Origin: Couchioplanes caeruleus
GTDB lineage: Bacteria; Actinomycetota; Actinomycetes; Mycobacteriales; Micromonosporaceae
DNA length: 64,000 nucleotides
Assembly (NCBI RefSeq): GCF_023499255.1
Contig: NZ_CP092183.1
Coordinates: forward strand, 7,746,501 to 7,810,500
Direction of reading: 5' to 3'
Under the pieces are notes generated by a model that did no database searches, was not told where the DNA came from, and was given only the letters and a program-made list of their open reading frames with translations. Below are positions 1-64,000 of this stretch, piece after piece. Each line of letters starts with the position of its first letter. Position 1 is the first letter of the stretch. The translations under genes were made by a program, and so were the position numbers.

Positions 1-2
1 TG

Positions 3-854
3 GACCTGGCCCAGCGGGTGCCCGAGGCCGACACCGACCCGCGCACCGAGGTCGGCGCCGTCGGCGCCGCGCTGAACCGGATGCTCGACCACGTCGGCAA
101 CGCGCTGGAGGCGCGGCACGCCAGCGAGATGCAGGTACGTCAGTTCGTCGCCGACGCGAGCCACGAGCTGCGCACCCCGCTGGCGGCGATCCGCGGCTAC
201 GCCGAGCTGAGCCGCCGCAGCCGCCAGCCGGTGCCCGACGAGATCGGCCACGTGCTGGGCCGGGTGGAGTCCGAGGCGAAGCGGATGACCGCGCTGGTCG
301 AGGACCTGCTGCTGCTGGCCCGGCTGGACGCGGGACGGCCGCTGGCGCACGACCCGGTCGACCTGACGATGCTGGTCGTCAACGCGGTGAGCGACGCGCA
401 CGCGGCGGGTCCGCGCCACGACTGGCAGCTGGACCTGCCGGAGGAGCCGGTCACGGTCACCGGCGACGAGCAGCGCCTGCACCAGGTGCTGGCGAACTTG
501 CTGGCCAACGCCCGGACGCACACGCCGGAGGGCACGACCGTGACGGTCGGCGTCGGGCAGGAGGACGGCACGGCGGTGATCCGGGTGACCGACGCCGGGC
601 CGGGCATCCCGCGGGAGTTGCAGCCGAAGATCTTCGAACGGTTCGCGCGCGGGGACAGCTCGCGCTCGCGGGCGGCGGGCAGTACGGGCCTCGGCCTGTC
701 GATCGTGCACGCGGTGGTGAGCGCGCACGGCGGCACGGTCGGCGTGGACAGCGTCCCGGGCCGTACAGAGTTCACGGTCCGGCTGCCGGCGAGCCCGCAG
801 CTACAGGCCCCGCCGGAGCCCGTCCATGAGTACGTCACGCAGGTCGTCCAGTAG
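3..854 (+). CDS. Sensor histidine kinase, C-terminal part (5' end outside window)
   Basis: The reading frame is open from the first bases, so the N-terminal sensor and membrane part lies upstream of the window. What remains is the end of a HAMP linker, then a HisKA dimerisation domain with the H-box DASHELRTPL near residue 55, then a HATPase_c domain with an N-box (LANLLANARTHTP), a G1 box (DAGPGIP), an F-box (IFERFARGD) and a G2 box (GLGLSI). All residues needed for autophosphorylation are present. The family are membrane sensors that phosphorylate a response regulator; the partner is probably upstream. The last 54 nt overlap the convergent gene that ends at 801. The signal sensed cannot be told. 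Confidence 0.93.
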   Translation, partial: DLAQRVPEADTDPRTEVGAVGAALNRMLDHVGNALEARHASEMQVRQFVADASHELRTPLAAIRGYAELSRRSRQPVPDEIGHVLGRVESEAKRMTALVEDLLLLARLDAGRPLAHDPVDLTMLVVNAVSDAHAAGPRHDWQLDLPEEPVTVTGDEQRLHQVLANLLANARTHTPEGTTVTVGVGQEDGTAVIRVTDAGPGIPRELQPKIFERFARGDSSRSRAAGSTGLGLSIVHAVVSAHGGTVGVDSVPGRTEFTVRLPASPQLQAPPEPVHEYVTQVVQ

Positions 855-1214
855 CGCACCGGCCGCGTCGCCGTCGGAGACGTGCAGTTCGAGCGGAACC
901 GATTCGCGGTCACGGCCCACGAGCACGTCCAGGGCGCACAGCGCGCGGCCGGCCAGTTCGCCGGTCACGCCGGGCACCGCCGCGGCGCGCAGCCGGTCGT
1001 CCAGCCAGGGCCGGCCCTGGGCGCCGGGCAGCCCCGCGGCGACCGCCGCGATCGCCGCCAGCGCCTGCGCCGGCGGAATGTCGCCGAGCAGGATCTGCGG
1101 CGTCTCCCAGACCCGCAGGACCACCAGGGAGACCGCCTGGTGCCGCTCGGCCGGGGAGAGCTCGGCCAGACCCTCCAGGAGGTACGGCGCGCTCGCGTTG
1201 TTCATGCGTCTCAT
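801..1214 (-). CDS. Conserved hypothetical protein, about 137 aa
   Basis: I do not recognise this protein. It is alanine- and leucine-rich and predicted mostly helical, with no signal peptide or membrane segment. The start is ATG at 1214; an alternative in-frame ATG lies at 1205. It converges on the histidine kinase and overlaps it by 54 nt. Its upstream region is shared, head to head, with the aromatic leader peptide and contains the GTCCGTCAG element (1251-1259) seen before several genes of the later conflict island. The much longer open frame that runs back through the DAHP synthase is an antisense shadow; only this 3' portion has a separate start and plausible composition. Confidence 0.55.
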   Translation of the reverse strand: MRRMNNASAPYLLEGLAELSPAERHQAVSLVVLRVWETPQILLGDIPPAQALAAIAAVAAGLPGAQGRPWLDDRLRAAAVPGVTGELAGRALCALDVLVGRDRESVPLELHVSDGDAAGALLDDLRDVLMDGLRRGL

Positions 1215-1250
1215 GTCAGCACACGCAACTTGCATGTGCCCATACCCCGG

Positions 1251-1259
1251 CTGACGGAC
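1251..1259 (-). promoter_or_regulatory. GTCCGTCAG element upstream of the 801-1214 gene
   Basis: The minus strand reads GTCCGTCAG 36 nt before the ATG at 1214. The same 9-mer occurs at similar distance before seven other genes of this window. Its function is unknown. Confidence 0.45.
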
Positions 1260-1279
1260 ATCGCGCGACAGCGATGGGC

Positions 1280-1285
1280 TACGAT
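1280..1285 (+). promoter_or_regulatory. Probable -10 box for a leaderless leader-peptide transcript
   Basis: TACGAT fits the actinobacterial -10 consensus TANNNT and ends 6 nt before the GTG at 1292. Transcription would therefore start at or next to the leader-peptide start codon, the usual arrangement for leaderless mRNAs. No convincing -35 box is visible. Confidence 0.5.
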
Positions 1286-1291
1286 GACGGC

Positions 1292-1375
1292 GTGTCCCGT
1301 TGGTATTCGTGGTTGCCCACGTATTCATGGTTTGAGTGGCCGGCCTTCGCCGGTGCCTCGGCCATGAGTTCATGA
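1292..1375 (+). CDS. Aromatic-amino-acid leader peptide (attenuator) of the DAHP synthase gene
   Basis: A 27-residue frame starting at GTG reads VSRWYSWLPTYSWFEWP followed by about ten ordinary residues. It has four Trp, two Tyr and two Phe, all but one Phe packed into 14 codons. That density of all three aromatic residues directly before a DAHP synthase gene is the signature of ribosome-mediated attenuation: scarcity of charged Trp, Tyr or Phe tRNA would stall the ribosome there. There is no Shine-Dalgarno, but a -10 box sits just upstream, suggesting leaderless translation. An in-frame ATG at 1274 would add six residues. A Rho-independent terminator follows 27 nt after the stop. The peptide itself probably has no function beyond regulation. 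Confidence 0.82.
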   Translation: MSRWYSWLPTYSWFEWPAFAGASAMSS

Positions 1376-1402
1376 CCTGAGACACCCCAGCAGGGCCGGC
1401 AG

Positions 1403-1430
1403 AGGCAGCGACTTGAGTCGCTGCCTTTTC
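1403..1430 (+). terminator. Attenuator terminator hairpin before the DAHP synthase gene
   Basis: A perfect 10-bp stem (AGGCAGCGAC / GTCGCTGCCT) with a TTGA loop is followed by TTTTCGTTT, a textbook Rho-independent terminator. It lies between the leader peptide and the gene at 1500. GGCCGGC at 1394-1400 can pair with GGCCGGCC at 1338-1345 inside the leader ORF, which would give mutually influencing upstream structures as expected for an attenuator. Confidence 0.85.
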
Positions 1431-1499
1431 GTTTGCGACGAGCCGGCCTGAGCTCGGGGACGCCGGCCCCGGGAATGCCGGCGGAGAAGGAAGACAGCC

Positions 1500-2579
1500 G
1501 TGACCATCCCCGAGGTCCAGCGGGTCAGCGACCACCGCATCGAGCGCGTCGTCCCGCTGATGAGCCCCGCCCTGCTGCACCACGAGCTGCCGCTGACCCA
1601 CGAGTTGTCGGCGAGCGTGCTGGACGGCCGGCGGCAGGTGGAAGCCGTCCTGGACGGCCGAGATCCCCGCCTGCTCGTCGTGGTCGGGCCCTGCTCGGTG
1701 CACGACCCGGCGGCCGCAGCCGAGTACGCCGACCGGCTCGCCGCCGAACGCGGGCGGCTCGCCGACGACCTGCTGATCGTCATGCGGGTGTACTTCGAGA
1801 AGCCGCGGTCCACGGTCGGCTGGAAGGGCCTGATCAACGACCCCGCGCTCGACGGCACCGGGGACGTGGGCAAGGGGCTGCGGACCGCCCGGGCCCTGCT
1901 GCTGCAGGTGCTCGAACGGGACCTGCCCGTCGCCGTGGAGTTCCTCGACCCGATCACGCCGCAGTACATCGCCGACACCGTGGCGTGGGGCGCGATCGGC
2001 GCCCGTACGGTGGAATCGCAGGTGCACCGGCAGCTCGCCTCCGGCCTGTCCATGCCGATCGGCATGAAGAACCGCCCGGACGGCAGCATCGCCACCGCCA
2101 TCGACGCGATCAACGCCGCCGCCGTGCCGCACGTCTTCCCCGGCATCGACGTCTCCGGCACCCCGGCGATCATGCACACCACCGGGAACCCGGACTGTCA
2201 CCTCGTGCTGCGCGGTGGCAAGGGCCCCAACTACAGCGCCGAGGACGTGCAGGCGTCGCTCGCGCTGCTGCGGGACGCGGGCCTGCCCGAGCGGGTGGTG
2301 GTCGACTGCTCGCACGGCAACAGCAACAAGGACCACCTGCGCCAGCCGATCGTGGCCGACGACATCGCCGGGCAGCTGGAGGCGGGGCAGCAGGGCATCC
2401 GCGGCGTGATGCTGGAGAGCTTCCTCGTCCCGGGGCGCCAGGACCTGGGCGGGGAGCTCACGTACGGCCAGAGCGTCACCGACGCGTGCATGGGCTGGGA
2501 GCCGACCGTGGCGGTGCTGGAGCGGCTCGCCACGGCCGCCGCCAAGCGCCGTTCGAGCCTCACAGCGGCCGCACAGTAA
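1500..2579 (+). CDS. 3-deoxy-7-phosphoheptulonate (DAHP) synthase, class I
   Basis: The 359-aa protein condenses phosphoenolpyruvate with erythrose 4-phosphate, the first step of the shikimate pathway, in the cytosol. Length and motifs match the AroF/G/H (type I-alpha) family: the PEP-site signature VGPCSVHD near residue 61, RVYFEKPRSTVGWKG near residue 97, KNRPDG near residue 190, and a C-terminal SHGNS metal-site segment. The start is GTG at 1500, in a purine-rich context (GGAGAAGGAAG). The gene follows an aromatic leader peptide and a terminator, so transcription is probably controlled by attenuation in response to Trp, Tyr and Phe. Many actinobacteria rely on a class II enzyme; this one is class I. 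Confidence 0.95.
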   Translation: MTIPEVQRVSDHRIERVVPLMSPALLHHELPLTHELSASVLDGRRQVEAVLDGRDPRLLVVVGPCSVHDPAAAAEYADRLAAERGRLADDLLIVMRVYFEKPRSTVGWKGLINDPALDGTGDVGKGLRTARALLLQVLERDLPVAVEFLDPITPQYIADTVAWGAIGARTVESQVHRQLASGLSMPIGMKNRPDGSIATAIDAINAAAVPHVFPGIDVSGTPAIMHTTGNPDCHLVLRGGKGPNYSAEDVQASLALLRDAGLPERVVVDCSHGNSNKDHLRQPIVADDIAGQLEAGQQGIRGVMLESFLVPGRQDLGGELTYGQSVTDACMGWEPTVAVLERLATAAAKRRSSLTAAAQ

Positions 2580-2597
2580 CGACATAAGGGCCCGACA

Positions 2598-2642
2598 GGC
2601 GGGCGGAAGACAGTACGAGGGTCAAGTGCTTCCGCCTGCCTT
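2598..2642 (+). terminator. Stem-loop between DAHP synthase and GT39 genes
   Basis: GGCGGGCGGAAG pairs with CTTCCGCCTGCC (12 bp with one G-U) across a 19-nt loop, followed by TT only. It could be a weak terminator or an mRNA stability element. It ends 8 nt before the next start codon. Confidence 0.5.
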
Positions 2643-2650
2643 AAGGACCC

Positions 2651-4720
2651 ATGATGACCTCGACGTTGCCCGTACCGCCGACGGTGGAGCCGGGGTACCC
2701 GCCGGCCGAGCCCTCCGCGGCCCGCGACGCACGGTGGGTGCGCCCCGCGCTGATCTCGTTGCTTCTGCTCACCGGAGTTCTCTACATCTGGGGGCTGGGC
2801 GCGTCGGGCTGGGGCAACGCCTTCTACTCGGCGGCCGTCCAGGCCGGTTCGCAGAGCTGGAAGGCGTTCTTCTTCGGCTCCTCGGACGCGGCGAACTCGA
2901 TCACCGTGGACAAGACGCCCGCCTCGCTGTGGGTGATGGCGCTGTCCGTCCGCATCTTCGGCCTGAGCTCGTGGAGCATCCTGGTCCCGCAGGCGCTGAT
3001 GGGCGTCGCCACGACCGGCCTGCTCTTCGCCACGGTCCGCCGCTGGTACGGCCCCGCGGCCGGCCTCATCGCGGGCACGGTGTCCGCGCTGACCCCGATC
3101 GCCGTGCTGATGTTCCGGTTCAACAACCCGGACGCGCTGCTCGTGCTGCTCATGGTCGCCGGGGCGTACGCGACCGTCCGCGCGATCGAGTCCGGGTCGA
3201 CGACGTGGCTGCTGCTGGCCGGGGCGTTCGTCGGCTTCGGCTTCCTCACCAAGATGCTGCAGGCGCTGCTCGTGGTGCCGGCGTACGCGCTGGCGTACCT
3301 GGTCGCCGGTCCCCCGAAGCTCGGCAAGCGCCTCGTGCAGCTGGTCCTGGCCGGGCTCGCGGTCGTCGTGTCGGCGGGCTGGTACATCGCGATCGTCGAG
3401 CTGGTGCCGGCGTCGATGCGGCCGTACATCGGCGGGTCGCAGAACAACAGCCTGCTCGAGCTGACCCTGGGCTACAACGGCCTCGGCCGGCTGAACGGTG
3501 ACGAGGCCGGAAGCGTCGGCGGCGGTGGCGGCGGGAACGGCGGCGGCTGGGGCGAGACCGGCATCCTGCGCATGTTCGACGCCGCCCAGGGCGGTCAGAT
3601 CTCCTGGCTGCTGCCCGCCGCGCTGATCGTCCTGGTCGCGGGCCTCGTGCTCACGCTGCGGGCGGCGCGTACGGACCGGCTGCGGGCCGGGCTGATCCTG
3701 TGGGGCAGCTGGCTCGTGGGCACCACGCTGGTCTTCAGCTTCATGCAGGGCATCTTCCACGCGTACTACACAGTGGCGCTGGCGCCGGCCGTCGGTGCCG
3801 TGGTGGGCATGGGCTCGGCCTTGCTGTGGCGGCACCGGCGCAACGCTTTCGCCGCGCTGACGCTGGCCGCGGCGATCGGCGTGACCGCGTGGTGGTCGTG
3901 GCACATGCTCGGCTGGAGCCCGGACTTCGTGCCGTGGCTGCGCTGGGTCGTGCTGATCGGCGGCGTCGTGGCGGCCCTCGGGGTGCTCGCCTCGCTGCGG
4001 CTGCCCGCGAAGGTGGCCCTGGCCAGTGCGGCGCTCGCACTGGGCGCGGTGCTCGCCGGCCCGGCGGCGTATGCGGTGCAGACGGCGTCCGAGCCGCACA
4101 CCGGGTCGATCCCTTCGGCGGGCCCGGCGACGCAGGGCGGTTTCGGCCCGGGCGGCGGGCGTGGTGGCCGCGGGGGGCCGGGCGGCGGCTTCCCCGGCGG
4201 GGGATTCCCGCGCGGCGGGTTCCCGGGTGGCGGGTTCCCGGGTGGCGCTCCCGGCGGAACCGGCACCGGCACCGGAACGGGCACCGGCACCGGAACGCCG
4301 CAGGGCGGCTTCCGTGACGGCGGGATGCGCGGCGGCGGCATGGGTGGCCTGCTCGATGCGGCCAGCGTCAGCGATCAGATGAAGGCACTGCTCGACGCGA
4401 ACGCCGACCAGTACACCTGGGTCGCCGCGGCGGTCGGCTCGCAGAGCGCCTCGGGCTACCAGCTCGCGACGCAGGACCCGGTCATGGCGATCGGCGGCTT
4501 CAACGGCAGCGACCCGTCGCCCACCCTCGCCCAGTTCCAGCGGTACGTGGCCGAGAAGAAGATCCACTACTTCATCGGCGGGGGCGGCTTCGGCGGCGGC
4601 CGTGGCGGCGGCACCGGCGGCAGCAACGCCGGCTCCCAGATCGCCTCGTGGGTCGCCGAGACGTTCCCGTCACAGACGGTCGACGGCGTCACCATCTACG
4701 ACCTGACCGCCACCCAGTGA
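2651..4720 (+). CDS. GT39-family membrane glycosyltransferase (YkcB / ArnT-like)
   Basis: The 689-aa integral membrane protein belongs to the dolichyl/polyprenyl-phosphate-sugar transferase superfamily (PMT_2/GT39). The first TM segment is near residue 33 and about ten more follow up to residue 480. The first loop carries the acidic/TPASLW region typical of the family (near residue 94). Residues about 490-565 are a Gly/Arg/Pro-rich linker, and the tail holds the conserved WVAAAVGSQSASGYQLAT and MAIGGFNGSDPSPTL segments found in bacterial YkcB-type proteins. The next gene encodes the GT2-GtrA partner that would make its polyprenyl-phosphate-sugar donor, so the pair probably glycosylates an envelope component. 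The acceptor is unknown. ATG at 2654 is an alternative start. Confidence 0.9.
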   Translation: MMTSTLPVPPTVEPGYPPAEPSAARDARWVRPALISLLLLTGVLYIWGLGASGWGNAFYSAAVQAGSQSWKAFFFGSSDAANSITVDKTPASLWVMALSVRIFGLSSWSILVPQALMGVATTGLLFATVRRWYGPAAGLIAGTVSALTPIAVLMFRFNNPDALLVLLMVAGAYATVRAIESGSTTWLLLAGAFVGFGFLTKMLQALLVVPAYALAYLVAGPPKLGKRLVQLVLAGLAVVVSAGWYIAIVELVPASMRPYIGGSQNNSLLELTLGYNGLGRLNGDEAGSVGGGGGGNGGGWGETGILRMFDAAQGGQISWLLPAALIVLVAGLVLTLRAARTDRLRAGLILWGSWLVGTTLVFSFMQGIFHAYYTVALAPAVGAVVGMGSALLWRHRRNAFAALTLAAAIGVTAWWSWHMLGWSPDFVPWLRWVVLIGGVVAALGVLASLRLPAKVALASAALALGAVLAGPAAYAVQTASEPHTGSIPSAGPATQGGFGPGGGRGGRGGPGGGFPGGGFPRGGFPGGGFPGGAPGGTGTGTGTGTGTGTPQGGFRDGGMRGGGMGGLLDAASVSDQMKALLDANADQYTWVAAAVGSQSASGYQLATQDPVMAIGGFNGSDPSPTLAQFQRYVAEKKIHYFIGGGGFGGGRGGGTGGSNAGSQIASWVAETFPSQTVDGVTIYDLTATQ
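4256..4297 (+). repeat. In-frame hexanucleotide repeat coding for Gly-Thr
   Basis: Seven copies of GG(A/C)AC(C/G) encode a run of Gly-Thr pairs in the glycine-rich linker of the GT39 protein. The array is prone to slippage and is flanked by a further GGGFP-type repeat (about 4180-4250). Confidence 0.75.
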
Positions 4721-4734
4721 TCCATCACGACAGC

Positions 4735-4770
4735 CCGCAGGCGGCTCCCGGTTCCGGGGGCCGCCTGCGG
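4735..4770 (+). terminator. Stem-loop after the GT39 gene
   Basis: CCGCAGGCGGC pairs perfectly with GCCGCCTGCGG around a 14-nt loop, 15 nt after the stop codon. There is no T-run, as is common for actinobacterial hairpin terminators. Confidence 0.65.
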
Positions 4771-4839
4771 CGTTCACCTCACAGTCCGGCCACAGGCTCG
4801 CCACACAGGGGGCAAAGCGACGCGGACGACCTTGGTGAC

Positions 4840-6081
4840 ATGAGCCTTTCCACCACGTCGCCCTCGTACTCCGCCGGGCAGGACCGGGTTGTCGCGCCGG
4901 TCCTCGACGTCGTCGTCCCGGTGTACAACGAGGAGATCGACCTCGAGCCCTGCGTCCGCCGGCTGCACGCGTACCTGGCGGCGGAGTTCCCGTACCGGTT
5001 CCGGATCACGATCGCCGACAACGCGAGCACCGACTCGACCGCGGACGTGGCCCGCCGGCTCACCGGGACGCTTCCCGGCGTGGCCTCGGTACGCCTCGCC
5101 GAGAAGGGCCGTGGCCGGGCCCTCAAGCACGTGTGGACGCAGTCGGACGCGGCGGTGCTGGCGTACATGGACGTCGACCTGTCGACCGACCTCGGCGCGT
5201 TGCTGCCGCTGGTCGCACCGCTCATCTCCGGCCACTCCGATCTGGCGATCGGTTCCCGCCTCGCCCGTGGCTCCCGAGTCGTCCGGGGCGCCAAACGCGA
5301 GTTCATCTCGCGCGGCTACAACTTGCTGCTGCGCGGCACCCTCTCGGCTCGCTTCTCCGACGCCCAGTGCGGCTTCAAGGCGATCCGCGCCGAGGTGGCC
5401 GCCCGGCTGCTGCCGATGGTCGAGGACACCGGCTGGTTCTTCGACACCGAGATGCTGGTCCTCGCCGAGCGGGCCGGCCTGCGCATCCACGAGGTGCCGG
5501 TGGACTGGGTGGACGACCCGGACAGCCGCGTCGACATCGTGGCCACGGCGATGGCGGACCTGCGCGGCATCGCCCGCCTCACCCGGGCGCTGGGCACCGG
5601 CCGCCTCCCGCTCGCCGCCCTGCGCGAGCAGCTCGGCCGCAACCCGCTGCCGGTCGCGGGCGTACCCGCGGGCCTGACCGGTCAGCTCCTGCGCTTCGCC
5701 GCGGTCGGCGTCGCCAGCACGCTGGCCTATCTCGTGCTCTTCGCGCTGCTGCGCACCGGCATGGGCCCGCAGGGCGCCAACCTGGTCGCGCTGCTCGCGA
5801 CGGCGATCGCCAACACGGCCGCCAACCGCCGGCTCACGTTCCGGGTACGCGGCACCGGCGGCGCCTGGCGGCACCAGGCCCAGGGGCTGGTCGTCTTCGC
5901 CGTGGGCCTCGGCCTGACCAGCGGCTCCCTGGCGGTCCTGCACGCCGTGACCAGCCCGCCGACCACCGTGGAGCTCGGGGTGCTGATCGCCGCCAACCTC
6001 GTGGCCACCGGCGTCCGCTTCCTGCTGATGCGCATCTGGGTCTTCCGCGCGGCCCGCACGGCGGCACCGGCACAGTCCTGA
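4840..6081 (+). CDS. GT2 glycosyltransferase fused to a GtrA-like membrane domain (YkcC-like)
   Basis: The protein is 413 aa from the ATG at 4840. Residues about 25-240 form a GT-A fold of the DPM1/GT2 type: VVPVYNEE near residue 26, nucleotide-site TIADNASTDST, the DxD motif YMDVDLSTDL near residue 110, and SRLARGS and QCGFKAI. Residues about 285-405 form four TM helices matching the GtrA family (LLRFAAVGVASTLAYLVLF, NTAANRRLTF). Such fusions transfer a sugar from a nucleotide to polyprenyl phosphate and help present it across the membrane. It follows the GT39 gene after a hairpin. An open frame runs upstream to 4648, but this ATG lies where similarity to the family begins. Confidence 0.9.
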   Translation: MSLSTTSPSYSAGQDRVVAPVLDVVVPVYNEEIDLEPCVRRLHAYLAAEFPYRFRITIADNASTDSTADVARRLTGTLPGVASVRLAEKGRGRALKHVWTQSDAAVLAYMDVDLSTDLGALLPLVAPLISGHSDLAIGSRLARGSRVVRGAKREFISRGYNLLLRGTLSARFSDAQCGFKAIRAEVAARLLPMVEDTGWFFDTEMLVLAERAGLRIHEVPVDWVDDPDSRVDIVATAMADLRGIARLTRALGTGRLPLAALREQLGRNPLPVAGVPAGLTGQLLRFAAVGVASTLAYLVLFALLRTGMGPQGANLVALLATAIANTAANRRLTFRVRGTGGAWRHQAQGLVVFAVGLGLTSGSLAVLHAVTSPPTTVELGVLIAANLVATGVRFLLMRIWVFRAARTAAPAQS

Positions 6082-6236
6082 ATGGCGGGCCCGGGCTGCA
6101 CGCGGAGGGCATGAACACAAGCCCCCGAACGGTATGAATTCTGTGACCTACGGGTAACAATGGACCCATCGATCGGGATGGTTCCGGGTGCCTGGTCGTC
6201 GTGCCCCTACAGTCCGGGCCTCGCCGGAGGTGCGCC

Positions 6237-6536
6237 ATGCTCAGCAAGGAAGACAGCCGCCGGCTGGCCCAGCTGGAACGACAGCTGCGCCGTGAGGACC
6301 CCGACTTCTGCTCCCGCATGGCCGGTGGCCGCCCGGCCCGCCGGCACGTACCGCTGTCGCTGATCCTCGCCGCCACCGTCGTGTGGGCGGCCGCCCTGAT
6401 CCTCGCCGTCGTGGGCTGGTGGGCGGCGGCGATCGTGGCCGGCGTCTGGGCCCTGGTCATCATGGTCGCGATCGGCTACCGCTGCCGCCCCGGGTCCGGC
6501 GCCGACAGCCCCGACGCGCTGCCGCCGGCCTGGTGA
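6237..6536 (+). CDS. DUF3040 family membrane protein
   Basis: The small protein (99 aa) starts at ATG 6237 behind a GGAGG ribosome site. The N-terminal half (LSKEDSRRLAQLERQLRREDPDF) is the signature of the actinobacterial DUF3040 family. Two hydrophobic segments follow at about residues 41-60 and 63-80. The function of the family is unknown. It stands alone between the glycosyltransferase pair and a convergent gene; the two stops are 13 nt apart. Confidence 0.85.
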   Translation: MLSKEDSRRLAQLERQLRREDPDFCSRMAGGRPARRHVPLSLILAATVVWAAALILAVVGWWAAAIVAGVWALVIMVAIGYRCRPGSGADSPDALPPAW

Positions 6537-6549
6537 AGGCTCCGGCGGC

Positions 6550-7644
6550 TCAGGTGTAGGTCACCGTCGCCTCCGGCACGTCGCGGGCCCGGGCGACCAC
6601 CGCGGACTCCTCCTCGAGCGCCTTCCGGCTCCGGGCGGTCAGCGTCCCGAACGGCGTCACGGTCAGCTCCACCCGCTTGCGGCCGGCCGTCTTGGCCCGC
6701 CACACCCCGGCGATCTCCCCGTCCACCAGGATCACTCCCGGGTTCCCGAGAATGCGCCACACCTCCTTCTGCCGCGCCCGCTCGGGCACGAGCACGTCGC
6801 GGTCGCGCGCCTGCAGGAGGGCGTCCATCGCCGGGACGAAGCGCACTCCGCGGACCGGTCCGGCCGATGCCAGCGCCGCCGCCGAGCCGGCCGGGATCCA
6901 CGTCTTCCGGCCGTCGAGGCGCACCTCCTCGAGGCCGTCGGCGGGCCATCCCTTCTTGATCTCGGCGGTGGCGGACCCCAGGTACTTCGCGACCTCCGCC
7001 GGGCCGGCCGGGCCGAGGAGCCGCAGGTAGGTCACGATCAGCTCCTCGATCCCCTCGTTCGCGACGGGCTGCGGTGGCGCGTTGCGGATCGGGCCGAGCG
7101 TCGCGTCCTTGCCGCGGGCCTCCACCTGGACGCCGCCGGCCAGGCCGGAGACCTGCCAGACGTTGCCGGCGATGTGCCGCGCGCGGCAGGTGCGGCAGTC
7201 GTACGTCAGCTCGCGTGGCACCCGCCGGCTGACCTCGGTGCTCGCCTCGCCCCGGGGCATGGACCTCGTGACGACCTCGCGGAACGCCGCGGCGGTCGCC
7301 TCGAACGCCGTGATGCCCAGCTTCACGCCCTCGGGGATCTGTGCGCTCTTGATCCGGGCCGAGGCGTCGGCGTCGCTGAGCGGCCACAGCGCCTTGACGA
7401 GCCTGCCGAGGTCGCGGCGCCGGTGCAGGTGCGGCGCTCCGCGGGCCGCCCACACCATCAGCAACCGGTCGTCGCCGAGCGCCGCGTCGGTGCGCGCCGC
7501 GAGCCCGACCTGGACAGAACCCGGCGTGTACTCCTGCACGCCGAGGTCGAGCACGGCCAGGTCGCCCGGGCGCGCCGAGCCGCGGTCCGCCAGCCCGAGC
7601 GCGGCCACCCGGTACGCCGTGGCCTGCCTGCGGTCCACGTCCAT
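6550..7644 (-). CDS. Winged-helix DNA-binding protein of the YcaQ/AlkZ-like family
   Basis: The 364-aa protein starts at ATG 7644 behind GGAGG. It has the family features: a leading RVAALGL segment, the GVQ-type motif LDLGVQEYTPGSVQVGLAAR, the WAARGAPHLHRRRDL segment with two His, three winged-helix-like repeats, and a C-terminal ILVDGEIAGVWRAK segment. Relatives include DNA glycosylases that unhook interstrand crosslinks (E. coli YcaQ, Streptomyces AlkZ). The catalytic QxQ/QxD motif of true AlkZ appears here only as VQEY/VQVG, so glycosylase activity is uncertain. The next gene on this strand, the acetyltransferase, ends 19 nt upstream. Confidence 0.82.
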   Translation of the reverse strand: MDVDRRQATAYRVAALGLADRGSARPGDLAVLDLGVQEYTPGSVQVGLAARTDAALGDDRLLMVWAARGAPHLHRRRDLGRLVKALWPLSDADASARIKSAQIPEGVKLGITAFEATAAAFREVVTRSMPRGEASTEVSRRVPRELTYDCRTCRARHIAGNVWQVSGLAGGVQVEARGKDATLGPIRNAPPQPVANEGIEELIVTYLRLLGPAGPAEVAKYLGSATAEIKKGWPADGLEEVRLDGRKTWIPAGSAAALASAGPVRGVRFVPAMDALLQARDRDVLVPERARQKEVWRILGNPGVILVDGEIAGVWRAKTAGRKRVELTVTPFGTLTARSRKALEEESAVVARARDVPEATVTYT

Positions 7645-7663
7645 GGGCAACCTCCAGGGAATC

Positions 7664-8275
7664 TCAGCCGCGACGACCGTACCGCCGGGAGGCGACATTT
7701 CTCAGCCGCTCCATCCGGCTTCCCCCGCCGACCGAGACCAGCTCCCACGTGTCGAGGCTGCTGGGGCCGTACGGGCCCTCCTGCAGGATGGGCGGCTCGC
7801 CGGTGAGGCGGTACCCGCAGCGGCGCGCCACGGCGGTGCTCGCCGTGTTCCCCGGGTCGATGCGCAGCAGCAGCCGGTTCAGCTTCAGCGTGCTGCGGGC
7901 GTACGCGGAGAGCAGGGAGAGCGCCCCGGCGGCGAGCCCGCGCCGGCGGTGCTGAGCGCCCACCAGGTATCCCAGCTCGGCCTCGCGCAGGCCGGCGTCG
8001 ACGCCGAAGAGCAGCACCTCGCCCAGCGGTTTCACGCCGTCCGTGGTGATCACGAGCTGGATGCGCTGACCGCTGACGCGGCCCTGCCGGGCACGTTTCA
8101 GGTACGCGATGCCGGCCTCGGTGTCGAACGGCGACGGCATCGGGGTCCACCGGGCGATGTCGGGCTCGTCGAGCATGGCGACCAGCTCGTCGAGGTCGTC
8201 GTCCCGCCACTCGCGCAAGGTGATGCCGTCCCCGGAGAGGGTGACGGGGTACGGCAGGCGGCCGGGGGTCGTCAT
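7664..8275 (-). CDS. GNAT-family N-acetyltransferase (RimJ/RimL type)
   Basis: The 203-aa protein has the GNAT fold: N-terminal ITLREWRDDDLDELVAML, the beta-4 strand segment GLREAELGYLVG, the acetyl-CoA pyrophosphate loop HRRRGLAAGAL (Q/RxxGxG/A type), and LLLRIDPGNTASTAVARRCGY. Relatives acetylate alpha-amino groups of proteins or small molecules; the substrate cannot be told. It is transcribed toward the winged-helix gene with a 19-nt gap, so the two are likely cotranscribed. Confidence 0.9.
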   Translation of the reverse strand: MTTPGRLPYPVTLSGDGITLREWRDDDLDELVAMLDEPDIARWTPMPSPFDTEAGIAYLKRARQGRVSGQRIQLVITTDGVKPLGEVLLFGVDAGLREAELGYLVGAQHRRRGLAAGALSLLSAYARSTLKLNRLLLRIDPGNTASTAVARRCGYRLTGEPPILQEGPYGPSSLDTWELVSVGGGSRMERLRNVASRRYGRRG

Positions 8276-8345
8276 GGGCCGATCCTGCCCGTAAGCACCC
8301 GGTTCCTGCCAGTAGGCGGGGCTTCATAACCGGGTGAGTGAACCC

Positions 8346-9143
8346 TCAGGCGCGAACGACGATCGGTGCGGAATCCCGCAAAGACCAGTCATGGCTTATG
8401 TCTGCGGCCGCGTGCAGGAGCAGCGGCAGATGATGGCCTGTCAACTTGTCGACACACGTCTCGGCGGCGTGCACGGTCACGTTCAGCGCCGCCACCACCC
8501 GGCCGTCGCCGTTGCGCACGCCGGTCGCGACGGACCGGATGCCCAGCGCGAGGTCCTGGTCGGCGAGCGCCCAGCCCTTGGCCCGGACCTCGCGCAGCGA
8601 GCGGTCCAGCTCGTCCCGCTGCGGCTGCCACCGCGCGTCGATCCCCGAGCGGGTGGGCTGCGCCAGGACCGCGTCCAGCTCGGCCGGGTCCAGGGCGGCG
8701 AGCAGCACCTTGCCCATGGAGGTGGCCGGCGCCGGGAAGCGGGTGCCGATGGAGACGGCGAGGGTCACGATCTTGGGTACGGCGACCCGCGCCACGTACA
8801 CGATGTCCGAGCCGTCGAGCTGGGCCATCGACGTCGACTCGCCGGTCTGCGCGACGAGCCGTTCCATGTGCGGGCGGGCCACGTCCCACATGTCGAGGCT
8901 GTGCACGTACGCCATGCCGAGCTCGAGGACGCGCGGGGTGAGGGCGTACCCGCGCTCCTCGCCGCGCACGTACCCGAGCTCGGCGAGGGTCAGCAGGATC
9001 CGGCGGACCGTGGGCCGGGCCAGCCCGGTGTCGGCGGCGATCTCACTGAGCGTCGACACCCGGCGGCCCGGCCGGAAGCTGCGCAGCACGTCCAGCCCGC
9101 GGGCGAGGGCCTCGATGAAATCGGGTCCGGCTTCGCGCGGCAC
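8346..9143 (-). CDS. IclR-family transcriptional regulator
   Basis: The 265-aa protein is given a GTG start at 9143, placed by a GGGAGG ribosome site; there is no upstream in-frame ATG before the conserved part. The N-terminal winged helix (STLSEIAADTGLARPTVRRILLTLAELGYV) is followed by an IclR effector-binding domain ending in GVRNGDGRVVAALNVTVHAAE. The family binds small aromatic or carboxylic effectors and often controls adjacent catabolic operons, as PcaU/PobR do. Here the neighbour genes are an amidohydrolase (same strand, 38 nt away) and a divergent dioxygenase operon, with two near-identical palindromes between them. It is therefore the likely local regulator. Confidence 0.93.
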   Translation of the reverse strand: MPREAGPDFIEALARGLDVLRSFRPGRRVSTLSEIAADTGLARPTVRRILLTLAELGYVRGEERGYALTPRVLELGMAYVHSLDMWDVARPHMERLVAQTGESTSMAQLDGSDIVYVARVAVPKIVTLAVSIGTRFPAPATSMGKVLLAALDPAELDAVLAQPTRSGIDARWQPQRDELDRSLREVRAKGWALADQDLALGIRSVATGVRNGDGRVVAALNVTVHAAETCVDKLTGHHLPLLLHAAADISHDWSLRDSAPIVVRA

Positions 9144-9181
9144 TCGGGCCTCCCTGGGGATGCTGCTGCTGGTCAGAAGCG

Positions 9182-10612
9182 TCAATGCTTCCACTGCGCC
9201 GAGCCGGCGTCCCACTCGGTGTACGTGTACGGATTGTCCATCACCTTGGTCTCCGGGATGTCCGGGTTCATGCCCTTGAGCCACGCCTCCTCGCCCATCG
9301 TGGAGCGCAGATGCTCGATCGTGCGCTCCACGGCGGTACGGGCGGCGGCGAGGTCCACGCCGACCAGCCGGCCGTCGCGCTTGACGATCCGCCCGTTGAT
9401 CACGACGGTGTCGACGTCGCCGCGCTGCGCCTGGAACGCGACGTGGCCGTACGGGTGCAGGATCGGCGTCATGACCGGCGAGTGGTCGTTCTTGAGCAGC
9501 ACGACGTCGGCCTTCTTGCCGGGCTCGAGGCTGCCGACGACCGAGTCGAGCCCGAGCGCCTTGCTGCCGCCGCGGGTGGCCCAGTCGACGACCTGCTCGG
9601 CGCGAAGGTGCACGTGGGTCACCGTCTCGGCGCGGCCGTGCGCCGCCATGTGCTCGCGGGAGCGGTCGGCGCCGAGCGTCGTGCGCATGGCCGAGAACAG
9701 GTCGCCGCTCCACCACACGCTGGTGTCCATCGACAGCGAGACCGGGATGCCGTGGTCGCGCAGCGTCCAGGTGGGCGGATAGCCCTGGCCGGCACTCTGC
9801 TCGCTCTCGGTCGAGACGGACACCGAGCCGCCGGTCGCGGCGATGCGGTGGTACGAGTCGTGGGTCAGCGTCGCCGCGTGCACGTACACGGTCTGCGGGG
9901 TCATGAAGCCGTTCTCGTGCATGAGCCGGATGCCGTCGTCGTTCGTCGCGCCCCAGACGCCGGCGTGCGTGGTGACCGGTACGCCCAGTTCCCGCGCCAC
10001 CTCGAACGCCGCCTTCTCGGGGAACGACGGGTCGCCGGTGACGTCGAAGGCCATCTGGAAGCCGAGCATGTCGTCGCCGCCGGACATCCGCCTGTTGACG
10101 AAGTCGCGGAACTCGGTGCTGGTCGCCCACTCCCACGGGCCCTGCTGGATGTTGCCGTACGCGAGCACGAACCGCCCCGGCACCGCCTGCAGCGCGTCCA
10201 CGGCTGCGTCGGCGTGCTGCGGGGTCTGGAGTCCGTGCGACCAGTCGACGGTCGTGGTGACGCCGGCGTCGATGGCCTCGATGGCGGCGAGGAGGTTGCC
10301 CGCGTGCACGTCCTCGGGGCGGAACAGCTTGCCGGACTCGAGGTAGTACCAGACGAAGTACTGGGTGAGCGTCCAGTCGGCGCCGTACCCGCGCATCGCG
10401 GTCTGCCACATGTGCCGGTGGGTGTCGATCATGCCCGGCATGACGATGCCGCCGGACGCGTCGATCACGGTCGCCCCCTCGGGCGCGGTCAGGCCGGTGC
10501 CGACCTCCGCGATGCGCTCGCCGATCACGAGCACGTCGGCGCCGGTGAGCACGGTGTGCTGGTCGTCCATCGTCAAAACGGTGCCGTTGCGGAACAGAAC
10601 TGCCTCGGACAT
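9182..10612 (-). CDS. Amidohydrolase-family deaminase/hydrolase (chlorohydrolase-like)
   Basis: The 476-aa protein starts at ATG 10612 behind GGAGGG. It belongs to the cytosine-deaminase/TrzN-like branch of the amidohydrolase superfamily. It has the HxH metal motif MPGMIDTHRHMWQ near residue 65, a later metal His in VTTHAGVWG, MDTSVWWSGD toward the C-terminal part of the barrel, and the composite-sheet motif SLEPGKKADVVLL. The family hydrolyses amino, amide or halide groups on rings and guanidino compounds. Clustering with a ring-cleaving dioxygenase and CoA-transferase suggests it processes a substituted ring before cleavage, but the substrate is unknown. Its 5' region is shared with the divergent CoA-transferase operon. 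Confidence 0.9.
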   Translation of the reverse strand: MSEAVLFRNGTVLTMDDQHTVLTGADVLVIGERIAEVGTGLTAPEGATVIDASGGIVMPGMIDTHRHMWQTAMRGYGADWTLTQYFVWYYLESGKLFRPEDVHAGNLLAAIEAIDAGVTTTVDWSHGLQTPQHADAAVDALQAVPGRFVLAYGNIQQGPWEWATSTEFRDFVNRRMSGGDDMLGFQMAFDVTGDPSFPEKAAFEVARELGVPVTTHAGVWGATNDDGIRLMHENGFMTPQTVYVHAATLTHDSYHRIAATGGSVSVSTESEQSAGQGYPPTWTLRDHGIPVSLSMDTSVWWSGDLFSAMRTTLGADRSREHMAAHGRAETVTHVHLRAEQVVDWATRGGSKALGLDSVVGSLEPGKKADVVLLKNDHSPVMTPILHPYGHVAFQAQRGDVDTVVINGRIVKRDGRLVGVDLAAARTAVERTIEHLRSTMGEEAWLKGMNPDIPETKVMDNPYTYTEWDAGSAQWKH

Positions 10613-10630
10613 GGCCCTCCCTCGCTCCGG

Positions 10631-10644
10631 CGGACAGACGTCCG
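10631..10644. promoter_or_regulatory. Candidate operator 1 (IclR-type palindrome)
   Basis: CGGACAGACGTCCG lies in the divergent intergenic region, 18 nt upstream of the amidohydrolase start. It differs at three positions from operator candidate 2. Paired near-palindromes between divergent catabolic genes suggest a binding site for the adjacent IclR regulator. Confidence 0.5.
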
Positions 10645-10724
10645 TCTGGCGGCCAGTGTGTGACCAGCTCTTATGCCTGTCAAGGTTCCTCGTTGACATC
10701 CGTGGTGAGGCGGCAGCAAACTGA

Positions 10725-10738
10725 CGGACAGCTGTCCG
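10725..10738. promoter_or_regulatory. Candidate operator 2 (perfect palindrome)
   Basis: CGGACAGCTGTCCG is a perfect 14-bp palindrome 30 nt upstream of the CoA-transferase start. One half also reads as the GTCCGTCAG-type element seen elsewhere in the window. Confidence 0.55.
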
Positions 10739-10768
10739 CCACGCGGGCACAACCTCGAGAGGCGGCTC

Positions 10769-11893
10769 ATGGGCGCACTGGACGGACTGCTCGTCGCGGA
10801 CTTCTCCCGGATCCTCGCCGGGCCGTACGCGACGATGCTGCTGGCCGACCTCGGTGCCACGGTGGTCAAGGTGGAGGGTCCCGGCGGCGACGACACCCGG
10901 ACGTGGATGCCACCGGTCCGCGACGACGTGTCCACGTACTACCTGGGCATCAACCGCAACAAGCGCTCGATCGCCCTGGACCTCAAGAACCCGGAGGACC
11001 TCGAGGTCGCGCAGCGCCTGGCCGGGCGCGCGGACGTGATGATCGAGAACTTCCGGCCGGGCGGCCTCCAGCGCTTCGGGCTGGACTACGACACGGTCGC
11101 GGCCGCGAACCGCAAGATCGTGTACGCGTCGATCAGCGGCTTCGGCACCGGCGCCGGCGCGAACTACCCCGGCTACGACCTGATGGTGCAGGCGATCTCC
11201 GGCTTGATGAGCCTCACCGGGGACCCGGACGGGCCGCCGTACCGGGCCGGCATCTCAGTCTTCGACGTCATGGCCGGGCTGCACGCGAACATCGGCATCC
11301 TCGCCGCCCTGCACCATCGGGCGGCCTCCGGCGCCGGCCAGCACGTCGAGGTCAACCTGCTGTCCTCCGCGCTGTCCGGGCTGGTCAACCACTCCAGCGG
11401 CTACGTCGCGGGCGGCACGGTCCCGTTCCGGATGGGCAACGCGCACCCGAGCCTGTTCCCGTACGAGCCGCTGCCGACCTCGGACGGCGAGCTGATCGTC
11501 ATCGCGGGCAACGACGGGCAGTTCCGCAAGCTGTGCCAGGTGCTCGACCTGCCCGAGCTTCCTGACGACCCGCGCTTCGGACGCAACCAGGATCGCACCG
11601 CCAACCGAGAACAGCTGCGCCCGATCCTCGTCGAGCGGCTCACCAAGCGCACCAAGGACGAGTGGTTCCGCGACCTGCTCGCCGCCGGGGTGCCCTGCGC
11701 CCCGATCAACACGATCGACGGCGGCGTCGCGCTGGCCGGGGAGCTCGGCCTGGACCCGGTGGTCGTCACCGGCGACGTGCCGGGCGTGCGCAACCCGATC
11801 ACGTTCTCGGACACCCCGGCGGGCTACCGACTGCCGCCGCCCGGCCTGGACGAACACGGTGAGGAGATCCGCGCGTGGCTGATGCAGGACTGA
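10769..11893 (+). CDS. Class III CoA-transferase (CaiB/BaiF family)
   Basis: The 374-aa protein opens with LDGLLVADFSRILAGPYATMLLADLGATVVKVEGPGGDDTR, the CoA-binding opening of family III CoA-transferases. The expected catalytic Asp lies in the NYPGYDLMVQAISGLM segment near residue 136, followed by the conserved GDPDGPPYRAGISVFD. These enzymes move CoA between carboxylic acids. It begins a four-gene plus-strand operon with a citryl-CoA-lyase-like protein and a two-subunit extradiol dioxygenase. The next start (11875) lies inside this gene, indicating coupled translation. It likely activates a product of ring cleavage to a CoA thioester. Confidence 0.93.
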   Translation: MGALDGLLVADFSRILAGPYATMLLADLGATVVKVEGPGGDDTRTWMPPVRDDVSTYYLGINRNKRSIALDLKNPEDLEVAQRLAGRADVMIENFRPGGLQRFGLDYDTVAAANRKIVYASISGFGTGAGANYPGYDLMVQAISGLMSLTGDPDGPPYRAGISVFDVMAGLHANIGILAALHHRAASGAGQHVEVNLLSSALSGLVNHSSGYVAGGTVPFRMGNAHPSLFPYEPLPTSDGELIVIAGNDGQFRKLCQVLDLPELPDDPRFGRNQDRTANREQLRPILVERLTKRTKDEWFRDLLAAGVPCAPINTIDGGVALAGELGLDPVVVTGDVPGVRNPITFSDTPAGYRLPPPGLDEHGEEIRAWLMQD

Positions 11894-12648
11894 ACTTCCC
11901 GACCTCGATCGGTACGTCCGACGAGACGCAGATCCGGCTGCTGGGCCAGGACCTCGCGGCCGACCTCATGGGCAAGGTCGGGTTCGGCGAGCTGGCGTAC
12001 TGGCTGGTCGCCGGCCGGCGCCCCACGCCCGGCGAGACTCGGGTGTTCGAGGCGGTGCTCGTCGCGCTCGCCGACCACGGCTTCACCCCGACGGCGATCG
12101 CGGCGCGGCTGACGTACCTGAGCGCCCCGGAGTCCCTGCAGGGCGCGCTCGCCGCGGGCCTGCTCGGCGGCGGCAGCCGGTTCCTCGGTGTGACCGAGGA
12201 CTGTGGACGGTTCCTGGCCGGCACGCTCGCGGAGGCCGGGCCCGAGCCGGACTACGACGCCGTCGCGCTGGAGGCGGTACGCAAGGCCCGCGCGGCGAAG
12301 AAGTTCGTCCCGGGACTCGGTCACCCCGTTCACAAGCAGCAGGATCCGCGCACGCCGGTGCTCATGGCGATCGCCGACGAAGAGGGGCTCAAGGGCCCGC
12401 ACCTGCGGTTGTTCGAGGCGATCGGGCGCGTACACCCGCAGGTCCTGAACCGGACCCTGCCGTTGAACGGCGCCGGGGTGTGCGGGGCGGCCCTGGCCGA
12501 CCTCGGCCTGCCGGTCGACCTGCTGCGGGGCTTCGCGCTGCTGGCCCGGGCCGCCGGCCTGCTCGGCCACCTGGCCGAGGAGCGGCGCCGGCCGCTCGGC
12601 ATGGACATCTACCTGACGGTCGACCGCAACGCGGTCTACGAGGACTGA
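11875..12648 (+). CDS. Citryl-CoA-lyase / citrate-synthase-like protein
   Basis: The 257-aa protein starts at GTG 11875, overlapping the CoA-transferase by 19 nt. It is a short member of the citrate synthase superfamily: it keeps the citrate-synthase-type active-site region KKFVPGLGHPVHKQQDPR near residue 143 and the tail PLGMDIYLTVDRNAVYED, but lacks the large N-terminal domain. Proteins of this size are annotated as citryl-CoA lyases, which cleave a (3S)-citryl-CoA-like thioester to acetyl-CoA and a keto acid. Next to a CoA-transferase, the plausible role is C-C cleavage of the CoA-activated dioxygenase product. Confidence 0.85.
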   Translation: MADAGLNFPTSIGTSDETQIRLLGQDLAADLMGKVGFGELAYWLVAGRRPTPGETRVFEAVLVALADHGFTPTAIAARLTYLSAPESLQGALAAGLLGGGSRFLGVTEDCGRFLAGTLAEAGPEPDYDAVALEAVRKARAAKKFVPGLGHPVHKQQDPRTPVLMAIADEEGLKGPHLRLFEAIGRVHPQVLNRTLPLNGAGVCGAALADLGLPVDLLRGFALLARAAGLLGHLAEERRRPLGMDIYLTVDRNAVYED

Positions 12649-12659
12649 GAGGGGTCGCC

Positions 12660-13523
12660 ATGGCTGAGGTCGTCGCGGTCATCGCCTCCACCCACCATCC
12701 CTTCTACTACCGGGCCAGCACGGCCACCGGTGAGGACCGGCCGCCGTTCGCCGACGAGTGGGTACGCAAGATCACCGCCTTCCGCGAGACGCTCACGAAG
12801 GCGAACCCGGACGTGCTGGTGATGGTCGGCTCCGACCACTTCCACCAGCTGTGGCTCGACAACATGCCGCAGTTCCTCGTCGGCAAGGCGCCCTTCTACG
12901 ACGCCAACTGGTACAACGAGGAACGCGAGTTCGGCCTGCCACGGATGCTGCTCAAGGGTCAGGAGGACCTGTCCGCGCACATCCTGCGCGCCGGCCTCGA
13001 CGAGGGCTTCGACCTGGCGTTCAGCAACGAGCTGCGGATCGACCACAGCGTCACGTGCCCGATCATCACGCTGCGGCCCGAGGCCGACCTGCCGATCGTG
13101 CCGATCTACACCAACATCTTCGCGCCGCCGCTGCCGCAGCCGAAGCGCTTCGTCCAGCTCGGCCGGGCGATCCGGGAGATCGTCGAGAGCTGGCCCAGCC
13201 ACCTGCGCGTCGCGATCATCGGCACCGGCCACCTGTCGCTGGAGCTCGGCGGCCCGCGCCAGTTCGGCCCGCACGGCCCCGACCCGGAGTTCGACCGGAA
13301 GGCCGTCGAGTGGATCGCCACCGGCGACCTGGACCGCTGCCTGGCCGAGGTCACGCTGGACAGCCTGCACTCCCCCGGCAACGCCACCCACGGCTTCATG
13401 GACTTCATGCTGATGATGGGCGTCGCCGGCGCCGGCCAGAAGGCCGACCACGTGGACAGCCTCGACCTGTTCCACACCATGGAGGCCTACTTCACCTGGT
13501 ACCCGAACGGAGCGCCGCGATGA
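12660..13523 (+). CDS. Class III extradiol dioxygenase, catalytic (LigB-type) subunit
   Basis: The 287-aa protein has the LigB fold: metal-ligand His residues in STHHPFYY near residue 12, the MVGSDHFHQL segment near residue 60, and the catalytic-type IIGTGHLSLELGGP near residue 185. These Fe(II) enzymes cleave catechol-type rings (protocatechuate, gallate) next to the hydroxyls. It is translationally coupled (ATGA) to the next gene, which encodes the small LigA-type subunit. The 11-nt gap from the lyase gene and common strand indicate one operon. The exact aromatic substrate is not evident. Confidence 0.9.
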   Translation: MAEVVAVIASTHHPFYYRASTATGEDRPPFADEWVRKITAFRETLTKANPDVLVMVGSDHFHQLWLDNMPQFLVGKAPFYDANWYNEEREFGLPRMLLKGQEDLSAHILRAGLDEGFDLAFSNELRIDHSVTCPIITLRPEADLPIVPIYTNIFAPPLPQPKRFVQLGRAIREIVESWPSHLRVAIIGTGHLSLELGGPRQFGPHGPDPEFDRKAVEWIATGDLDRCLAEVTLDSLHSPGNATHGFMDFMLMMGVAGAGQKADHVDSLDLFHTMEAYFTWYPNGAPR

Positions 13524-13879
13524 GCAAGTACCTCGTGGACAAGTTCCTGTTCACCATCGACCGCGACCCCGAGCTGGTCGAACGCTACCGGGAACAACCG
13601 CGCGAGACGGTGGAGTGGTGGGAGGTCGAACGCGCCAACGCCGTGCTCAACTGCCACGCCGGCGAGGCGTCCACCTGGCTGTGCTTCACCGACGAGGAAC
13701 GCGAGGCGCTGACCTCCCACGACCACGTCAAGCTGTTCGAGCTGGGCGCGCACCCGTTCCTGACACTCACCCTGTTCATCGCGATGTTCGAACGCGACCA
13801 CGGGCCGCTCGAATACCAGAAGGCGTACGGGGCCCGGCTCGCGCACTTCGACCTGCCGTACCCCGACATCGCGACGTGA
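13520..13879 (+). CDS. Extradiol dioxygenase small (LigA-type) subunit
   Basis: The 119-aa protein resembles the alpha subunit of protocatechuate 4,5-dioxygenase: an opening helical segment (LVDKFLFTIDRDPELVERYREQP), a middle TDEEREALTSHDH segment and LFELGAHPF. In LigAB the small subunit caps the active site of the catalytic subunit. Its ATG overlaps the stop of the LigB-type gene, as expected for a stoichiometric pair. It closes the operon. Confidence 0.88.
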   Translation: MSKYLVDKFLFTIDRDPELVERYREQPRETVEWWEVERANAVLNCHAGEASTWLCFTDEEREALTSHDHVKLFELGAHPFLTLTLFIAMFERDHGPLEYQKAYGARLAHFDLPYPDIAT

Positions 13880-13945
13880 TGCCGCCGGACGGTGGTCACC
13901 CCGTAGTACCCATCACCGATGGTGCTGTCGTACGTTCTAGAGACC

Positions 13946-14518
13946 ATGAGCGTGATCGATCTGGACCACCCTCCCGTCGCGACGCCGCCGCCGGCCCCCC
14001 GCCGCCCCACCCGCCGCCTGCTGACCGCCTTCGCCATCCTCACGACCGGCGCGGTGCTCGGCAGCGCAGCGACGGGCACCTATCTGCGGCAGCACGCCGA
14101 ACGCTCGCTCGACGACGAGATCTCGGTGCTGGTCCTGCCCGACACCGGCCCGCAGTCGAACGACGCCGGCATCGGCGGCGTGATCGTCCACGGCAAGGTC
14201 ACCGACGCCACGCTCTCCCGCCGGGTCACGCTCGTCAACGCCGGTCCGCTGCCGGTGAACGTGCTGAGCTTCAGCGTGGTCCGGCCGGGTCTGACCGTAC
14301 GGGCCGTCGAGAAGCATCGGTGGATCCGCCGGGGCGAGTCGGTGCAGGCCGACGCGGACGTGAAGATCATCTGCTCGGCCGGGCTCCCGATCGGGCTGCT
14401 GTCCGTGCGCCTGGCCCTCCGCACGGACGACGACCAGGAGCGGACCGCGACCGCCGTGCTGGACGCCTCGCAGTGGAACGACCAGGCCCGGGCCGCCTGC
14501 ACCGGCAACCTGTCATAG
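13946..14518 (+). CDS. Membrane-anchored hypothetical protein
   Basis: The 190-aa protein has a short proline-rich cytoplasmic N-terminus, one TM segment at about residues 26-46 (LLTAFAILTTGAVLGSAATG), and an extracytoplasmic domain of predicted beta strands. I do not recognise the family; similar single-pass proteins of unknown role are common in Micromonosporaceae. A TACGTT box 10 nt before ATG 13946 could be a promoter -10 for a nearly leaderless mRNA. It converges on the LysR gene, overlapping its end by 6 nt. Confidence 0.65.
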   Translation: MSVIDLDHPPVATPPPAPRRPTRRLLTAFAILTTGAVLGSAATGTYLRQHAERSLDDEISVLVLPDTGPQSNDAGIGGVIVHGKVTDATLSRRVTLVNAGPLPVNVLSFSVVRPGLTVRAVEKHRWIRRGESVQADADVKIICSAGLPIGLLSVRLALRTDDDQERTATAVLDASQWNDQARAACTGNLS

Positions 14519-15382
14519 CCCCGCCGCGGTGCAATGCGGAAGCAGGGCGCGCAGCACCGTGCTGTCCTCCCGGCGCCACACCAGCGCGAGCAGCGCCGGA
14601 ATGTCGACGTCCGCGACCGGCACGGCGGTCAGCTTCGCATCCTCGGCCATCGTCGCGCTGAGCACGGCGACCCCGAGCCCGCGGGTGGCCAGGTCCATGA
14701 CGGTGCCCGGCGCCGTCGCCTGCAGCGCCACGTTCACCCGCAGCCCCGCCGCCGCGCACGCCTGATCGAGCACGGCACGCACGCCGGTCCCCACCGGCAG
14801 ACAGATCAACGGGTACGCGCCGAGCCGCCGCAGGCTGACGTCCTCCTTGCCCGCCAGCGGATGATCCTCGGGAACCAGGGCGACGAGGCCCTCGCTGACG
14901 ATCGTCCGGTACGCGAGATCCCCCGGCGTGCTGCCCGCCGCCCCCACGAGCGCGATGTCGATCCGCCCGGCACGGACGTCCTCGACGAGCACATCGGAGT
15001 TGCCCTCGCTGAGTGTCACCTCGATGCGCGGATGGGCCCGGTGAAAGGCGGCCAGCGCGTCGAACAGCGGCGTCACGGTGCAGGCGGTCACCATGCCGAG
15101 CCGGAGACGGCCGCGTACCAGCCCTTTCACCTGATCGATCGCCGTCTGTGCGGCGGCGGCCGCGGCGAGGGCCGCCCGCGCGTGGGGCAGGGCTGCGACG
15201 CCGGCGTCGGTGAGCCGTACGATGCGCGAGGACCGGTCGAAGAGCTCGGCACCGACCTCGCGCTCGAACTGCCTGATCTGCGCGCTCACCCCGGACTGGG
15301 TGATGTGCACGCGCTCCGCGGCCTTGGTGAAGTTGGCCTCCTCGGCCACGGCGACGAAATACTCGAGCTGCCGCAAATCCAT
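14513..15382 (-). CDS. LysR-family transcriptional regulator
   Basis: The 289-aa protein is of standard length. The N-terminal winged helix has MDLRQLEYFVAVAEEANFTKAAERVHITQSGVSAQIRQFEREVG, followed by a LysR substrate domain with the usual RLRLGMVTA and LVALVPEDHPLA strands. The family binds a small co-inducer and usually regulates a divergent gene. Here the divergent neighbour is the NTF2-like protein at 15453, 70 nt away, its likely target. Confidence 0.94.
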   Translation of the reverse strand: MDLRQLEYFVAVAEEANFTKAAERVHITQSGVSAQIRQFEREVGAELFDRSSRIVRLTDAGVAALPHARAALAAAAAAQTAIDQVKGLVRGRLRLGMVTACTVTPLFDALAAFHRAHPRIEVTLSEGNSDVLVEDVRAGRIDIALVGAAGSTPGDLAYRTIVSEGLVALVPEDHPLAGKEDVSLRRLGAYPLICLPVGTGVRAVLDQACAAAGLRVNVALQATAPGTVMDLATRGLGVAVLSATMAEDAKLTAVPVADVDIPALLALVWRREDSTVLRALLPHCTAAGL

Positions 15383-15452
15383 GACTGCGAATCATACCTC
15401 GGGCAACAACTATTTGTTGGACTTGTCACCGGTGTGGCGTGAGGCTGGAGGC

Positions 15453-15815
15453 ATGACCGACCGAGAGAAAGCCCTTCACCCCGAGGACCTCACGCGCCTG
15501 TTCGTCGAACGCGCCAACGCCAAGGACGCGGAAGGACTGTCGCTGCTGTACGAGGAGGACGCCGTGATGGCGTACCCACCGGGCCGGCAGATCGTGGGCC
15601 GGGAGGCCATCCGCAAGCTGTGGGAGGAGGCGCTGCCGCACATGCCGGCGTTCGAACCGGAAGAGCCTCTGCCGACGCTGATCAGCGGGGACCTGGCGCT
15701 GACCTCGACGCCGCCGAAGGACGGGTCGGGAGCGCGGGCACAGGTCGTACGCCGCCAACCCGACGGCAGCTGGCTCCGGGTTCTCGACCAGCCCGAGTTC
15801 ACCCCGCCCCGCTAG
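15453..15815 (+). CDS. NTF2-like / SnoaL-type small protein
   Basis: The 120-aa protein shows the NTF2-like cone fold sequence pattern: an N-terminal helix (LTRLFVERANAKDAEGLSLLY), the EEDAVMAYPPGRQIVGREAIRKLWEEAL core, and C-terminal strands with VVRRQPDGSWLRVLDQP. Such DUF4440/SnoaL-like proteins include isomerases, hydrolases and ligand-binding proteins; the role here is unknown. It is divergent from the LysR gene, and its last 17 nt overlap the convergent small gene at 15799. Confidence 0.85.
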   Translation: MTDREKALHPEDLTRLFVERANAKDAEGLSLLYEEDAVMAYPPGRQIVGREAIRKLWEEALPHMPAFEPEEPLPTLISGDLALTSTPPKDGSGARAQVVRRQPDGSWLRVLDQPEFTPPR

Positions 15816-15990
15816 ACCTGTCCCCGCGGGGACCGGGCGGCCCGGACCTCAGCTCGCTGATCCGGCGCAGCCGCCGGACGAGGTCGGCGGTCACCTCGCC
15901 GGCTTCGGCACCGTCCTCGATCCGGGCGGCCACCGCCGCGCGCAGCTCGCGTTCGAGCAGGTGGTGCAGCTGTTCGTCGGACGTGTGCAT
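15799..15990 (-). CDS. Small helical protein, partner of sigma-like protein 1
   Basis: The 63-aa protein starts at ATG 15990 behind GGAGG. The helix LLERELRAAVAARIEDGAEAG resembles LLEEELRAAYRSALERGARPA of the small gene at 30161. Both sit beside a gene of the sigma-like paralogue family. It may bind or regulate that protein, but no function is established. It is the last gene of a five-gene minus-strand run starting at 22858. Confidence 0.6.
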   Translation of the reverse strand: MHTSDEQLHHLLERELRAAVAARIEDGAEAGEVTADLVRRLRRISELRSGPPGPRGDRSSGAG

Positions 15991-16008
15991 GAGGGACCTC
16001 CGGCGCTC

Positions 16009-17136
16009 TCACCTGCTCCCTGACGGACCGCGCCCGTCCCCGGACCGGCCGCGCAGGATGCCGACGACCGCGGCGATGACCCGGTCCAGCCGGTCCGGGT
16101 CGCCGATCAGCGCGACCACGTGACCCGGACCGGCCGGCTCCGCGCCGGGCAGCCGGTCCAGCCCGTACGAGTCGGGCACCGCCCCGAACACCGTGCCCAG
16201 CACCTCGGTCACGACGTCCTCGACCCGTCCGCCGCGCCCGATCTGCTCGGTCATGGCGTCGATCGCGCGACCGGCCAGCTCGCTCAGCAGCGCGTCGTCC
16301 CGCTCGTACGGCTCCACCAGCTGCAACGGCTCCGGTTCGGCGTACCCGGCATCGGCCGGCGCGGCGAACCACACCGGGGCCTGCTTGCGGCCCAGCGGGC
16401 GCTCGACGTTCTTCTCGTACCAGGCGCGGCGCCGGCGCATGGCGGTCAGCACGACCTCCACCTCGGCCGCGACCGTCGCCTCGTCCGCCGCCACGTCGCC
16501 GGTACGCCGCAGCCGCAGCTCCGCCCACCGGGTCAGCGGCCAGAGCGAGGCGCCGGCCGTGGCGTCGACGCCGGCCCAGTCCAGAACCACCTTCGCCAGC
16601 TCGACGAGCCACGGGTCGTCGTGCAGCTCGGTGGCGAGCCAGATCGGGACCCGGGGCCGCTGTGGTGCGCCCCGGCGGCCACGCCGCTTGCGGTAGCCCT
16701 CGATGACCGCCTTGGGCATGCGCATGGTCAGCCAGCCCTCGAGGTTCGCGATCGGCAGGTCGGCATGGGCGAACAGGTCGTCGACGACGGCCTCGACGTC
16801 GTCGTGGAAGCGGTCCAGGCACTCGGGTGCGAGCCGCTGCACCGCCGAGGCGCACCGGTGGTGGCCGCGGGCGCGCTCGGCCGCCCGGGTCACCCGCTGG
16901 AACACCAGCGGCCAGACGATCTCGGTGGCGTCCGCCCGCAACCGGCGCCGCTCGTCGGCCGACGCCGCCCGGACGCGCCCCGTGAGTTCTCCTCGCCGTG
17001 CCGACCGGCGGACCTCGCTGCTGACCACGATCCACTCCTCGATGTCGAAGGTGGATCGATCGTCGCCGCGGGGAGGACCGGCGAACATGCTGGTCAGCGC
17101 GGTTGCGGGGAAATACGTATGCACCCCGCCCGGCAT
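16009..17136 (-). CDS. Sigma-region-2-like protein, paralogue 1
   Basis: The 375-aa protein is the first of three paralogues here (others at 30344 and 36645). Shared blocks are C-L-D-x-F-H/Y-D-D-V-E-A-V-V, a GWL..R...A.I/V.G..RRRG segment followed by QRPR.P (about residues 130-165), a mid-protein W-hydrophobic block ending LWPL..WA, and AMRRR..WY...VERPLG.K. The GWL/RRRG block looks like sigma-70 region 2.3-2.4, but no region 4 is obvious, so the sigma assignment is tentative. The C-terminal part (IGDPDRLDRVIAAVVGIL) is also shared. It lies downstream of a caspase gene and a small gene, and upstream of a small helical protein. Confidence 0.6.
   Translation of the reverse strand: MPGGVHTYFPATALTSMFAGPPRGDDRSTFDIEEWIVVSSEVRRSARRGELTGRVRAASADERRRLRADATEIVWPLVFQRVTRAAERARGHHRCASAVQRLAPECLDRFHDDVEAVVDDLFAHADLPIANLEGWLTMRMPKAVIEGYRKRRGRRGAPQRPRVPIWLATELHDDPWLVELAKVVLDWAGVDATAGASLWPLTRWAELRLRRTGDVAADEATVAAEVEVVLTAMRRRRAWYEKNVERPLGRKQAPVWFAAPADAGYAEPEPLQLVEPYERDDALLSELAGRAIDAMTEQIGRGGRVEDVVTEVLGTVFGAVPDSYGLDRLPGAEPAGPGHVVALIGDPDRLDRVIAAVVGILRGRSGDGRGPSGSR
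16020..16028 (-). promoter_or_regulatory. GTCCGTCAG element before the 15799-15990 gene
   Basis: The element lies 29 nt upstream of ATG 15990, inside the 3' end of the preceding gene. It is followed by a purine-rich stretch (GGAGCAGG). Confidence 0.4.
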
Positions 17137-17141
17137 ACGTA

Positions 17142-17172
17142 CGGGCCGGATCCCCCACGGAGACCCGGCCCG
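17142..17172 (-). terminator. Intercistronic stem-loop
   Basis: CGGGCCGG pairs with CCGGCCCG around a 15-nt loop between the stop of the 74-aa gene and the start of sigma-like protein 1. It may attenuate or process the operon mRNA. Confidence 0.35.
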
Positions 17173-17184
17173 GACGACGGTGGA

Positions 17185-17409
17185 TCAGGACATCTCGCTC
17201 GGGCGGGGTCCCTGGTCGAGGTCGAGGACGACGCCGGAGGCGGTCGCACCGTTGAGGAACACGGTGACCGCCCGGCCCGAGGCGTCCGCGAGCGGCAGCT
17301 CCACCGTCGTGCGGTTGAGCATCGCGTCCCGGACCTGCCCGGCCACGGCCTCAGCGTCCGCGTCGGCGATCTGCCACTCCTGCTGCCCGATGATCAGTTT
17401 CTTGGCCAT
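17185..17409 (-). CDS. Small hypothetical protein linked to the caspase gene
   Basis: The 74-aa protein starts at ATG 17409 behind AAAGGAG. It has alternating predicted strands and one helix (DAEAVAGQVRDAML) and no membrane segment. I do not recognise the family. It lies 23 nt downstream of the caspase gene, so it is probably cotranscribed; it could be an accessory or substrate of that protease. Confidence 0.65.
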   Translation of the reverse strand: MAKKLIIGQQEWQIADADAEAVAGQVRDAMLNRTTVELPLADASGRAVTVFLNGATASGVVLDLDQGPRPSEMS

Positions 17410-17432
17410 GCCGTTTACTCCTTTGTGGTGGG

Positions 17433-19958
17433 TCAGTCGACCTGGTCGACCGAGTACGTGAACGAGAAGTCCTGCGGGTGGCGCTCGTGCCGCCCGATGC
17501 CGAACTGCTCCTGGGCGAGCAGGGAGGTGCGGTACAGCCCGATGCCCGGCCCGACCACTCCGGTCAGCAGCTCGTACGCCGTGTTCACCAGCACCGCGCC
17601 GGCACCGAGCACGGCGACCGCGGCAGCGGCGTGCGGCGCCGTCATCGCGAGCCCGGCGATCTGCGCGCTCGCCGCCTGCAGCGCGGGGCTGTTCAGCCGC
17701 TCCTCCAGCAGCGCGCTGAGCGCGAGGCTCCCGCCGGTGTCCCGGGAGACCCAGACGGCGATGTCGAGGAAGTCGACCGCCGGACCGTGGTAGATCAGCA
17801 CGTCGTCCATCGGCAGCCGCTCACCGTCGCGCACGTTGCTGAACCGCATCGTCTCGGCCCGGTACACCGGCCGGCCATCCGGGCCACCGGTCAGCACGAC
17901 CGCATCCACGCGGATGTCCGCACTGCCCAGGGCACGGTTGCGGTGCACGATCAGCTCGGCGATCCGTACCGCCACCCGGCCGGGGAGCGCACCGCGGGGC
18001 GACAGCAGCCGGACCGGTTCCGGCGGCCGGTCGTCGACCAGGAACGTCGCCTGCTCCACGGCCGGCGGAGCGGTCGGGCTCACCGTGAAGTCCACGGCCT
18101 GGACGACGTAGCGAACGCTCTTGCCGGGAGGGTCGCCGATCTCGCGGGTCGCGCCGGTGGCGATCTGGGCGATCAGGCCGGCCAGCCCGGGCGCGGCGCC
18201 GAGGCGGTCGGCGTCGCCGCGGACGCCCTGCTGCTGCAGCACGCTCACGTCCACCGGTGCGTCGCTGATCAGCACCAGCACGGTCTCCGGGCGGGCCAGC
18301 GCCGCGTCGGTGCCCTCCGGCCAGGTCACGTCGACCCCGGTCAGCCGCCGCAGATCCTCGTCCCAGCCGTACGTGTACGTGCCACCGGGCGCGAGCCGGA
18401 CACCGCCGGGGTCGGCCGCGGTCAGCACGGCGATGCGCGCGGAGACCCCGATGTCCACGAGCGAGACGTACGCCGGTTCCACGCCGTCATTCCGCAGCCG
18501 GAAGTACACGCGCTCCCCGGCGTACGCGTGAAGCAGTGCCCCGCCCGAGGGCAGCGGCTCCTCCCGGCCGTCGCGCACCCGCCCCCATTCGACGTGCACG
18601 CCGTGGTCCAGCGGGTGGTCCGGGTCTCCGCTCAGCCGGCGCAGTGCCGCGGCCTGGGCGACGCGCTGCAGGTTGGCCGCGATCGCGCTGACCCCCAACG
18701 GATTCGGCGGGTACGGCGCGTGCAGCGGCCCGGTCCCGTCCCGGACCACCAGCCCCCCATCGTCCTCGACGGTCACCGCGACCGGCGCGTGCGCCTCGGT
18801 CTCCGGGTCGGCCGGGCGCACCAGGGGACGCAGAGCCAGCGCGTTGACCAGCTCCGCCGTCACGGGATGCCCGTACGGCAGACGCACCGGCAGCGCCGGC
18901 GCCGCGGCCTTGGTGCGGAACGCGCGGGCGTCGGCGGGCACGTCCGACGCGGCCGGGCCGATCCGCAGCGGTGCCGCGGCGGCGGTCGGCAGCAGCCGGT
19001 CGACCGTCGCGGTCCCGAGCGCCGGTCCGTCCTGCGGCCCGACGGCGTCGGCCGGCATGATGGTGAACTCGTCGCCGACCGCGACGCCCAGCAGCGGCGC
19101 ACCGAGCAGCTGCACCCGGTCCGGCGTGGTCACCGCGACCGGCAGAGCGCCGAGCGGGTCCAGGTCGACGGTCTCGAACGGCTGCCGGGTGGACGGCCCC
19201 TCCGCCTCGGGCCGCTGGCCGGGCGCGAGCGTCTGCACGTCGCGGCGGACCGCGTCGAGCAGCGTGGCCCAGCTGAGCCTCAGCCCGGCGGTGTCCCGCA
19301 GGGCGCGGGCCAGGGCGTCGGTGAGCAGGCCCATCCGGACGCCGTCCCGGTTGGCGCCCTCCCACGCCGACTGCGACGGCGAGCAGGCGACCACGCGGAC
19401 CGCGTACGGGTTGCTGATCAGATGCCGCTGCTGCACGGCCAGGCCGGCCGCCTTCAGCCTGCCGACATGCCGCTCGACGCTCTCGTACGTCGACCCGTCC
19501 CGTTCCCGGAGCAGCGACTTCACCCGCAGGTCCGTCTGCCGGGACATGTGGGCGGCGTGGCAGCAGTCGAGCACCACGGTGACGTTGCGGGCGACCGCGG
19601 TCAGCCGGGCCAGGAGCACGGACAGCTCGACGCCGGTGATGCCGTGGAAGTCGTCGGCGTCCGCGTAGTCGTCGGGCACGATGAACTGCAGGTCCGGCCC
19701 GGTGGCCGCCGCGCCGCCCGGCGCCTGCAGCCGGCCGCCGTGGCCGCTGTAGTAGATGACGAAGGCGTCGTCCGGGGCGGCGTCGACGATCAGTTTCTCG
19801 TACCCGTCGAGGATCGCGGCCCGGGTGGCGTCCGGCGTCACCAGCCGCTCCACCCGGAAGCCGCGCGGCTCCAACGCCCCGGCCATCGCCTCGACGTCGT
19901 TGAGCACGCCGCTCAGGCCCCCGGTCTCGGCGCCGATCAGAAGAGCTTTTCGCGTCAT
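17433..19958 (-). CDS. Caspase-family (peptidase C14) protein with long C-terminal region
   Basis: The 841-aa protein opens with a caspase p20-like domain: KALLIGAETGGLSGVLNDVEAM at the start, then the catalytic His in VIYYSGHGG (His73) and the Cys in VVLDCCHAAHMS (Cys133). Both active-site residues are present. Residues about 280-700 are predicted beta-rich domains without a recognised family. A hydrophobic stretch at about 765-800 could be a membrane anchor. A shorter relative lies at 38063 with the same opening. Bacterial caspase homologues (metacaspase/orthocaspase type) act as effectors of regulated cell death or defence. A GTCCGTCAG element lies 8 nt before the start, and there is only a weak ribosome site. 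Confidence 0.85.
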   Translation of the reverse strand: MTRKALLIGAETGGLSGVLNDVEAMAGALEPRGFRVERLVTPDATRAAILDGYEKLIVDAAPDDAFVIYYSGHGGRLQAPGGAAATGPDLQFIVPDDYADADDFHGITGVELSVLLARLTAVARNVTVVLDCCHAAHMSRQTDLRVKSLLRERDGSTYESVERHVGRLKAAGLAVQQRHLISNPYAVRVVACSPSQSAWEGANRDGVRMGLLTDALARALRDTAGLRLSWATLLDAVRRDVQTLAPGQRPEAEGPSTRQPFETVDLDPLGALPVAVTTPDRVQLLGAPLLGVAVGDEFTIMPADAVGPQDGPALGTATVDRLLPTAAAAPLRIGPAASDVPADARAFRTKAAAPALPVRLPYGHPVTAELVNALALRPLVRPADPETEAHAPVAVTVEDDGGLVVRDGTGPLHAPYPPNPLGVSAIAANLQRVAQAAALRRLSGDPDHPLDHGVHVEWGRVRDGREEPLPSGGALLHAYAGERVYFRLRNDGVEPAYVSLVDIGVSARIAVLTAADPGGVRLAPGGTYTYGWDEDLRRLTGVDVTWPEGTDAALARPETVLVLISDAPVDVSVLQQQGVRGDADRLGAAPGLAGLIAQIATGATREIGDPPGKSVRYVVQAVDFTVSPTAPPAVEQATFLVDDRPPEPVRLLSPRGALPGRVAVRIAELIVHRNRALGSADIRVDAVVLTGGPDGRPVYRAETMRFSNVRDGERLPMDDVLIYHGPAVDFLDIAVWVSRDTGGSLALSALLEERLNSPALQAASAQIAGLAMTAPHAAAAVAVLGAGAVLVNTAYELLTGVVGPGIGLYRTSLLAQEQFGIGRHERHPQDFSFTYSVDQVD

Positions 19959-19966
19959 GCGGGTCT

Positions 19967-19975
19967 CTGACGGAC
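19967..19975 (-). promoter_or_regulatory. GTCCGTCAG element before the caspase gene
   Basis: It lies only 8 nt upstream of ATG 19958, in the 20-nt gap after the LuxR-type regulator gene. This is much closer than the 26-41 nt seen at other genes. Confidence 0.4.
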
Positions 19976-19978
19976 GGT

Positions 19979-22858
19979 TCAGGCCGCTTCGAAGAACCCT
20001 TCCCGGCGGGCGAACGCGACCGCCTCGACGGCGTTGTGCACGCCGAGCCTGCGGAACACGCGGCCGATCTGCGTCTCCACGGTCCGCCGGCTGCGGCCCC
20101 GGAGCTGCGCGATGCGGGCGGCGTCGTACCCGTCGTAGAGGTAGCCCAGGACTTCCCACTCGGTCGGCGTGAGGCCGTACGGCAACGGCGGCGCGGCTTC
20201 CGCGAGGTTCATGCCGATCCGCGCGGCGAACCGTTCGACCCGCCCGGCCAGTGGGGCGGCACCCAGCGCCCGCGCCGCCCGGTGCGCCTCCCGCGCGGCC
20301 CGCTTCGCCCGGTCCCGGTCACGGCCGGCCGCCTCGGCCTCCCGCCACCGGGCGTACGCCGCCGGATAGGCGCGATCCAGGCCGGCCCAGCCGGCGGCGA
20401 CCTGCGACCACACCTCGGCCGTGTCCGCGCGCCGGCTCCGCTTCCGTTCCGCGGCGCACAACGACAGAAGCTGCTCCTCCTCGGCGGTCAGCTTCCGGCC
20501 CCGGACCGACCCGGCCAGCAGGGCGAGCTCGTCACTGGCCTCCGGAGCGCCCCGGTCGGCCGCACACCGCATGCCCACCGCGCACAACCGCAACAGCTCC
20601 ATCGTGTTCTCGCCGTCGCGCAACACCGACAGCCCGTGGGCCACCTCGGCGGCCGCCCCGGCCAGGTCCCCCTCACCGAGTGCCAGCTCGGCCCGGACCG
20701 TGTGCAACGGGCCGAGGAACCGGGGATCCTCGCCCTTCTCCACGTCCGCGATCGAGGCGAGCAGCTCCCGGGCCCCGTCGAAGTCGCCCCTCGCCACCCT
20801 CACCTCGGCGAGCGTCAGCCGCGGGTACAGGCTCTCCTGCGGCGGCCGGTCCAGCGACACCTCGGTGATGATCCGCTCGGCCTCGTCCCACTCGCCGAGC
20901 AGCACGAGCGCGGCGCTGGCGTTGTTGGCCAGCACGGTCCCCTGCCGCGTGTACGCCAGATCGAACTGCCGTGCCACCTCCAGCCCCTGCGTGGTGACGG
21001 TCGCCGCCTCCCGCAGGCGGCCGGCGTTCTCCAGCACCAGGCCCAGATTCCCGTACGCCCGGAACCGGTCCTCGAGGTGGTTGACCGACCGGGCGATCTC
21101 CAGCGCCTGACGCAGCCGCTCCTCGCCACGCTCGTGGTCGCCGAGCATGCCGAGGGCCAGGCCGGAGATGTTCAACGCGCGTCCCTGCTCGGCGACGGCG
21201 TTCACGTCGAGCGCCATGGCCAGCGCGGCGTCCGCCTTCTGCCGGCCCTCGGCGTACCGTCCGGCCTGCAGATCGCCCAGGGCGAGGGCGGCGGACACCC
21301 GCGCCTTCACCGCCGACGGCGGACGGTCGCCGAGCAGCGCGGCCGCCTGCCGGTACGCCGCCAGCGACTCCGCCCGCCGGCCCGCCTCCCACAGGTAGGA
21401 GCCGAGCCGCTCGTGCAACTCCCCCAGCCGGTCGGGCTCGGCGTCGCCCGCCTCCGTGACGGCACGCCGGATGTGCTCGACCGCCGGCTCGACATGCCCC
21501 GCCCACCGCGCCGCATCCGCCGCCGCGGCGAGCAGCTCCACCCGGGACATGCCCGCCCGCGACTCCGCGTCCGGCACCCTGGGCCACAGCTCCAGCGCCC
21601 GCTGGAACTGCACCTCCGCCGATGGGAACGCCAGCGTGCGTACGGCGGCGCGGCCGGCCTGAACCGCCGCGCCGAGCGCCTCCGGCCAGCTCCCCGCCAG
21701 ATACCAGTGGCTGGCCAGCTCGGCCGCCGCGGAACCCTCGCCCAGCCCCAGACCCGGGTCGGCGGTCAGCGCCCGGGCCATGGCCAGATGCAGGTCGACG
21801 CGGGCGTCGCGGACGGTGCTCTGGTAGACCGCCTCCCGCAGCAGGGCGTGCTGGAAGCGGTACACGTCCTGGTCGTCCCCGGCGTACAGCATCTGCCGGT
21901 CGAAGCACTCCTGCAGCGCCTCGTTGAGCTGCTCCCCGGGCAATCCGCTGACCGTACGCAGCAGACGCCGGCTCATCGCCCGCCCGGCGACGGCCGCGAC
22001 GCGCAGCACCTGACCGGACACCGGCTTCAGCGTGTGCAACCGAGCCAGAATGATCGTCATCAGGTCGGCCGACAGCCGCACGCTGTCCGGCTCGGCCAGG
22101 GCGCCCGCAGCCATCAGCTGCTCGGCGAAGAACGGATTCCCGCCCGACCACTCGAAACAGCGCCGCACCAGCCGCGCATCGACGCGACCCCCGCTGCCCG
22201 CGCTCAGCAGCTCCCGCACCTCGTCGAGGCCGAACCGGCCGAGCTCGATGCGCTCGGTGCGCCGCAGGAAAGCCGGACTGCCCAGCAGCTGCCACAGCAG
22301 CGGAGCGTCCCGCTCGATCCCGACGGATCGGTAGCTGCCCAGCAGCAACAGCCGGCGGCCCTCCGGACGGGCCTGTCCCAGATGCCGCAGGAGGTCGAGA
22401 GTGGACGGATCGGCCCAGTGCAGGTCCTCGAGCACCAGCACGACCGGCGCATCACCGCCGATGTGGTCGAGCATCCGCCGCACGGCGAGGAAAACCTGCT
22501 GCTGCGAACCCATCGGATCGCCGCCCAGGTCGAAGAACTTCGTCAGGATCCCGTACGCCGGCCCGCCGAGTGCCGCGGCCCGCATGGGTCCGTAGTCCCG
22601 CACGAAGCCCTCGAGAGCGTCCAGAATCGGCCCGTACGGCATCGGGGCCCCGAAATGCTCCTCGGCCACACCGGCGAGAACGTGGGCGCCGGCCGCGCGC
22701 GCCTCGGCGACGAACGCGGTCAGAAGGCGGCTCTTCCCGACGCCCGCCTCCCCCGCGACCAGGGCCGTACGAGCACTCCCGGCCCGCACGTCGTCAAGCT
22801 GGGCGGCGAGCCGGGCCACCTCGTCCCTGCGGCCGATCAAGGCGGTGTCGTGCGGCAC
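19979..22858 (-). CDS. Large ATP-binding LuxR-family (LAL/STAND) regulator
   Basis: The 959-aa protein starts at GTG 22858 behind GGGGGAGG. It has an AAA/STAND ATPase domain (Walker A GEAGVGKSRLL near residue 35, Walker B LVLEDLHWADPST near residue 140), a long TPR-like helical middle (about 400-850), and a C-terminal LuxR helix-turn-helix (LTPTEWEVLGYLYDGYDAARIAQLRGRSRRTVETQIGRVF, residues about 890-945). MalT-type regulators of this build bind ATP and a ligand, oligomerise and activate promoters. It heads the minus-strand run leading to the caspase and sigma-like genes and may control them. An 18-nt element shared with the region near 31.6 kb lies 105 nt upstream. Confidence 0.92.
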   Translation of the reverse strand: MPHDTALIGRRDEVARLAAQLDDVRAGSARTALVAGEAGVGKSRLLTAFVAEARAAGAHVLAGVAEEHFGAPMPYGPILDALEGFVRDYGPMRAAALGGPAYGILTKFFDLGGDPMGSQQQVFLAVRRMLDHIGGDAPVVLVLEDLHWADPSTLDLLRHLGQARPEGRRLLLLGSYRSVGIERDAPLLWQLLGSPAFLRRTERIELGRFGLDEVRELLSAGSGGRVDARLVRRCFEWSGGNPFFAEQLMAAGALAEPDSVRLSADLMTIILARLHTLKPVSGQVLRVAAVAGRAMSRRLLRTVSGLPGEQLNEALQECFDRQMLYAGDDQDVYRFQHALLREAVYQSTVRDARVDLHLAMARALTADPGLGLGEGSAAAELASHWYLAGSWPEALGAAVQAGRAAVRTLAFPSAEVQFQRALELWPRVPDAESRAGMSRVELLAAAADAARWAGHVEPAVEHIRRAVTEAGDAEPDRLGELHERLGSYLWEAGRRAESLAAYRQAAALLGDRPPSAVKARVSAALALGDLQAGRYAEGRQKADAALAMALDVNAVAEQGRALNISGLALGMLGDHERGEERLRQALEIARSVNHLEDRFRAYGNLGLVLENAGRLREAATVTTQGLEVARQFDLAYTRQGTVLANNASAALVLLGEWDEAERIITEVSLDRPPQESLYPRLTLAEVRVARGDFDGARELLASIADVEKGEDPRFLGPLHTVRAELALGEGDLAGAAAEVAHGLSVLRDGENTMELLRLCAVGMRCAADRGAPEASDELALLAGSVRGRKLTAEEEQLLSLCAAERKRSRRADTAEVWSQVAAGWAGLDRAYPAAYARWREAEAAGRDRDRAKRAAREAHRAARALGAAPLAGRVERFAARIGMNLAEAAPPLPYGLTPTEWEVLGYLYDGYDAARIAQLRGRSRRTVETQIGRVFRRLGVHNAVEAVAFARREGFFEAA

Positions 22859-22962
22859 GCCTCCCCCTCGTCAGCTTCCCTGGTTCGTGGCACCAGGTCA
22901 GCTGACGCTAGGGCCGCCGGCGACGGGAGACATCGCCGACGCGGTCCACATGGGATGGAAGA

Positions 22963-22980
22963 TCGGCTTAATCCGAACGG
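22963..22980 (-). promoter_or_regulatory. Shared TTCGGATTAAGCCGA element upstream of the LuxR-type regulator
   Basis: The minus strand reads CCGTTCGGATTAAGCCGA. A near-identical sequence (one difference in the core) occurs at 31622-31640 upstream of sigma-like protein 2, and a shortened form occurs at 37917-37933 upstream of sigma-like protein 3. Confidence 0.4.
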
Positions 22981-23029
22981 GCGACGCAGCGCACGACGCC
23001 GCACCGGAACGCCGGGGAAACGCGGGCGG

Positions 23030-23212
23030 TCAGTCGGAGACGGTCTCGTCATCGACGGTGGCGCCGCCCGCGTTCTTCTGAATCGACGCGATCGTGTCCA
23101 TCGCGGAAGCCTTACGCTGGTACGACTCGCTCGTCGCCACCACCTGGCCGTTGCTGGCCACCAGGTTGAACCGGAACTGCCCGTTGCTGGTCTTCTTGAC
23201 CACGAACTTCAT
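23030..23212 (-). CDS. YegP-family (DUF1508) single-repeat protein
   Basis: The 60-aa protein starts at ATG 23212 behind GGAGGT. It carries one DUF1508 repeat: KKTSNGQFRFNLVASNGQVVATSESYQRK and the closing GATVDDETVSD. E. coli YegP and its actinobacterial relatives often have two repeats; this is a single-repeat version. The function of the family is unknown. It stands alone between the LuxR-type regulator and the tRNA. Confidence 0.85.
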   Translation of the reverse strand: MKFVVKKTSNGQFRFNLVASNGQVVATSESYQRKASAMDTIASIQKNAGGATVDDETVSD

Positions 23213-23575
23213 GATCACCACCTCCTGGCCGCCAGGTACCCGCGAGCGCCACCCCGCCAAACCGCTGTCACCCAGGCGGTTCACGAGATCGACGCACACC
23301 CCGACGGGTCGCCCAGGCAGCGAGAAACCGGACCAGCCGGGCACGCAGTCTCTGGTGATGGCTGACCCGGACATCCTGACCCTGGGAAGGTTGTCGAGCG
23401 GGCTGCACGTCTAATACCTCGACGCGACGACCGCCGACCCGGACCTGTCACCTGGGCAGGCCTCGAGAACACGGTCGCCGGCTTCGGGCCGGCTTCAGCT
23501 GCGACGACCAGGGGCGATACGGCCTCGGCATCATCACCGCCGCGGAATACGCGGGATGAAGCTCCCGCACAAGAT
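23213..23575. other. Non-coding stretch of about 360 nt with a possible decayed frame
   Basis: No gene with start and ribosome site is visible. Around 23490-23560 one plus-strand frame reads FSCDDQGRYGLGIITAAEYAG and then stop, which looks protein-like but has no start and is preceded by frame changes. It may be a remnant of a lost gene. The minus-strand upstream region of the YegP-like gene is also here. Confidence 0.3.
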
Positions 23576-23651
23576 TGGTGCCCCCGGCAGGAATCGAACC
23601 TGCGACCTGCGGTTTAGGAAACCGTTGCTCTATCCCCTGAGCTACGAGGGC
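23576..23651 (-). tRNA. tRNA-Arg (anticodon CCT)
   Basis: The minus strand folds as a full cloverleaf: acceptor GCCCTCG/CGGGGGC (one G-U), D-stem GCTC/GAGC, anticodon loop TTCCTAA giving CCT (reads AGG), and a T-arm GCAGG-TTCGAAT-CCTGC. The CCA end is encoded (23576-23578). One mismatched pair lies at the top of the anticodon stem. tRNA-Arg(CCT) genes are frequent integration sites for actinobacterial elements, but no duplicate of the 3' end was found in this window. Confidence 0.96.
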
Positions 23652-24039
23652 CTACGCCCATATCGTACCTACCAGCGATTCTGACGGGTGCCCGGTGGTC
23701 CCGACCGTCACCGACCAACGCCATCAGGTCCCAGGGAGCGGTTCCACCGCTGGTGGCGGGCGCACGGAGCATTTCGGCCGTTTGCCACCCCGCCTGCTGG
23801 GCGGTACTGAACAAGCCGTGTCGCTGCCACCGTCGCGTACGGCTCATCGAGCACTCGTCAGGACCCGGAATCGCCGGCACCGTGAACGAGTTGCTGCACT
23901 CGGCCGTCCGGCGAGCTGAGGGCTGACCTCTGCATCATCACGCTGCAGCGAGGCCGGGCAACCGGTCGAGGTGCGACGTGCGGCGTCCCCGGCGCTCCCC
24001 CGCTCGCGAAACGAAGGTGGCTCCGCCGGAGTCGGTGGA
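23652..24039. other. Non-coding stretch of about 390 nt after the tRNA
   Basis: Only short overlapping frames without ribosome sites are present. I see no repeat of the tRNA end, no integrase and no transposase remnant. This is the upstream region of the toxin-antitoxin operon. Confidence 0.5.
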
Positions 24040-24055
24040 CTAAGCTCTTAGCTAA
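24040..24055 (+). promoter_or_regulatory. Operator/promoter of the Phd-PIN toxin-antitoxin operon
   Basis: CTAAG-CT-CTTAG (24040-24051) overlaps the perfect palindrome TTAGCTAA (24048-24055), 16 nt before the antitoxin start. The AT-rich core also offers a -10 box. This is the expected position for autoregulation by a Phd/YefM-type antitoxin. Confidence 0.5.
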
Positions 24056-24071
24056 CCGAAGGAGGGTGACG

Positions 24072-24326
24072 ATGTCGGCGGAGGCCGTGCACTACAACAT
24101 GCATGACGCCAAGACCCACCTCTCGCGCATCATCGAGCGGGTGGAACGCGGGGAGGAGGTCATCATCGATCGGGCCGGCACGCCTGTGGCGAGGGTCGTA
24201 CCGCTGGTGCGCCGGACGAACCGCACCGCCATCGGTCTCCTCGCCGGGCAGGTCGATCTGTCCGGCGACTGGGACTCACCGCAGACCAACGCCGAGATCG
24301 CTGCCGACTTCGGCGTGGGCGAATGA
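24072..24326 (+). CDS. Phd/YefM-family antitoxin
   Basis: The 84-aa protein (ATG 24072 behind AAGGAGGG; GTG 24066 is an alternative) has the Phd/YefM N-terminal DNA-binding core: VHYNMHDAKTHLSRIIERVERGEEVIIDRAGTPVARVVPL. The C-terminal tail (LSGDWDSPQTNAEIAADFG) would wrap and inhibit the toxin. It binds its own promoter in related systems. Its stop overlaps the toxin start by 4 nt, the usual coupled arrangement. Confidence 0.93.
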   Translation: MSAEAVHYNMHDAKTHLSRIIERVERGEEVIIDRAGTPVARVVPLVRRTNRTAIGLLAGQVDLSGDWDSPQTNAEIAADFGVGE

Positions 24327-24697
24327 GTCTGTTGCTGGACACCCACGTAGCGCTGTGGGCCATTACCGGCGACCCGACCCTCGGCGAGGGCTTGCTCGAC
24401 CGGCTTCGCCATGACCCGGACATCTTCCTGTCTCCGGTCAGCCTGTGGGAGATCACGATCAAGCAGGTCACCGGGAAGCTCATCGGACCGGCTGATCTCG
24501 CCGAGCGTGTACGTGACATGGGCTTCCGCGAGCTCCCCGTGACCCACGCTCACGCGATCGCCGCCGGACGCCTTCCCCCTCACCACCGCGATCCCTTCGA
24601 CCGGATGCTGGTGGCCCAGGCGGTCACCGAAGGTCTGACCCTCGCTTCACGTGACCAATCGATCCCGCTGTATGACGTAGACGTCCTCAAGGTGTGA
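24323..24697 (+). CDS. PIN-domain toxin (VapC-like ribonuclease)
   Basis: The 124-aa protein has the PIN-domain acidic residues: Asp6 in LLLDTHVALW, Glu near residue 44 in SLWEITIK, and Asp residues in HHRDPFDRMLVAQA near residues 89-92, plus the final ASRDQSI. VapC-type toxins cleave tRNA or rRNA when freed from antitoxin. It forms an operon with the Phd/YefM antitoxin. The pair lies just after the tRNA-Arg gene, consistent with an accessory insertion. Confidence 0.93.
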   Translation: MSLLLDTHVALWAITGDPTLGEGLLDRLRHDPDIFLSPVSLWEITIKQVTGKLIGPADLAERVRDMGFRELPVTHAHAIAAGRLPPHHRDPFDRMLVAQAVTEGLTLASRDQSIPLYDVDVLKV

Positions 24698-24755
24698 CGA
24701 TCCGAGCCCCGAAGCCCCTGCCCTGCCACCAGCGGCTGAAGGCGTCCCGCAGGTG

Positions 24756-25334
24756 TCAGGCAGCGCCCGTCAGGGGCGGTGGGGGCATCACGACCTGGTC
24801 GTACGCGAGCTTGTTGAACATCACGTACCAGTAGTCCGGACCCGGGATGACCAGCCCCGTCCGCGGCATGCCGGCCATCTCCAGGTCGACCATCTTGCCG
24901 TCGCAGTCCGACATGCGGATGTCCGCGAACCAGAGGTCGTGCCATGTCGTTCTGGTCTGCATGCTCCAGCGGCGGTTCGTCAGGTAGACCGTGCCGGTGT
25001 CGACGTGGCGCCATTGGCCGGCGGCGTCCCGGGCTGCTTTGGCCCTGCGGGCGGCGTTGCCGACCGCGTTGGAGGTCAGGTTGACCGCGCTGTAGACGGC
25101 GCCGAAGACGCCTCCGCCGAGCATCCAGCCGCCGGAGCGTTTGACGTATCCGCCGTCGCCCTCGAGGAACTGGTACACGTTCATCGGGATCTCGCCGAAG
25201 CACAGCTCGCCGGGCTGGAGGGCGAGTTTGACCGGGATGGGCTGGGGTGTCACGCCGTTCTGGAATGCCAGTGCGAGTTCCCGGCCGGCGCGGCGCGAGT
25301 CGTCGATCATCTGCTGTTCGGACTTGCGGGCCAT
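24756..25334 (-). CDS. Hypothetical protein of the CHAT module, 192 aa
   Basis: I do not recognise this protein. The N-terminus is helical (KSEQQMIDDSRRAGRELALAF). The middle has FGEIPMNVYQFLEGDGGYVKRSGGWMLGGG with a glycine-rich, weakly hydrophobic stretch, and the end has TNRRWSMQTRTTWHDLWFADIRM, a pattern reminiscent of PH/GRAM-like beta domains. It lies downstream of the CHAT-like gene pair on the same strand with a 54-nt gap that contains a GTCCGTCAG element, so it may have its own promoter. Confidence 0.6.
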   Translation of the reverse strand: MARKSEQQMIDDSRRAGRELALAFQNGVTPQPIPVKLALQPGELCFGEIPMNVYQFLEGDGGYVKRSGGWMLGGGVFGAVYSAVNLTSNAVGNAARRAKAARDAAGQWRHVDTGTVYLTNRRWSMQTRTTWHDLWFADIRMSDCDGKMVDLEMAGMPRTGLVIPGPDYWYVMFNKLAYDQVVMPPPPLTGAA

Positions 25335-25375
25335 GGCGACCTCCTGACGGGGTTCTGTCGGTCCGATGCCTGTCC

Positions 25376-25386
25376 CTGACGGACAG
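25376..25386 (-). promoter_or_regulatory. CTGTCCGTCAG element before the 24756-25334 gene
   Basis: It begins 2 nt after the stop of the upstream CHAT-like gene and ends 41 nt before ATG 25334. It is followed by GGACAG, giving a local inverted repeat. Confidence 0.45.
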
Positions 25387-25388
25387 AG

Positions 25389-27284
25389 TCAGCAGTCGCG
25401 GTAGACGAGGGCGCCCCAGTACGCCTCGTCGACCAGTTCGCGGCGGGCGAGCGTGGGCGCGTACTCGTCCGGGCAGCGGGTGGGCTTCGGGCGGCGCGGG
25501 TCGCGCATCCAGTCGCGGACGTGGGCGACGGCCGCCGCCGGGTCGAGGCGGTCGCCGGCGAGCGACTGGTGCAGCACGAACAGCATCAGCGCCGCGATGC
25601 GGGACGGTACGACGCGTTTCCACGTCACGACGCCGCGGAAGCCGGCCGTGAGCAGCGCGTCGCCGAGGGCGGTGAGCCCGACTCCCGTGGGCGGCAGCAC
25701 GGCGAGCCCGCCCGCGGTCCGGGCCGTACGGATCCGTTCGGGCGGCAGCTCGGTGTCTTCCGCGAGCTTCAGGGCGCCTGCCGGGCTCACCGCGCAACTC
25801 AACTGGAGCAGGGGTGTGTGCAGGGCGGCCACTACTGTCTCCGGGCGGGCCGGGGTGGCCTGGGCGGCGCCGGCGCCGAGCAGGCGTGCGGCCGGGTAGA
25901 ACGCCCGGAGCAGCAGGACGGCGTCGGAGGAGGCCACCGGCCGGTCCCCGCGGGGGTTGGCGACGATGGCCGTACCCATCCAGGGGTCGTCGGTGAACGG
26001 CGCGGCGCCGGTCCGCGGGCCGGCGGTGCGGGCGGGTTGCGGCGGCGGGGACTGCTGCGACCGGAAGCGGTCGGCGGGGCGGGCCCGGTCCAGCAGGGCC
26101 GCCAGCCGGTTCAGGACGGGGGCCGCCTCCGCAGTCGTGGCGCGCAGCGTACGGTCGGCGCGGGCCAGCGCCGCTCCGGCCAGCTCGAAGTCGCCGCCCG
26201 GCTCCAACGCCCAGCCGTCGGCGTCGAGCCGCCCGCGCAGATACAACGCGACCGCGAGCAGCAGTTGATCGGTGTCGTCGCCGCCCGGCCCGGCGGTCGT
26301 CGCCACCGCCAGCGCGACCATGTCGTCGACGGCGTCCACAGCCAGGTCCCGGCCGTCGGGGCCCAGCGCGGCGGCCAGCGCTGCGAACACGTTCCGGTCC
26401 GCGGCCACCAACGCGTGCAACTCGCGGCGCAGGGCCGCCGGATCGGGCACGATCGGGGCCGGCTGAGGAGTCGGCGCCGGGGGCGGGCCCGCGGGCGGCG
26501 GCGCGTCCACGACGGCCACCGGCCGGTCCAGCGGGTCCAGCCGGCTCATCGCGTCGGCGTCGAACAACGACGGCATCGCCGGGAACGCTCCGCCACGGCC
26601 GCTCCGGGAATTCTGCAGGCGCTGCAGATCCTGCATCGCCTGCATCGCCTGGATCATCCCGCCGAAGTTGAATCCTGCTGCGCCGCCGCGGACGCTCGCC
26701 ATGGCGTCCCGGAAGGCCTCGGCCACGGCGAGCGACGCCTTCACGGCCTCGACGGCGTCCGCGCCCGCGCTGGGCCGGGCCAGGACCGTCCGGAAGAGCC
26801 CGGCCGCCCGCTCGGCGTCCGCCAGCGCCTGCGGCGGCAGGCCCGGCCCGATCAGCATGGCCGCGACCTGCGGCGACTGCAGGACCCGGGTCGCGCGGGC
26901 GAGATAGAGCTGGCCCAGCGCGATCCGCGACATGTCCTGGAGCACCGGCGAGAGCTGGGGGAAGGCCAGCGCCTCCTCGAGCAGTGCGAGGCCGGCGTCG
27001 CGGTCGGGTTCCGGGCCGGCATGGGCGAGAAAGCGTACGCCGTGCAGCCACCCCAGCTGGCTCGCCACCTGACCGCGCCAGGCGTCGTCGGCGGCGAAGT
27101 AGCCGTACGCCTCGCCGATCGCCGCGATGGCCTCGCTGAGGTACGGCAGCCCGGCCGGCTGTCCCGGGCCCTGCCGCCAGTACAGGTCGGCCAGTTTCTG
27201 CCCGAGCTCGAGCAACGTCCGGGTCCGGGCCGGGCCGGTGAGCCGGGCCAGCTTCGCGCGGTGGGCGTCGAGGGAATCCGTCAT
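25389..27284 (-). CDS. TPR-type protein with degenerate (inactive) CHAT-like domain
   Basis: The 631-aa protein starts at ATG 27284, overlapping the upstream stop by 1 nt. Residues 1-270 are TPR-like helices, and residues about 275-310 are a Pro/Ala-rich linker. The C-terminal 180 residues align by pattern with the CHAT protease of the neighbouring gene: ASSDAVLLLRAFYP, LHTPLLQLSCAVSP, GLAVLPPTGVG, GDALLTAGFRGVV. The two catalytic positions are changed: the ACH motif is SCA and the AACSTG motif is LPPTG. It is therefore probably a pseudoprotease that partners or restrains the active CHAT protein made from the same transcript. This alignment is by eye. Confidence 0.72.
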   Translation of the reverse strand: MTDSLDAHRAKLARLTGPARTRTLLELGQKLADLYWRQGPGQPAGLPYLSEAIAAIGEAYGYFAADDAWRGQVASQLGWLHGVRFLAHAGPEPDRDAGLALLEEALAFPQLSPVLQDMSRIALGQLYLARATRVLQSPQVAAMLIGPGLPPQALADAERAAGLFRTVLARPSAGADAVEAVKASLAVAEAFRDAMASVRGGAAGFNFGGMIQAMQAMQDLQRLQNSRSGRGGAFPAMPSLFDADAMSRLDPLDRPVAVVDAPPPAGPPPAPTPQPAPIVPDPAALRRELHALVAADRNVFAALAAALGPDGRDLAVDAVDDMVALAVATTAGPGGDDTDQLLLAVALYLRGRLDADGWALEPGGDFELAGAALARADRTLRATTAEAAPVLNRLAALLDRARPADRFRSQQSPPPQPARTAGPRTGAAPFTDDPWMGTAIVANPRGDRPVASSDAVLLLRAFYPAARLLGAGAAQATPARPETVVAALHTPLLQLSCAVSPAGALKLAEDTELPPERIRTARTAGGLAVLPPTGVGLTALGDALLTAGFRGVVTWKRVVPSRIAALMLFVLHQSLAGDRLDPAAAVAHVRDWMRDPRRPKPTRCPDEYAPTLARRELVDEAYWGALVYRDC

Positions 27285-29959
27285 CACTGTCCCCCGTGGA
27301 CGAAGCCGGCCCAGCCCACGACGGCGGCCGGGTCGGAGCGGTCGAGCTGGTCGCGGAGCTGGTGCGGCATGTCCGGCGGCACCTGTCGCTGGGGGTCGAG
27401 CATCCACAGCTGGGCGCGCCGCAGCGCGTCCCAGACCGGCCGGGACTCGGCCATCCGGTAGCGGTGGAACATGTACATGAGCACCGACGTGGCGGCGTCC
27501 GGGATCTTCCACTGCGTGAAGAGCACCGACCGTACGCCGGCAGCCAGGAACGCGGTTCCCAGGCTGTACGCCTCGTCGTACCCGTTGACGGACAGGCCGG
27601 TGCTGCACGCGGCCAGCACCACCAGCCCGACCGCGCGGTCCTCGGCGCCGCCCAGCAGACCGACCAGCTCGTCCACGGTGAGCCGTTGCCCGCCGGCCAG
27701 CAGCAGGTACGACGTGGCCGCGCCCGGGTCGGTCCGGATCAGCGCGTGACAGGCGAGGTGCAGCGTCGAGCCGGCCGCCGGCGAGGTCGCCGTGAGCCAG
27801 GACCGCACCTGCCGGACGGCGGCCGGGCCGGACGGGCTGACCGAGCCGTCCGGGCGGCGGCCGACGTACCGGGCGCCGAGGTAGAACTGGCGGTGGATCG
27901 CGTACGCCTCGGCGCGCGCGGCCGGCAGGTCGAGCCCGGACGAGCCGGTGTCCGGGTCGCCGACCACCAGGCCGAGCGGGGACGGCGCGACCGGTGCGAG
28001 CGCGGCCGAGCGGCACAGCATCCGCGCCGAGGCGACCTGCGAGATGGCGATGAACTGGACCGCGTACGCGCCGTCGCGTCGCCGGGCTGCCTGCCACGGA
28101 ATGCGCGCCAGCTCGCCCATCGGCACGAGCACGACGCGGTGCGGGCGCCGCGAGGCCGGCACCGGAACCCGGGTGAGGTACCGCTCGATGATCGGCCCGA
28201 TGGCCGCCCGCCAGGCCCAGTCGCAGAGCGCGTCCAGGCTGCCGGCCAGCGCCCGGGCGGCCACCTGCGGGGACAGGTCGCGGCTGGAGACCGTGCCGGA
28301 CTCCGCGACGTCGCGCCCGGCCGCCGCGGCGAGGTACGCGTCGAGGTCGGCGGCGCCGGTGGCGTGCAGGTTGGGCAGCGCCATGTAGCTGAGTCCTCCG
28401 CCGGCCGCGGCGATCACGGCGTACCCGGCCAGCTGCGCCTCCCCCGCCACCAGGTAGATCAGCGCGTCGGCGTCGATGCGCTGCAGCGCGGCGCTGATCT
28501 CCGCCGGGCTGGGCGGGTCGAGGAGGTGGTCCTCGCCGTACGCCACCCGCAGCACCTCCCGGCGCAGGTCGTCGGAGGGAGGTGTGCGGTCGCGCGAGGC
28601 CACCGCCGTACGCCAGCGCGCCGCGAGATCGTGCCGGCCGGCGTCCTCGAGGCGGGCGCCCACGTCGTGCGCCTCGGTGGCCGCGAACAGCGCCAGCCCG
28701 CGGCCCGCGTCCAGGGCCTGCAGGGCGCCGGCCACGTCGTGCGCGGCGAGGCACCTCCGGGCGATGCCGACCGCGTCCACGGCGGCGTCGCGGGCGGCGA
28801 TGCTCGCGCCGGCCAGGTCGGGCTGTTTGAGCACCTGCCAGGCGTGCGCGCGCATGCCGTCGAGGCCGCCGCGATCGGAGTCCCTGCCGAGGCGGTTGCG
28901 GACGTCGGCGAGCAGCTCGGCGATCATCGTCCACTGGGGGTGCTGCGGGCCGCCGGCGAGCCGCCGGGCGTCCACGAGCACGGTCTCCGCCTCGGCCATC
29001 GGCGCCACGGAGTTGGTCACCTCACCCAGCCGGAGCAGGGCGAGCGCGAGCCCGGTCAGGTAGAACGGGCGCTGCGCATCCGTGTCGCCCACGCCCGAGA
29101 TCGCCGTACGGAAGTCCTCGACCGCCCGCTTGATCCTCTCCGGATCGACCTCGTCGGCGAGTGCCGCGATCGCGGCCGTCGTGCGGACGAGGGTCCGGTC
29201 CATGGGCCCGAAGCTGGAGCGCGACGCGAGGTCGGCGAGCGCGTCGGGGTCCAGCTCCCCCGGGCGGTCGAGGAACATCCCCGACATGGCCAGCGCGTTC
29301 TCGGCCGTGGCCCGCATGGGGTGGCCCGGCGGGAGGGCCTCGGCGGCGGCGCGGATCCTGCGGAGTGACTCGGCGGCGTCGGCTCCCGAGCGCTGGGCCG
29401 CCATCATCTCGCCCATGGCCACGGCCACGTCGGACACTTCCGCCGCACCTTCGGCGCCGGCGGCGGCCGCGCTCTCGCCGATGGTGCGCATGCGCTGCGC
29501 CAGCCGGGTCATCGCCGCCGCGTCGTCCTCGGTGGCTGCCCGGGCGTACTCGACGCTGAGCCGCGCCGACGCGAACATCGGCTGCATGGAGGGTGCGTCG
29601 GCGGCGTCGGCGGCCAGCCGGTCGATCTCCGCGAGCGCCGCGCCGGCGTCCGGCAGCCGGTTCTCGGCGGCCGCGAAGGCCAGCGCCATGGCCCGGCCGG
29701 CCGCCCGCCACCGGCGCCACCGGGCCGTCCGGGGCGGGTCGGCGTCGGCGAGGACGAGCAGGCCGTCGAGGGCGCGCAGGCGGTCCGGGCGCGTCATCGG
29801 TTCCCGGCGGATCACCGCCTCGACCAGCTCGGCGGCGAACTCCCCGCGCCGGGCGCCGTGCTCGGGCAGCCGATGCACCGCGGCGATCGCCGCGTCCAGG
29901 TCGCCGTCGCCGGTCAGGGCCGCCGTGATCCGGCCGGCCAGGTCCTGGGCCCCGTCCAT
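27284..29959 (-). CDS. TPR-CHAT protease (active dyad)
   Basis: The 891-aa protein has a helical TPR-like region (residues about 1-480) and a C-terminal CHAT domain, a caspase-fold cysteine protease family (includes separase/HetF-like and the Craspase protease TPR-CHAT). The catalytic His is His738 in TLHLACHALI and the Cys is Cys785 in VVLAACSTGLS. It ends with the tail VVGWAGFVHGGQ, found in variant form in the CHAT protein at 53827 and in the fragment at 34445. It is translationally coupled to the degenerate CHAT-like protein. A CTGTCCGTCAG element lies 34 nt before the start. The activating signal and substrates are unknown. Confidence 0.88.
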   Translation of the reverse strand: MDGAQDLAGRITAALTGDGDLDAAIAAVHRLPEHGARRGEFAAELVEAVIRREPMTRPDRLRALDGLLVLADADPPRTARWRRWRAAGRAMALAFAAAENRLPDAGAALAEIDRLAADAADAPSMQPMFASARLSVEYARAATEDDAAAMTRLAQRMRTIGESAAAAGAEGAAEVSDVAVAMGEMMAAQRSGADAAESLRRIRAAAEALPPGHPMRATAENALAMSGMFLDRPGELDPDALADLASRSSFGPMDRTLVRTTAAIAALADEVDPERIKRAVEDFRTAISGVGDTDAQRPFYLTGLALALLRLGEVTNSVAPMAEAETVLVDARRLAGGPQHPQWTMIAELLADVRNRLGRDSDRGGLDGMRAHAWQVLKQPDLAGASIAARDAAVDAVGIARRCLAAHDVAGALQALDAGRGLALFAATEAHDVGARLEDAGRHDLAARWRTAVASRDRTPPSDDLRREVLRVAYGEDHLLDPPSPAEISAALQRIDADALIYLVAGEAQLAGYAVIAAAGGGLSYMALPNLHATGAADLDAYLAAAAGRDVAESGTVSSRDLSPQVAARALAGSLDALCDWAWRAAIGPIIERYLTRVPVPASRRPHRVVLVPMGELARIPWQAARRRDGAYAVQFIAISQVASARMLCRSAALAPVAPSPLGLVVGDPDTGSSGLDLPAARAEAYAIHRQFYLGARYVGRRPDGSVSPSGPAAVRQVRSWLTATSPAAGSTLHLACHALIRTDPGAATSYLLLAGGQRLTVDELVGLLGGAEDRAVGLVVLAACSTGLSVNGYDEAYSLGTAFLAAGVRSVLFTQWKIPDAATSVLMYMFHRYRMAESRPVWDALRRAQLWMLDPQRQVPPDMPHQLRDQLDRSDPAAVVGWAGFVHGGQ

Positions 29960-29993
29960 GCGTACGCGCTCCCTCCGCCGTCCTCCGCGTTTC

Positions 29994-30004
29994 CTGACGG
30001 ACAG
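29994..30004 (-). promoter_or_regulatory. CTGTCCGTCAG element before the TPR-CHAT gene
   Basis: It lies 34 nt upstream of ATG 29959 on the minus strand. CTGGCGGAC farther upstream on the same strand can pair with it. Confidence 0.45.
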
Positions 30005-30160
30005 CGGGCGCGGCGGGCCGGGCCGGTGCCGCCCGTCCGCCAGACCCGGGTGTCGGCCGACCCGGCCGGCGGGAGGAGGCCACCGAGAGATGACGACCTG
30101 TCCGATCCGGCCACCGAGCGGGGCGGCGGTATCCAAAAGCGCTCTGACCAGGCACAATCG

Positions 30161-30427
30161 ATGGGTGATCAGCCAGCCGGTCCAGCAGCGATGCTGATGG
30201 ACCTCACGCCCGAGCAGCGCGACCGCCTCCAGCGTCTCCTGGAGGAGGAGCTGCGCGCGGCGTACCGTTCGGCGCTGGAGCGGGGTGCCCGCCCGGCCGA
30301 CCTCGAGGAGCTGCTGGCGGATCGCCGCGCGGCGCTGGACGGCCTACGGCTCGAGCTCGCGGACGATGGGGAGCACCCGGTCGACGATGCCGGCGACGGC
30401 CGCGGGGTCGGTGAGCAGGGCGGATAG
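30161..30427 (+). CDS. Small helical protein, possible partner of sigma-like protein 2
   Basis: The frame gives 88 aa from ATG 30161. The helix DRLQRLLEEELRAAYRSALERGARPADLEELL resembles the small protein at 15799, which also neighbours a sigma-like paralogue. The last 84 nt run antisense to the conserved end of sigma-like protein 2, so the C-terminal GDGRGVGEQGG part may be poorly constrained. There is no strong ribosome site, and an alternative start is ATG 30191. Function unknown. Confidence 0.5.
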   Translation: MGDQPAGPAAMLMDLTPEQRDRLQRLLEEELRAAYRSALERGARPADLEELLADRRAALDGLRLELADDGEHPVDDAGDGRGVGEQGG

Positions 30428-31450
30428 CCGCTCGTCGGAGTCCGGGCCGACGCCCGGCGCGCGGTCGAGGACCTCGGCGCCGGTGCCGCCCAGGAACAGG
30501 CTGGTGAGCACCCGCACCACGGTCGCGGCCGGGTCGCCGGGCCGGTTCAGGCCCGCGGCGATCGCCTCCACCGCCGTCCCGGCCAGCACGGCGATGTGGG
30601 CGTCGGCGGCATCGTGTTCGTCGACCGCCCGCAGCGGGCGGGGATCGGTGACGCCGTCGCCGGGTGGCGCGGCGACCGGGGCCGGCTTGTGGCCCAGCGG
30701 CCGTTCGACGTGGTCCGCGTACCAGTCGGGGCGCCGGCGCATCACGGCCAGCACCCGCTCGACGTCGGCCGCGACGACGGCCGGTGTGCTGCCCGCCTGG
30801 TCGCCCGTGACCAGGGCCCGGCGCTGCGCCCATTCGTCGAGGGGCCACAGGTCGGCACCGGCGGTGGCCGGCACGCCGACCCAGGTGAGGATCTCCAGTG
30901 CGAGGGCCATCAGCCACTGGTCGTGATCCAGGCCGGCGGCCAGCGTGGCGGTCATCCGCGGTCGCTGCAGCGCGCCGATCGCCCCTCGCCGCCGGCGGTG
31001 CCCGTCGACCGCGGCGCGGGGCGCCCAGTACGCCAGCCAGGCCGGCAGGTCGTCGATCGGGGTGGTGGTCGCCAGCAGATGGTCCACGAGCGCCTCCACG
31101 TCGTCGTAGAAGGCGTCGAGGCAGGGACCGGTCAGGTGGCGCAGGCCCCGGCGGCAGCCCGCGTGGCCCCGGCGCCGCTCGACCTTGCGGGTGACGACGT
31201 CGAACACCACGGGGTGGCAGAGGGCGTACGCGGCGGTGTAATACCCGCGCCGGCCGCCCTCGCCGGCCTCGGCCACGATGCCGCCGAGGGTGCCGGCACC
31301 GGCGAGCTCGGTCAGATGTTGCACGCTGACCGTCGGGGTGGTCCGCGCGTCCCGGCGCTGGTTCGGAATCTTCGGGCCCGGCGTCCGCGCGTTCGTGGAG
31401 CCGGGCCTACGCCGGACGGCCGCGGCCGTCCGGGGCTCTGCGCTGGTCAC
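30344..31450 (-). CDS. Sigma-region-2-like protein, paralogue 2
   Basis: The 368-aa protein starts at GTG 31450 behind GGAAGGA. After a low-complexity N-terminus it carries the blocks shared with the paralogues at 16009 and 36645: LDAFYDDVEALVDHLL, LPAWLAYWAPRAAVDGHRRRRGAIGALQRPR, WLMALALEILTWVGVPATAGADLWPLDEWA, and VMRRRPDWYADHVERPLGHK. The end (LTDPAAVAGIVDRVLPIV) is conserved too. The RRRRG block resembles the DNA-contacting part of sigma region 2, but the assignment is tentative. It faces the small helical gene 30161 with an 84-nt overlap. Confidence 0.58.
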   Translation of the reverse strand: MTSAEPRTAAAVRRRPGSTNARTPGPKIPNQRRDARTTPTVSVQHLTELAGAGTLGGIVAEAGEGGRRGYYTAAYALCHPVVFDVVTRKVERRRGHAGCRRGLRHLTGPCLDAFYDDVEALVDHLLATTTPIDDLPAWLAYWAPRAAVDGHRRRRGAIGALQRPRMTATLAAGLDHDQWLMALALEILTWVGVPATAGADLWPLDEWAQRRALVTGDQAGSTPAVVAADVERVLAVMRRRPDWYADHVERPLGHKPAPVAAPPGDGVTDPRPLRAVDEHDAADAHIAVLAGTAVEAIAAGLNRPGDPAATVVRVLTSLFLGGTGAEVLDRAPGVGPDSDERLSALLTDPAAVAGIVDRVLPIVRELEP

Positions 31451-31621
31451 AGAAATCCTTCCGGGTAACACCGCCGGCGTACGGCGGGCTGGATTGCGAT
31501 GTAAGGGGCAAAAGTCCGAAGGAACCGAGTGTGCGGATGGACGCGGGCTCCTGACCAGGGCCTGAACGCACAACCGCCCGGAAGCCAGGCAACTTTGGCG
31601 ACTGCGCCCGCCGCTCGATCC

Positions 31622-31640
31622 TGTTCGGCTTAACCCGAAC
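31622..31640 (-). promoter_or_regulatory. Shared TTCGGGTTAAGCCGAA element
   Basis: The minus strand reads CCGTTCGGGTTAAGCCGAA, a palindrome with arms TTCGG/CCGAA. It lies 172 nt before sigma-like protein 2. It matches the site upstream of the LuxR-type regulator except for one core base and an outer base. Confidence 0.4.
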
Positions 31641-31815
31641 GGCTGTCAAATGCATCGACGTCCGTCCCGGTCGCCCGGCAGGGTCGCCGGCCGCCCGCAC
31701 GGGGAGCCGAATGCGACGTCAGGACATCCTGGTGGGCGGCGCCACCCGGTTCGGGCCGCTCACTGGCCATGTTGCCGGCCGGTCACAGGCCACCCGCGGC
31801 GATGTCGGACTCTCT

Positions 31816-31839
31816 ACATTCCGTACATCTACGGGATGT
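31816..31839. promoter_or_regulatory. Imperfect inverted repeat before the 31907 gene
   Basis: ACATTCCGTA and TACGGGATGT form 10-bp arms with one G-U and a 4-nt spacer, 67 nt upstream of the start. It could be an operator for the HTH-like protein it precedes. Confidence 0.4.
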
Positions 31840-31906
31840 CCGACCGGCCCAGCTTCTTCAGTGGACCTCGGAATGAGTGGCGACGGGGGCAGGAGTCGGA
31901 GCGTCG

Positions 31907-32863
31907 ATGACGGAGGAGTCCAACCTGTACGGCGAGCTCGTACGCCTGCGCCGCGGGCGTGGCATCGAGCGACCGGACCTCGGGGCCGACCTCGGACCGG
32001 GGCTCCGGACGCTGTGCGGGGTGGCCGCGTCCGATCGGGACGCGCGGGTTCGGCCCCGAGTGGCGGCGGTGCTGAACAGCCTCACCGGCGGCCTGCCCCC
32101 GGACCTGCGCGAAGCGGCCCGCGTCGCGTTCGCGCTGGACAAGGAATACCGGTTCCGCACCCTCGAGGACCGGCTGCGCACCCTGGCGGGACGCCGCCGG
32201 TACTCCGAGCGTACGACCCGCCGGCTGATGGACCGGGCGTGCCGGATGATGGTGAAGGAGGCCGAGGCGGCCGGCCCGGGCACCGCCGAGACCACGGCCG
32301 GTCCGGGCTGGCGCGTGACGTCGCTCGCCGCCCTGTTCCGGCTGGACAGCGCCACTCCCGAGCTCTACGAGATGCGCAAGATCGTCGCCACCCGGGACCT
32401 CGACCGGGTCACCGTACGGCTGGGACTGCCCGCGGCCGCCGACCGGGAGGCCGCCGACGGCCTGGTGGTGGACGCGCTGTTCGGGGCCAGGGTCGCCAAG
32501 GTGGAGCAGGCGCCCGGCCACAACCACCTCCGCATCGTCCTCGACCTGCCGCGGGTGGTGCCGGCCGACGAGCAGCACGAGATCTGGCTGCGGGTGGTCC
32601 TCCCCGCCGGACAGCCGATCTGGCCGCACTACGCGATCGTGCCGTTGAATCCGTGCGACTCCGGCACCGTACGGGTCCGCTTCCCGCCCGACCGGCCGCC
32701 GGCCGCGGTGTGGGCGCTGGACGAGGTGCCCTACCTCGACCTGGCCGACGAGACGCCGGGCGCCGGGCGGATCCAGCCGGACGGCGGCGGCGACGTGGTC
32801 CGGCACTTCACCGGTCTGCGCGAAGGCTACGGCTACGGCGTCGCGTGGACGCTCACCTCCTGA
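31907..32863 (+). CDS. HTH-like N-terminal protein with unknown C-terminal domain
   Basis: The 318-aa protein (ATG 31907 with AGGAG 11 nt upstream; GTG 31877 is possible) starts with YGELVRLRRGRGIERPDLGADLGPGLRTLCGV and a helical LPPDLREAARVAF block. This opening is common in actinobacterial regulators that combine an XRE-like helix set with a variable C-terminus. The C-terminal half (about 130-318) is beta-rich with HLRIVLDLPRVVPADEQHEIWLRV and no recognised family. It precedes the secreted vWA gene by 79 nt on the same strand and may sense and report for that module. Confidence 0.6.
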   Translation: MTEESNLYGELVRLRRGRGIERPDLGADLGPGLRTLCGVAASDRDARVRPRVAAVLNSLTGGLPPDLREAARVAFALDKEYRFRTLEDRLRTLAGRRRYSERTTRRLMDRACRMMVKEAEAAGPGTAETTAGPGWRVTSLAALFRLDSATPELYEMRKIVATRDLDRVTVRLGLPAAADREAADGLVVDALFGARVAKVEQAPGHNHLRIVLDLPRVVPADEQHEIWLRVVLPAGQPIWPHYAIVPLNPCDSGTVRVRFPPDRPPAAVWALDEVPYLDLADETPGAGRIQPDGGGDVVRHFTGLREGYGYGVAWTLTS

Positions 32864-32905
32864 CGGGACCCGCACACCCCGGCCTGGCGGACAGGATCCC
32901 GCGCG

Positions 32906-32916
32906 CTGTCCGTCAG
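32906..32916 (+). promoter_or_regulatory. CTGTCCGTCAG element before the secreted vWA gene
   Basis: It ends 26 nt before GTG 32943. CTGGCGGACAG at 32884-32894 can pair with it (11 bp, one G-U) across an 11-nt loop, giving a clear inverted repeat. Confidence 0.5.
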
Positions 32917-32942
32917 AGACGGTCGACGCTAAGGAGACCGGG

Positions 32943-34448
32943 GTGAAGAGGAAGCGGTGGGCCGCCGCACTCGTGGCGGCCGCAGTGGTGATCGTCTCGG
33001 GCGGTGGCGGGCCGGTCCGCGCGGCGCCGTCCACTCCGGACGACGTCTACGCGGCGCTGGGCATCGACCGGGTGGTCGGCGACTACGTCGTCATGGTGGA
33101 CGTCTCCGGATCCATGAACGGGGACCGGTACGCCACGGTCAAGCGCAGCCTGACCGCGTTCTTCGCGGCGCTCGCCCCGGAGGACCAGGTGACGCTGGTG
33201 CCGTTCGCGGACAAGGCGCAGGCCCGTACGCAGCCGGCCGGGCGGGCTCCCGGGCAGCTGGTCGCGAAACTGCCCCGGGTCGCCGACGGGCAGCACACCG
33301 ACATCGGCGCGGCGATCGAGAAGACCATCGACGTGCTGCAACGACCCGGCGCGCCGGCCCTCGCCACGGTCGTGCTCCTGACCGACGGGCAGCACGATCC
33401 GCCGGCCGGGAGCCCGTACCCGTTCACGCAGGGCTACCAGTGGAACCAGCTCGCCAGGAAAGCCGAGGAGCTGCCGCAACAGTCGGTCACCGCGTACGCG
33501 ATCCCGCTCGCCGGCCGCACCGGCGCGCCGCTGCTGGAGAAGGCCTTTCCCACCGCCCGGGTGCTCCGGCCGGCCGCGATCGACAGGCTGACCGCCGCCC
33601 TCGAACAGCCCAAGGCCGAGGCCCGGGCGGTCAAGGCGCGGAGCCTGCTGGCCGGGGACCTGGCCAAGGGGGTCCGGGTCGCCTGGCCGGACGGCGCCAT
33701 CGGCGCCGGGCACAGCGAGCTGGCCGTGACGCTGACGTCGACGACCGCGCACGTCCCGCTCACCGTCGATCGGCTCGCGGTCACCAGCACCAACCCCGCT
33801 CTCACGGTACGGGCACCCGCCACGCCGGTGAGCCTCGCGCCCGGCACGTCCGCCACCGTGCCGATCTTCGTCGACTGGGACGCCGGGCCGCGCCGGACCG
33901 CTCCCCTGTCGACGGTCAGTGACACCACGACGCTGGCGCTGACCGGCGCAGTCGGCTCGCCCTGGACCACCACGATGACCGGCGACCTCCGGTTGACGTT
34001 CCGGCCGGAGCTGACCGGCGCCACCACCGCCCGCGACCTGTCGGCGCAGCGCGGCAGCATCTGGTACTGGATCGCCGGTGGCGTCCTGCTGCTCGCCCTG
34101 CTCGCGCTGCTCCGGACGTGGCGGGCACGCCGGCTCGTACCCGCCCTCACCGGCACGCTGCGGGTACGCACGCCCGCCGGCACCGAGCACCACGTACCGC
34201 TCAGTGGCCGGAAGGTGCGGCTCACCGCGGGCACGTCCGGGCTGCCGGGTGCCGGCGAGGTGAGCGCGGCCCGTCCGTCGGTCGGCGCCACCCGCGCCGA
34301 CCTCGTCATCCAGTACTCGCGCGACGGCTCGGTGGCCGGGCGCACCGTGGTGACCTGCCCACCGGGGGCCACCGTGCAGGCGGGCGGCGCGTCCTTCACC
34401 TGGGAAGGAGTGCCCGCTCAACGCGGGGAGCAGGCGGTCGCTACGTGA
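32943..34448 (+). CDS. Secreted/membrane-anchored von Willebrand A domain protein
   Basis: The 501-aa protein has a signal peptide (residues 1-28: KRKRW, a hydrophobic core, then VRAA). A vWA domain follows at about residues 48-215 with the MIDAS motif DVSGSMN at 53, a Thr in QHTDIGAA and an Asp in LLTDGQ. Beta-sandwich repeats lie at about 230-360, one TM helix at about 372-392 (WYWIAGGVLLLALLALLRTW), and a cytoplasmic tail of about 100 residues follows. vWA domains bind partner proteins through the metal site. Its extracytoplasmic position suggests surface sensing. A GTG start is followed, through a 4-nt overlap at its stop, by a CHAT-tail fragment. Confidence 0.85.
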   Translation: MKRKRWAAALVAAAVVIVSGGGGPVRAAPSTPDDVYAALGIDRVVGDYVVMVDVSGSMNGDRYATVKRSLTAFFAALAPEDQVTLVPFADKAQARTQPAGRAPGQLVAKLPRVADGQHTDIGAAIEKTIDVLQRPGAPALATVVLLTDGQHDPPAGSPYPFTQGYQWNQLARKAEELPQQSVTAYAIPLAGRTGAPLLEKAFPTARVLRPAAIDRLTAALEQPKAEARAVKARSLLAGDLAKGVRVAWPDGAIGAGHSELAVTLTSTTAHVPLTVDRLAVTSTNPALTVRAPATPVSLAPGTSATVPIFVDWDAGPRRTAPLSTVSDTTTLALTGAVGSPWTTTMTGDLRLTFRPELTGATTARDLSAQRGSIWYWIAGGVLLLALLALLRTWRARRLVPALTGTLRVRTPAGTEHHVPLSGRKVRLTAGTSGLPGAGEVSAARPSVGATRADLVIQYSRDGSVAGRTVVTCPPGATVQAGGASFTWEGVPAQRGEQAVAT

Positions 34449-34597
34449 CCCGGGACAACGCGCCGTCGCCGGGCGAGGCGATCGGGCAGCTCGGCATGAC
34501 CGACCCGCGCGCCCGGCCGGTGGACCTGCCGCTCGACCATCGCCCGGACGCCGGCGGCCTCGCGTCCTGGGCGGGCTTCATCCACACCGGCCGGTAA
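34445..34597 (+). pseudogene. CHAT C-terminal tail remnant or micro-ORF (50 aa)
   Basis: The short frame from GTG 34445 reads SPGEAIGQLGMTDPRARP, and ends LASWAGFIHTGR. It matches in order the last part of the CHAT protein at 53827 (PPGDALHRAQLWMLDRDR ... LTSWAGFTHIGR) and the end of the one at 27284 (WAGFVHGGQ). The protease core is missing, so it is probably the scar of a deleted CHAT domain. It still overlaps the vWA stop by 4 nt and may be translated as a small peptide. Confidence 0.65.
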
Positions 34598-34605
34598 GGG
34601 GACCG

Positions 34606-35862
34606 ATGATCACCGACGAGGACCTGCTCGCGTACCGCGACCTCACGCCGCCGGGCGAACGCGGCGGCACGGCGGGCGAGGGCGGGGTGACCAGCGGCGT
34701 CCGGTGCGGGCGGCCGTTGCTGTACCCGGTACCGGCCGAGGATCTCCCGCTACCGCTGCGCCGGCGCGCGCAGGCGTTCGACGGGCGCTACGTCGGGGCA
34801 TTGTTCGCGTACGACCTCGACGAGCTCCCGCCCGGGCGGCGGTATCTGAGCGCCCGGTTCGACGTGACGCTGGACGAGCGGTCCGCGCGCGCCGTCCACC
34901 TCGCGGTCGACGGCGACGACCTCGGGCTGGTGAGCGGCCCCACCGCGATGGAGCCGGCATCGGCCACTGCGGCCCACACGGTCGCCGCCGCCCGGAAGCG
35001 GAGCACGTGGCTGCGCCGGTTGACCGGACGCTCCGGTACGCCCCGCGCGTGGCCGACGGGCGTGCAGAGCCCCGACTTCGGGTGGGCGTACGACGACCCG
35101 GCCGGCGACCTGCTGCTGCCCCGCGCGTACGCCATGCACGCCCTGCTGGAGGTGCCCGCCGCGACGATCCGGGTGACCGGCCGGCTCGGCGTACGCGTCG
35201 ACATCGGCGTCCGCGGTGGCCGGCAGCCCGCCGGGATGAGCGAGTCCGTCCGCTTCGACGAGCCCTTGACCGCCGCCGGCGTGCCCAGGGGCGCCGCCGT
35301 CCGGCTGTGCATGGCGGCCGACGTCTCGGGCTACAGCCGGCGCGGGAACGACGCCACCGAACGGATCCAGCGCGACCTGGTCGCCACGCTCGCACGTTGC
35401 CGGCGGGCGGCCGGGATCCCCGACACCGTGGTGACGCCGCAGCCCCAGGGGGACGGCCAGTTCACCGTGCTGCCGGTGGGCATCGACGAGTCGGCGGTGA
35501 TCCCCGCGCTGCTGCACGAGCTGCACCGGGCGCTGGGTGAGCTCAACGACGGCGCCGACCCGGCCGACCGGATGCGGCTGCGGGTCGCGTTCCACCGAGG
35601 GCTGATCAAGGAGGGGGACAACGGCTGGATCGGCGCCGCCCCGATCGCCGTGCACCGGTTCCTGGACAGCCCGCCGCTGCGCCGCGCCCTGGCCGACCAC
35701 GATGAGGCGGACTTCGTGCTCGGCGTACCCGATGTGCTGTTCCGCGATGTGATCGTCCCGGCGGCCGCCCCGCCGCGTCCGGAGGACTTCGTGCCGATGG
35801 TCGTCGACCTTCCGGAGAAGGGGTTCGTCGAGCACGGCTGGCTGCACGTAGGGCCGGCCTAG
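34606..35862 (+). CDS. Class III nucleotidyl-cyclase-like protein
   Basis: The 418-aa protein has an unknown N-terminal half of beta character and a C-terminal domain (about 235-400) with the class III cyclase pattern: the metal-Asp motif MAADVSGYSRRG near residue 238, the second Asp in PQGDGQFTVLP, VAFHRGLIKEGDNGWIG, then HRFLDSPPLRRAL and LGVPDVLFRDVI. Both metal-binding Asp residues are present. The Asn of the usual Asn-Arg pair is not evident in APIAVHRF, while an Arg is kept, so activity and product are uncertain. It converges on a CRP-type gene (stop codons overlap), making a possible second-messenger circuit. Confidence 0.72.
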   Translation: MITDEDLLAYRDLTPPGERGGTAGEGGVTSGVRCGRPLLYPVPAEDLPLPLRRRAQAFDGRYVGALFAYDLDELPPGRRYLSARFDVTLDERSARAVHLAVDGDDLGLVSGPTAMEPASATAAHTVAAARKRSTWLRRLTGRSGTPRAWPTGVQSPDFGWAYDDPAGDLLLPRAYAMHALLEVPAATIRVTGRLGVRVDIGVRGGRQPAGMSESVRFDEPLTAAGVPRGAAVRLCMAADVSGYSRRGNDATERIQRDLVATLARCRRAAGIPDTVVTPQPQGDGQFTVLPVGIDESAVIPALLHELHRALGELNDGADPADRMRLRVAFHRGLIKEGDNGWIGAAPIAVHRFLDSPPLRRALADHDEADFVLGVPDVLFRDVIVPAAAPPRPEDFVPMVVDLPEKGFVEHGWLHVGPA

Positions 35863-36554
35863 AGGTCCGGTTCCTCGGCCAGCGCGAGCAGCGCGAGATG
35901 GTCGACCACGGTGATCCGCCGGTAGCCGGTCCGGACCAGGCCCCGGTCGCGGAGCAGGCGCAGCGCCTTCTGCACGGTGTCCTCGGCCGCGCCGACGAGC
36001 GTGGCGAGCTCGGTCTGGCTCAGCTCGACGCCGATCAGCAGGCCGTCGCGGACCGCTTCGCCGCAGCTCGCCGCGATCTCGCCGAGGACGTGCGCGAGGC
36101 GGACGTGCACCGGGAACGCGGCGAACTCCGAGCGCCGCTCGTTGGCCCACCGCAACCGGCCGCCCACCGTGGCGGTGACCTGGTTGGCGACGGCCGGGTG
36201 CTCGCCGAGGAACGCCAGGAAGTCGGCCTGGCGGATCACCGTCGACACCACCGCGCCGCACGTGGTGACCGTGGCCGACCGGCCGTTCCCGGTGAACGCC
36301 GCCAGCTCGCCGACGATGTCGCCGGGCAGCCGGATGGCGAGCAGCCGCGGCGCGCCGCCGATGTCGGTGGTGACCTTGACGTGCCCCTGCCGGATCACCT
36401 CGACGTGGGTGTCCCGGTTGCCCTCGACCAGGATCTGCCGGCCGCCCGGCAGCCGCCGGGTGACGCCCAGCGCCAGCAACGCCTCGCGTTCCGGCACGGT
36501 GATCCGCGCCAGGAACGAACCCGGCGCCCAGGCCGGCTCGGCGAAACTGGTCAT
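35859..36554 (-). CDS. Crp/Fnr-family cyclic-nucleotide-responsive regulator
   Basis: The 231-aa protein has an N-terminal cyclic-nucleotide-binding domain (about 20-130) with the phosphate-binding cassette GDIVGELAAFTGNGRSATV; the Glu and Arg-Ser that contact cyclic nucleotide in CRP are conserved. The C-terminal winged helix is LSQTELATLVGAAEDTVQKALRLLRDRGLV. It would bind DNA in response to a cyclic nucleotide. Its convergent neighbour is a cyclase-like protein. ATG 36554 is chosen because it starts just before the conserved domain; the frame is open to ATG 36623. Confidence 0.9.
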   Translation of the reverse strand: MTSFAEPAWAPGSFLARITVPEREALLALGVTRRLPGGRQILVEGNRDTHVEVIRQGHVKVTTDIGGAPRLLAIRLPGDIVGELAAFTGNGRSATVTTCGAVVSTVIRQADFLAFLGEHPAVANQVTATVGGRLRWANERRSEFAAFPVHVRLAHVLGEIAASCGEAVRDGLLIGVELSQTELATLVGAAEDTVQKALRLLRDRGLVRTGYRRITVVDHLALLALAEEPDL

Positions 36555-36644
36555 GACCCGATTCCGTTCTTTTCCGGATTCCCGTACGCCGCCCGGTGGT
36601 GCAATGCCGTCATGGAATCCCACTGAGGTCGAACAGTACGCAGA

Positions 36645-37787
36645 TCAGCTCTCCCGCTCACCCACGATGTCCCGGACGGTGGCGACGATCCGGTTCAGCC
36701 TCACCTGGTCGGTGAGGGCACCGGTCACGCCGCCGACCGGGTCGGCGACGTCGTGCGGCGCCCGGTCGATGGTCGGCGTGAAGGGGCCGCCGAACACCGT
36801 GCGGATCACGTCCACCACGATCGCATCGATCCGCTCGCCCCTGGCCAGGCGCTGCCGGATGGCGCCCACGGCGTCGGCGGCGAGCTTGGACATCTCCGCC
36901 TCGACCTTCGCGTACGGGTCGCCGAGCTCCAGCGGCGCCGCGGTGGGCCGGGGACCGTCCTCGATCGGCAGCGCCGACACGGCCGTCTGCTTACGGCCGA
37001 GCGGGCGTTCCACGTACGCCTCGTACCACTGCGGGCGGCGCCGCATCGCATCCAGCACCGACTCGACCTCCTGCGCGACCACGGCCGGTTCGCTGCCGAA
37101 CCAGTCGCCCGTACAGCGCGCGCGGTCCTGCGCCCAGACCTCGAGCGGCCAGGTCTGGTTGCCGGCGGTGCCGCTCACGCCGACCCAGACCAGCATCTGC
37201 GTGGCGAGCATCGTCCGCCACCGGTCCTGTCCCAGATCGGCGGCCAGCCAGCCGGGGAGCCGGGGCCGCTGCAGCGCACCGCGCTCACCCCGGCGCCGGC
37301 GATGACCGTCCACAGTGGCGGCGTTCAGCCGCCCGGCGATCCACCCCTCGAGGTTCAGGATCGGCTGCCGGGCGTGCGCCAGCAGGTCCTCGACCACCGC
37401 TTCCACATCGTCGTGGAACCGGTCCAGGCACTCGTCGGCGAGCCGGTCGACGCCGGCGACGCAGCCGGTGTGGCCCCGGCTCAGCTCCATCCGGCGGGTG
37501 ACCCGGGCGAACACGATCGGCCAGACCACCTCGTACGCGGCCCCGGTCAGCGCGGTCCGCTCGGCGGGTCCCGCGGTGGCCGCCGCCTCGGCCAACCGGC
37601 CGCATCGGGCGAGGTCGCGCAGCTGCTGACCACGGGCGGCGCCGGTCGGGCCGGAACTGCGGCCGAACGTGCCGGCGGCGTTCGCCGTGCGGGACGCGTA
37701 CACGCCGGCCTGCGGTCCGTTCTGCGGCGCGCGGACGCGTGGGTAGCCGTACTCCAGGCGCTGGGTCGCCTCGTCCGAAACCCCCAT
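36645..37787 (-). CDS. Sigma-region-2-like protein, paralogue 3
   Basis: The 380-aa protein is closest in its middle to the paralogue at 16009: VVWPIVFARVTRRMELSRGHTG, CLDRFHDDVEAVVEDLLAHARQPILNLEGW, VDGHRRRRGERGALQRPRLPGWLAADL, and LDAMRRRPQWYEAYVERPLGRKQ. The conserved RRRRG block could contact DNA as sigma region 2 does, but no region 4 or -35 reader is seen. Unlike the other two it has no small helical neighbour; instead it is divergent from the second caspase gene across 275 nt. It may control that gene. Confidence 0.58.
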   Translation of the reverse strand: MGVSDEATQRLEYGYPRVRAPQNGPQAGVYASRTANAAGTFGRSSGPTGAARGQQLRDLARCGRLAEAAATAGPAERTALTGAAYEVVWPIVFARVTRRMELSRGHTGCVAGVDRLADECLDRFHDDVEAVVEDLLAHARQPILNLEGWIAGRLNAATVDGHRRRRGERGALQRPRLPGWLAADLGQDRWRTMLATQMLVWVGVSGTAGNQTWPLEVWAQDRARCTGDWFGSEPAVVAQEVESVLDAMRRRPQWYEAYVERPLGRKQTAVSALPIEDGPRPTAAPLELGDPYAKVEAEMSKLAADAVGAIRQRLARGERIDAIVVDVIRTVFGGPFTPTIDRAPHDVADPVGGVTGALTDQVRLNRIVATVRDIVGERES

Positions 37788-37916
37788 CGAGGGCCCCTTC
37801 CGATCTTCCGGAAACAGATGATGTCGGCATGCGAAACGCCGTCAACTCCGACAGCGCCCGCTCGCAGCTTGGCGGACGACGGTCGCGGAGCGCGACGGCC
37901 ACTGAACGGATCGACC

Positions 37917-37933
37917 GATTCGGAACCCGAATC
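37917..37933. promoter_or_regulatory. Inverted repeat GATTCGG-AAC-CCGAATC
   Basis: A perfect 7-bp inverted repeat lies between sigma-like protein 3 and the second caspase gene. On the minus strand it reads TTCGGGTTCCGAA, a contracted form of the element at 22963 and 31622. Confidence 0.45.
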
Positions 37934-38015
37934 AGCACCTTCAGCGGATCGGAACGGATGATCGTCGATCGGCCGCCGACCGGATCACCCATCGACAGCG
38001 GACCGCACCGGTCTC

Positions 38016-38024
38016 GTCCGTCAG
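38016..38024 (+). promoter_or_regulatory. GTCCGTCAG element before caspase gene 2
   Basis: It ends 38 nt before GTG 38063. Confidence 0.45.
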
Positions 38025-38062
38025 TACTCGATGGACAGTCGGAGTCGGCGGAGGGGGCGCCC

Positions 38063-39895
38063 GTGGCGCGCAGGGCACTGCTCATCGGGGCGCAGACGTA
38101 CGGGCTTCGAGGCGTGGACAACGACGTGGACGCGATGGCCACCGTCCTGTCCGCACGCGGCTTCACGATCACCCCGTGCCAGGGCCCGGACGCCACACGG
38201 GACGGCATTCTCGACGCGTACGAGCAGCTGATCTCGTCCACGCAGCCCGGCGACGCGGCCGTGGTGTTCTACTCGGGGCACGGCGCGTCGATCGAGCCGC
38301 CGGCCGCCGCCCGCGCCGCGGTCCTGCCGACCAACCGCCGGTTCATCGTGCCGGTCGACATGGCCCTGTCCACCCCCGCCGACTTCCGCGGCATCACCGG
38401 TATCGAGCTGTCGGTGCTGCTCAGCCGGCTGACCGCTCGTACCCGTAACGTAACCGTCGTCCTGGACTGCTGCTACGCCGGCACGATGTCCCGGGACGGG
38501 AACCTCACGGCGAAGTCACTGATCGAGCCGTGGAAGATCGACCTCGACGCGCATCTGCGCCGGCGGCTGCGTGAAGGCTTACGCATCGACCTGACCCGGC
38601 CGCTGGGGGATCCGTACGCGGTGCGGGTCGTCGCGTGCGCCCCGGACCAGCGCGCCAACGAGTACGGCGGCCGCCGCGGTGAGCGGATCGGCGTCTTCAC
38701 CGAGGCGCTGACGGACGCCCTCGCCGGCGCCGGGGACGCGGCCGTGAGCTGGTCGACGCTGATCGGCCGGGTACGCCAGAACGTCGGGGACGCCGTGGCG
38801 CACCAGCGTCCCGACGCCGAAGGACCAGCGCGCCGGCTGTTGTTCGAGCTCGACGAGAAGGACGACGCCGGCTCCCTGCCGGTGGTGGCGGTCGGGCCCG
38901 GCCGCGTCCGGCTGGACGGTGCGCCGCTGTTCGGGGTCCAGCCCGGTGACCGCTTCCTCATCATGCCCGCGGGCTCGGAATCCCCGTCGCGGGACCGTGC
39001 CCTGGCATCGGTCCGGATCGACGGCTGCGGCCCCGCTGACGCCACCGGACGGCTGGATCCGCCGGCGCACGCGGACCTGCCGGTCGGGGCGCGCGCCTTC
39101 CGCGTGGCGGCGACCGCACCGCGCCTGCCGGTCGAGGTTCCACCGGATCTGGTGCCGGCGGTCGAGCGGAGCACGTTCGTACGGATGGCCACGCCGGGCG
39201 AGCGACCCGCGTTGCGCGTACGGGCCGACGCCGCGGGCCTGTTCACGGTGAGCGACGCCATCGGCCCGTTGCACGCGCCGCGTCCGTGGGTGGTGCCCGA
39301 CCTCGAACGCGTCGCCAAGGCCACCGCCCTGCGCCGGATCGCCTCCCGTACCGGATGGGAGCTGGACGCCCGGGTCGCGATCGGGTGGGGTCGCGTCCCG
39401 GGCGGTCTCCCGGAGCCGCTGCCGCTCGCCAACGCCCCGGTCCGGGTGGGCGATCCGGTCTACGTGTGCGTCCGCAACGACGACGACGATCCGGTGTACG
39501 TCTCCCTGCTCGACATCGGCGTCTCGGCCCGGATCAGCATCCTCGACCCCACCCAGCCGTCCGGCCGCCGCCTGCACCGCGGCGAGGAGTACGTCCTCGG
39601 CCGCGACGACCGCACCGGCCGGCTGACCGGGCTGCCGCTGAGCTGGCCGCCCGGGCTGGACGCGTCCTGGCCGCGCCCGGAGACCATCCTCGCCCTGGTG
39701 ACCTCCCGCCCGCTGGACGTGACGGTCCTGGAGCAGGGGGCGGTGTCCCGTTCCGTACGCGAGCCGCAGTCTCCGCTCGAGGCGCTGCTGTCCCAGGTGA
39801 CGACCGGCGCGACGCGCGACCTGCTGCACCGGCCGGCCGCCCCGGACCGGTACGCCGCCCTGACCATCGAGTTCGACCTGCATCCCCGCCGCTGA
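38063..39895 (+). CDS. Caspase-family (peptidase C14) protein 2
   Basis: The 610-aa protein is given GTG 38063 (ribosome site GGAGGGGG), because the shared caspase opening ARRALLIGAQTYGLRGVDNDVDAM begins there. Active-site residues are His73 in VVFYSGHGA and Cys137 in VVLDCCYAGTMS. The region after the protease domain resembles that of the caspase at 17433 (FEL/VDLDPLG-like segment, a PDRVQL/PGRVRL strand followed by GAPL, then LRRL/LRRI blocks), but it ends before the membrane-like tail of that protein. The two are therefore paralogues with different C-termini. It is likely an effector protease of regulated death or defence. It is divergent from sigma-like protein 3. Confidence 0.85.
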   Translation: MARRALLIGAQTYGLRGVDNDVDAMATVLSARGFTITPCQGPDATRDGILDAYEQLISSTQPGDAAVVFYSGHGASIEPPAAARAAVLPTNRRFIVPVDMALSTPADFRGITGIELSVLLSRLTARTRNVTVVLDCCYAGTMSRDGNLTAKSLIEPWKIDLDAHLRRRLREGLRIDLTRPLGDPYAVRVVACAPDQRANEYGGRRGERIGVFTEALTDALAGAGDAAVSWSTLIGRVRQNVGDAVAHQRPDAEGPARRLLFELDEKDDAGSLPVVAVGPGRVRLDGAPLFGVQPGDRFLIMPAGSESPSRDRALASVRIDGCGPADATGRLDPPAHADLPVGARAFRVAATAPRLPVEVPPDLVPAVERSTFVRMATPGERPALRVRADAAGLFTVSDAIGPLHAPRPWVVPDLERVAKATALRRIASRTGWELDARVAIGWGRVPGGLPEPLPLANAPVRVGDPVYVCVRNDDDDPVYVSLLDIGVSARISILDPTQPSGRRLHRGEEYVLGRDDRTGRLTGLPLSWPPGLDASWPRPETILALVTSRPLDVTVLEQGAVSRSVREPQSPLEALLSQVTTGATRDLLHRPAAPDRYAALTIEFDLHPRR

Positions 39896-39901
39896 CGCCG
39901 C

Positions 39902-41065
39902 CTACCACCCGACATCGGGCATCGGCACGTCGAAGTACCGCAGGAGCAGCAGGATGGCCGGGAGCAGGATGACGGCGCCCAGCTGCCACAGCTTGCGTCG
40001 CGTGGCCGATGACGTCTGCGCCGCGACAGCAGCCTTCTCGAGGCTGGTGAGCACCTCGCCGAGCCGGTCCTGGCAGATGCCGATCACGCATTCGCGCACG
40101 GTGGAGAGCAGCCGCGCATCGGCCTCGCACGTGCCGGCGAGGGGGTTCGGGCGCCGGACCTCCACGATGAGCCGGCGTGTCTCCACGACGTGCTCCCGGC
40201 GGTGCTTGCGGCCGTGCCAGCGGGCGGGCCAGCCGACCGGCCGCCCGTCCCGCACCATGCCCCGGAGGGCCGCCACCGCGTTACGCAGTTCCTCCTGCAT
40301 GCGGGGCCGGAGATTGATGCCGGGACGACGCTCGGTGTCCACCAACAGCCGCTCCACCTCCAGGAAGTGATCGAACGCCCGCACGTCGCTGCTGCCACCG
40401 CATAGCCGTGACCGCAGGACCACGGTCAGCACCGCGATCGAGACCAACGACAGGACGATCAGGACCAGCGTGAGCCCGCAACCGAGAGCGATCCCGGCAC
40501 TCGCGCCCCGGCCGTCGCTCGCCAGCAAGGCCAGGGCCGTGCGCGGATACCACCAGGCGGCCGAGGGGGAATGCGGCCACAGCTCCCACGCCAGCGCGCC
40601 CGAGGAGGCGGCCACCGCCGCCGTGCCGATCGGGCTCCGCCGGTGCACTGCCCACGACGCGGCGCCGACCAGCAGAAGAGCGGTGACCAGGTACGCGAAG
40701 AGAATCGCCGGCCGGGTCCAGTCGAGCGTCCACCCGATCAGCGCGACCGTCAGACCACCCGCCAGCACAGCCATCAGGGCATAGGCGATCACGAACATCT
40801 GACGGCGGCGGACACGGCGGTGTGCGGCGGCGTCGCAGAAGGAGTGGAAGGCGTTGCGAATGTCGGTCTGCTCGTCGGGTGACTTGCCGACGATCTGCGG
40901 GATGAGGCGGTACCACACCTTCTTGAGCTGAACCTCCAGCTCGGACCGCGTCTTGTCGGCCCGGCCCGGCCGGAACAGGGCGATGTCCCGGGCCACGCCG
41001 ACCAGGCCGCGGCTGTCCGGGCCCGGCTCTGCCGTGGCCGATGGCCCTGCGCCCTCCTGCAACAC
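39902..41065 (-). CDS. Multi-pass membrane protein of unknown function
   Basis: The protein is 387 aa from GTG 41065, chosen for its GGGGAGG site; ATG 41179 would add 38 low-complexity residues and swallow the regulatory element. It has a soluble N-terminal helical part, four TM helices at about residues 90-245 (first one FVIAYALMAVLAGGLTVALIGW), a helical cytoplasmic region (FLEVERLLVDTERRPG, VVETRRLIVEV), and one C-terminal TM helix (LGAVILLPAILLLLRYF). I do not recognise the family. It converges on caspase gene 2 (stops 6 nt apart) and is divergent from the chaperone/GTPase operon. Such proteins in conflict systems may form the membrane pore or anchor; that is inference. Confidence 0.7.
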   Translation of the reverse strand: MLQEGAGPSATAEPGPDSRGLVGVARDIALFRPGRADKTRSELEVQLKKVWYRLIPQIVGKSPDEQTDIRNAFHSFCDAAAHRRVRRRQMFVIAYALMAVLAGGLTVALIGWTLDWTRPAILFAYLVTALLLVGAASWAVHRRSPIGTAAVAASSGALAWELWPHSPSAAWWYPRTALALLASDGRGASAGIALGCGLTLVLIVLSLVSIAVLTVVLRSRLCGGSSDVRAFDHFLEVERLLVDTERRPGINLRPRMQEELRNAVAALRGMVRDGRPVGWPARWHGRKHRREHVVETRRLIVEVRRPNPLAGTCEADARLLSTVRECVIGICQDRLGEVLTSLEKAAVAAQTSSATRRKLWQLGAVILLPAILLLLRYFDVPMPDVGW

Positions 41066-41158
41066 CGTTCCGGTCCTCCCCTGTGTCCCGTCGCGGGTTA
41101 CTGGCGGACCGCTCCCTTCACCAGGGCCCTCACCTGGGCAGACCTGACGGTGGGACGG

Positions 41159-41169
41159 CTGTCCGTCAG
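41159..41169 (+). promoter_or_regulatory. CTGTCCGTCAG element at the head of the chaperone/GTPase/CHAT operon
   Basis: It ends 34 nt before ATG 41204. CTGACGG at 41144-41150 upstream can pair with its CCGTCAG end. The region is shared with the divergent membrane-protein gene. Confidence 0.5.
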
Positions 41170-41203
41170 ATGACGGCATGAGCTACGACGAGGGGAGGTC
41201 CGC

Positions 41204-41824
41204 ATGACGTCCCAGGACTCCGTGGTGGAGCCGGCGACCGGCGTGGACGATGCGGTGCCCGGGGAGAACGAGCCGGTCGCGGCCGGACCCGCCCCGGCGG
41301 AGCCGGACGTCGCTCAGCGGCTGGCCGAGCTCACCGCTGCGCTGACGGCCGTCCAGCAGGAGCTGAGGTCGGCCGACGAGCGGGCGGCGAGCCGTGAGCG
41401 GATCATCGACCGGCTCCACGAGGAGAACCAGAAACTGCGGACCGGCGAGCGGCGCCTGGTGCTCATGCCGGTCCTGACCGACCTGCAGCGGCTGCGCAAC
41501 GACCTGCTCCGCCAGGCCGCGACGATGCCACCCGAGATGAGCAGCGAGCGCGTGGCGCAGCTGCTGGAGTCGTACGCGCACTCGGTCGAACTGACCCTCG
41601 AGCGCGGTGGCGTCACACCGGTCCGGCCGCGGACCGGCGAGCCGTTCGACGGGACGAGGCACCGCCCGACCGACGTGGTCGAGGCGCCCGAGCCGGCCGC
41701 CGACGGACGCATCGCCGCCGTGCTCGCCGACGGCTACGAGGAGACGTTCTCGGGCCGCGTCCTGACCCCCGCGACCGTACGCGTCCATCGCTGGATCGAA
41801 CCCACGGAGGAACCCCATGCCTGA
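41204..41824 (+). CDS. GrpE-like nucleotide exchange factor (divergent)
   Basis: The 206-aa protein has a disordered acidic N-terminus, a long helix (LTAALTAVQQELRSADERAASRERIIDRLHEENQKL), a LMPVLTDLQRLRNDLLRQA segment like the GrpE four-helix region, and a C-terminal beta-wing pattern: GEPFDGTRHRPTDVVEA ... DGRIAAVLADGYEETFSGRVLTPATVRV. GrpE releases ADP from Hsp70. The next gene, overlapping by 8 nt, encodes Hsp70, so this is probably its dedicated exchange factor. No DnaJ-like protein is found in the operon. It is the first gene of a ten-gene operon ending at 57636. Confidence 0.8.
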   Translation: MTSQDSVVEPATGVDDAVPGENEPVAAGPAPAEPDVAQRLAELTAALTAVQQELRSADERAASRERIIDRLHEENQKLRTGERRLVLMPVLTDLQRLRNDLLRQAATMPPEMSSERVAQLLESYAHSVELTLERGGVTPVRPRTGEPFDGTRHRPTDVVEAPEPAADGRIAAVLADGYEETFSGRVLTPATVRVHRWIEPTEEPHA

Positions 41825-43499
41825 CGAAGCCACGTCGTACTTCGGTATCGACCTCGGCACGACGTACTCGGTGATCTCCTACATCGACGAGTACGGCAAG
41901 CCGGCCGTCATCCGCAACGCGTCGTCCGGCAAGGAGACGCTCCCCTCGGTCGTCTACTTCGAGTCGGCCGGCAACGTGGTGGTCGGCGAACAGGCCAAGA
42001 ACCTGGCCGTCGTGTACCCGGACAAGGTGGTGCAGCGGGTCAAGCGGGACATGGGCCGCGAGCGCAACTGGGACTTCGACGGCACCTCGTACACGCCCGA
42101 GTCGATCTCGGCGCTGATCCTCAAGCGGCTCGCGGAGGACGCCGCCGAGGAGACCGGCAAGGCCGTCGGCGACGTGGTGATCACGGTGCCGGCGTACTTC
42201 GGCATGCTCGAGCGGGAGGCGACGAAGCAGGCGGGGACGATCGCCGGGCTCAACGTGGTCGGCATCGTGCCGGAGCCGGTGGCCGCCGCGATGCAGTACG
42301 AGGTCAGCAACAGCGACTCCGAGCGCATCATCCTCGTGTACGACCTCGGCGGCGGAACGTTCGACACCACCGTGATCCGGGTCAGCGCGGACCGCATCGA
42401 CGTGCTCTGCACCGACGGCGATCAGGAGCTGGGCGGCGTCGACTGGGACGACCGGCTGGTGTCGTACCTGGTCGACGAGTTCGTCGCGAAGGCCGCGCCG
42501 GCCGACGACCCGACCGACGACCGGCAGTTCATGCAGGAGCTGCGGGAGAAGGCGGAGGACCTCAAGCGCCAGCTGTCCAATGTGAACTCGCGGACGATCC
42601 CGCTGCGCTTCGGCGGGGACGCGGCGACGATCGAGATCACCCGGGAGACGTTCGAGCAGATCACCCGCGACCTGCTCGAACGTACGCTCAGCTACACCGA
42701 CCGTACGCTCGAGAAGCTGACCAAGAAGATCAGCGTGTCCGGCGATCCGGCCCTGCGCATCGACGAGGTCCTGCTCGTCGGCGGCTCCAGCCGCATGCCG
42801 GCCGTCAAGGCCGCGCTGGAGGCCAAGTACCCGTCCTGGAAGCCCCGGCTGCACGACCCGGACCTGGCGGTCGCCAAGGGCGCGGCCCGGTACGCCCTCA
42901 CCAACGCGATCTTCAACTGGAGCAGCGAGGACGACGGCGCCGCGACCGAGCAGGAGCGCAAGCAGCGCGTGGCGGCGATCGCGGACGCCGCCAACCTGGA
43001 TCCGGCGATGCTGGCCAAGGTCGCGAAGAAGGAGATCACCACCGTCCTGCCGAAGGCGTTCGGGGTGCGGATGGTGGACACCACGAAGCCCGGCTGGGAC
43101 CGCGACATCGAGGCGGCGAGCTACATCCAGCACCTCGTGCACGCCGATCAGTCCCTGCCGACCGAGCAGCGGATCGCCGCGGGCACGGTGCAGGCCGATC
43201 AGCGCGAGGTGCAGGTCGAGATCTACGAGCAGGCCGGCGGTGAGGAGAGCCGGGAGATGTCCGCCAACAAGCCGGTCGACAAGGGCGCGGGTTCCATCAC
43301 CGGCCTGCCGCCGCAGCTGCCGGTGAACTCACCGATCGACGTCGTGATGAACGTCGATCGGGGCGGCATCCTGAAGGTCACCGCCACCGAGCCGACGAGC
43401 GGCCTGAACCTGCGCATCGAGGTGCAGGTCAGCGTGCTCTCCGACGAAGAGGTGCAGAAGGCCACCGCCGCCGTCTCCGCCATCGCGGTGAGGTCCTGA
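41817..43499 (+). CDS. Hsp70-family protein 1 (DnaK-like, short C-terminus)
   Basis: The 560-aa protein has the full actin-fold ATPase: FGIDLGTTYSVISY (phosphate 1), VPAYFGMLEREATKQAG (connect 1), VYDLGGGTFDTTVI (phosphate 2), VLLVGGSSRMPAV (adenosine). A substrate-binding beta domain follows (about 415-545: VLPKAFGVRM, QVEIYEQAGGEESREM). The helical lid of DnaK is absent, so binding and release probably differ from housekeeping DnaK. Residues about 375-405 are an insert between the domains. It overlaps the GrpE-like gene and is followed after 4 nt by the FN3-type gene. Confidence 0.93.
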   Translation: MPDEATSYFGIDLGTTYSVISYIDEYGKPAVIRNASSGKETLPSVVYFESAGNVVVGEQAKNLAVVYPDKVVQRVKRDMGRERNWDFDGTSYTPESISALILKRLAEDAAEETGKAVGDVVITVPAYFGMLEREATKQAGTIAGLNVVGIVPEPVAAAMQYEVSNSDSERIILVYDLGGGTFDTTVIRVSADRIDVLCTDGDQELGGVDWDDRLVSYLVDEFVAKAAPADDPTDDRQFMQELREKAEDLKRQLSNVNSRTIPLRFGGDAATIEITRETFEQITRDLLERTLSYTDRTLEKLTKKISVSGDPALRIDEVLLVGGSSRMPAVKAALEAKYPSWKPRLHDPDLAVAKGAARYALTNAIFNWSSEDDGAATEQERKQRVAAIADAANLDPAMLAKVAKKEITTVLPKAFGVRMVDTTKPGWDRDIEAASYIQHLVHADQSLPTEQRIAAGTVQADQREVQVEIYEQAGGEESREMSANKPVDKGAGSITGLPPQLPVNSPIDVVMNVDRGGILKVTATEPTSGLNLRIEVQVSVLSDEEVQKATAAVSAIAVRS

Positions 43500-43503
43500 G
43501 CCG

Positions 43504-46197
43504 ATGGTCTTCGACCAGCGCCGCTACGAGGAAGACGTCATCAAGCCGATGCGGAGCCAGAAGGGTCCGCTGACCGACGACGACCTCCTGCGCCGGTACG
43601 CCATCGAGCCCGGGCTCACCGACGCCGCGGAGCTCAAGCAGCACCTGCGGAAGCTGCGGACGTACTGGAACCAGACCGCCAGCCTGCCCACCGGCCTCGG
43701 CCAGGTGTGCAAGCGGCTGATGGCCGCCGACGAGGACCTGAAGAAGCGCCCGGACGCCCGGCTGGAGGATCCGGCCTGGTGGGCGGGCGTACGGACGGCG
43801 AAGGCGAACCGGGCACGGCAGGCGGTCGGCGACCTCGCGAACGAGCTCAAGGACGCGTTCGGTTCCCTGGGCAGCGTCACCCGTACGCAGGTCAACGGGG
43901 TTGCGAAGCAGTACCCGCAGCTGGACCCGGCGGACATCGACGCCGCCGTACGGCAGGCCGGCCTGCGCGTGCTCGACGTCGTCGACCTGCCGGAGTCCAG
44001 CGGGCTCGACCGGGCGGCGTACCGGGCGCTGGCGCAGCGGCTGCACGAGGTCGGTGCGCCGACCATCGTCCAGTTGCTGCACCCCGACCTGAACCGGCCG
44101 TACGCGCTGGTCCAGGCGTTCACCGTCAACGGCCGCCCGGAGCTGCGGCTGGACGAGGCGACGCTGAAGACCCGGATCAAGGAGGCGGACACCGCGGCCG
44201 ACTCGCCGATCCTGCGGGGCCGCCGGGCGGCGCTGCGGTTGCTGCAGACCGGCGTCGGAGCCGGCGCCGACCTGCGCGTCGTGGCGCTCTACCAGGTCGT
44301 CGAGGCGCTGCTGGAGAGCCGCGGCGACAACCTGGTCGACGCCTTCCTCATCCGGGTGGCGACCCGGCTCGGGCTGACCCAGGAGGACGCCGAGCTCATC
44401 GTGGCCAGCCTGCCGAGCGGCCGCACCGGCGGCTCGTCGGGCGCGGTGGCGATCCGCGACATGCTGGCGTCCGGTCAGCTGCGAGCCGCTCAGGGCGCGC
44501 TGGGCGGGCTGGCCGCCACCGACCCGGAACGGGCCGGGATCGTCGCGGAGATCGCTCAGCTCGAGGCCAAGCTGGCCACCCTGCTCAACGACGCCGAGCA
44601 GGCGCTGCGCGACCGCCGGGAGGACGAGGCCGAGCGGCTGATCCTGGCGGCGCGCCGGATCGCCGAGGACGACGAGGCCGTGCAGATGCGGTACGCGCGG
44701 CTGCCCATGCCGCCGGCGCGTGATGTGCGGGTGGTGGTGGCCGGCACGGTCGTCCAGCTCGACTGGCAACCGCCGGCGTCCGCGATGAGCGACATCCGCT
44801 ACCGCGTCGTGCGGCGGCTCGACGCGGACCCCGGCGGACCGCAGGACGGCACCAAGGTCGGCGAGACCGGCGACACCTCGCTGACGGACAGCCGGCCGCC
44901 GGTGGGACGGGACCTGCACTACGCGGTGTTCGCGAGCGGCAACGGCGGGGCGGTGTGGTCGCGGTCGGCCACCGGCACCGCACGGCTCGTACCCGAGGTC
45001 GCCGACGCCACGGTCCGCCCCGGCACCGACCGGATCACCCTGACCTGGCAGGCGCACCCGGACGTGGCCGAGGTGCGGGTCCGGCGCACCGAGGGCCGCC
45101 CGCCCCGCGGCACCGGCGACGGCGTCGGCATCCCGGCCGGGCGTGACACGCTGGTGGACCGGCAGCTGCGCGAGGGCGTCGAGTACTTCTACGGGCTGGT
45201 CGCCGTCTACCACGACGATCAGCGCCGCGAGGTGCTGTCCCGGATGACCGTGGTCTCCGGCTCGCCACAGGCCGAGGCGCGCCCGCTCGGCAATCTCCAG
45301 GTCGAGCCGGTCCGGCGCCGCGGCACCTCGGTCCAGGTCCGGCTGACCTGGCCCGCGGACGCCGGCACGGTCCGCGTGCGCTACGCGCCCGGACCCCCCG
45401 CCTGGGACTTCGGCGCGGTGGTCACCCCCGCCGAGGCCGCCCGGTACGGTCGCGAGCTGCCGGGACTGCCTGAGGTGTACGGGCGCGAGTGCGTGCTGGA
45501 AGCCGACGTGCCGGCCGGGCCGCAGCTGTACGTGCCGTTCACCACGGGACCGTCCGGCCTGGTGGTCGGCCGTCCCGTGCACGGCGGGCACGCGGAGCCG
45601 GTACGGGCGCTGCAGACCCGGCGTACCGGCGAGCGGGTCACCGTCACGTGGGTGTGGCCCGAGGAGGCCGGCGTGGCGGAGGTGCTGTGGGAACGCCCGG
45701 ACGCGCCGACGGAGACGCGACGGGTCACCCGGGCCGCGTACGTGGACGGCGACGGGTGCGTGCTCGTCGTCGGCGCGGCCGGCGGCACGGTCTCCGTACG
45801 GGCGATCACCGCGGGCCCGGCGGGAGAGGCCCGCTCGGACGCCGTGACGCAGGCGGTGAGCGGCCGGGCCATCGAGGTGCGCTACTCGATCCGCCGGCCG
45901 TCCGGCTTCAAGGAGCGCTACTCGCGGCAGCGCGACCTGGAGATCGTCACCGACCAGGACTGCGCCGACCTGGACCTCGCCGTGGTGGTGGCACCGGGCC
46001 CGGTCATGCCGCTGGCGGTACTGCCGGAGATCGTCGCCGAGCGGTTCGCCGGCCTGGCGCCGCGCCGGGGCGTGCCGATGCCGCTGTCCTTCACCGTTCC
46101 CAAGACCGCGAAGCCGTACTGGATCCGCGTCTTCGCCACCCGTCCCGACAACGTGACGGTCATCGACCCGCCCATCGCCGAGCTGAAGGTGTCGTGA
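43504..46197 (+). CDS. Large protein with C-terminal FN3-like repeats, Hsp70 partner
   Basis: The 897-aa protein has a helical N-terminal half (residues 1-395: RRYEEDVIKPMRSQKG; repeated KQ/LRKLRTYW-type segments; VVEALLESRGDNLVDAFLIRVA) and at least four fibronectin-III-like beta repeats (about 400-490, 495-590, 595-700, 705-800, each with a V.LTW strand), then a final beta domain. I do not know the family for the N-terminal half. It sits between Hsp70 and the zinc-ribbon GTPase with 4-nt spacing and an overlapping stop/start. A scaffold, co-chaperone or sensor role is plausible but unproven. No signal peptide is seen, so the FN3-like domains are probably cytoplasmic. Confidence 0.75.
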   Translation: MVFDQRRYEEDVIKPMRSQKGPLTDDDLLRRYAIEPGLTDAAELKQHLRKLRTYWNQTASLPTGLGQVCKRLMAADEDLKKRPDARLEDPAWWAGVRTAKANRARQAVGDLANELKDAFGSLGSVTRTQVNGVAKQYPQLDPADIDAAVRQAGLRVLDVVDLPESSGLDRAAYRALAQRLHEVGAPTIVQLLHPDLNRPYALVQAFTVNGRPELRLDEATLKTRIKEADTAADSPILRGRRAALRLLQTGVGAGADLRVVALYQVVEALLESRGDNLVDAFLIRVATRLGLTQEDAELIVASLPSGRTGGSSGAVAIRDMLASGQLRAAQGALGGLAATDPERAGIVAEIAQLEAKLATLLNDAEQALRDRREDEAERLILAARRIAEDDEAVQMRYARLPMPPARDVRVVVAGTVVQLDWQPPASAMSDIRYRVVRRLDADPGGPQDGTKVGETGDTSLTDSRPPVGRDLHYAVFASGNGGAVWSRSATGTARLVPEVADATVRPGTDRITLTWQAHPDVAEVRVRRTEGRPPRGTGDGVGIPAGRDTLVDRQLREGVEYFYGLVAVYHDDQRREVLSRMTVVSGSPQAEARPLGNLQVEPVRRRGTSVQVRLTWPADAGTVRVRYAPGPPAWDFGAVVTPAEAARYGRELPGLPEVYGRECVLEADVPAGPQLYVPFTTGPSGLVVGRPVHGGHAEPVRALQTRRTGERVTVTWVWPEEAGVAEVLWERPDAPTETRRVTRAAYVDGDGCVLVVGAAGGTVSVRAITAGPAGEARSDAVTQAVSGRAIEVRYSIRRPSGFKERYSRQRDLEIVTDQDCADLDLAVVVAPGPVMPLAVLPEIVAERFAGLAPRRGVPMPLSFTVPKTAKPYWIRVFATRPDNVTVIDPPIAELKVS

Positions 46198-47378
46198 TGA
46201 GCCGACTCGCCTGCCCCTATTGCTACCAACGGATCGACGGCAGCCGCCTCTGGTATCAGTGCACCGGCCGCGGTTCACCGGGCCGCAAGGGCTGCACCCC
46301 GGCCAAGGACGAGGCGCGCGCGACGCTGACCGGCTTCCGGGAGCCGGTGCGCCCGTCGTTCCCGCCGACCTCGAAGGTGTCGTTCGGCCCGTCCAAGGCG
46401 AACTGCCCGACGTGCGGGGCGGAGAGCGGCATCCGGGCGTGCCCGAAGTGCCACACGCCCCTGTCGTCCAACTTCGGCGCGAGCGAGAGCCCGCTGATCG
46501 CGATGGTGGGCGCCAAGGGCACCGGCAAGACCGTCTTCCTGACGGTCCTGGCGCACGAGCTGCTGAACGGCCTGCGCCGGCGCTTCGGTGCCGACGTCCG
46601 CATGACCGGTGTCGATCGGCAGGCACTCATCGGCGGGTTCGTCGGCGAGGTCTTCTCGGGTCAGCAACTGATGCCGCAGACCGCGGCCACCGTGGACGGC
46701 CGGCAGGCCCCCACGGTGTTCGAATGGCGCCAGCAGCATCGGGTCGCCAACATGCTCAACCGCTTCCGGACCACGTTCCTGTCGTTCTACGACACCGCCG
46801 GCGAGGATCTGAACAGCAGCGACAAGACCCACGACCTCACCTACCTGGGCGCCGCCGACGCGCTGATCCTGCTGCTCGACCCGTTCATGATCCAGCAGGC
46901 CCGGAATCAGATCCAGCTGCCCAAGGAGGCGGTGCGGTCCGAACAGCCGGCGATCGACGTGCTGAACCGGGTCACCGAGAAGCTGCGGGTGCAGCACAAC
47001 ATCAAGTCGAGCAAGCGCATCAGGATCCCGGTCGCGGTGGCGTTCGCCAAGATCGACGCCTTCTTCGACGTGCTCGGACCGGACCACCCGTTGCTGCGGG
47101 TCCCCGCACAGTCCGGACCGTACGACGAGACCGCCGGCCAGGACACCCACGAGCAGGTCAAGGCGCTGCTGCACCAGTGGGGAGCGGACGACATCGACAC
47201 CCACCTCGAGTACAACTACGCCAACTTCCGGTACTTCGCGGTGTCCGCGCTCGGTTCCCCGCCGGACTACGCGAGCAGCACCATCGACGCGCGGGGGGTC
47301 CATCCGTTCCGGGTCGCCGAGCCGTTGCTGTGGCTGCTCAGCCAGTTCAACGTGGTCCCCCGCCAGAGGCAGCGATGA
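46197..47378 (+). CDS. Zinc-ribbon GTPase (TRAFAC / double-GTPase system type)
   Basis: The 393-aa protein starts at ATG 46197, sharing one base with the previous stop. Two zinc ribbons lie in the N-terminus (CPYC ... C near residues 6-33; CPTC ... CPKC at 70-85). A P-loop follows, GAKGTGKT (residues 105-112), then an SFYDTAGED switch-II motif near residue 200 and an AKID specificity-type motif near residue 285. The C-terminal part has NYANFRYFAVSALGSPP. GTPases of this type occur with GAP1-like proteins and a second GTPase in predicted actinobacterial conflict systems; here both partners follow at once. It is translationally coupled (ATGA) to the GAP1-like gene. Confidence 0.85.
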   Translation: MSRLACPYCYQRIDGSRLWYQCTGRGSPGRKGCTPAKDEARATLTGFREPVRPSFPPTSKVSFGPSKANCPTCGAESGIRACPKCHTPLSSNFGASESPLIAMVGAKGTGKTVFLTVLAHELLNGLRRRFGADVRMTGVDRQALIGGFVGEVFSGQQLMPQTAATVDGRQAPTVFEWRQQHRVANMLNRFRTTFLSFYDTAGEDLNSSDKTHDLTYLGAADALILLLDPFMIQQARNQIQLPKEAVRSEQPAIDVLNRVTEKLRVQHNIKSSKRIRIPVAVAFAKIDAFFDVLGPDHPLLRVPAQSGPYDETAGQDTHEQVKALLHQWGADDIDTHLEYNYANFRYFAVSALGSPPDYASSTIDARGVHPFRVAEPLLWLLSQFNVVPRQRQR

Positions 47379-49804
47379 GCACCGGCGACGACGTCGCGTT
47401 CGAGACGCTGATCTACACCGACTGCGTACCGGGGCAGGGCCTTCAGGGCACCGCCGGCCTGCAGTTCCAGGCCCGTTCGCCCGGCGCCGACCGCGCGGCC
47501 ATGTCGCTCGTGCAGGGCGCCGACCTCTACGAGCCACCGGCCTCCTGGATGCGGGACCGCCGGCCGCTCGACGACTATCCCCCGTCCTTCGCGCACGCCT
47601 ACGACACCGTGTACGCCACGGCCGCCGGGGTCTACCTCGGCCGGGAGGCCAACGGCGGCCGGGAGGGCAACCAGCTGACCCATGCGATCGTCACCGCCGA
47701 CCCGGCGAGCTACCTGCTGCACCGGCCGGCTCAGTTGTTCGGAGCGCCGTTCTGGCTGAAGCAGCCCGCACCCACCACCGAATGCGAGCCGGTGCGGCAC
47801 CCGTGGGAGCCCGGACCGTTCGACATCGAGGCGGCCAGGGCGCTGGTGACGGAGAACCCGCGTGGGACCGAACTGCTCGACCGGCTGCTGACGAGCCTGC
47901 TGGCGCTGAACGGGACGGACGGCCGCCGGGTGCTGTTCATCAGCGAGGACGCCGGGGAGGTGCTGCGCTGGATCAGCACCGCCACACTGCTGCTGCCCCA
48001 GGAACAGGCGCTGAAGATCGGGTTCAAGGTCTTCACCACCAACCCCGCGTACGCGACCCAGCCGGTCGTCGCGGTGCACCCCGGCTGGGACAGCACCGCG
48101 GTGACCGTCGAGGACGACGGCGGGTATGCGGTGTTCGACCTGACCCGCAACGAGTCCAGCAAGGTGCCGGCCGACCCGCGGGCCCAGCGCTGGGTGCGGC
48201 TCCTGCTCGACGAGGACCCGTACGACGTGCTCGACATGGTGGAGACCGCGGCGGCAACCGGACGCGAGAACCCGGACGAGGCATTCGAGCTGGCCCGGCT
48301 CATGGTGCTGCACGGCCCGCGGTTGTCGCAGCACGACGCCCGGATCGCGGTGTCGTGGCTGAAGACCACGCCGGCGACGGTGCTCAGGCCGTCGCGGGAG
48401 AAACTGATCGACAAGCTCCTCGACGACGTCACGCAGTGGCCCGAGGACATCCTCCGCGACCTGGACGAGATCGCGCGCAGCGGCCAGACCGACCCGTCGC
48501 GGCCGCCCCAGGTACGCGTCGCGCTGATCAGCGCCGAGCTGGACCGGGCCGCCCGTCAGGGCACCGCGTCGACGATCGAGCTCGGCGCCCTGCCCCCGGG
48601 TGCCTGGCAGGACCAGCACACCGCACAGTGCGAGAGCCTGGTGGTGCAGGAGCTGCAGGCCGTCCGTGATCCGCGCATGTTCGACGCGGTCCTGAAGGTG
48701 GCGCACCGCTTCCGCCTGACCGCGCGCGTCGACGACGCCGCCGAGGCGAGCCGTGCGTTCATCCGCGCCTGGGCCGACCACCCGGAGCTGGACCTGTCCC
48801 CCGGCTCGTGGGGCACGGCGGAACGTCCGCTGCTGGACGACCTCCGGTCCGAGCTGACCCGGCGGGTACGCGACGGGCACGGCGACGAGGTCGGCGACGC
48901 CTGGTGGAACCTGCTCCGGGTACCCATGCCGATGTCGGACGATCCGCTCGACGCCGCCCTGTTCGCGGCCAAGATGGTCCACTCCGGCTCGGCCGCCCGC
49001 GCATCCCTCATCGAGAAGCTGGTGACGCACGCGCTGGGCACGGCGCCGGAGAACCGGGCCGGGACCGTCGAGCGGACCCTGTCCACACTGTGGAGCCGGG
49101 TGCCACCCAGCCTGGACGAGTACCGGCAGGTGGCGCAGTTGTTGCCGAACGGCTTCGCGCTGCCGCCCGCGCTGGCCCGTCTGCTGGTCGAGGCCATCCT
49201 GGCGGGCAGCGATCCGGTCCGGCACGAACACCTCGACGTGCTGCGCAGCCTGTACGACAAGGAGCTGATCGCGCGCACCGAGCGGGTGGAACGCGTCGTG
49301 CACAGCGACGAGGATCTGCGCGCGGTCCACGAGCGGCTGCCCACCGCGGACGTGCAGCAACTGAGCGAGTTCCCCCGCATCGTCAGCTACAGCGTCATGC
49401 CGGTACGGCACGTCTGGGCACGCGAGCTCACCGAGGCGATGCTCAAGGTCAAGCACCCGGTCAGCAGCGACCGGCTGCTCAAGCAGATACCGGCGGAGTA
49501 TCACCGCCCCTACCTGCGCGAGCTGCTGGGCCGGCTGCGCAAGCCGGCCGACGTGGTGCCGGCGGTGGTCGCGTACCAGTTGGCCGGCGCGGACTTCCTC
49601 GGACCCGAGCGCCGCGAGGAGTGCCTCGCCTTGGTGCAGCACTGGGTTCGCAAGGCCAACGAGAAGCAACGCAAACAGGCCACCGCGCTGGTACTGCAGA
49701 TCGCGTCGCGGGACCGGCAGCGCGAATGGACGGCGATGCTCGAGAGCCGCGACGAGGGACGGTCCTGGAAGCCGACCACGTGGCTGCGGAAGGCGGAGGG
49801 CTGA
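47375..49804 (+). CDS. GTPase-associated protein 1 (GAP1)-like protein
   Basis: The 809-aa protein begins with FETLIYTDCVPGQGLQGTAGLQFQARSPGADRAAM, followed by PPSFAHAYDTVYATAAGVYLGREANGGREGNQLTHAIV and RPAQLFGAPFW. These are the hallmark of the GAP1 N-terminal domain known from bacterial conflict GTPase systems. A middle domain with FTTNPAYATQPVVAVHPGW follows (about 220-330), then a long helical region to the end. It has no known catalytic motif; in the predicted systems it modulates or is modulated by the paired GTPases. It overlaps the previous gene by 4 nt and the next starts 1 nt after its stop. Confidence 0.82.
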   Translation: MSTGDDVAFETLIYTDCVPGQGLQGTAGLQFQARSPGADRAAMSLVQGADLYEPPASWMRDRRPLDDYPPSFAHAYDTVYATAAGVYLGREANGGREGNQLTHAIVTADPASYLLHRPAQLFGAPFWLKQPAPTTECEPVRHPWEPGPFDIEAARALVTENPRGTELLDRLLTSLLALNGTDGRRVLFISEDAGEVLRWISTATLLLPQEQALKIGFKVFTTNPAYATQPVVAVHPGWDSTAVTVEDDGGYAVFDLTRNESSKVPADPRAQRWVRLLLDEDPYDVLDMVETAAATGRENPDEAFELARLMVLHGPRLSQHDARIAVSWLKTTPATVLRPSREKLIDKLLDDVTQWPEDILRDLDEIARSGQTDPSRPPQVRVALISAELDRAARQGTASTIELGALPPGAWQDQHTAQCESLVVQELQAVRDPRMFDAVLKVAHRFRLTARVDDAAEASRAFIRAWADHPELDLSPGSWGTAERPLLDDLRSELTRRVRDGHGDEVGDAWWNLLRVPMPMSDDPLDAALFAAKMVHSGSAARASLIEKLVTHALGTAPENRAGTVERTLSTLWSRVPPSLDEYRQVAQLLPNGFALPPALARLLVEAILAGSDPVRHEHLDVLRSLYDKELIARTERVERVVHSDEDLRAVHERLPTADVQQLSEFPRIVSYSVMPVRHVWARELTEAMLKVKHPVSSDRLLKQIPAEYHRPYLRELLGRLRKPADVVPAVVAYQLAGADFLGPERREECLALVQHWVRKANEKQRKQATALVLQIASRDRQREWTAMLESRDEGRSWKPTTWLRKAEG

Positions 49805-49805
49805 C

Positions 49806-51434
49806 ATGCAGTTCGTCCTGGTCATCGTCGCGGCACTGCTCGCCGTCGCGCTGTACTTCTACGTCTGCGGGCTGCTCTTCGTCTACGTCACCGTCCCGGG
49901 CATGGTCCTCGGGCTGGGCCTCGGGCTGGCGGCCGGCGCGGTCGCCGGCCTCGTCGTCACCTTCATGGCGCTGTTCGGCGATCAGGGCGCCCGGGTGTTC
50001 ACGCCGGGCAAGGTCGTCGCGGGCAAGCTGACGATCCTGCGTACGCCTGCCGCGGTGCGGCCGGACTTCGCGTGGCCCGGGTACTTCGTGGTGCAGGTGT
50101 GGCTGGACTGGTGGACCATGGCCGAGCGGATGGCCGCGCTGCTGCAACCCGCCTGGCAGTGGTCCTGGAGCCAGGCTCGTCGATCGGGGCTGTTCGGGCT
50201 CGCCTGCTGGCCCCTGCTGCTCCCCGTGGCGGTCGCGCTGATCGGTGTGACCGCGGGAGCCGCCGCGGTGGCCGTACTCGTGCTCCTGGTCCTGGGCATG
50301 GTCACCGGCCTGGCGTGGATCGCGGGCGCGGCGATCACCGCGGTGCTGCGCACCCTGGACCGGGCCGGGCAGGTCGTCCGCCGGTCGGCCGGCAACTGCC
50401 CGCGCTGCTATCAGGTCTCGCCGATCCCGGTCTACCGCTGCGCCGGCCCGCACCGCGGCGACGAGTCGGGGCTGCACCACGACATCCGTCCCGGCCTGCT
50501 CGGCGTGTTCTACCGGCGGTGCGGCTGCGGGCGGCGGCTTCCCACGATGGTGCTGCGGGCGGCGCGGTCGATGGCGGCCCTGTGCCCGCTGTGCGGGGCC
50601 GACCTGCATTCGGGCGCGGGGGCGGCCACCGACGTGCGGGTGCCGATCTTCGGCGCCCCGTCGTCGGGCAAGACGCACCTGGTCATGGCGAGCGTGGTGG
50701 GGCTGCTCCGGCAGGGCGGCGACGTCAAGGTCACCCTCGCCGACGAGCACAGCAAGCGGACGTACACCACGTTCGCGGCGGTGATCGACGGCGGCGGCTC
50801 GGCGGTCAAGACCGACGCCGCCCACCAGCCGATCGCCATCACGCTGCGCATGCAGCAGGGCAAGCGGGACGCGCTGGTGCACGTGTACGACGCGGCCGGC
50901 GAGGCCCTGGCGAACCCCGAGCTGAACGAGAAGTTCCAGTACCTGGATGCCGCACGGACGCTCGTGTTCGTCCTCGACCCGTTCGCCATCCCCGACGTAC
51001 GCCAGCGCTACCAGCGTACGTTCGCCGACCTGTTCCGCACCGCGAACGTGTCGGCCGACCTGCCCGAGCCGTCGTACCAGAACATCGTCACGCGGCTGCG
51101 GCAGTACGGCGTACGCACCGAGCAGAAGCGCCTGGCCTTCGTGGTGTCCAAACGGGATCTGGTGCAGCAGCTGCCCGACATGAGCGGCCTGGCCGACGAC
51201 CCCGACGCGGTCCGGAGCTGGCTGATCGACCGGGGCGCGGACAACCTGGTCGCCTCGGCCGAGCGCGACTTCGGCACGGTGCGGTTCTTCTTCGTCTCCG
51301 CCAAGGACTCCGCTGCCGGCGGCGCCGGTCCGCTGCGGCCGTTCCGCTGGCTGCTCGACGACGAGCCGGTGCCGAAGCCCGTGCCGCAGCAGCCCACCGG
51401 CCACCGGCCGGCCCACCAGTACAACCGGACCTGA
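49806..51434 (+). CDS. Membrane-anchored zinc-ribbon GTPase
   Basis: The 542-aa protein has about four TM helices in the N-terminal 190 residues (first FVLVIVAALLAVALYFYVCG, two more around 135-170), zinc-ribbon cysteines (CPRC at 198-201, CGCG near 240, CPLC at 260-263), then a GTPase domain with P-loop GAPSSGKT (283-290), VYDAAGEAL switch II and a SKRD specificity motif near residue 440. It corresponds to the second GTPase of double-GTPase conflict systems and would carry the complex at the membrane. It follows the GAP1-like gene by 1 nt. A 57-aa TM gene follows 9 nt later. Confidence 0.85.
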   Translation: MQFVLVIVAALLAVALYFYVCGLLFVYVTVPGMVLGLGLGLAAGAVAGLVVTFMALFGDQGARVFTPGKVVAGKLTILRTPAAVRPDFAWPGYFVVQVWLDWWTMAERMAALLQPAWQWSWSQARRSGLFGLACWPLLLPVAVALIGVTAGAAAVAVLVLLVLGMVTGLAWIAGAAITAVLRTLDRAGQVVRRSAGNCPRCYQVSPIPVYRCAGPHRGDESGLHHDIRPGLLGVFYRRCGCGRRLPTMVLRAARSMAALCPLCGADLHSGAGAATDVRVPIFGAPSSGKTHLVMASVVGLLRQGGDVKVTLADEHSKRTYTTFAAVIDGGGSAVKTDAAHQPIAITLRMQQGKRDALVHVYDAAGEALANPELNEKFQYLDAARTLVFVLDPFAIPDVRQRYQRTFADLFRTANVSADLPEPSYQNIVTRLRQYGVRTEQKRLAFVVSKRDLVQQLPDMSGLADDPDAVRSWLIDRGADNLVASAERDFGTVRFFFVSAKDSAAGGAGPLRPFRWLLDDEPVPKPVPQQPTGHRPAHQYNRT

Positions 51435-51443
51435 GGAGCGGAC

Positions 51444-51617
51444 GTGCCGATCGACTCACCCCCCAGCCACCAGGTGTCCCGTTACGTCATCGCCCTGCTG
51501 CTGATCGCGGCGTTCGCGGCGGTCATCGTCGGGCTGGTCCTCGCGGGCGTGGACACCTCGGCCACCGAGGGCGGCAGGCGGATCATCGAGGAGGTGCGCA
51601 CGGCATGGCGGAGCTGA
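51444..51617 (+). CDS. Small single-pass membrane protein (57 aa)
   Basis: The frame starts at GTG 51444 (GAGGAG 4 nt upstream) and has one TM helix (VIALLLIAAFAAVIVGLVLAG) and a short charged tail (GGRRIIEEVRTAW). It overlaps the start of Hsp70 protein 2 by 13 nt, so it lies inside the operon and is probably translated. I do not recognise the family. It could anchor or signal through the membrane GTPase, as small TM proteins of polycistronic systems often do. Confidence 0.65.
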   Translation: MPIDSPPSHQVSRYVIALLLIAAFAAVIVGLVLAGVDTSATEGGRRIIEEVRTAWRS

Positions 51618-53206
51618 CCCCGTTCCTGGGCATCGACCTGGGCACCACGAACTCGGTGGCGGCATCCGTGGACGCCGAGGGGCGCCCGATGGTGCTGCGC
51701 AACCCGGCCGGCTCGGAGACCGTACCGTCGGTGGTGCAGTTCGTGTCCGCCGACGCCGTCCTCGTCGGCGATCAGGCCCGGGAGCTGGCCGCGGTCGACC
51801 CGGCGCACACCGTCGCGCTGGTCAAGCGGCTGATGGGCACCGACCGGCTGTTCGAGTTCCACGGCGCCGAGCACACCCCGGAGTCCATCTCCGCGCTCAT
51901 CCTGCGCGCCATCGTGGACGGGGTGCTGCCCCACCGCGACGGTACGCCGGTCCCGGCCGTCATCACCGTCCCGGCGTACTTCGGCATCCGCGAGCGAGAA
52001 GCGACGCAGCAGGCCGGGCTGCTGGCCGGGTTGCGGGTCCTGGAGCTGGTCAGCGAGCCGGTCGCGGCGGCGCTGCACTACCGTCCGCGCGGCGACGGGC
52101 CGGTCGTGGTCTACGACCTGGGCGGCGGGACGTTCGACGTCACCGTGTTGCGGGTCGACGGAACCGGTTCCCAGGTCGTGGCGGTGGACGGCGACATGGA
52201 CCTCGGCGGCGCCGACTGGGACCAGCGGCTGCGCGCCCACCTGCTCGACCGGTTCGTGGACCAGGTGGGCCCCGCGCAGGACCCGGCCGAGGACGCGGCG
52301 TTCATGACCGAGCTGACGCTGGTGGCCGAACGCGCGAAGAAGGCACTCACGCACACCCGCACGCACGAGGTCGCGCTGCGCCACGACGGGGCGACCGCAC
52401 GGATCACGGTGTCGCAGGACGAGTTCGCCGCGATGACCCGCGACCTCACCGATCGCACCGGCGACTGTGTGCGGCGCATCCTGGCCACTGCCGGGCTGGC
52501 GCCGGGCGACGTCGCCGACTGCCTGCTGGTCGGCGGCTCGACCCGGATGCCGCAGGTCGCCTCGGCGCTGCGGGAGTGGTTCGGCTGGAACCCGCGGTCG
52601 CACGACCCGGACCTGGCCGTCGCCAAGGGCGCCGCGCTCCGGGCCTGGCAGTTGGTGGACGCCGAGCAGGCCTGGGTCACCCCGGGATGGGGTACGGACG
52701 CCGTTCCGTCCCGCCCGTCCGCACCGTCGCCCACGCCGGCGACGTCCGTACCGTTCCTGAGTTCGGTGGTGCCCCGCAGCTTCGGCCTGCTGATCCACGA
52801 CAGCTCCGATCCGCAGGGCCGGCGCCGCTACATCCAGCACGTGATCCACCAGAACGAGCCGCTGCCGGCCGACGGGCACGAGATCAAGGTCGCCACGATC
52901 CTCAAGGACCAGGCGACCGTCCGCATCGAGGTGTACGAGCAGGCCGGCTTCGTCGAGTCGGCGGAGGTGGACGACAACCGCCGGGTGCTCGACGGCCAGC
53001 TCTCCGGGCTCCCGCCCGGGCTCAAGGCGGGGTCGCCGCTGATCGTGGCGCTGCACCTCGGCTTGGACGGGCGGCTGCGGGTGACCGCCCGGGAACCGCG
53101 CAGCGGCGTCTCGCTCAGCCTGGAGGCGTACGTGGACGGTGTGCTCGATGCCAACGACCGGCTGCAGCAGGCCGAGCGCCTGACCCGGTTGACCGTACGT
53201 CAGTGA
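51605..53206 (+). CDS. Hsp70-family protein 2
   Basis: The 533-aa protein has the Hsp70 ATPase motifs: LGIDLGTTNSVAASVD, VPAYFGIREREATQQAG, VYDLGGGTFDVTVLRV, and LLVGGSTRMPQVA. The C-terminal beta substrate domain (about 390-520) has FGLLIHDSS, IKVATILKDQATVRIEVYEQAGFVESAE and no helical lid. A Pro/Ser-rich insert (AVPSRPSAPSPTPAT, near residue 365) replaces the interdomain linker. It shares about the same layout as Hsp70 protein 1, from which it probably arose by duplication. No second GrpE-like gene accompanies it. Confidence 0.93.
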   Translation: MAELTPFLGIDLGTTNSVAASVDAEGRPMVLRNPAGSETVPSVVQFVSADAVLVGDQARELAAVDPAHTVALVKRLMGTDRLFEFHGAEHTPESISALILRAIVDGVLPHRDGTPVPAVITVPAYFGIREREATQQAGLLAGLRVLELVSEPVAAALHYRPRGDGPVVVYDLGGGTFDVTVLRVDGTGSQVVAVDGDMDLGGADWDQRLRAHLLDRFVDQVGPAQDPAEDAAFMTELTLVAERAKKALTHTRTHEVALRHDGATARITVSQDEFAAMTRDLTDRTGDCVRRILATAGLAPGDVADCLLVGGSTRMPQVASALREWFGWNPRSHDPDLAVAKGAALRAWQLVDAEQAWVTPGWGTDAVPSRPSAPSPTPATSVPFLSSVVPRSFGLLIHDSSDPQGRRRYIQHVIHQNEPLPADGHEIKVATILKDQATVRIEVYEQAGFVESAEVDDNRRVLDGQLSGLPPGLKAGSPLIVALHLGLDGRLRVTAREPRSGVSLSLEAYVDGVLDANDRLQQAERLTRLTVRQ

Positions 53207-53216
53207 GGGGTTTGTC

Positions 53217-53825
53217 GTGAGCGACTGGATCCGGCGCTCGTTCGACGCAGTGGGCGTCACGCAGTACAAGCCGGGCAAGCACCTGGCGGCCCTGCAGGAG
53301 CCGCATCTGGGCAAGGTCATCCTGTGCATCGACGTGAGCAGCTCGATGTCCGGCAATCCGCTGCAGGAGGCGGTCCGTGGCGCCCGCGAGTTCGTCGCGC
53401 AGGCGGTCGAGGGCCGCTACCGGGTCGGCCTGATCCTGTGGAACAGGTCCGTCGCCGTTTCGGTCCCGCTGTCGGCCGATCCCGGCCCGGTCCTGGCCGG
53501 CCTGGACCGGGCGTACTCCTCGGGCGGCACCAACGTCACGCCGACGCTGCGGGCCGGGATCACCGCGCTGGGTTCCCTGACCGGCGATCGGGTGCTGGCG
53601 GTCTTCGGCGACGGTGACATCGGGCCGGTGGCCCCCGCCGTGGCGGCCGCGCGGGAGGCGGCGGCGCTCGGCATCCGGATCATCGTGCGGGGACTGGGCA
53701 GCCATGCCGCCGCCTCGCTGGCCCAGATCGCGACCGAGGGACTGGAGGGTGCGGAGATCACCGGCAGCGGATCGATCGCCTCGGGCATCGCCGGGATGGC
53801 GACGTCGCTGCGGATGCGGTCCTGA
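53217..53825 (+). CDS. Cytoplasmic von Willebrand A domain protein
   Basis: The 202-aa protein (GTG 53217) is almost only a vWA domain: MIDAS motif IDVSSSMSG near residue 38, SSGGTNVTPTL (MIDAS Thr) near residue 102, and VFGDGDIGP. No signal peptide or membrane segment is seen, unlike the vWA protein at 32943. Stand-alone vWA proteins serve as metal-dependent adaptors in several bacterial conflict systems. It lies between Hsp70 protein 2 (10-nt gap) and the TPR-CHAT protease (1-nt gap), so it may connect the two. Confidence 0.9.
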   Translation: MSDWIRRSFDAVGVTQYKPGKHLAALQEPHLGKVILCIDVSSSMSGNPLQEAVRGAREFVAQAVEGRYRVGLILWNRSVAVSVPLSADPGPVLAGLDRAYSSGGTNVTPTLRAGITALGSLTGDRVLAVFGDGDIGPVAPAVAAAREAAALGIRIIVRGLGSHAAASLAQIATEGLEGAEITGSGSIASGIAGMATSLRMRS

Positions 53826-53826
53826 C

Positions 53827-56800
53827 GTGGACGCCTCAGCCGAGGCGGACGGCGTCGCCGCGCTCGACCGCTACGACCGCGCCGGCGACCCGGACGACCT
53901 GCGTACCGCCGGCCGTCTGCTCGGTGGGGTTCTCGTGGAGCGGCCGGACCATCCGGACCGGTCCCGGTGGGCGGCGCGGCTCAGCGACGGCTTCTCCGAC
54001 GAGGCGTACGACGGTGAAGCGCTCGAGGACTACGACGCCGCGATCGCCTGGGTCACCCGGCTCACGGCAGAGCCGGAGGCCCGGGAGCGGAACGTGGTCC
54101 GGCTCGCAGACCTCGCCTGGGACAGGTCCTGGGTCATCCGGTACGGCGGCGACGACACCGTGGACCCGGCCGAGGATCTGGACCGGCTGATCGGGCTGCT
54201 CGCCGATCTCGAGGACGAGCGGAACGGCCCGGTCGTCTCCCGGTACCTGCGGTTGTTGCACGGCATGGCGCTGGCCGAGCGGGCCGAGCTGGGCGGCGGG
54301 GAGGCCGGCGCCGCGATCGCCCTGTTGGAACCCGCGCTCGAGGAGCTGATCCGGCTTCCGGTCAGCGAGGACGGGACGGAGGTCGCCGACTGGGTCGGTG
54401 ACAACCGGCTCGCGTTGGCGGCGCACTCGCTGGCCGAGGCGTACCGGCGGCGGGGCGATCTGGACCGCGCCGTGGCCGTGCTGGAGCGCGCGCTCGCCGA
54501 CCACGCGACCGGTCTGCTGCGTACGCTCGTGTCCAGCAGCCTCGCGGCGACCCGGCAGGAGCGGTGGCACGACCGGACGGTGGCCGGCGATCACGTCGCG
54601 GCGGCCGCCGAGCTGAAGGCCGGCATCGCGGTCTGCGAAGCCGAGGAGGCCGACGATCCGTGGTTGCTCGCGCTGCACGGCGAGCTGCTGACCGCGCGCG
54701 CCGAGCAGGACGAGTCCGACGCCGACGCTCAGCTGGCCGCCGAACTGCTCGACCGGGCCGCCGAGCTGGTGACCGACGCGCCGGACGGGTGGCGGTTCTG
54801 GCGCTCGGCCGCCACCGCGCATCGCCTCCGCGCTCAGGAGCCGGGCGCGCTGGAGACGGCCGCCCGCCGGATCGAGAAGGCGCTGACGTACGTGCTGCCC
54901 GACGACGACCGCTTGACGATGCACGCCGACCTGCTGGCCATCGCCCACGAACGGGGCACGCCGGACCTGCGGGAGGCGCTGGGCGCCGGGATCCGGGCGT
55001 GGGACGCGGCCACGGAGGCCGATCCGGGGCTCCGCGCGGCGGTTGCGCTCCTCTTCGCGTACGGGTCCTTCGCAGCCGTCGCCGCCGACCTGGGTGACGT
55101 GGACACGGGCGGCATCCGGCGGCTCCTCGAGGCCGCCGCCGACCGGCCCGGCGCCGATGACGAGTGGCGGGCGCTGGTCGACTACGGCACCGGCGTGCTC
55201 GAGCACTACGAGGACATGCTCAACCCGGCACGGCCCGGCGACGGCGGCCTGCGCCGGCTGGCCCGGGCGGCGGCGTTCCAGCAGCCCGACGCCGACTTCG
55301 CGCAACGCCTCCGGCTGACCCTGGCGCTCGCCGGCCAGGCCGAGGCGAGCAGGACCGGCGACCGGCGCACCGCTGAAGCGGCCCGGCAGCAGGCCGATTC
55401 CGGCCGTCCACTGCCGGAGCGACCGGCGCCGGCGGCTCAGGAGCCGGTGAGCCCGGCCGACGTGCACGTCGTCGAGGTCTACTCGCGGCTGATGGAGCAG
55501 ATGCAGGCCAACGACATGATGGCGGTGGTGGCCACCGCCCGCGAGGCGCTGCCGGTCCTGGAGGCGTCGGAACCGTCCGGCCCGGACGTGGCATTCCGGA
55601 ACATGATCCGCGCGCTCGCCGCCCTGGGAGATCCCCACGGGTCGGCGCCCCTGGACATACCCGCGGTCGATCAGGACGGGGGCATGGGGGCCGTCGTGCA
55701 GTACGCCGGCGCGATGATGACGGCCACCGCGGCGCTCGGGCAGGCCATGTACCGCAACGATCTGCCCCGGATGCGGGAGATCGCCGGGACGGTGGAGCAG
55801 CTGATCGCGTCCGTACCGACCGACGACGGGCAGGTGCGGCTCGGCGCGGCCGCCCTGGCGGGACAGGCGCACCTGGAGATCGCCGGCCGGGCACCGGAGG
55901 CCACGGACCACGCGCGGCGGGCGGCCGACTGGTTCGGGCAGGCCCTCGATCACGCCGGCGGGGCCGGGCATCAGATGTGGTCCCGGCTGGCCATGGGCCG
56001 CGCCGAGGCGCTGCGCCACACCGGCGGCGACCACGCGGCCGGCCGCGCCCACGGCATGTCGGCGTTGCAGGGTCACGCCTGGCAGGTCTTCGCCCAGGCC
56101 GGCACGGACCATTCCATCGCCTCCGCGAAGCAGGCGGCGGCGGACGCGCGGAAGGTCGCCGGCTGGTGCCTGGCCGACCGGCGCCGCGACCCGGCCGCGC
56201 TGGATCAGCTGATCGCCGCGCTCGACGCCGGCCGCGGCCTGGTGCTGCGCGCGACCACGACCGCGCGGGCGATCGCCGACCAGCTGACCCGCGCCGGCCA
56301 CGCCGAACTAGCGGCCGAGTGGACGGAGACGGCCGGGCAGGGGCGCGACATGGTCACCGGGCTCGGCATGCCCGTCGGCTCCGGGTTGCAGGGCACCGAG
56401 GTCCCCGACGATCTGCGGCTGCGGGTGCTGCGCGCGCTCGGGGGTGAGCAGGTGCTCGGGTACGAGTCGATCACCGCCCGGGACGTCCGCGCGGCGCTGC
56501 GCGCGACCGGCACGCAGGCCCTCGTGTACCTGCTCGCCGCCGAGGACGGCCGGGAGGGCGCCGCGGTCGTCGTGCCGGCCGGTGGCCCGCCCATCGTGGT
56601 CACGCTGCCGCGCCTCGAGACCGGACCGGATTCGCCCGTACGGTGGTATGTCCGTACGCAGCCGCACACCACCTCGGCCCGCGCCGTCTCGACCGGACCG
56701 GACCGAGGCCCGGAGGATCGCGACCTCGGGCCGATCGCCGACCTCACCGACCCCGGCCGCGGCCTGGACGAGCTCTGCGCGTGGGCGGGGGACGCCGCGA

Positions 56801-57636
56801 TGAGCACCGTGCTGCGGGTCGTGCCCGGCGGTCCCGGTCGCCGTCTGGTGCTGGTCCCGATGGGGATGCTCGCGCTGGTGCCCTGGCACGCGGCTTTCGA
56901 CGGTACGCAGTCCCCACGCCGCTACGCAGCCGAACAGGCCGTCATCTCGTACAGCCCTTCCGCGCGCGCGTTCTGCACCGCCGCGACGCGACCGCGTACG
57001 CCCATCTCCTCGGCCCTGATCGTGGGTGACCCGACCGGCGACCTTCCGCACGCGGGCGCCGAGGCGCGGGCGATCCGAGACCGCTTCTACCCCGCCGGCA
57101 CGACAGCCAACACCCCGGACGAGGTCCTGCGCTGGGTCACCACCCGGCCCCGCGGAGCCGCCATCATGCACTTCGCCTGCCACGGTGCCGTGGACCCACG
57201 CCTGCCCGCCGACGCCCACCTCGTGCTGGGTGGGCACGCCGGCCTCACCGTGCGTACGCTGCTGGAGACTTCCCAGAGCGCCGAACTGGACGTCCAGGAA
57301 GTGTTCCTCGCGGCCTGCACCACCGGCGTCACGGGCCACGACCACGACGAGGTCCTCAGCCTCGCTACGTCGTTCTTGGCGGCCGGAGCCCACACGGTCA
57401 TCGGCTCCCTGTGGCCCGTACCCGACGACGCGACCTCACTGCTGATGTTCAAGGTGCACGAGCACCTGAGGGTGACGGGCTGCCCGCCGGGGGACGCCCT
57501 GCACCGCGCCCAGCTGTGGATGCTCGACCGGGACCGCGACGCGACGGGCATCCCACCGGACCTGCTCGAGGACTACCGGCCGGGAATGGAGTTCCCGCTG
57601 ACGTCATGGGCCGGCTTCACCCACATCGGACGCTAA
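53827..57636 (+). CDS. Large TPR-CHAT protease (active dyad), last gene of the operon
   Basis: The 1269-aa protein starts at GTG 53827, 1 nt after the vWA stop. Residues about 1-780 form long helical repeats (TPR-like). The C-terminal CHAT protease domain (about 960-1230) has catalytic His1119 in IMHFACHGAV and Cys1164 in VFLAACTTGVT, then GAHTVIGSLWPVPDDAT, and the tail LTSWAGFTHIGR. CHAT proteases, as in the Craspase TPR-CHAT enzyme, act on specific protein targets when activated. Here it would be the effector of the Hsp70/GTPase/vWA operon. Both catalytic residues are present, so a functional protease is likely; targets are unknown. Confidence 0.92.
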   Translation: MDASAEADGVAALDRYDRAGDPDDLRTAGRLLGGVLVERPDHPDRSRWAARLSDGFSDEAYDGEALEDYDAAIAWVTRLTAEPEARERNVVRLADLAWDRSWVIRYGGDDTVDPAEDLDRLIGLLADLEDERNGPVVSRYLRLLHGMALAERAELGGGEAGAAIALLEPALEELIRLPVSEDGTEVADWVGDNRLALAAHSLAEAYRRRGDLDRAVAVLERALADHATGLLRTLVSSSLAATRQERWHDRTVAGDHVAAAAELKAGIAVCEAEEADDPWLLALHGELLTARAEQDESDADAQLAAELLDRAAELVTDAPDGWRFWRSAATAHRLRAQEPGALETAARRIEKALTYVLPDDDRLTMHADLLAIAHERGTPDLREALGAGIRAWDAATEADPGLRAAVALLFAYGSFAAVAADLGDVDTGGIRRLLEAAADRPGADDEWRALVDYGTGVLEHYEDMLNPARPGDGGLRRLARAAAFQQPDADFAQRLRLTLALAGQAEASRTGDRRTAEAARQQADSGRPLPERPAPAAQEPVSPADVHVVEVYSRLMEQMQANDMMAVVATAREALPVLEASEPSGPDVAFRNMIRALAALGDPHGSAPLDIPAVDQDGGMGAVVQYAGAMMTATAALGQAMYRNDLPRMREIAGTVEQLIASVPTDDGQVRLGAAALAGQAHLEIAGRAPEATDHARRAADWFGQALDHAGGAGHQMWSRLAMGRAEALRHTGGDHAAGRAHGMSALQGHAWQVFAQAGTDHSIASAKQAAADARKVAGWCLADRRRDPAALDQLIAALDAGRGLVLRATTTARAIADQLTRAGHAELAAEWTETAGQGRDMVTGLGMPVGSGLQGTEVPDDLRLRVLRALGGEQVLGYESITARDVRAALRATGTQALVYLLAAEDGREGAAVVVPAGGPPIVVTLPRLETGPDSPVRWYVRTQPHTTSARAVSTGPDRGPEDRDLGPIADLTDPGRGLDELCAWAGDAAMSTVLRVVPGGPGRRLVLVPMGMLALVPWHAAFDGTQSPRRYAAEQAVISYSPSARAFCTAATRPRTPISSALIVGDPTGDLPHAGAEARAIRDRFYPAGTTANTPDEVLRWVTTRPRGAAIMHFACHGAVDPRLPADAHLVLGGHAGLTVRTLLETSQSAELDVQEVFLAACTTGVTGHDHDEVLSLATSFLAAGAHTVIGSLWPVPDDATSLLMFKVHEHLRVTGCPPGDALHRAQLWMLDRDRDATGIPPDLLEDYRPGMEFPLTSWAGFTHIGR

Positions 57637-57795
57637 AGGGAACCGAACCAGGCGGCTGCATTTCGGCTGGGCAACGTCACTGGCGCGGCGCCGTGCCACG
57701 AGTGGTCGTCCCGCAACGGGAGCCATGTGCGCATCCCGCTGGAGCACGTCCTGACCGCTCCGCTTCGCGCCGCCATCACCAGCCGGTGCCCGGCG

Positions 57796-58224
57796 CTACC
57801 GGCGTAGGAACTCGGCGGCTCGCGTGTACAGCACGTCGAAGGTCTCGCCCGGATCGAGCGCCTCGGCCACCGCACGTACGCGCGCCCGCTGACCCTCGTG
57901 CGCCTGCCAGTAGGACTCCGGCACCCGCCGCATCAACGCGTCGAGTAGATCACCCGGATAGAAGTCGCCCTCAGCCAGCGGATCCTGTTCGACGTGGTCA
58001 AGCGCCAGGGGTACGAGTGTGTCCAGCCCGATCTGCTGCGAGATGAGCAGGCGAAGCCCTTCGACGCCGATCTCACCGACCGGGCGCCGTCGCAGCGCGT
58101 ACGCCGTACTGATCAACCGGGTCGCATCGGCCGGCGGATCACCCCAACGATCATCCTCGATTTCTTCGAGCGACCGGCTTGTGTCGGACTCGGGCACCGG
58201 CTCTCCTTCATTCGTCGGCGGCAT
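57796..58224 (-). CDS. CdiI-like immunity protein for the Ntox28-type toxin
   Basis: The 142-aa protein has the pattern SLEEIEDDRWGDPPADATRLISTAYALRRRPVGE, LRLLISQQIGLDTLVPLALDH and DPLAEGDFYPGDLLDALMRRVPESYW, the hallmark of a contact-dependent growth inhibition immunity family (CdiI_2-like). It starts at ATG 58224, 7 nt downstream of the toxin stop, the usual toxin-then-immunity order. It would bind and neutralise the adjacent toxin domain in the cytoplasm. The stretch 57637-57795 between it and the CHAT gene contains no gene. Confidence 0.88.
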   Translation of the reverse strand: MPPTNEGEPVPESDTSRSLEEIEDDRWGDPPADATRLISTAYALRRRPVGEIGVEGLRLLISQQIGLDTLVPLALDHVEQDPLAEGDFYPGDLLDALMRRVPESYWQAHEGQRARVRAVAEALDPGETFDVLYTRAAEFLRR

Positions 58225-58231
58225 GGCGATC

Positions 58232-59398
58232 CTAGATTCGTGGGACGAACTGCTCGGAGTAGTCGAGCAATCGGCTCGCCTCGGAGAGTTCGGCCTCGTA
58301 CTGTGCGCGGTCTGCGGCCGAAACGCGCGAGTCACCAAGCAGCCGCTTGAGCTGCCCGATGCGGTTGACCAGGCCGTCCTGCGCGTTCCTCACCTCGTTC
58401 ACATGGTCCCACGGCTTGCCGGTCGACTTCGTCGCCACCACCTCGCCGTTCAGTTCCCGGCGTGCCGCATCGAGGTCCCTGTCCGTCAGGTGTTCCTTAC
58501 AATTATCCGTCTTCGTCGGTCCGACCGGCTCCGACCGGCCGGTACGCACCGGAGTGATCGCGTCGTCCGAAGCGGCGTGCTGCATCAGCAGCCCGCTCGC
58601 CGAGGCAGTCATCCCTGCCCCGACGGTGATGCCCGCGGCCGAGACGATGTTCAGCGGCACGCCTCCGACCGCACCGACCCCTGTCGCATCGAGAACGAAG
58701 CCAGTGCCTTCGCCGAGCGCGCTGACCTCCGTCAGCAGTAGGCCGCCGACGAGCGAGGCGGTCTCGCCCGGGTGGTGCACCATCGCATTGCCGAACGAAG
58801 CCAGGCCGTTGACCGCGCGCGCTCCCGCGTCCTGCAGGAATCCCCCCACCTTGTCCAGCCAGCTCGACTTATTCGGCGCCGACTCGGCCTCCTGGTCAAG
58901 GAAGCGGGCGGCCACGTCGCCCGCCGTACCGACCTCTTTGCGAGCGGCGCTCAAGACGTCGATTGCGTTCTGTCGCAGGGATGCCCCGGTGTCGACGAAC
59001 GGACCCAACGGGTGCTCGGGCGGTGCTCGCACGGCGGCCTCCTCATAGGCCTGCTCAGCCTGCTGAGTCTCCGCCTGCGCCTCGTCCCACAGCCGGACGG
59101 CCTCGGCCGCCTGCTGCTGCGCCCATTCCAGGGCGTGCGCGTACGTGGTGAGGGCACTAGCGGCGGTCGCAAGCGAGTTGGCGGCCAGATACCACTTGTT
59201 GGGTTCGTAACTGAACCTGTTCCGGAACTCCTCCGCTGCGGGGCCTGTCCAGGCGCCGGTGTCGATGTCGACCAGACCGTCGCCGGCCTTCTCCACGTGA
59301 TCCGACCGGGTCTTCAGTTCCGCGGCGTTCGCCCGGACGGCAGCCGGGTCGCCCGGGACCAGCGCTGTCGGGTCACGCGTCTGTCCGAGCTCAGTCAT
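58232..59398 (-). CDS. ESX/T7SS-type polymorphic toxin with Ntox28-like C-terminal domain
   Basis: The 388-aa protein begins with a WXG-like helical hairpin typical of secreted polymorphic toxins (LVPGDPAAVRANAAELKTRSDHVEKAGDGL ... GAWTGPAAEEFRNRF). Alanine-rich helices and a hydrophobic middle follow (about 225-275). The C-terminal 95 residues (HLTDRDLDAARRELNGEVVATKSTGKPWDHVNEVRNAQDGLVNRIGQLK ... SEASRLLDYSEQFVPRI) match the Ntox28 family, a predicted or tested RNase toxin. Its gene overlaps the upstream WXG-type partner by 8 nt and is followed by an immunity gene. It likely acts in interbacterial competition. Confidence 0.9.
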   Translation of the reverse strand: MTELGQTRDPTALVPGDPAAVRANAAELKTRSDHVEKAGDGLVDIDTGAWTGPAAEEFRNRFSYEPNKWYLAANSLATAASALTTYAHALEWAQQQAAEAVRLWDEAQAETQQAEQAYEEAAVRAPPEHPLGPFVDTGASLRQNAIDVLSAARKEVGTAGDVAARFLDQEAESAPNKSSWLDKVGGFLQDAGARAVNGLASFGNAMVHHPGETASLVGGLLLTEVSALGEGTGFVLDATGVGAVGGVPLNIVSAAGITVGAGMTASASGLLMQHAASDDAITPVRTGRSEPVGPTKTDNCKEHLTDRDLDAARRELNGEVVATKSTGKPWDHVNEVRNAQDGLVNRIGQLKRLLGDSRVSAADRAQYEAELSEASRLLDYSEQFVPRI

Positions 59399-59708
59399 CG
59401 ACGGCCGGCTCTCCCGGATCGGTTGTCAACCGGCCGGTCGCGGCCTGGTCGGCCGCCTGGTACGCGTCGGCCACCTTGCCGAGCACATCGCCGATGGCCT
59501 CGGCGTCCTCGGTCAGGATACCGATGCCGTAGCTCCACCGATCGCAGAAGTTCTCCATCGACTCGTGCAGGCGGCTGTGGCCGTAGACGCTCTCCGCTCG
59601 GTCCAGGTGCGAGAGCGCCGATCCGTTCTGGTCGGCCACGCTCTGCTTGATACCGGCGGAGGCCGATTCCAAGGTGCTGATTTCGACGTGAAATCCAGGT
59701 CCGTCCAT
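59391..59708 (-). CDS. ESX-type small secretion partner (WXG100-like)
   Basis: The 105-aa protein (ATG 59708) has two predicted helices separated by a short turn (FCDRWSYGIGILTEDAEAIGDVLGKVADAYQAADQAATG) in the manner of EspC/WXG100-like partners. The YxxxD-like tail YQAAD could be a T7SS signal. It precedes and overlaps the Ntox28-type toxin gene, suggesting cosecretion or chaperoning. A similar gene precedes the second toxin (62970-63278). Confidence 0.8.
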   Translation of the reverse strand: MDGPGFHVEISTLESASAGIKQSVADQNGSALSHLDRAESVYGHSRLHESMENFCDRWSYGIGILTEDAEAIGDVLGKVADAYQAADQAATGRLTTDPGEPAVDD

Positions 59709-59837
59709 GCAGCCCCCGCTTCCAGTCGGAATCCGAGCGTAGGGCAGCTTCGCCAGACGATCCAGGATCGTGGATCGCGATGTGCGGACCAGTCCGCCCG
59801 ATGATGGCGGTACGGCTACGAGCCGATCATCCCGCGA

Positions 59838-59870
59838 ATCCGGGGCCGTCCCGTTCGGACGGCCCCGGAT
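59838..59870 (-). terminator. Strong stem-loop after the RCC1-repeat gene
   Basis: ATCCGGGGCCGTCC pairs perfectly with GGACGGCCCCGGAT (14 bp) around a CGTTC loop, 8 nt past the stop at 59879. No T-run follows. Confidence 0.75.
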
Positions 59871-59878
59871 CCCCGCTC

Positions 59879-61048
59879 TCAACTGGGCAGAGTCACCTGC
59901 TGCGGCGACGTCCGCTGGGTGGTGGTGCCGTCGCCGAGCTGGGCGTTGGCGTTGTTGCCCCAGCACCACAGGCTCCCGGCCGTACGGAATCCGCAGTTGT
60001 GGTAGCCGACCGCGGTGTCGTTCGTCCAGGTCGTGTCGGTGCCGATGCGGACCGGGGCGAAGCGGTGGGTCGTCGTGCCGTCGGCCAGCTGACCGGCGGT
60101 GTTGTTGCCCCAGCACCACAGGCTGCCGTCGGTACGGAGCCCGCACGTGGTGTCGAAGCCGGCGTTGACGGAGGCCCACGAGGTGGCGTCGCCGACTCGG
60201 ACCGGCGAGGGCTGCTGGCCGCCGGTGACGCCGAGCTGGCCGTAGCCGTTCTCGCCCCAGCACCACAGCGTGCCATCGGTGCGGGAAGCGCAGGAGTACG
60301 CGTACCCGGCCGCGACGCTGGCCCAGGTGGTCCCGGTGCCGACCTGAGCCGGCGCCGCGCGATACGTCAGCGGGGTGCCGAGGCCGAGCTGCCCGAACAT
60401 GTCGTCACCCCAGCACCAGAGCGTGCCGTCCGTACGGGTCGCGCAGGTGTGCGCATAACCGGCCGAGACGCTCGCCCAGCTGGTCGCCGTCCCGATCTGC
60501 ACCGGCGTACGCGCGTCGGCGGGATCACCGGTCCCCAGCTGCCCGAAACGGTTGTACCCCCAGCACCACAGCGTTCCATCCGTACGCACAGCGCACGTGT
60601 GAGTGTCACCGGCGCTCACCACGGCCCAGTTCGTCGCGGTGCCGACCTGAACGGGAGCGGTCCGGCCGCTCGTGGTGCCGTCCCCGAGCTGGCCCCGGTT
60701 GTTGCTGCCCCAACACCACAACGACCCGTCGGTACGCACACCGCACGTGTAACTGGTCCCTGCCTCGACAGCGGACCAGGAAGCGCTTCCAACCCGTACC
60801 GGAGCAGTCTGATTCGTCTTGGTCCCGTCGCCGAGCTGGCCGCTGTAATTGCCGCCCCAGCAGGAGAGAGCCCCCGCACTGCTGACCGCGCAGGTATGCG
60901 AATAGCCGGCCGCCACACTGGGCGCCACGGGAGCGGCAACGGCTGCGGAAGCCGGTGCGGCCATAGTCAGCAGCATTCCCACCAACGACACCACGACGGC
61001 GAAAACGATCCTCGCCGAACGCCACCTTGCCTGTCGACCTCTGAACAC
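59879..61048 (-). CDS. Secreted RCC1-repeat (beta-propeller) protein
   Basis: The 389-aa protein (GTG 61048 behind AGGGAG) has a signal peptide (basic start, hydrophobic core around 14-32, APASAA cleavage region). Seven RCC1-type repeats of about 50 residues follow, each with a core like CAVRTDGTLWCWGYN plus GQLGDGT. Seven repeats make a closed beta-propeller, with two Cys per repeat that could form disulphides. Secreted actinobacterial RCC1 proteins have no assigned function. A CebR-type operator lies 143 nt upstream, hinting at control by cellobiose. It separates the two toxin modules but has its own terminator. Confidence 0.88.
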   Translation of the reverse strand: MFRGRQARWRSARIVFAVVVSLVGMLLTMAAPASAAVAAPVAPSVAAGYSHTCAVSSAGALSCWGGNYSGQLGDGTKTNQTAPVRVGSASWSAVEAGTSYTCGVRTDGSLWCWGSNNRGQLGDGTTSGRTAPVQVGTATNWAVVSAGDTHTCAVRTDGTLWCWGYNRFGQLGTGDPADARTPVQIGTATSWASVSAGYAHTCATRTDGTLWCWGDDMFGQLGLGTPLTYRAAPAQVGTGTTWASVAAGYAYSCASRTDGTLWCWGENGYGQLGVTGGQQPSPVRVGDATSWASVNAGFDTTCGLRTDGSLWCWGNNTAGQLADGTTTHRFAPVRIGTDTTWTNDTAVGYHNCGFRTAGSLWCWGNNANAQLGDGTTTQRTSPQQVTLPS

Positions 61049-61190
61049 GGCGAACTCCCTCTCTGACGAACGCCCAGGTCCGATACGGCGCAGCGGCGTT
61101 CAGCTCGCGAGCCCGCGCGCCGGACGTCAGAACCCGCCGGACAGCACCCGACGAAGCCCGAGCGTCATCCGCCGGCTCACCCGCAGCCTA

Positions 61191-61204
61191 TGGGAGCGCT
61201 CCCA
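61191..61204. promoter_or_regulatory. CebR-type operator TGGGAGCGCTCCCA
   Basis: A perfect 14-bp palindrome, identical to the consensus operator of CebR, the LacI-family regulator of cellobiose/cellulose genes in streptomycetes. It lies 143 nt before the secreted RCC1 gene, with no other gene oriented away from it nearby. Confidence 0.7.
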
Positions 61205-61290
61205 GACATTCAAGAAGGTCGTTCCGTACGGTCGGCGCTGAGGCGATCGGAGCAGCCTCGCCGACTCGGGCGGCCCGGAGCGGCCTCCGT

Positions 61291-61752
61291 CTAGAGCAGC
61301 GGCTGAGGAAGCACCCGAGAGGCGAACTGCTCGAGAAGTGGGGCGACCTCGACGTTGTCGGCCCAGTCCTCCCAGTCCGAGGCGAAGACGACACCGTCAG
61401 CGCCGTACTGCAGGACCGCTTCCTCGCCGTTGAACAACAACACGCCGCTCCCGCCGTAGCGCTGCGCGAAGCCGATGAGGACGTGCACCATCAATGCGGT
61501 GTTGTGCTCAGTCGTCGCGGCGTCCGCCAAGTTCGCGAACCGGAACGTCGCCCGGAAACGCTGGTCGAACCCGAACAACACCGCGTCCGGGTTCACCTCA
61601 TCTTCGACGACCCGGCGCGCACTGATGGACAGGCCGTCCCTCAGCACACTGCCGTCAGGCTGCTGCGCTCCATCGACCAGGGAGCTCACGAAGTATCGCA
61701 ACGCTGCAGTGTCGATGTCGGTATCGCCGTACCAGGTGTATTCGACTGCCAT
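61291..61752 (-). CDS. SitI3-like immunity protein for the CdiA-CT-type toxin
   Basis: The 153-aa protein opens VEYTWYGDTDIDTAALRYFVSSL and has FGFDQRFRATFRFAN, VHVLIGFAQRYGGSGVLLFNGEEAVLQY. This resembles the SitI3 immunity family known from Myxococcus and found beside many toxins. It starts 6 nt after the toxin stop, fitting toxin-immunity order. The family call is from pattern memory and is moderately sure. Confidence 0.75.
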   Translation of the reverse strand: MAVEYTWYGDTDIDTAALRYFVSSLVDGAQQPDGSVLRDGLSISARRVVEDEVNPDAVLFGFDQRFRATFRFANLADAATTEHNTALMVHVLIGFAQRYGGSGVLLFNGEEAVLQYGADGVVFASDWEDWADNVEVAPLLEQFASRVLPQPLL

Positions 61753-61758
61753 TCTCGG

Positions 61759-62973
61759 TCAGCTCTCGAAGGGGAAGAGTCGAGTGACCTTACCGTCCTT
61801 GATCACAAGGAGCTCCTTCAGGTCTGCGATCGGTTTGCGGCGAAGCATGTCGGCCACCTCATCCATCGAGCGAGGAGTGTCGTCCATGTACATGACGAGG
61901 CGTTGGGCTTGCCCGTCGGCCACCTTTTCACTGAGTCTCGTACGAATGTTGTCGATGCGACCGGTATCCGGCGCGTAGCAGTCGAAGTACTCGCCTTCGA
62001 TCCGGTAGTCCGGGTTCTTTCCCAACGTGTTCGACGGTGGGTTTTGCTCGACGTCGTAGCCGTGCTGCGCGAGAATGTCGGCCGATTCATTCTCCCGCCG
62101 CAACGGCCGGTCCTTCTTCCTGACGGGATGCGCCTCCGTTCGCTCTCCGCGTGGGCTCCTGCCCGGATCAGGCTTTCCAGACGGCGTGGTCACGCCTTCA
62201 CCGCGCCCGCGGGACCGGGTCAGAATCCTCTTGATGGCTTCGATGGCGCCGCTCATCCGCCCGGCCAGCCCACGCAGATGTTCGAGGCTGCGGACGAGGC
62301 CACGCAACCATCCGGCGATTCGTGCTCCCCACGACGCGCACAGGGTGCTGACCTGCTCCACCACCAGCGGTGTGGCCAAACCGACCGAGAAGACCTCCTC
62401 GGCGGCATAGGTGACCAGACGAGATACCAGCACCGCGATCGCATCGCGCACCATCATCCGGACACCGGCTACCAGCATTCCGGCGCCTTCGGTGATGGCG
62501 GCCATGGTGTCAGCCGCGGTGGCCAGCGCGCCAACGGCGTCCCGCTGCTGACCGGTCCACGTCCGGTACGCCTCGGCGGCTCGGCCCGTCCACTCGGTGA
62601 TGTCCCACCGCACGGCGCGGTCCAGATCTGCCGCCCGGTCCCGCAGCGCGCCACCGATGTTGCGCCAGGTCTGCGCGTGTGCGGCGATCTGCCCCGGGTC
62701 GCCGGCCAGCCAGTCGAGGGCCTGCGACAACGGCTTGACGTGCTCGATGATCCAAGCGACGCCGTACTGGAGAAGGCTACCGATCGGATCGGAGACGAAC
62801 GCGAGGGCGTCGAGACCCGCCGAGACGGCACCCAGCGTGGCGTCGATCCAACTGCCGCTCTTGACGCCACTCAGAATTGTTTCGAGGTCCTCGGCGATCC
62901 ATATTCCGGCCCACGGATCGGTTGATCCGCTCTGCCCCGCGACGGCCACAAGCGGTGGGCGCACGGGGGTCAT
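61759..62973 (-). CDS. ESX/T7SS-type polymorphic toxin with CdiA-CT-like nuclease domain
   Basis: The 404-aa protein starts with helical secretion regions including a WTGRAAEAYRTW motif (WxG type) near residue 149. A basic Pro-rich linker lies at about 268-300 (GRSPRGERTEAHPVRKK). The C-terminal domain has ENESADILAQHGYDVEQNP and GKNPDYRIEGEYFDCYAPDTGRIDNIRTRLSEKV, the pattern of the CdiA C-terminal tRNA-nuclease family (conserved NPDYxxxGxxFDxY). It would degrade tRNA in target cells. It is preceded by a small ESX-type partner whose stop overlaps its start, and followed by a SitI3-like immunity gene. Confidence 0.88.
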   Translation of the reverse strand: MTPVRPPLVAVAGQSGSTDPWAGIWIAEDLETILSGVKSGSWIDATLGAVSAGLDALAFVSDPIGSLLQYGVAWIIEHVKPLSQALDWLAGDPGQIAAHAQTWRNIGGALRDRAADLDRAVRWDITEWTGRAAEAYRTWTGQQRDAVGALATAADTMAAITEGAGMLVAGVRMMVRDAIAVLVSRLVTYAAEEVFSVGLATPLVVEQVSTLCASWGARIAGWLRGLVRSLEHLRGLAGRMSGAIEAIKRILTRSRGRGEGVTTPSGKPDPGRSPRGERTEAHPVRKKDRPLRRENESADILAQHGYDVEQNPPSNTLGKNPDYRIEGEYFDCYAPDTGRIDNIRTRLSEKVADGQAQRLVMYMDDTPRSMDEVADMLRRKPIADLKELLVIKDGKVTRLFPFES

Positions 62974-63278
62974 CGACTGTTCCGCAGCCGGTCGGCCGCG
63001 GCGGTGTCCGCGCCCTCGTACGCGGCGGCCACCGACCGAACGGCGTCCGCGGTCTCATGTGCCGATCCGGCCGCAGTCGCCATCCCGTCGATCATGGCTT
63101 GCTGCAGTCCGTTGAGCAGGCCGGGAACGAATTGGCAGAGCTGCCCGTACGCCCCTGCGTCCGTCTGTACCGCATGACCGGCGTCGGCTGCCGTCGAGAT
63201 CCCGTCGCCGATACGGTCGATCTCGCCGGCATGCTCCACCAGCGAGGCCGGATTCACTTGAAATTCCGGCGCAGTCAT
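62970..63278 (-). CDS. ESX-1 EspC-like small protein
   Basis: The 102-aa protein (EFQVNPASLVEHAGEIDRIGDGISTAADAG ... VAAAYEGADTAAADRL) is a helical ESX-secreted type protein with a YEGAD tail, similar in layout to the protein at 59391. It overlaps both neighbours by 4 nt (ATGA type), so it is made with the YbaB-like protein and the CdiA-CT-type toxin. It is likely the secretion partner of that toxin. Confidence 0.85.
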   Translation of the reverse strand: MTAPEFQVNPASLVEHAGEIDRIGDGISTAADAGHAVQTDAGAYGQLCQFVPGLLNGLQQAMIDGMATAAGSAHETADAVRSVAAAYEGADTAAADRLRNSR

Positions 63279-63673
63279 CGGGCCTCATCAGAGGATTCGA
63301 GTGGCATGCCGAGCCGACGGCGTAGTGATTCGTTGAGCATCCGGCCGGTTTCGCTGTCCGCGCCCACGGTCTCCGCCGTCGCGGCTTCGAACTTCATGAC
63401 CAGGGCGTCCTTGGCCGCTTGCAGCGCCTCCATGATGGCGCGTGCGGTTGCCGCCGCGGACTGACGCCGAGTCCGCTCGTCGAGATGCAACTGTGTGAGC
63501 TGACCTTCGGGACCGACGGTCACCGTGACCAGATCGTCTCGGCTCCGGGCGGTCGCCGTCAGCGCAGACGTCCGCTGCGCAAGGGTCTGCGCCTGCTCAG
63601 CCCGCTGCGCCATGGATTGTTGCCACTGCTCGATCCGCTCCAGCGCGCTGTCCACCGACTCGTCGCCGAACAT
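63275..63673 (-). CDS. YbaB/EbfC-family-like protein, first gene of the toxin operon
   Basis: The 132-aa protein has a leading helix (SALERIEQWQQSMAQRAEQAQ), the strand pair SRDDLVTVTVGPEGQLTQLHLDER, and a closing helix (AAATARAIMEALQAAKDAL). This is the YbaB nucleoid-protein pattern as adapted in many actinobacterial ESX-toxin operons. It is the first gene of the operon 63673 to 61291. A TAGTAT -10 box sits 6 nt before the ATG, suggesting a leaderless mRNA. Confidence 0.85.
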   Translation of the reverse strand: MFGDESVDSALERIEQWQQSMAQRAEQAQTLAQRTSALTATARSRDDLVTVTVGPEGQLTQLHLDERTRRQSAAATARAIMEALQAAKDALVMKFEAATAETVGADSETGRMLNESLRRRLGMPLESSDEAR

Positions 63674-63679
63674 GCACGC

Positions 63680-63685
63680 ATACTA
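63680..63685 (-). promoter_or_regulatory. Probable -10 box of a leaderless toxin-operon transcript
   Basis: TAGTAT on the minus strand ends 6 nt before ATG 63673, so transcription would start at the A of the start codon. The ATG has no Shine-Dalgarno. Confidence 0.55.
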
Positions 63686-63874
63686 GCGAGCCCACACATA
63701 CCGTTCGATGCAGGATGACGACTCTGCGTGATCATCTTCATCGGCGACCATGTACCAGCAATCCGAAGCAGGGGCGCCTTCATCCGTCACCACGATGGTT
63801 CGAGCGGGCAGATCGATCGGGCAAGCTCGAGTTCGGTCACGTTCGCCGACAGTCCGGATGGAAGGCGGAGAGTG

Positions 63875-64000
63875 TCAGGCGCGGGCCCGGCCGGACCTTA
63901 CCGGCCGTCCGTTCACCGTCAGCCGGAACTTCGATCCGCGCACGCCCACCGGCACCGGCTCCAGGGCGATCCGCGGCCCGAATTTGGTCAGGGTGATCAG
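63875..64000 (-). CDS. Unidentified gene, C-terminal fragment at the window edge
   Basis: A frame open at the right edge ends in a stop at 63875. The 41 visible residues include TLTKFGPRIALEPVPVGVRG and a short FRLTVNGRPV strand-like segment. They look like protein of beta character, but I do not recognise a family and the rest lies outside the window. Confidence 0.4.
   Translation of the reverse strand: MITLTKFGPRIALEPVPVGVRGSKFRLTVNGRPVRSGRARA

Follow-up and report, generated by a model that had tools for sequence, protein, structure and literature searches.

A stack of conserved conflict modules in a soil actinobacterium that may well be joined by one transcriptional code

Introduction

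The trigger and the timing of many predicted actinobacterial conflict systems are unknown. A sigma factor has a role in the CalpL/CalpT/CalpS system, and Geodermatophilus, a genus that also appears below, is an actinobacterium. The GTPase-centric conflict system built on GAP1-N2 has been described by Kaur et al. (2020, PMC7159879), and the relevant passages of that paper present an HSP70 theme that comprises GAP1-N2, a DO-GTPase often in two copies with zinc ribbons, Hsp70, GrpE and sometimes a second Hsp70, together with an FNIII protein that carries a DnaJ or TPR fusion. The words 'CHAT' and 'sigma' are absent from the main text of PMC7159879. As far as the pertinent parts of the reports go, the EACC1- and EACC2-caspase systems are caspase-based conflict operons, and most TRADD-N-independent EACC2 neighbourhoods contain an ECF sigma factor and a TPR protein (PMC7159879, PMC8195603). 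In Craspase, a type III-E CRISPR system, a TPR-CHAT protease occurs with Csx30 and CASP-sigma, the latter being described in the sections concerned as ECF-like, with sites in its own locus and others predicted elsewhere (Strecker et al. 2022, PMC10028731). A review that treats ECF54 sigma factors gives CHAT, subtilase or carboxypeptidase as their context, proposes control by proteolysis and names an example from Geodermatophilus (PMC8999054). CalpL/CalpT/CalpS is presented in the portions of two reports that deal with it as a type III CRISPR Lon protease system (PMC11417357, PMC12751052).

In this study we analyse a locus at 15799..57636 of the window, that is, of the whole stretch of 64,000 nucleotides of Couchioplanes caeruleus DNA. 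We lean towards the view that its conserved conflict modules, stacked in a soil actinobacterium, are joined by one transcriptional code.

Results

Gene content of the stack

Gene models were obtained with a codon-usage caller built for this analysis and a Pfam profile search of the proteins. The genes that the initial annotation had listed are present by these gene calls and Pfam matches: two caspase-fold C14 proteases, two active-type CHAT proteins with one degenerate copy and one remnant, two vWA proteins, two Hsp70s with a GrpE-like factor, two zinc-ribbon GTPases with GAP1, a STAND-LuxR regulator and three sigma-like paralogues (SIG1, SIG2 and SIG3, pairwise 44-48% identical). The exception is the cyclase label: of the proposed cyclase-like/CRP pair the CRP-type regulator is confirmed by Pfam, but CYC is matched by nothing in Pfam, NCBIfam or the PDB sequences, and its label, drawn from sequence motifs, is putative. 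The shared upstream element that had been noticed, GTCCGTCAG, occurs at 12 places in the window where 1.42 would be expected, a count that 0 of 100 shuffles reached. The left half contains the following features.

15799..15990, minus: small ORF of 63 aa directly after SIG1, read in frame; GTCCGTCAG before it at 16020-16028
16009..17136, minus: SIG1, the caspase operon's sigma-like factor; falls in the operon-A clade of a quick SIG tree
17185..17409, minus: sm74, 74-aa protein after the caspase; gene call and comparison of loci
17433..19958, minus: C14 caspase 1, long C-terminal part; PF00656 72 bits, SGHG and DCC kept
19967..19975, minus: GTCCGTCAG before caspase 1, whose ATG begins 8 nt downstream
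19979..22858, minus: STAND-TPR-LuxR regulator; PF13191 103 bits, PF00196 40 bits, TPR
22961..22978, no strand: palindrome GTTCGGNTTAANCCGAAC, with 1 mismatch, in front of the STAND-LuxR/caspase operon; sequence search
24756..25334, minus: 192-aa protein, GTCCGTCAG upstream; gene call
25376..25384, minus: GTCCGTCAG before the 192-aa gene; read in sequence
25389..27287, minus: dCHAT, degenerate CHAT partner; only CHAT profile positions 206-274 matched, 21 bits
27284..29959, minus: CHATa, TPR-CHAT-type protease; PF12770 167 bits, TPR part assumed, without Pfam match
29994..30002, minus: GTCCGTCAG before CHATa; read in sequence

By its gene order, the left half (STAND-LuxR, C14 caspase, 74-aa protein, SIG, TPR-CHAT and degenerate partner) is a conserved operon, of which permuted versions exist in Micromonosporaceae, Kribbella and Pseudonocardiales. 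No description of it was found in the literature by title or abstract, most subscription papers lying outside the search. The order STLux-CASP-sm74-SIG-CHAT-dCHAT is seen in 6 of 48 SIG-genome regions (G003, G018, G064, G079, G106, G114) and in 3/55 named loci, one of which, L104, is apparently the contig of G018 again; the order SIG-CHAT-dCHAT-STLux-CASP is seen in 8/55 named loci. One opposite-strand gene lies inside the former operon in G064 and in G106, and the CHAT of G114 is called only partly. Relatives of dCHAT are placed after CHAT in three gene orders, and this partner is probably inactive, since the window copy matches only part of the CHAT profile and nine Pseudonocardiales copies are without a CHAT-domain score. 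A regular expression for the catalytic motifs of CHAT proved unreliable, as both motifs occur in only 26/54 ordinary CHATs. A 63-aa ORF also follows SIG in N. flavum L101; that of the window is one of six proteins for which a PHROGs search gave no match. The 192-aa protein has a relative only in N. flavum among the loci fetched. The middle of the stack carries the other two SIG copies.

30344..31450, minus: SIG2, sigma-like factor; P318-paired clade (quick tree)
31623..31640, no strand: palindrome GTTCGGCTTAACCCGAAC between SIG2 and P318; also seen in N. flavum L111 with 1 mismatch
31877..32863, plus: P318, divergently paired with SIG2; N-terminal half helical, beta domain M1 aminopeptidase-like
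32908..32916, plus: GTCCGTCAG before the vWA gene; read in sequence
32943..34448, plus: vWA protein, PF13519 58.8 bits; hydrophobic ends read in translation
34445..34597, plus: CHAT remnant, 50 aa; N. flavum has a 1127-aa CHAT gene at the same place
34606..35862, plus: CYC, putative cyclase-like protein, labelled from motifs; no GTCCGTCAG in front
35859..36554, minus: CRP-type regulator; PF00027 48 bits, PF13545 45 bits
36645..37787, minus: SIG3, sigma-like factor in divergent orientation to caspase 2; copy chosen for modelling
38016..38024, plus: GTCCGTCAG before caspase 2; read in sequence
38063..39895, plus: C14 caspase 2; PF00656 57 bits for a shorter model from 38114, SGHG and DCC kept
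39902..41065, minus: TM387, protein with hydrophobic stretches; gene call, no Pfam match

The start of caspase 2 was set to GTG 38063 by alignment with relatives. P318 is divergent from SIG in 20 loci of the named set of 55, TM387 has a relative only in N. flavum among the loci fetched, and full-length CYC relatives adjoin CHAT or caspase. The 18-bp palindrome has only two sites in the 8.42-Mb genome with at most 2 mismatches allowed, and in N. flavum L101 a counterpart of GTTCGGNTTAANCCGAAC with 2 mismatches occupies the corresponding position. The palindrome probably co-regulates the two halves of a split STAND-LuxR/caspase and SIG2/CHAT operon. The right half reads in one direction.

41161..41169, plus: GTCCGTCAG before the GrpE-GAP1-CHATb operon; N. 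flavum letters identical as far as printed
41204..41824, plus: GrpE-like; PF01025 49.9 bits
41817..43499, plus: Hsp70 a; PF00012 323 bits
43504..46197, plus: 897-aa protein, candidate FNIII component by position and conservation; no Pfam match
46194..47378, plus: zinc-ribbon DO-GTPase a; PF19993 26.5 bits, just below the cut-off of 27
47375..49804, plus: GAP1, N2 type; PF20013, PF20014 and PF20052 above cut-off
49806..51434, plus: DO-GTPase b, PF19993 47.3 bits; hydrophobic N-terminal part read in translation
51605..53206, plus: Hsp70 b; PF00012 273 bits
53217..53825, plus: stand-alone vWA; PF13519 43.9 bits
53827..57636, plus: CHATb, TPR-CHAT protease; PF12770 165 bits, TPR matches below cut-off

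A 9-codon ORF (41178-41207) starts 8 nt past GTCCGTCAG and ends in a stop codon that overlaps the start of grpE. The N2, M and C domains of GAP1 score 99.6, 59.7 and 116.8 bits, and the cysteine pairs of the zinc ribbons are visible in the DO-GTPase translations. Judged by its gene content, the right half, which runs GrpE-Hsp70-FN3-like-DO-GTPase-GAP1-DO-GTPase-Hsp70-vWA-CHAT, represents the GAP1-N2 "HSP70" theme known from the literature.

Conservation and co-localisation

The stack is syntenic with Nucisporomicrobium flavum at 89-95% DNA identity where compared, and on the left side, the one compared, synteny with N. flavum NEAU-24 continues beyond the end of the stack, reaching 6938 or further. 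No integrase occurs among the proteins in the Pfam scans of the stack, and within this coverage the locus, called an island at first, gave no evidence of being one in the mobile sense. Outside the window's own genome, and with fragments and weak rows dropped, a caspase lies within 20 kb of SIG in 26/45 cases (10 genera) against 0.28 expected, CHAT within 20 kb of 6/7 full-length CYC relatives, and within 20 kb of GAP1 there are CHAT in 5/20, caspase in 4/20 and SIG in 3/20 cases against about 0.04-0.05 expected. The GAP1 operon is often independent, because 15 of the 20 GAP1 loci are without a CHATa-query hit within 20 kb, a query that misses distant CHATs such as one near GAP1 in G024. The stack unites three or more conserved modules and is not a single unit. 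The earlier proposal of one regulated network is supported in part, in that the modules co-localise in other genera much more often than by chance and a cis element ties the effector units to each other and to units elsewhere in the genome; in its original wording it is unsupported for the often independent GAP1 operon, and single-network control is a proposal made from the DNA.

The SIG family

The Pfam profiles of Sigma70 regions 2 and 4 matched none of the three window SIG copies, and one of eight relatives had a Sigma70_r2 match of 25.1 bits (cut-off 24). SIG1 has no Pfam or NCBIfam match, and SIG gave no sigma match against PDB sequences, the one weak row being an antibody chain (E 0.71). 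When the SIG3 model was compared, sigma factors made up most VIA-align rows, sigma-2 and sigma-4 being matched in sequential order, and no non-sigma family stood out. We take SIG for a putative ECF-like sigma factor that carries an additional helical domain at its C-terminus.

The upstream element

In the window, GTCCGTCAG lies just upstream of caspase 1, caspase 2, CHATa-dCHAT, vWA, the 192-aa gene and the GrpE-Hsp70-GTPase-GAP1-CHATb operon, and it is found neither before the regulators SIG1-3, STAND-LuxR, P318 and CRP nor before CYC. Across the regions, it precedes CHAT in 22/48 cases, CASP in 17/48, CYC in 7/15, sm74 in 8/25 and GRPE in 3/12; it is rare before regulators (SIG 0/100, STLux 1/30, P318 1/24) and stands before 44/1388 other genes, where three scrambled control words reach 0-3/1388. 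Its non-genic sites number 164, against a mean of 6.9 (maximum 20) for 30 shuffled words. An ATG follows at exactly 8 nt in 23 of these 164 sites (the next most frequent offset accounts for 8, and shuffled words reach no more than 2), a spacing like that of a leaderless promoter.

There is no non-genic GTCCGTCAG in 13 regions (400,000 bases) of SIG-lacking genomes, and there are 92 in 48 regions (1,154,722 bases) of SIG genomes, the former regions having been chosen by GAP1 or CHAT hits and the latter by SIG hits. Effector-type genes, a class set after the motif was known, carry it in 0/24 cases in SIG-lacking versus 59/129 in SIG genomes (p = 3.7e-6). The exact element is missing at 18/40 CHAT and 28/45 caspase genes in SIG genomes and absent in 13 of the 55 named SIG loci. 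The GrpE operon of G048 has GTCCGTCAG with SIG about 0.69 Mb away, and that of G009 has it with SIG on another contig. Genome-wide, the exact 11-mer occurs at 0.751/Mb in 29 SIG genomes versus 0.375/Mb in 120 others, and the reversed 11-mer at 0.361/Mb versus 0.330/Mb, the window's own genome being left out and G007 and G026, both weak, placed in the SIG-free group.

Classical ECF promoters have a conserved -35 box. In 107 aligned sites there is no conserved upstream box at a fixed distance, only C at -2 and, in part of them, the inverted word. A two-box ECF promoter was therefore dropped as a reading of GTCCGTCAG, which bears on SIG only if GTCCGTCAG is the promoter that SIG recognises. In a literature search with the letters of GTCCGTCAG, the matches listed concern, by title, human and animal cells, presumably through primer strings.

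Discussion

Our results are best accommodated, and we hold this somewhat probable, if SIG, or a factor strictly co-occurring with SIG, drives one regulon of conflict genes in trans. The regulators would be SIG1-3, STAND-LuxR, P318 and CRP. We propose GTCCGTCAG as a core promoter because leaderless genes have their start codon 8 nt past its end, and SIG or the strictly accompanying factor would guide RNA polymerase to it in trans. Sensing by STAND-LuxR or by the GTPase-GAP1 switch, or proteolysis of the C-terminal part of SIG, could make SIG active during infection, and active SIG would then call up several protease effectors simultaneously, so that the cell becomes dormant or dies. The stack would accordingly be regulated as a single network with an antiviral function, in which one switch may turn on the killing genes together.

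It is possible, though rather unlikely, that GTCCGTCAG is the operator or promoter box of another regulator that travels with SIG, such as a sigma factor or activator encoded elsewhere, and that SIG is otherwise employed, for example as a protease substrate. The sigma nature of SIG is weakly supported, and SIG fails as sole predictor of the genome-wide 11-mer count: in the regression, caspase has a higher rate ratio (1.74) than SIG (1.13), the two are inseparable because they are collinear, and P318 raised the control word too. Six SIG-free genomes (G024, G031, G062, G084, G104, G146) have 8-11 exact 11-mer sites, and a deeper 70-row SIG profile, which finds SIG in the same 32/150 genomes, detects none in these six; the regions read of G024, G031 and G062 contain no non-genic GTCCGTCAG. 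Inverted pairs of GTCCGTCAG do exist, but they are mostly two divergent promoters (17/37 divergent versus 2/56 same-strand). Moreover, STAND-LuxR, CRP, CYC and P318 are each missing beside many GTCCGTCAG-bearing loci, whereas SIG is common to the GTCCGTCAG-bearing SIG loci, including the Amycolatopsis SIG-P318 loci, 13/13 of which have at least one site and no labelled CHAT or caspase.

Less probable still is that the modules are independent conflict systems, gathered without common control by chance or hitch-hiking in a variable region, as in the defence-island effect. The many GAP1 loci without a CHAT hit fit such an origin, as do the segment at the tRNA-Arg, which differs between the window and N. 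flavum, and the description of the GAP1-N2 theme on its own in the parts of Kaur et al. (PMC7159879) that concern it. However, GTCCGTCAG is common to the separate modules, standing before module units and dispersed CHAT genes elsewhere in the genome, and the SIG paralogues retain their partners on a quick tree (36 changes versus 54.5 shuffled). That GTCCGTCAG acts as an RNA or structured DNA hairpin controlling translation or processing of effector mRNAs is very improbable, for although perfect inverted arms of at least 7 bp flank 10/32 intergenic sites in SIG and module regions and 5/15 genome-wide (shuffles about 0.6 and 0.4; sites at most 150 bp from a start) and the element often overlaps the ribosome-binding region, a long stem is absent at most sites, the long arms are mostly back-to-back elements of divergent genes (17/19 full inverted copies within 40 bp) and the exact ATG offset better fits a transcription start.

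If regulation through SIG or its companion is true, a nine-base code marks co-acting effector genes and predicts new effectors through their promoters, the "one network" question becomes testable through one gene family, and multicellular actinobacteria would possess one transcriptional immune command.

Comparison with known systems, limited to the parts of the sources cited above, places the locus as follows. The caspases here (38.8 and 40.1 bits) lie below the cut-off of 140 for the EACC1-type caspase, and their partners are STAND-LuxR, the 74-aa protein and CHAT, unlike those of the EACC systems, EACC2 being compared by description only. CalpL/CalpT/CalpS likewise places a defence transcription response under protease control, but with a Lon-SAVED protease and a cyclic nucleotide signal in place of CHAT and caspase. 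Craspase, too, combines a TPR-CHAT protease with an ECF-like sigma factor, which at our locus would be SIG with sites in the locus and elsewhere, but here a caspase and a degenerate CHAT stand in the operon and the regulon would span several conflict systems; no CRISPR effector is among the proteins annotated here, and PADLOC gave no Cas7-11 or Csx29 among the matches listed for 10 island proteins. With the HSP70 theme the right half shares GrpE, two Hsp70s, two DO-GTPases, GAP1-N2, a large protein between Hsp70 and GTPase, and an actinobacterial host, but here the operon ends in vWA and TPR-CHAT, stands beside SIG and caspase modules and has GTCCGTCAG, no cis element being mentioned in the relevant passages of PMC7159879. 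ECF54, compared by description only, likewise sets an ECF sigma factor beside CHAT, from which SIG differs by its additional helical C-terminal part. We give about even credence to the view that a previously unrecognised sigma family commands a dispersed leaderless GTCCGTCAG regulon, co-activating caspase, TPR-CHAT, GTPase-GAP1-Hsp70, vWA and STAND systems that are otherwise independent.

Composition and inheritance of the stack

The genes that the initial annotation listed for this stack were found again with our own gene caller and Pfam, except that the cyclase label of one protein (CYC) gained no support in any library tried. Its description as an island fits less well. Positions 6938-47391 of the window, where two loci of Nucisporomicrobium flavum NEAU-24 (L101 and L111) reach, with 26411-29859 outside their coverage, are syntenic with these loci at 89-95% DNA identity, mostly at least 93%. 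From this sequence comparison, the stack looks like an inherited one with local gain and loss. The tRNA-Arg segment holds a short stretch with a phd-PIN pair in the window and another stretch in N. flavum, which also has an insertion of about 0.9 kb near 13885. A further difference, of 3.2 kb, lies at 34487/34498 (L111 13142-16362), where in N. flavum a CHAT gene of full length (1127 aa) separates the vWA gene from CYC; the window retains the last 50 codons of it only.

Other features in and beside the stack
23030-23221, DUF1508 protein, between tRNA-Arg and the STAND-LuxR gene
23576-24697, tRNA-Arg(CCT) adjoining the phd-PIN toxin-antitoxin pair, between the halves of module A
30627-30723, tRNA-Pro with a large insert called by ARAGORN inside the SIG2 gene; probably false, since the Rfam listing lacks it
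57796-59398, CDI-type immunity gene and T7SS-signal Ntox28 toxin gene, directly right of the stack, in lower-GC DNA

Two conserved operons

The left half of the stack is a conserved operon (module A), for which our literature searches found no published description. In Micromonosporaceae and Kribbella its order is STAND-LuxR, caspase, a 74-aa protein, the sigma-like protein SIG, CHAT and the degenerate CHAT partner dCHAT. This order occurs in six genomes (G003, G018, G064, G079, G106 and G114; G064 and G106 with one oppositely oriented gene within the operon, G114 with a partially called CHAT gene) and in 3 of 55 named loci (L102 Micromonospora, L104 Asanoa, L105 Kribbella), L104 and the G018 contig, which are equal in length, being probably identical. 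The Pseudonocardiales order is SIG, CHAT, dCHAT, STAND-LuxR, caspase, found in 8 of the 55 loci (Actinokineospora, Actinophytocola, Saccharothrix, Actinocrispum, Amycolatopsis, two Lentzea and Kutzneria); the window has it too, its halves split by the tRNA-Arg and phd-PIN pair. Nine Pseudonocardiales copies of dCHAT have no CHAT-domain score, and dCHAT therefore looks like a conserved non-protease partner rather than mere decay.

The operon at 41204-57636 (module B) is the HSP70 theme of the GAP1-N2 systems in Kaur et al. 2020 (PMC7159879). Its GrpE-Hsp70-FN3-like-GTPase-GAP1 order recurs in many fetched GAP1 loci, and a match to the TPR-CHAT protease CHATa lies within 20 kb of GAP1 in 5 of 20 loci (the window's genome excluded). 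A 9-codon ORF (41178-41207) starts 8 nt past the 9-nt upstream element GTCCGTCAG and ends in a stop codon that overlaps the start of grpE. It is possibly a leader peptide, and the printed part of the N. flavum sequence is identical here. Two GrpE-GAP1 operons (L081 and L083, from G026 and G007, genomes with weak SIG matches only) lack the element.

An upstream element of conflict genes

GTCCGTCAG occurs 12 times in the window against 1.42 expected. Seven of these sites lie in front of the two caspase genes (caspase 1 and caspase 2), CHATa, the vWA gene, the GrpE operon, the gene of the 192-aa protein and a 63-aa ORF that follows SIG1. None precedes SIG1-3, STAND-LuxR, P318 (the divergent partner of SIG2), CRP or CYC in the window.

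Other GTCCGTCAG sites in the window
1251-1259, left of the stack
10721-10729, left of the stack, intergenic, flanked by amidohydrolase and CoA-transferase genes
38708, inside caspase 2, on the other strand
44881, within the gene of the 897-aa protein, on the other strand
58481, within the toxin gene to the right of the stack

We then counted the element in deduplicated upstream regions of fetched loci, per gene class. It precedes CHAT in 22/48, caspase in 17/48, CYC in 7/15, the 74-aa protein in 8/25 and GrpE in 3/12. Further classes gave 1/4 (the vWA protein VWATM), 1/1 (W192, the 192-aa protein), 4/33 (dCHAT), 2/22 (GAP1) and 1/33 (GTPase), and regulators 1/12 (CRP), 1/30 (STAND-LuxR), 1/24 (P318) and 0/100 (SIG). 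It was absent upstream of HSP70 (0/20), FN3-like (0/16), the vWA protein VWAs (0/5) and the hydrophobic protein TM387 (0/1). Among all other genes of these loci it was present in 44/1388, and scrambled words in 0-3/1388. Kribbella and most of the nine printed Pseudonocardiales loci keep the element in the SIG-CHAT spacer, two loci having it as GTCCGTCA.

Sites of its 11-mer form, CTGTCCGTCAG, were also fetched away from the first region set in five SIG-encoding genomes (G000, G018, G051, G009 and G019). Among the sites listed, 15 are intergenic within 150 bp of a start, with CHAT as the next gene in five (these genomes have 55 CHAT genes in total). L167 holds two of the 15, and there a SIG is found at a distance of about 9 kb. 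Other next genes include vWA, GTPase-like, dynamin-like, kinase-like and DUF6232, several of them matched at scores under the Pfam cut-off; a STAND-like protein also occurs, as does a trypsin-STAND protein farther off. Of twenty sites from SIG-free genomes, 14 are intragenic, and 2 have a start no more than 150 bp downstream.

Of 164 non-genic sites, 23 have an ATG that begins exactly 17 nt downstream of the first G, 8 nt past the word, and 8 have a GTG at that position. The second-ranking ATG offset has 8, and the mean is 2.4; for 30 shuffled words the mean was 6.9 sites, and no offset had more than 2 ATG. In caspase 1 the conserved caspase fold starts at the ATG of this offset. Such start-codon spacing is expected from a -10-type element in leaderless genes, and we read the element as a putative promoter of this type. 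No -35 at a fixed distance upstream of it was seen. A full inverted copy lies upstream in 17/37 divergent genes, 2/56 same-strand genes and 0/18 without a neighbour.

A separate 18-bp palindrome, GTTCGGNTTAANCCGAAC, occurs with at most 2 mismatches at just two places in the 8.42-Mb genome, one in front of STAND-LuxR and the other in the SIG2-P318 interval. This count is partly circular because the two sites themselves supplied the pattern. Conservation of both in N. flavum (1-2 mismatches) is the better evidence.

The link between the element and SIG

SIG genomes have 92 non-genic sites in 48 regions (1,154,722 bases), versus none in 13 comparable-module regions of SIG-free genomes (400,000 bases). 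Effector-type genes carry the element in 59/129 cases versus 0/24, and other genes in 44/1171 versus 0/207; in SIG-free genomes the word lies in the upstream stretch of 1/15 DO-GTPases, necessarily inside a called gene. At least one site occurs in 42 of 55 named SIG loci, and in 13 of 13 Amycolatopsis SIG-P318 loci although no CHAT or caspase is labelled there. In 11 of 12 of these loci printed, it stands beside SIG before an apparent small ribosome-site-led start (L134 has it displaced). Module A is present elsewhere in some of these strains (L145, L154). The 11-mer is twofold denser in SIG genomes, and a reversed control word is not. However, in a model that includes both, caspase is a better predictor of the 11-mer count than SIG, and 8-11 sites occur in each of six SIG-free genomes. 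The link works in trans, since GrpE operons of G048 and G009 carry the element with SIG far away or on another contig.

Proposed mechanism and relation to known systems

What is observed is that effector genes of SIG genomes are marked by the element; beyond that, we infer the following scheme. A signal would reach STAND-LuxR or the GTPase-GAP1 switch; SIG would be made or freed, perhaps through a protease, as in Craspase, whose CHAT protease cleaves the inhibitor of CASP-sigma (PMC10028731); and SIG would drive the caspase, CHAT, vWA and chaperone-GTPase operon together. The GAP1-N2 theme, and CHAT and caspase as conflict proteases, are already known, as are ECF54 adjoining CHAT (PMC8999054) and EACC2-caspase with an ECF sigma (PMC8195603). 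To the extent covered by our literature searches, three things are new: the SIG-CHAT-dCHAT-STAND-LuxR-caspase operon, the element, and the way it extends over separate conflict systems.
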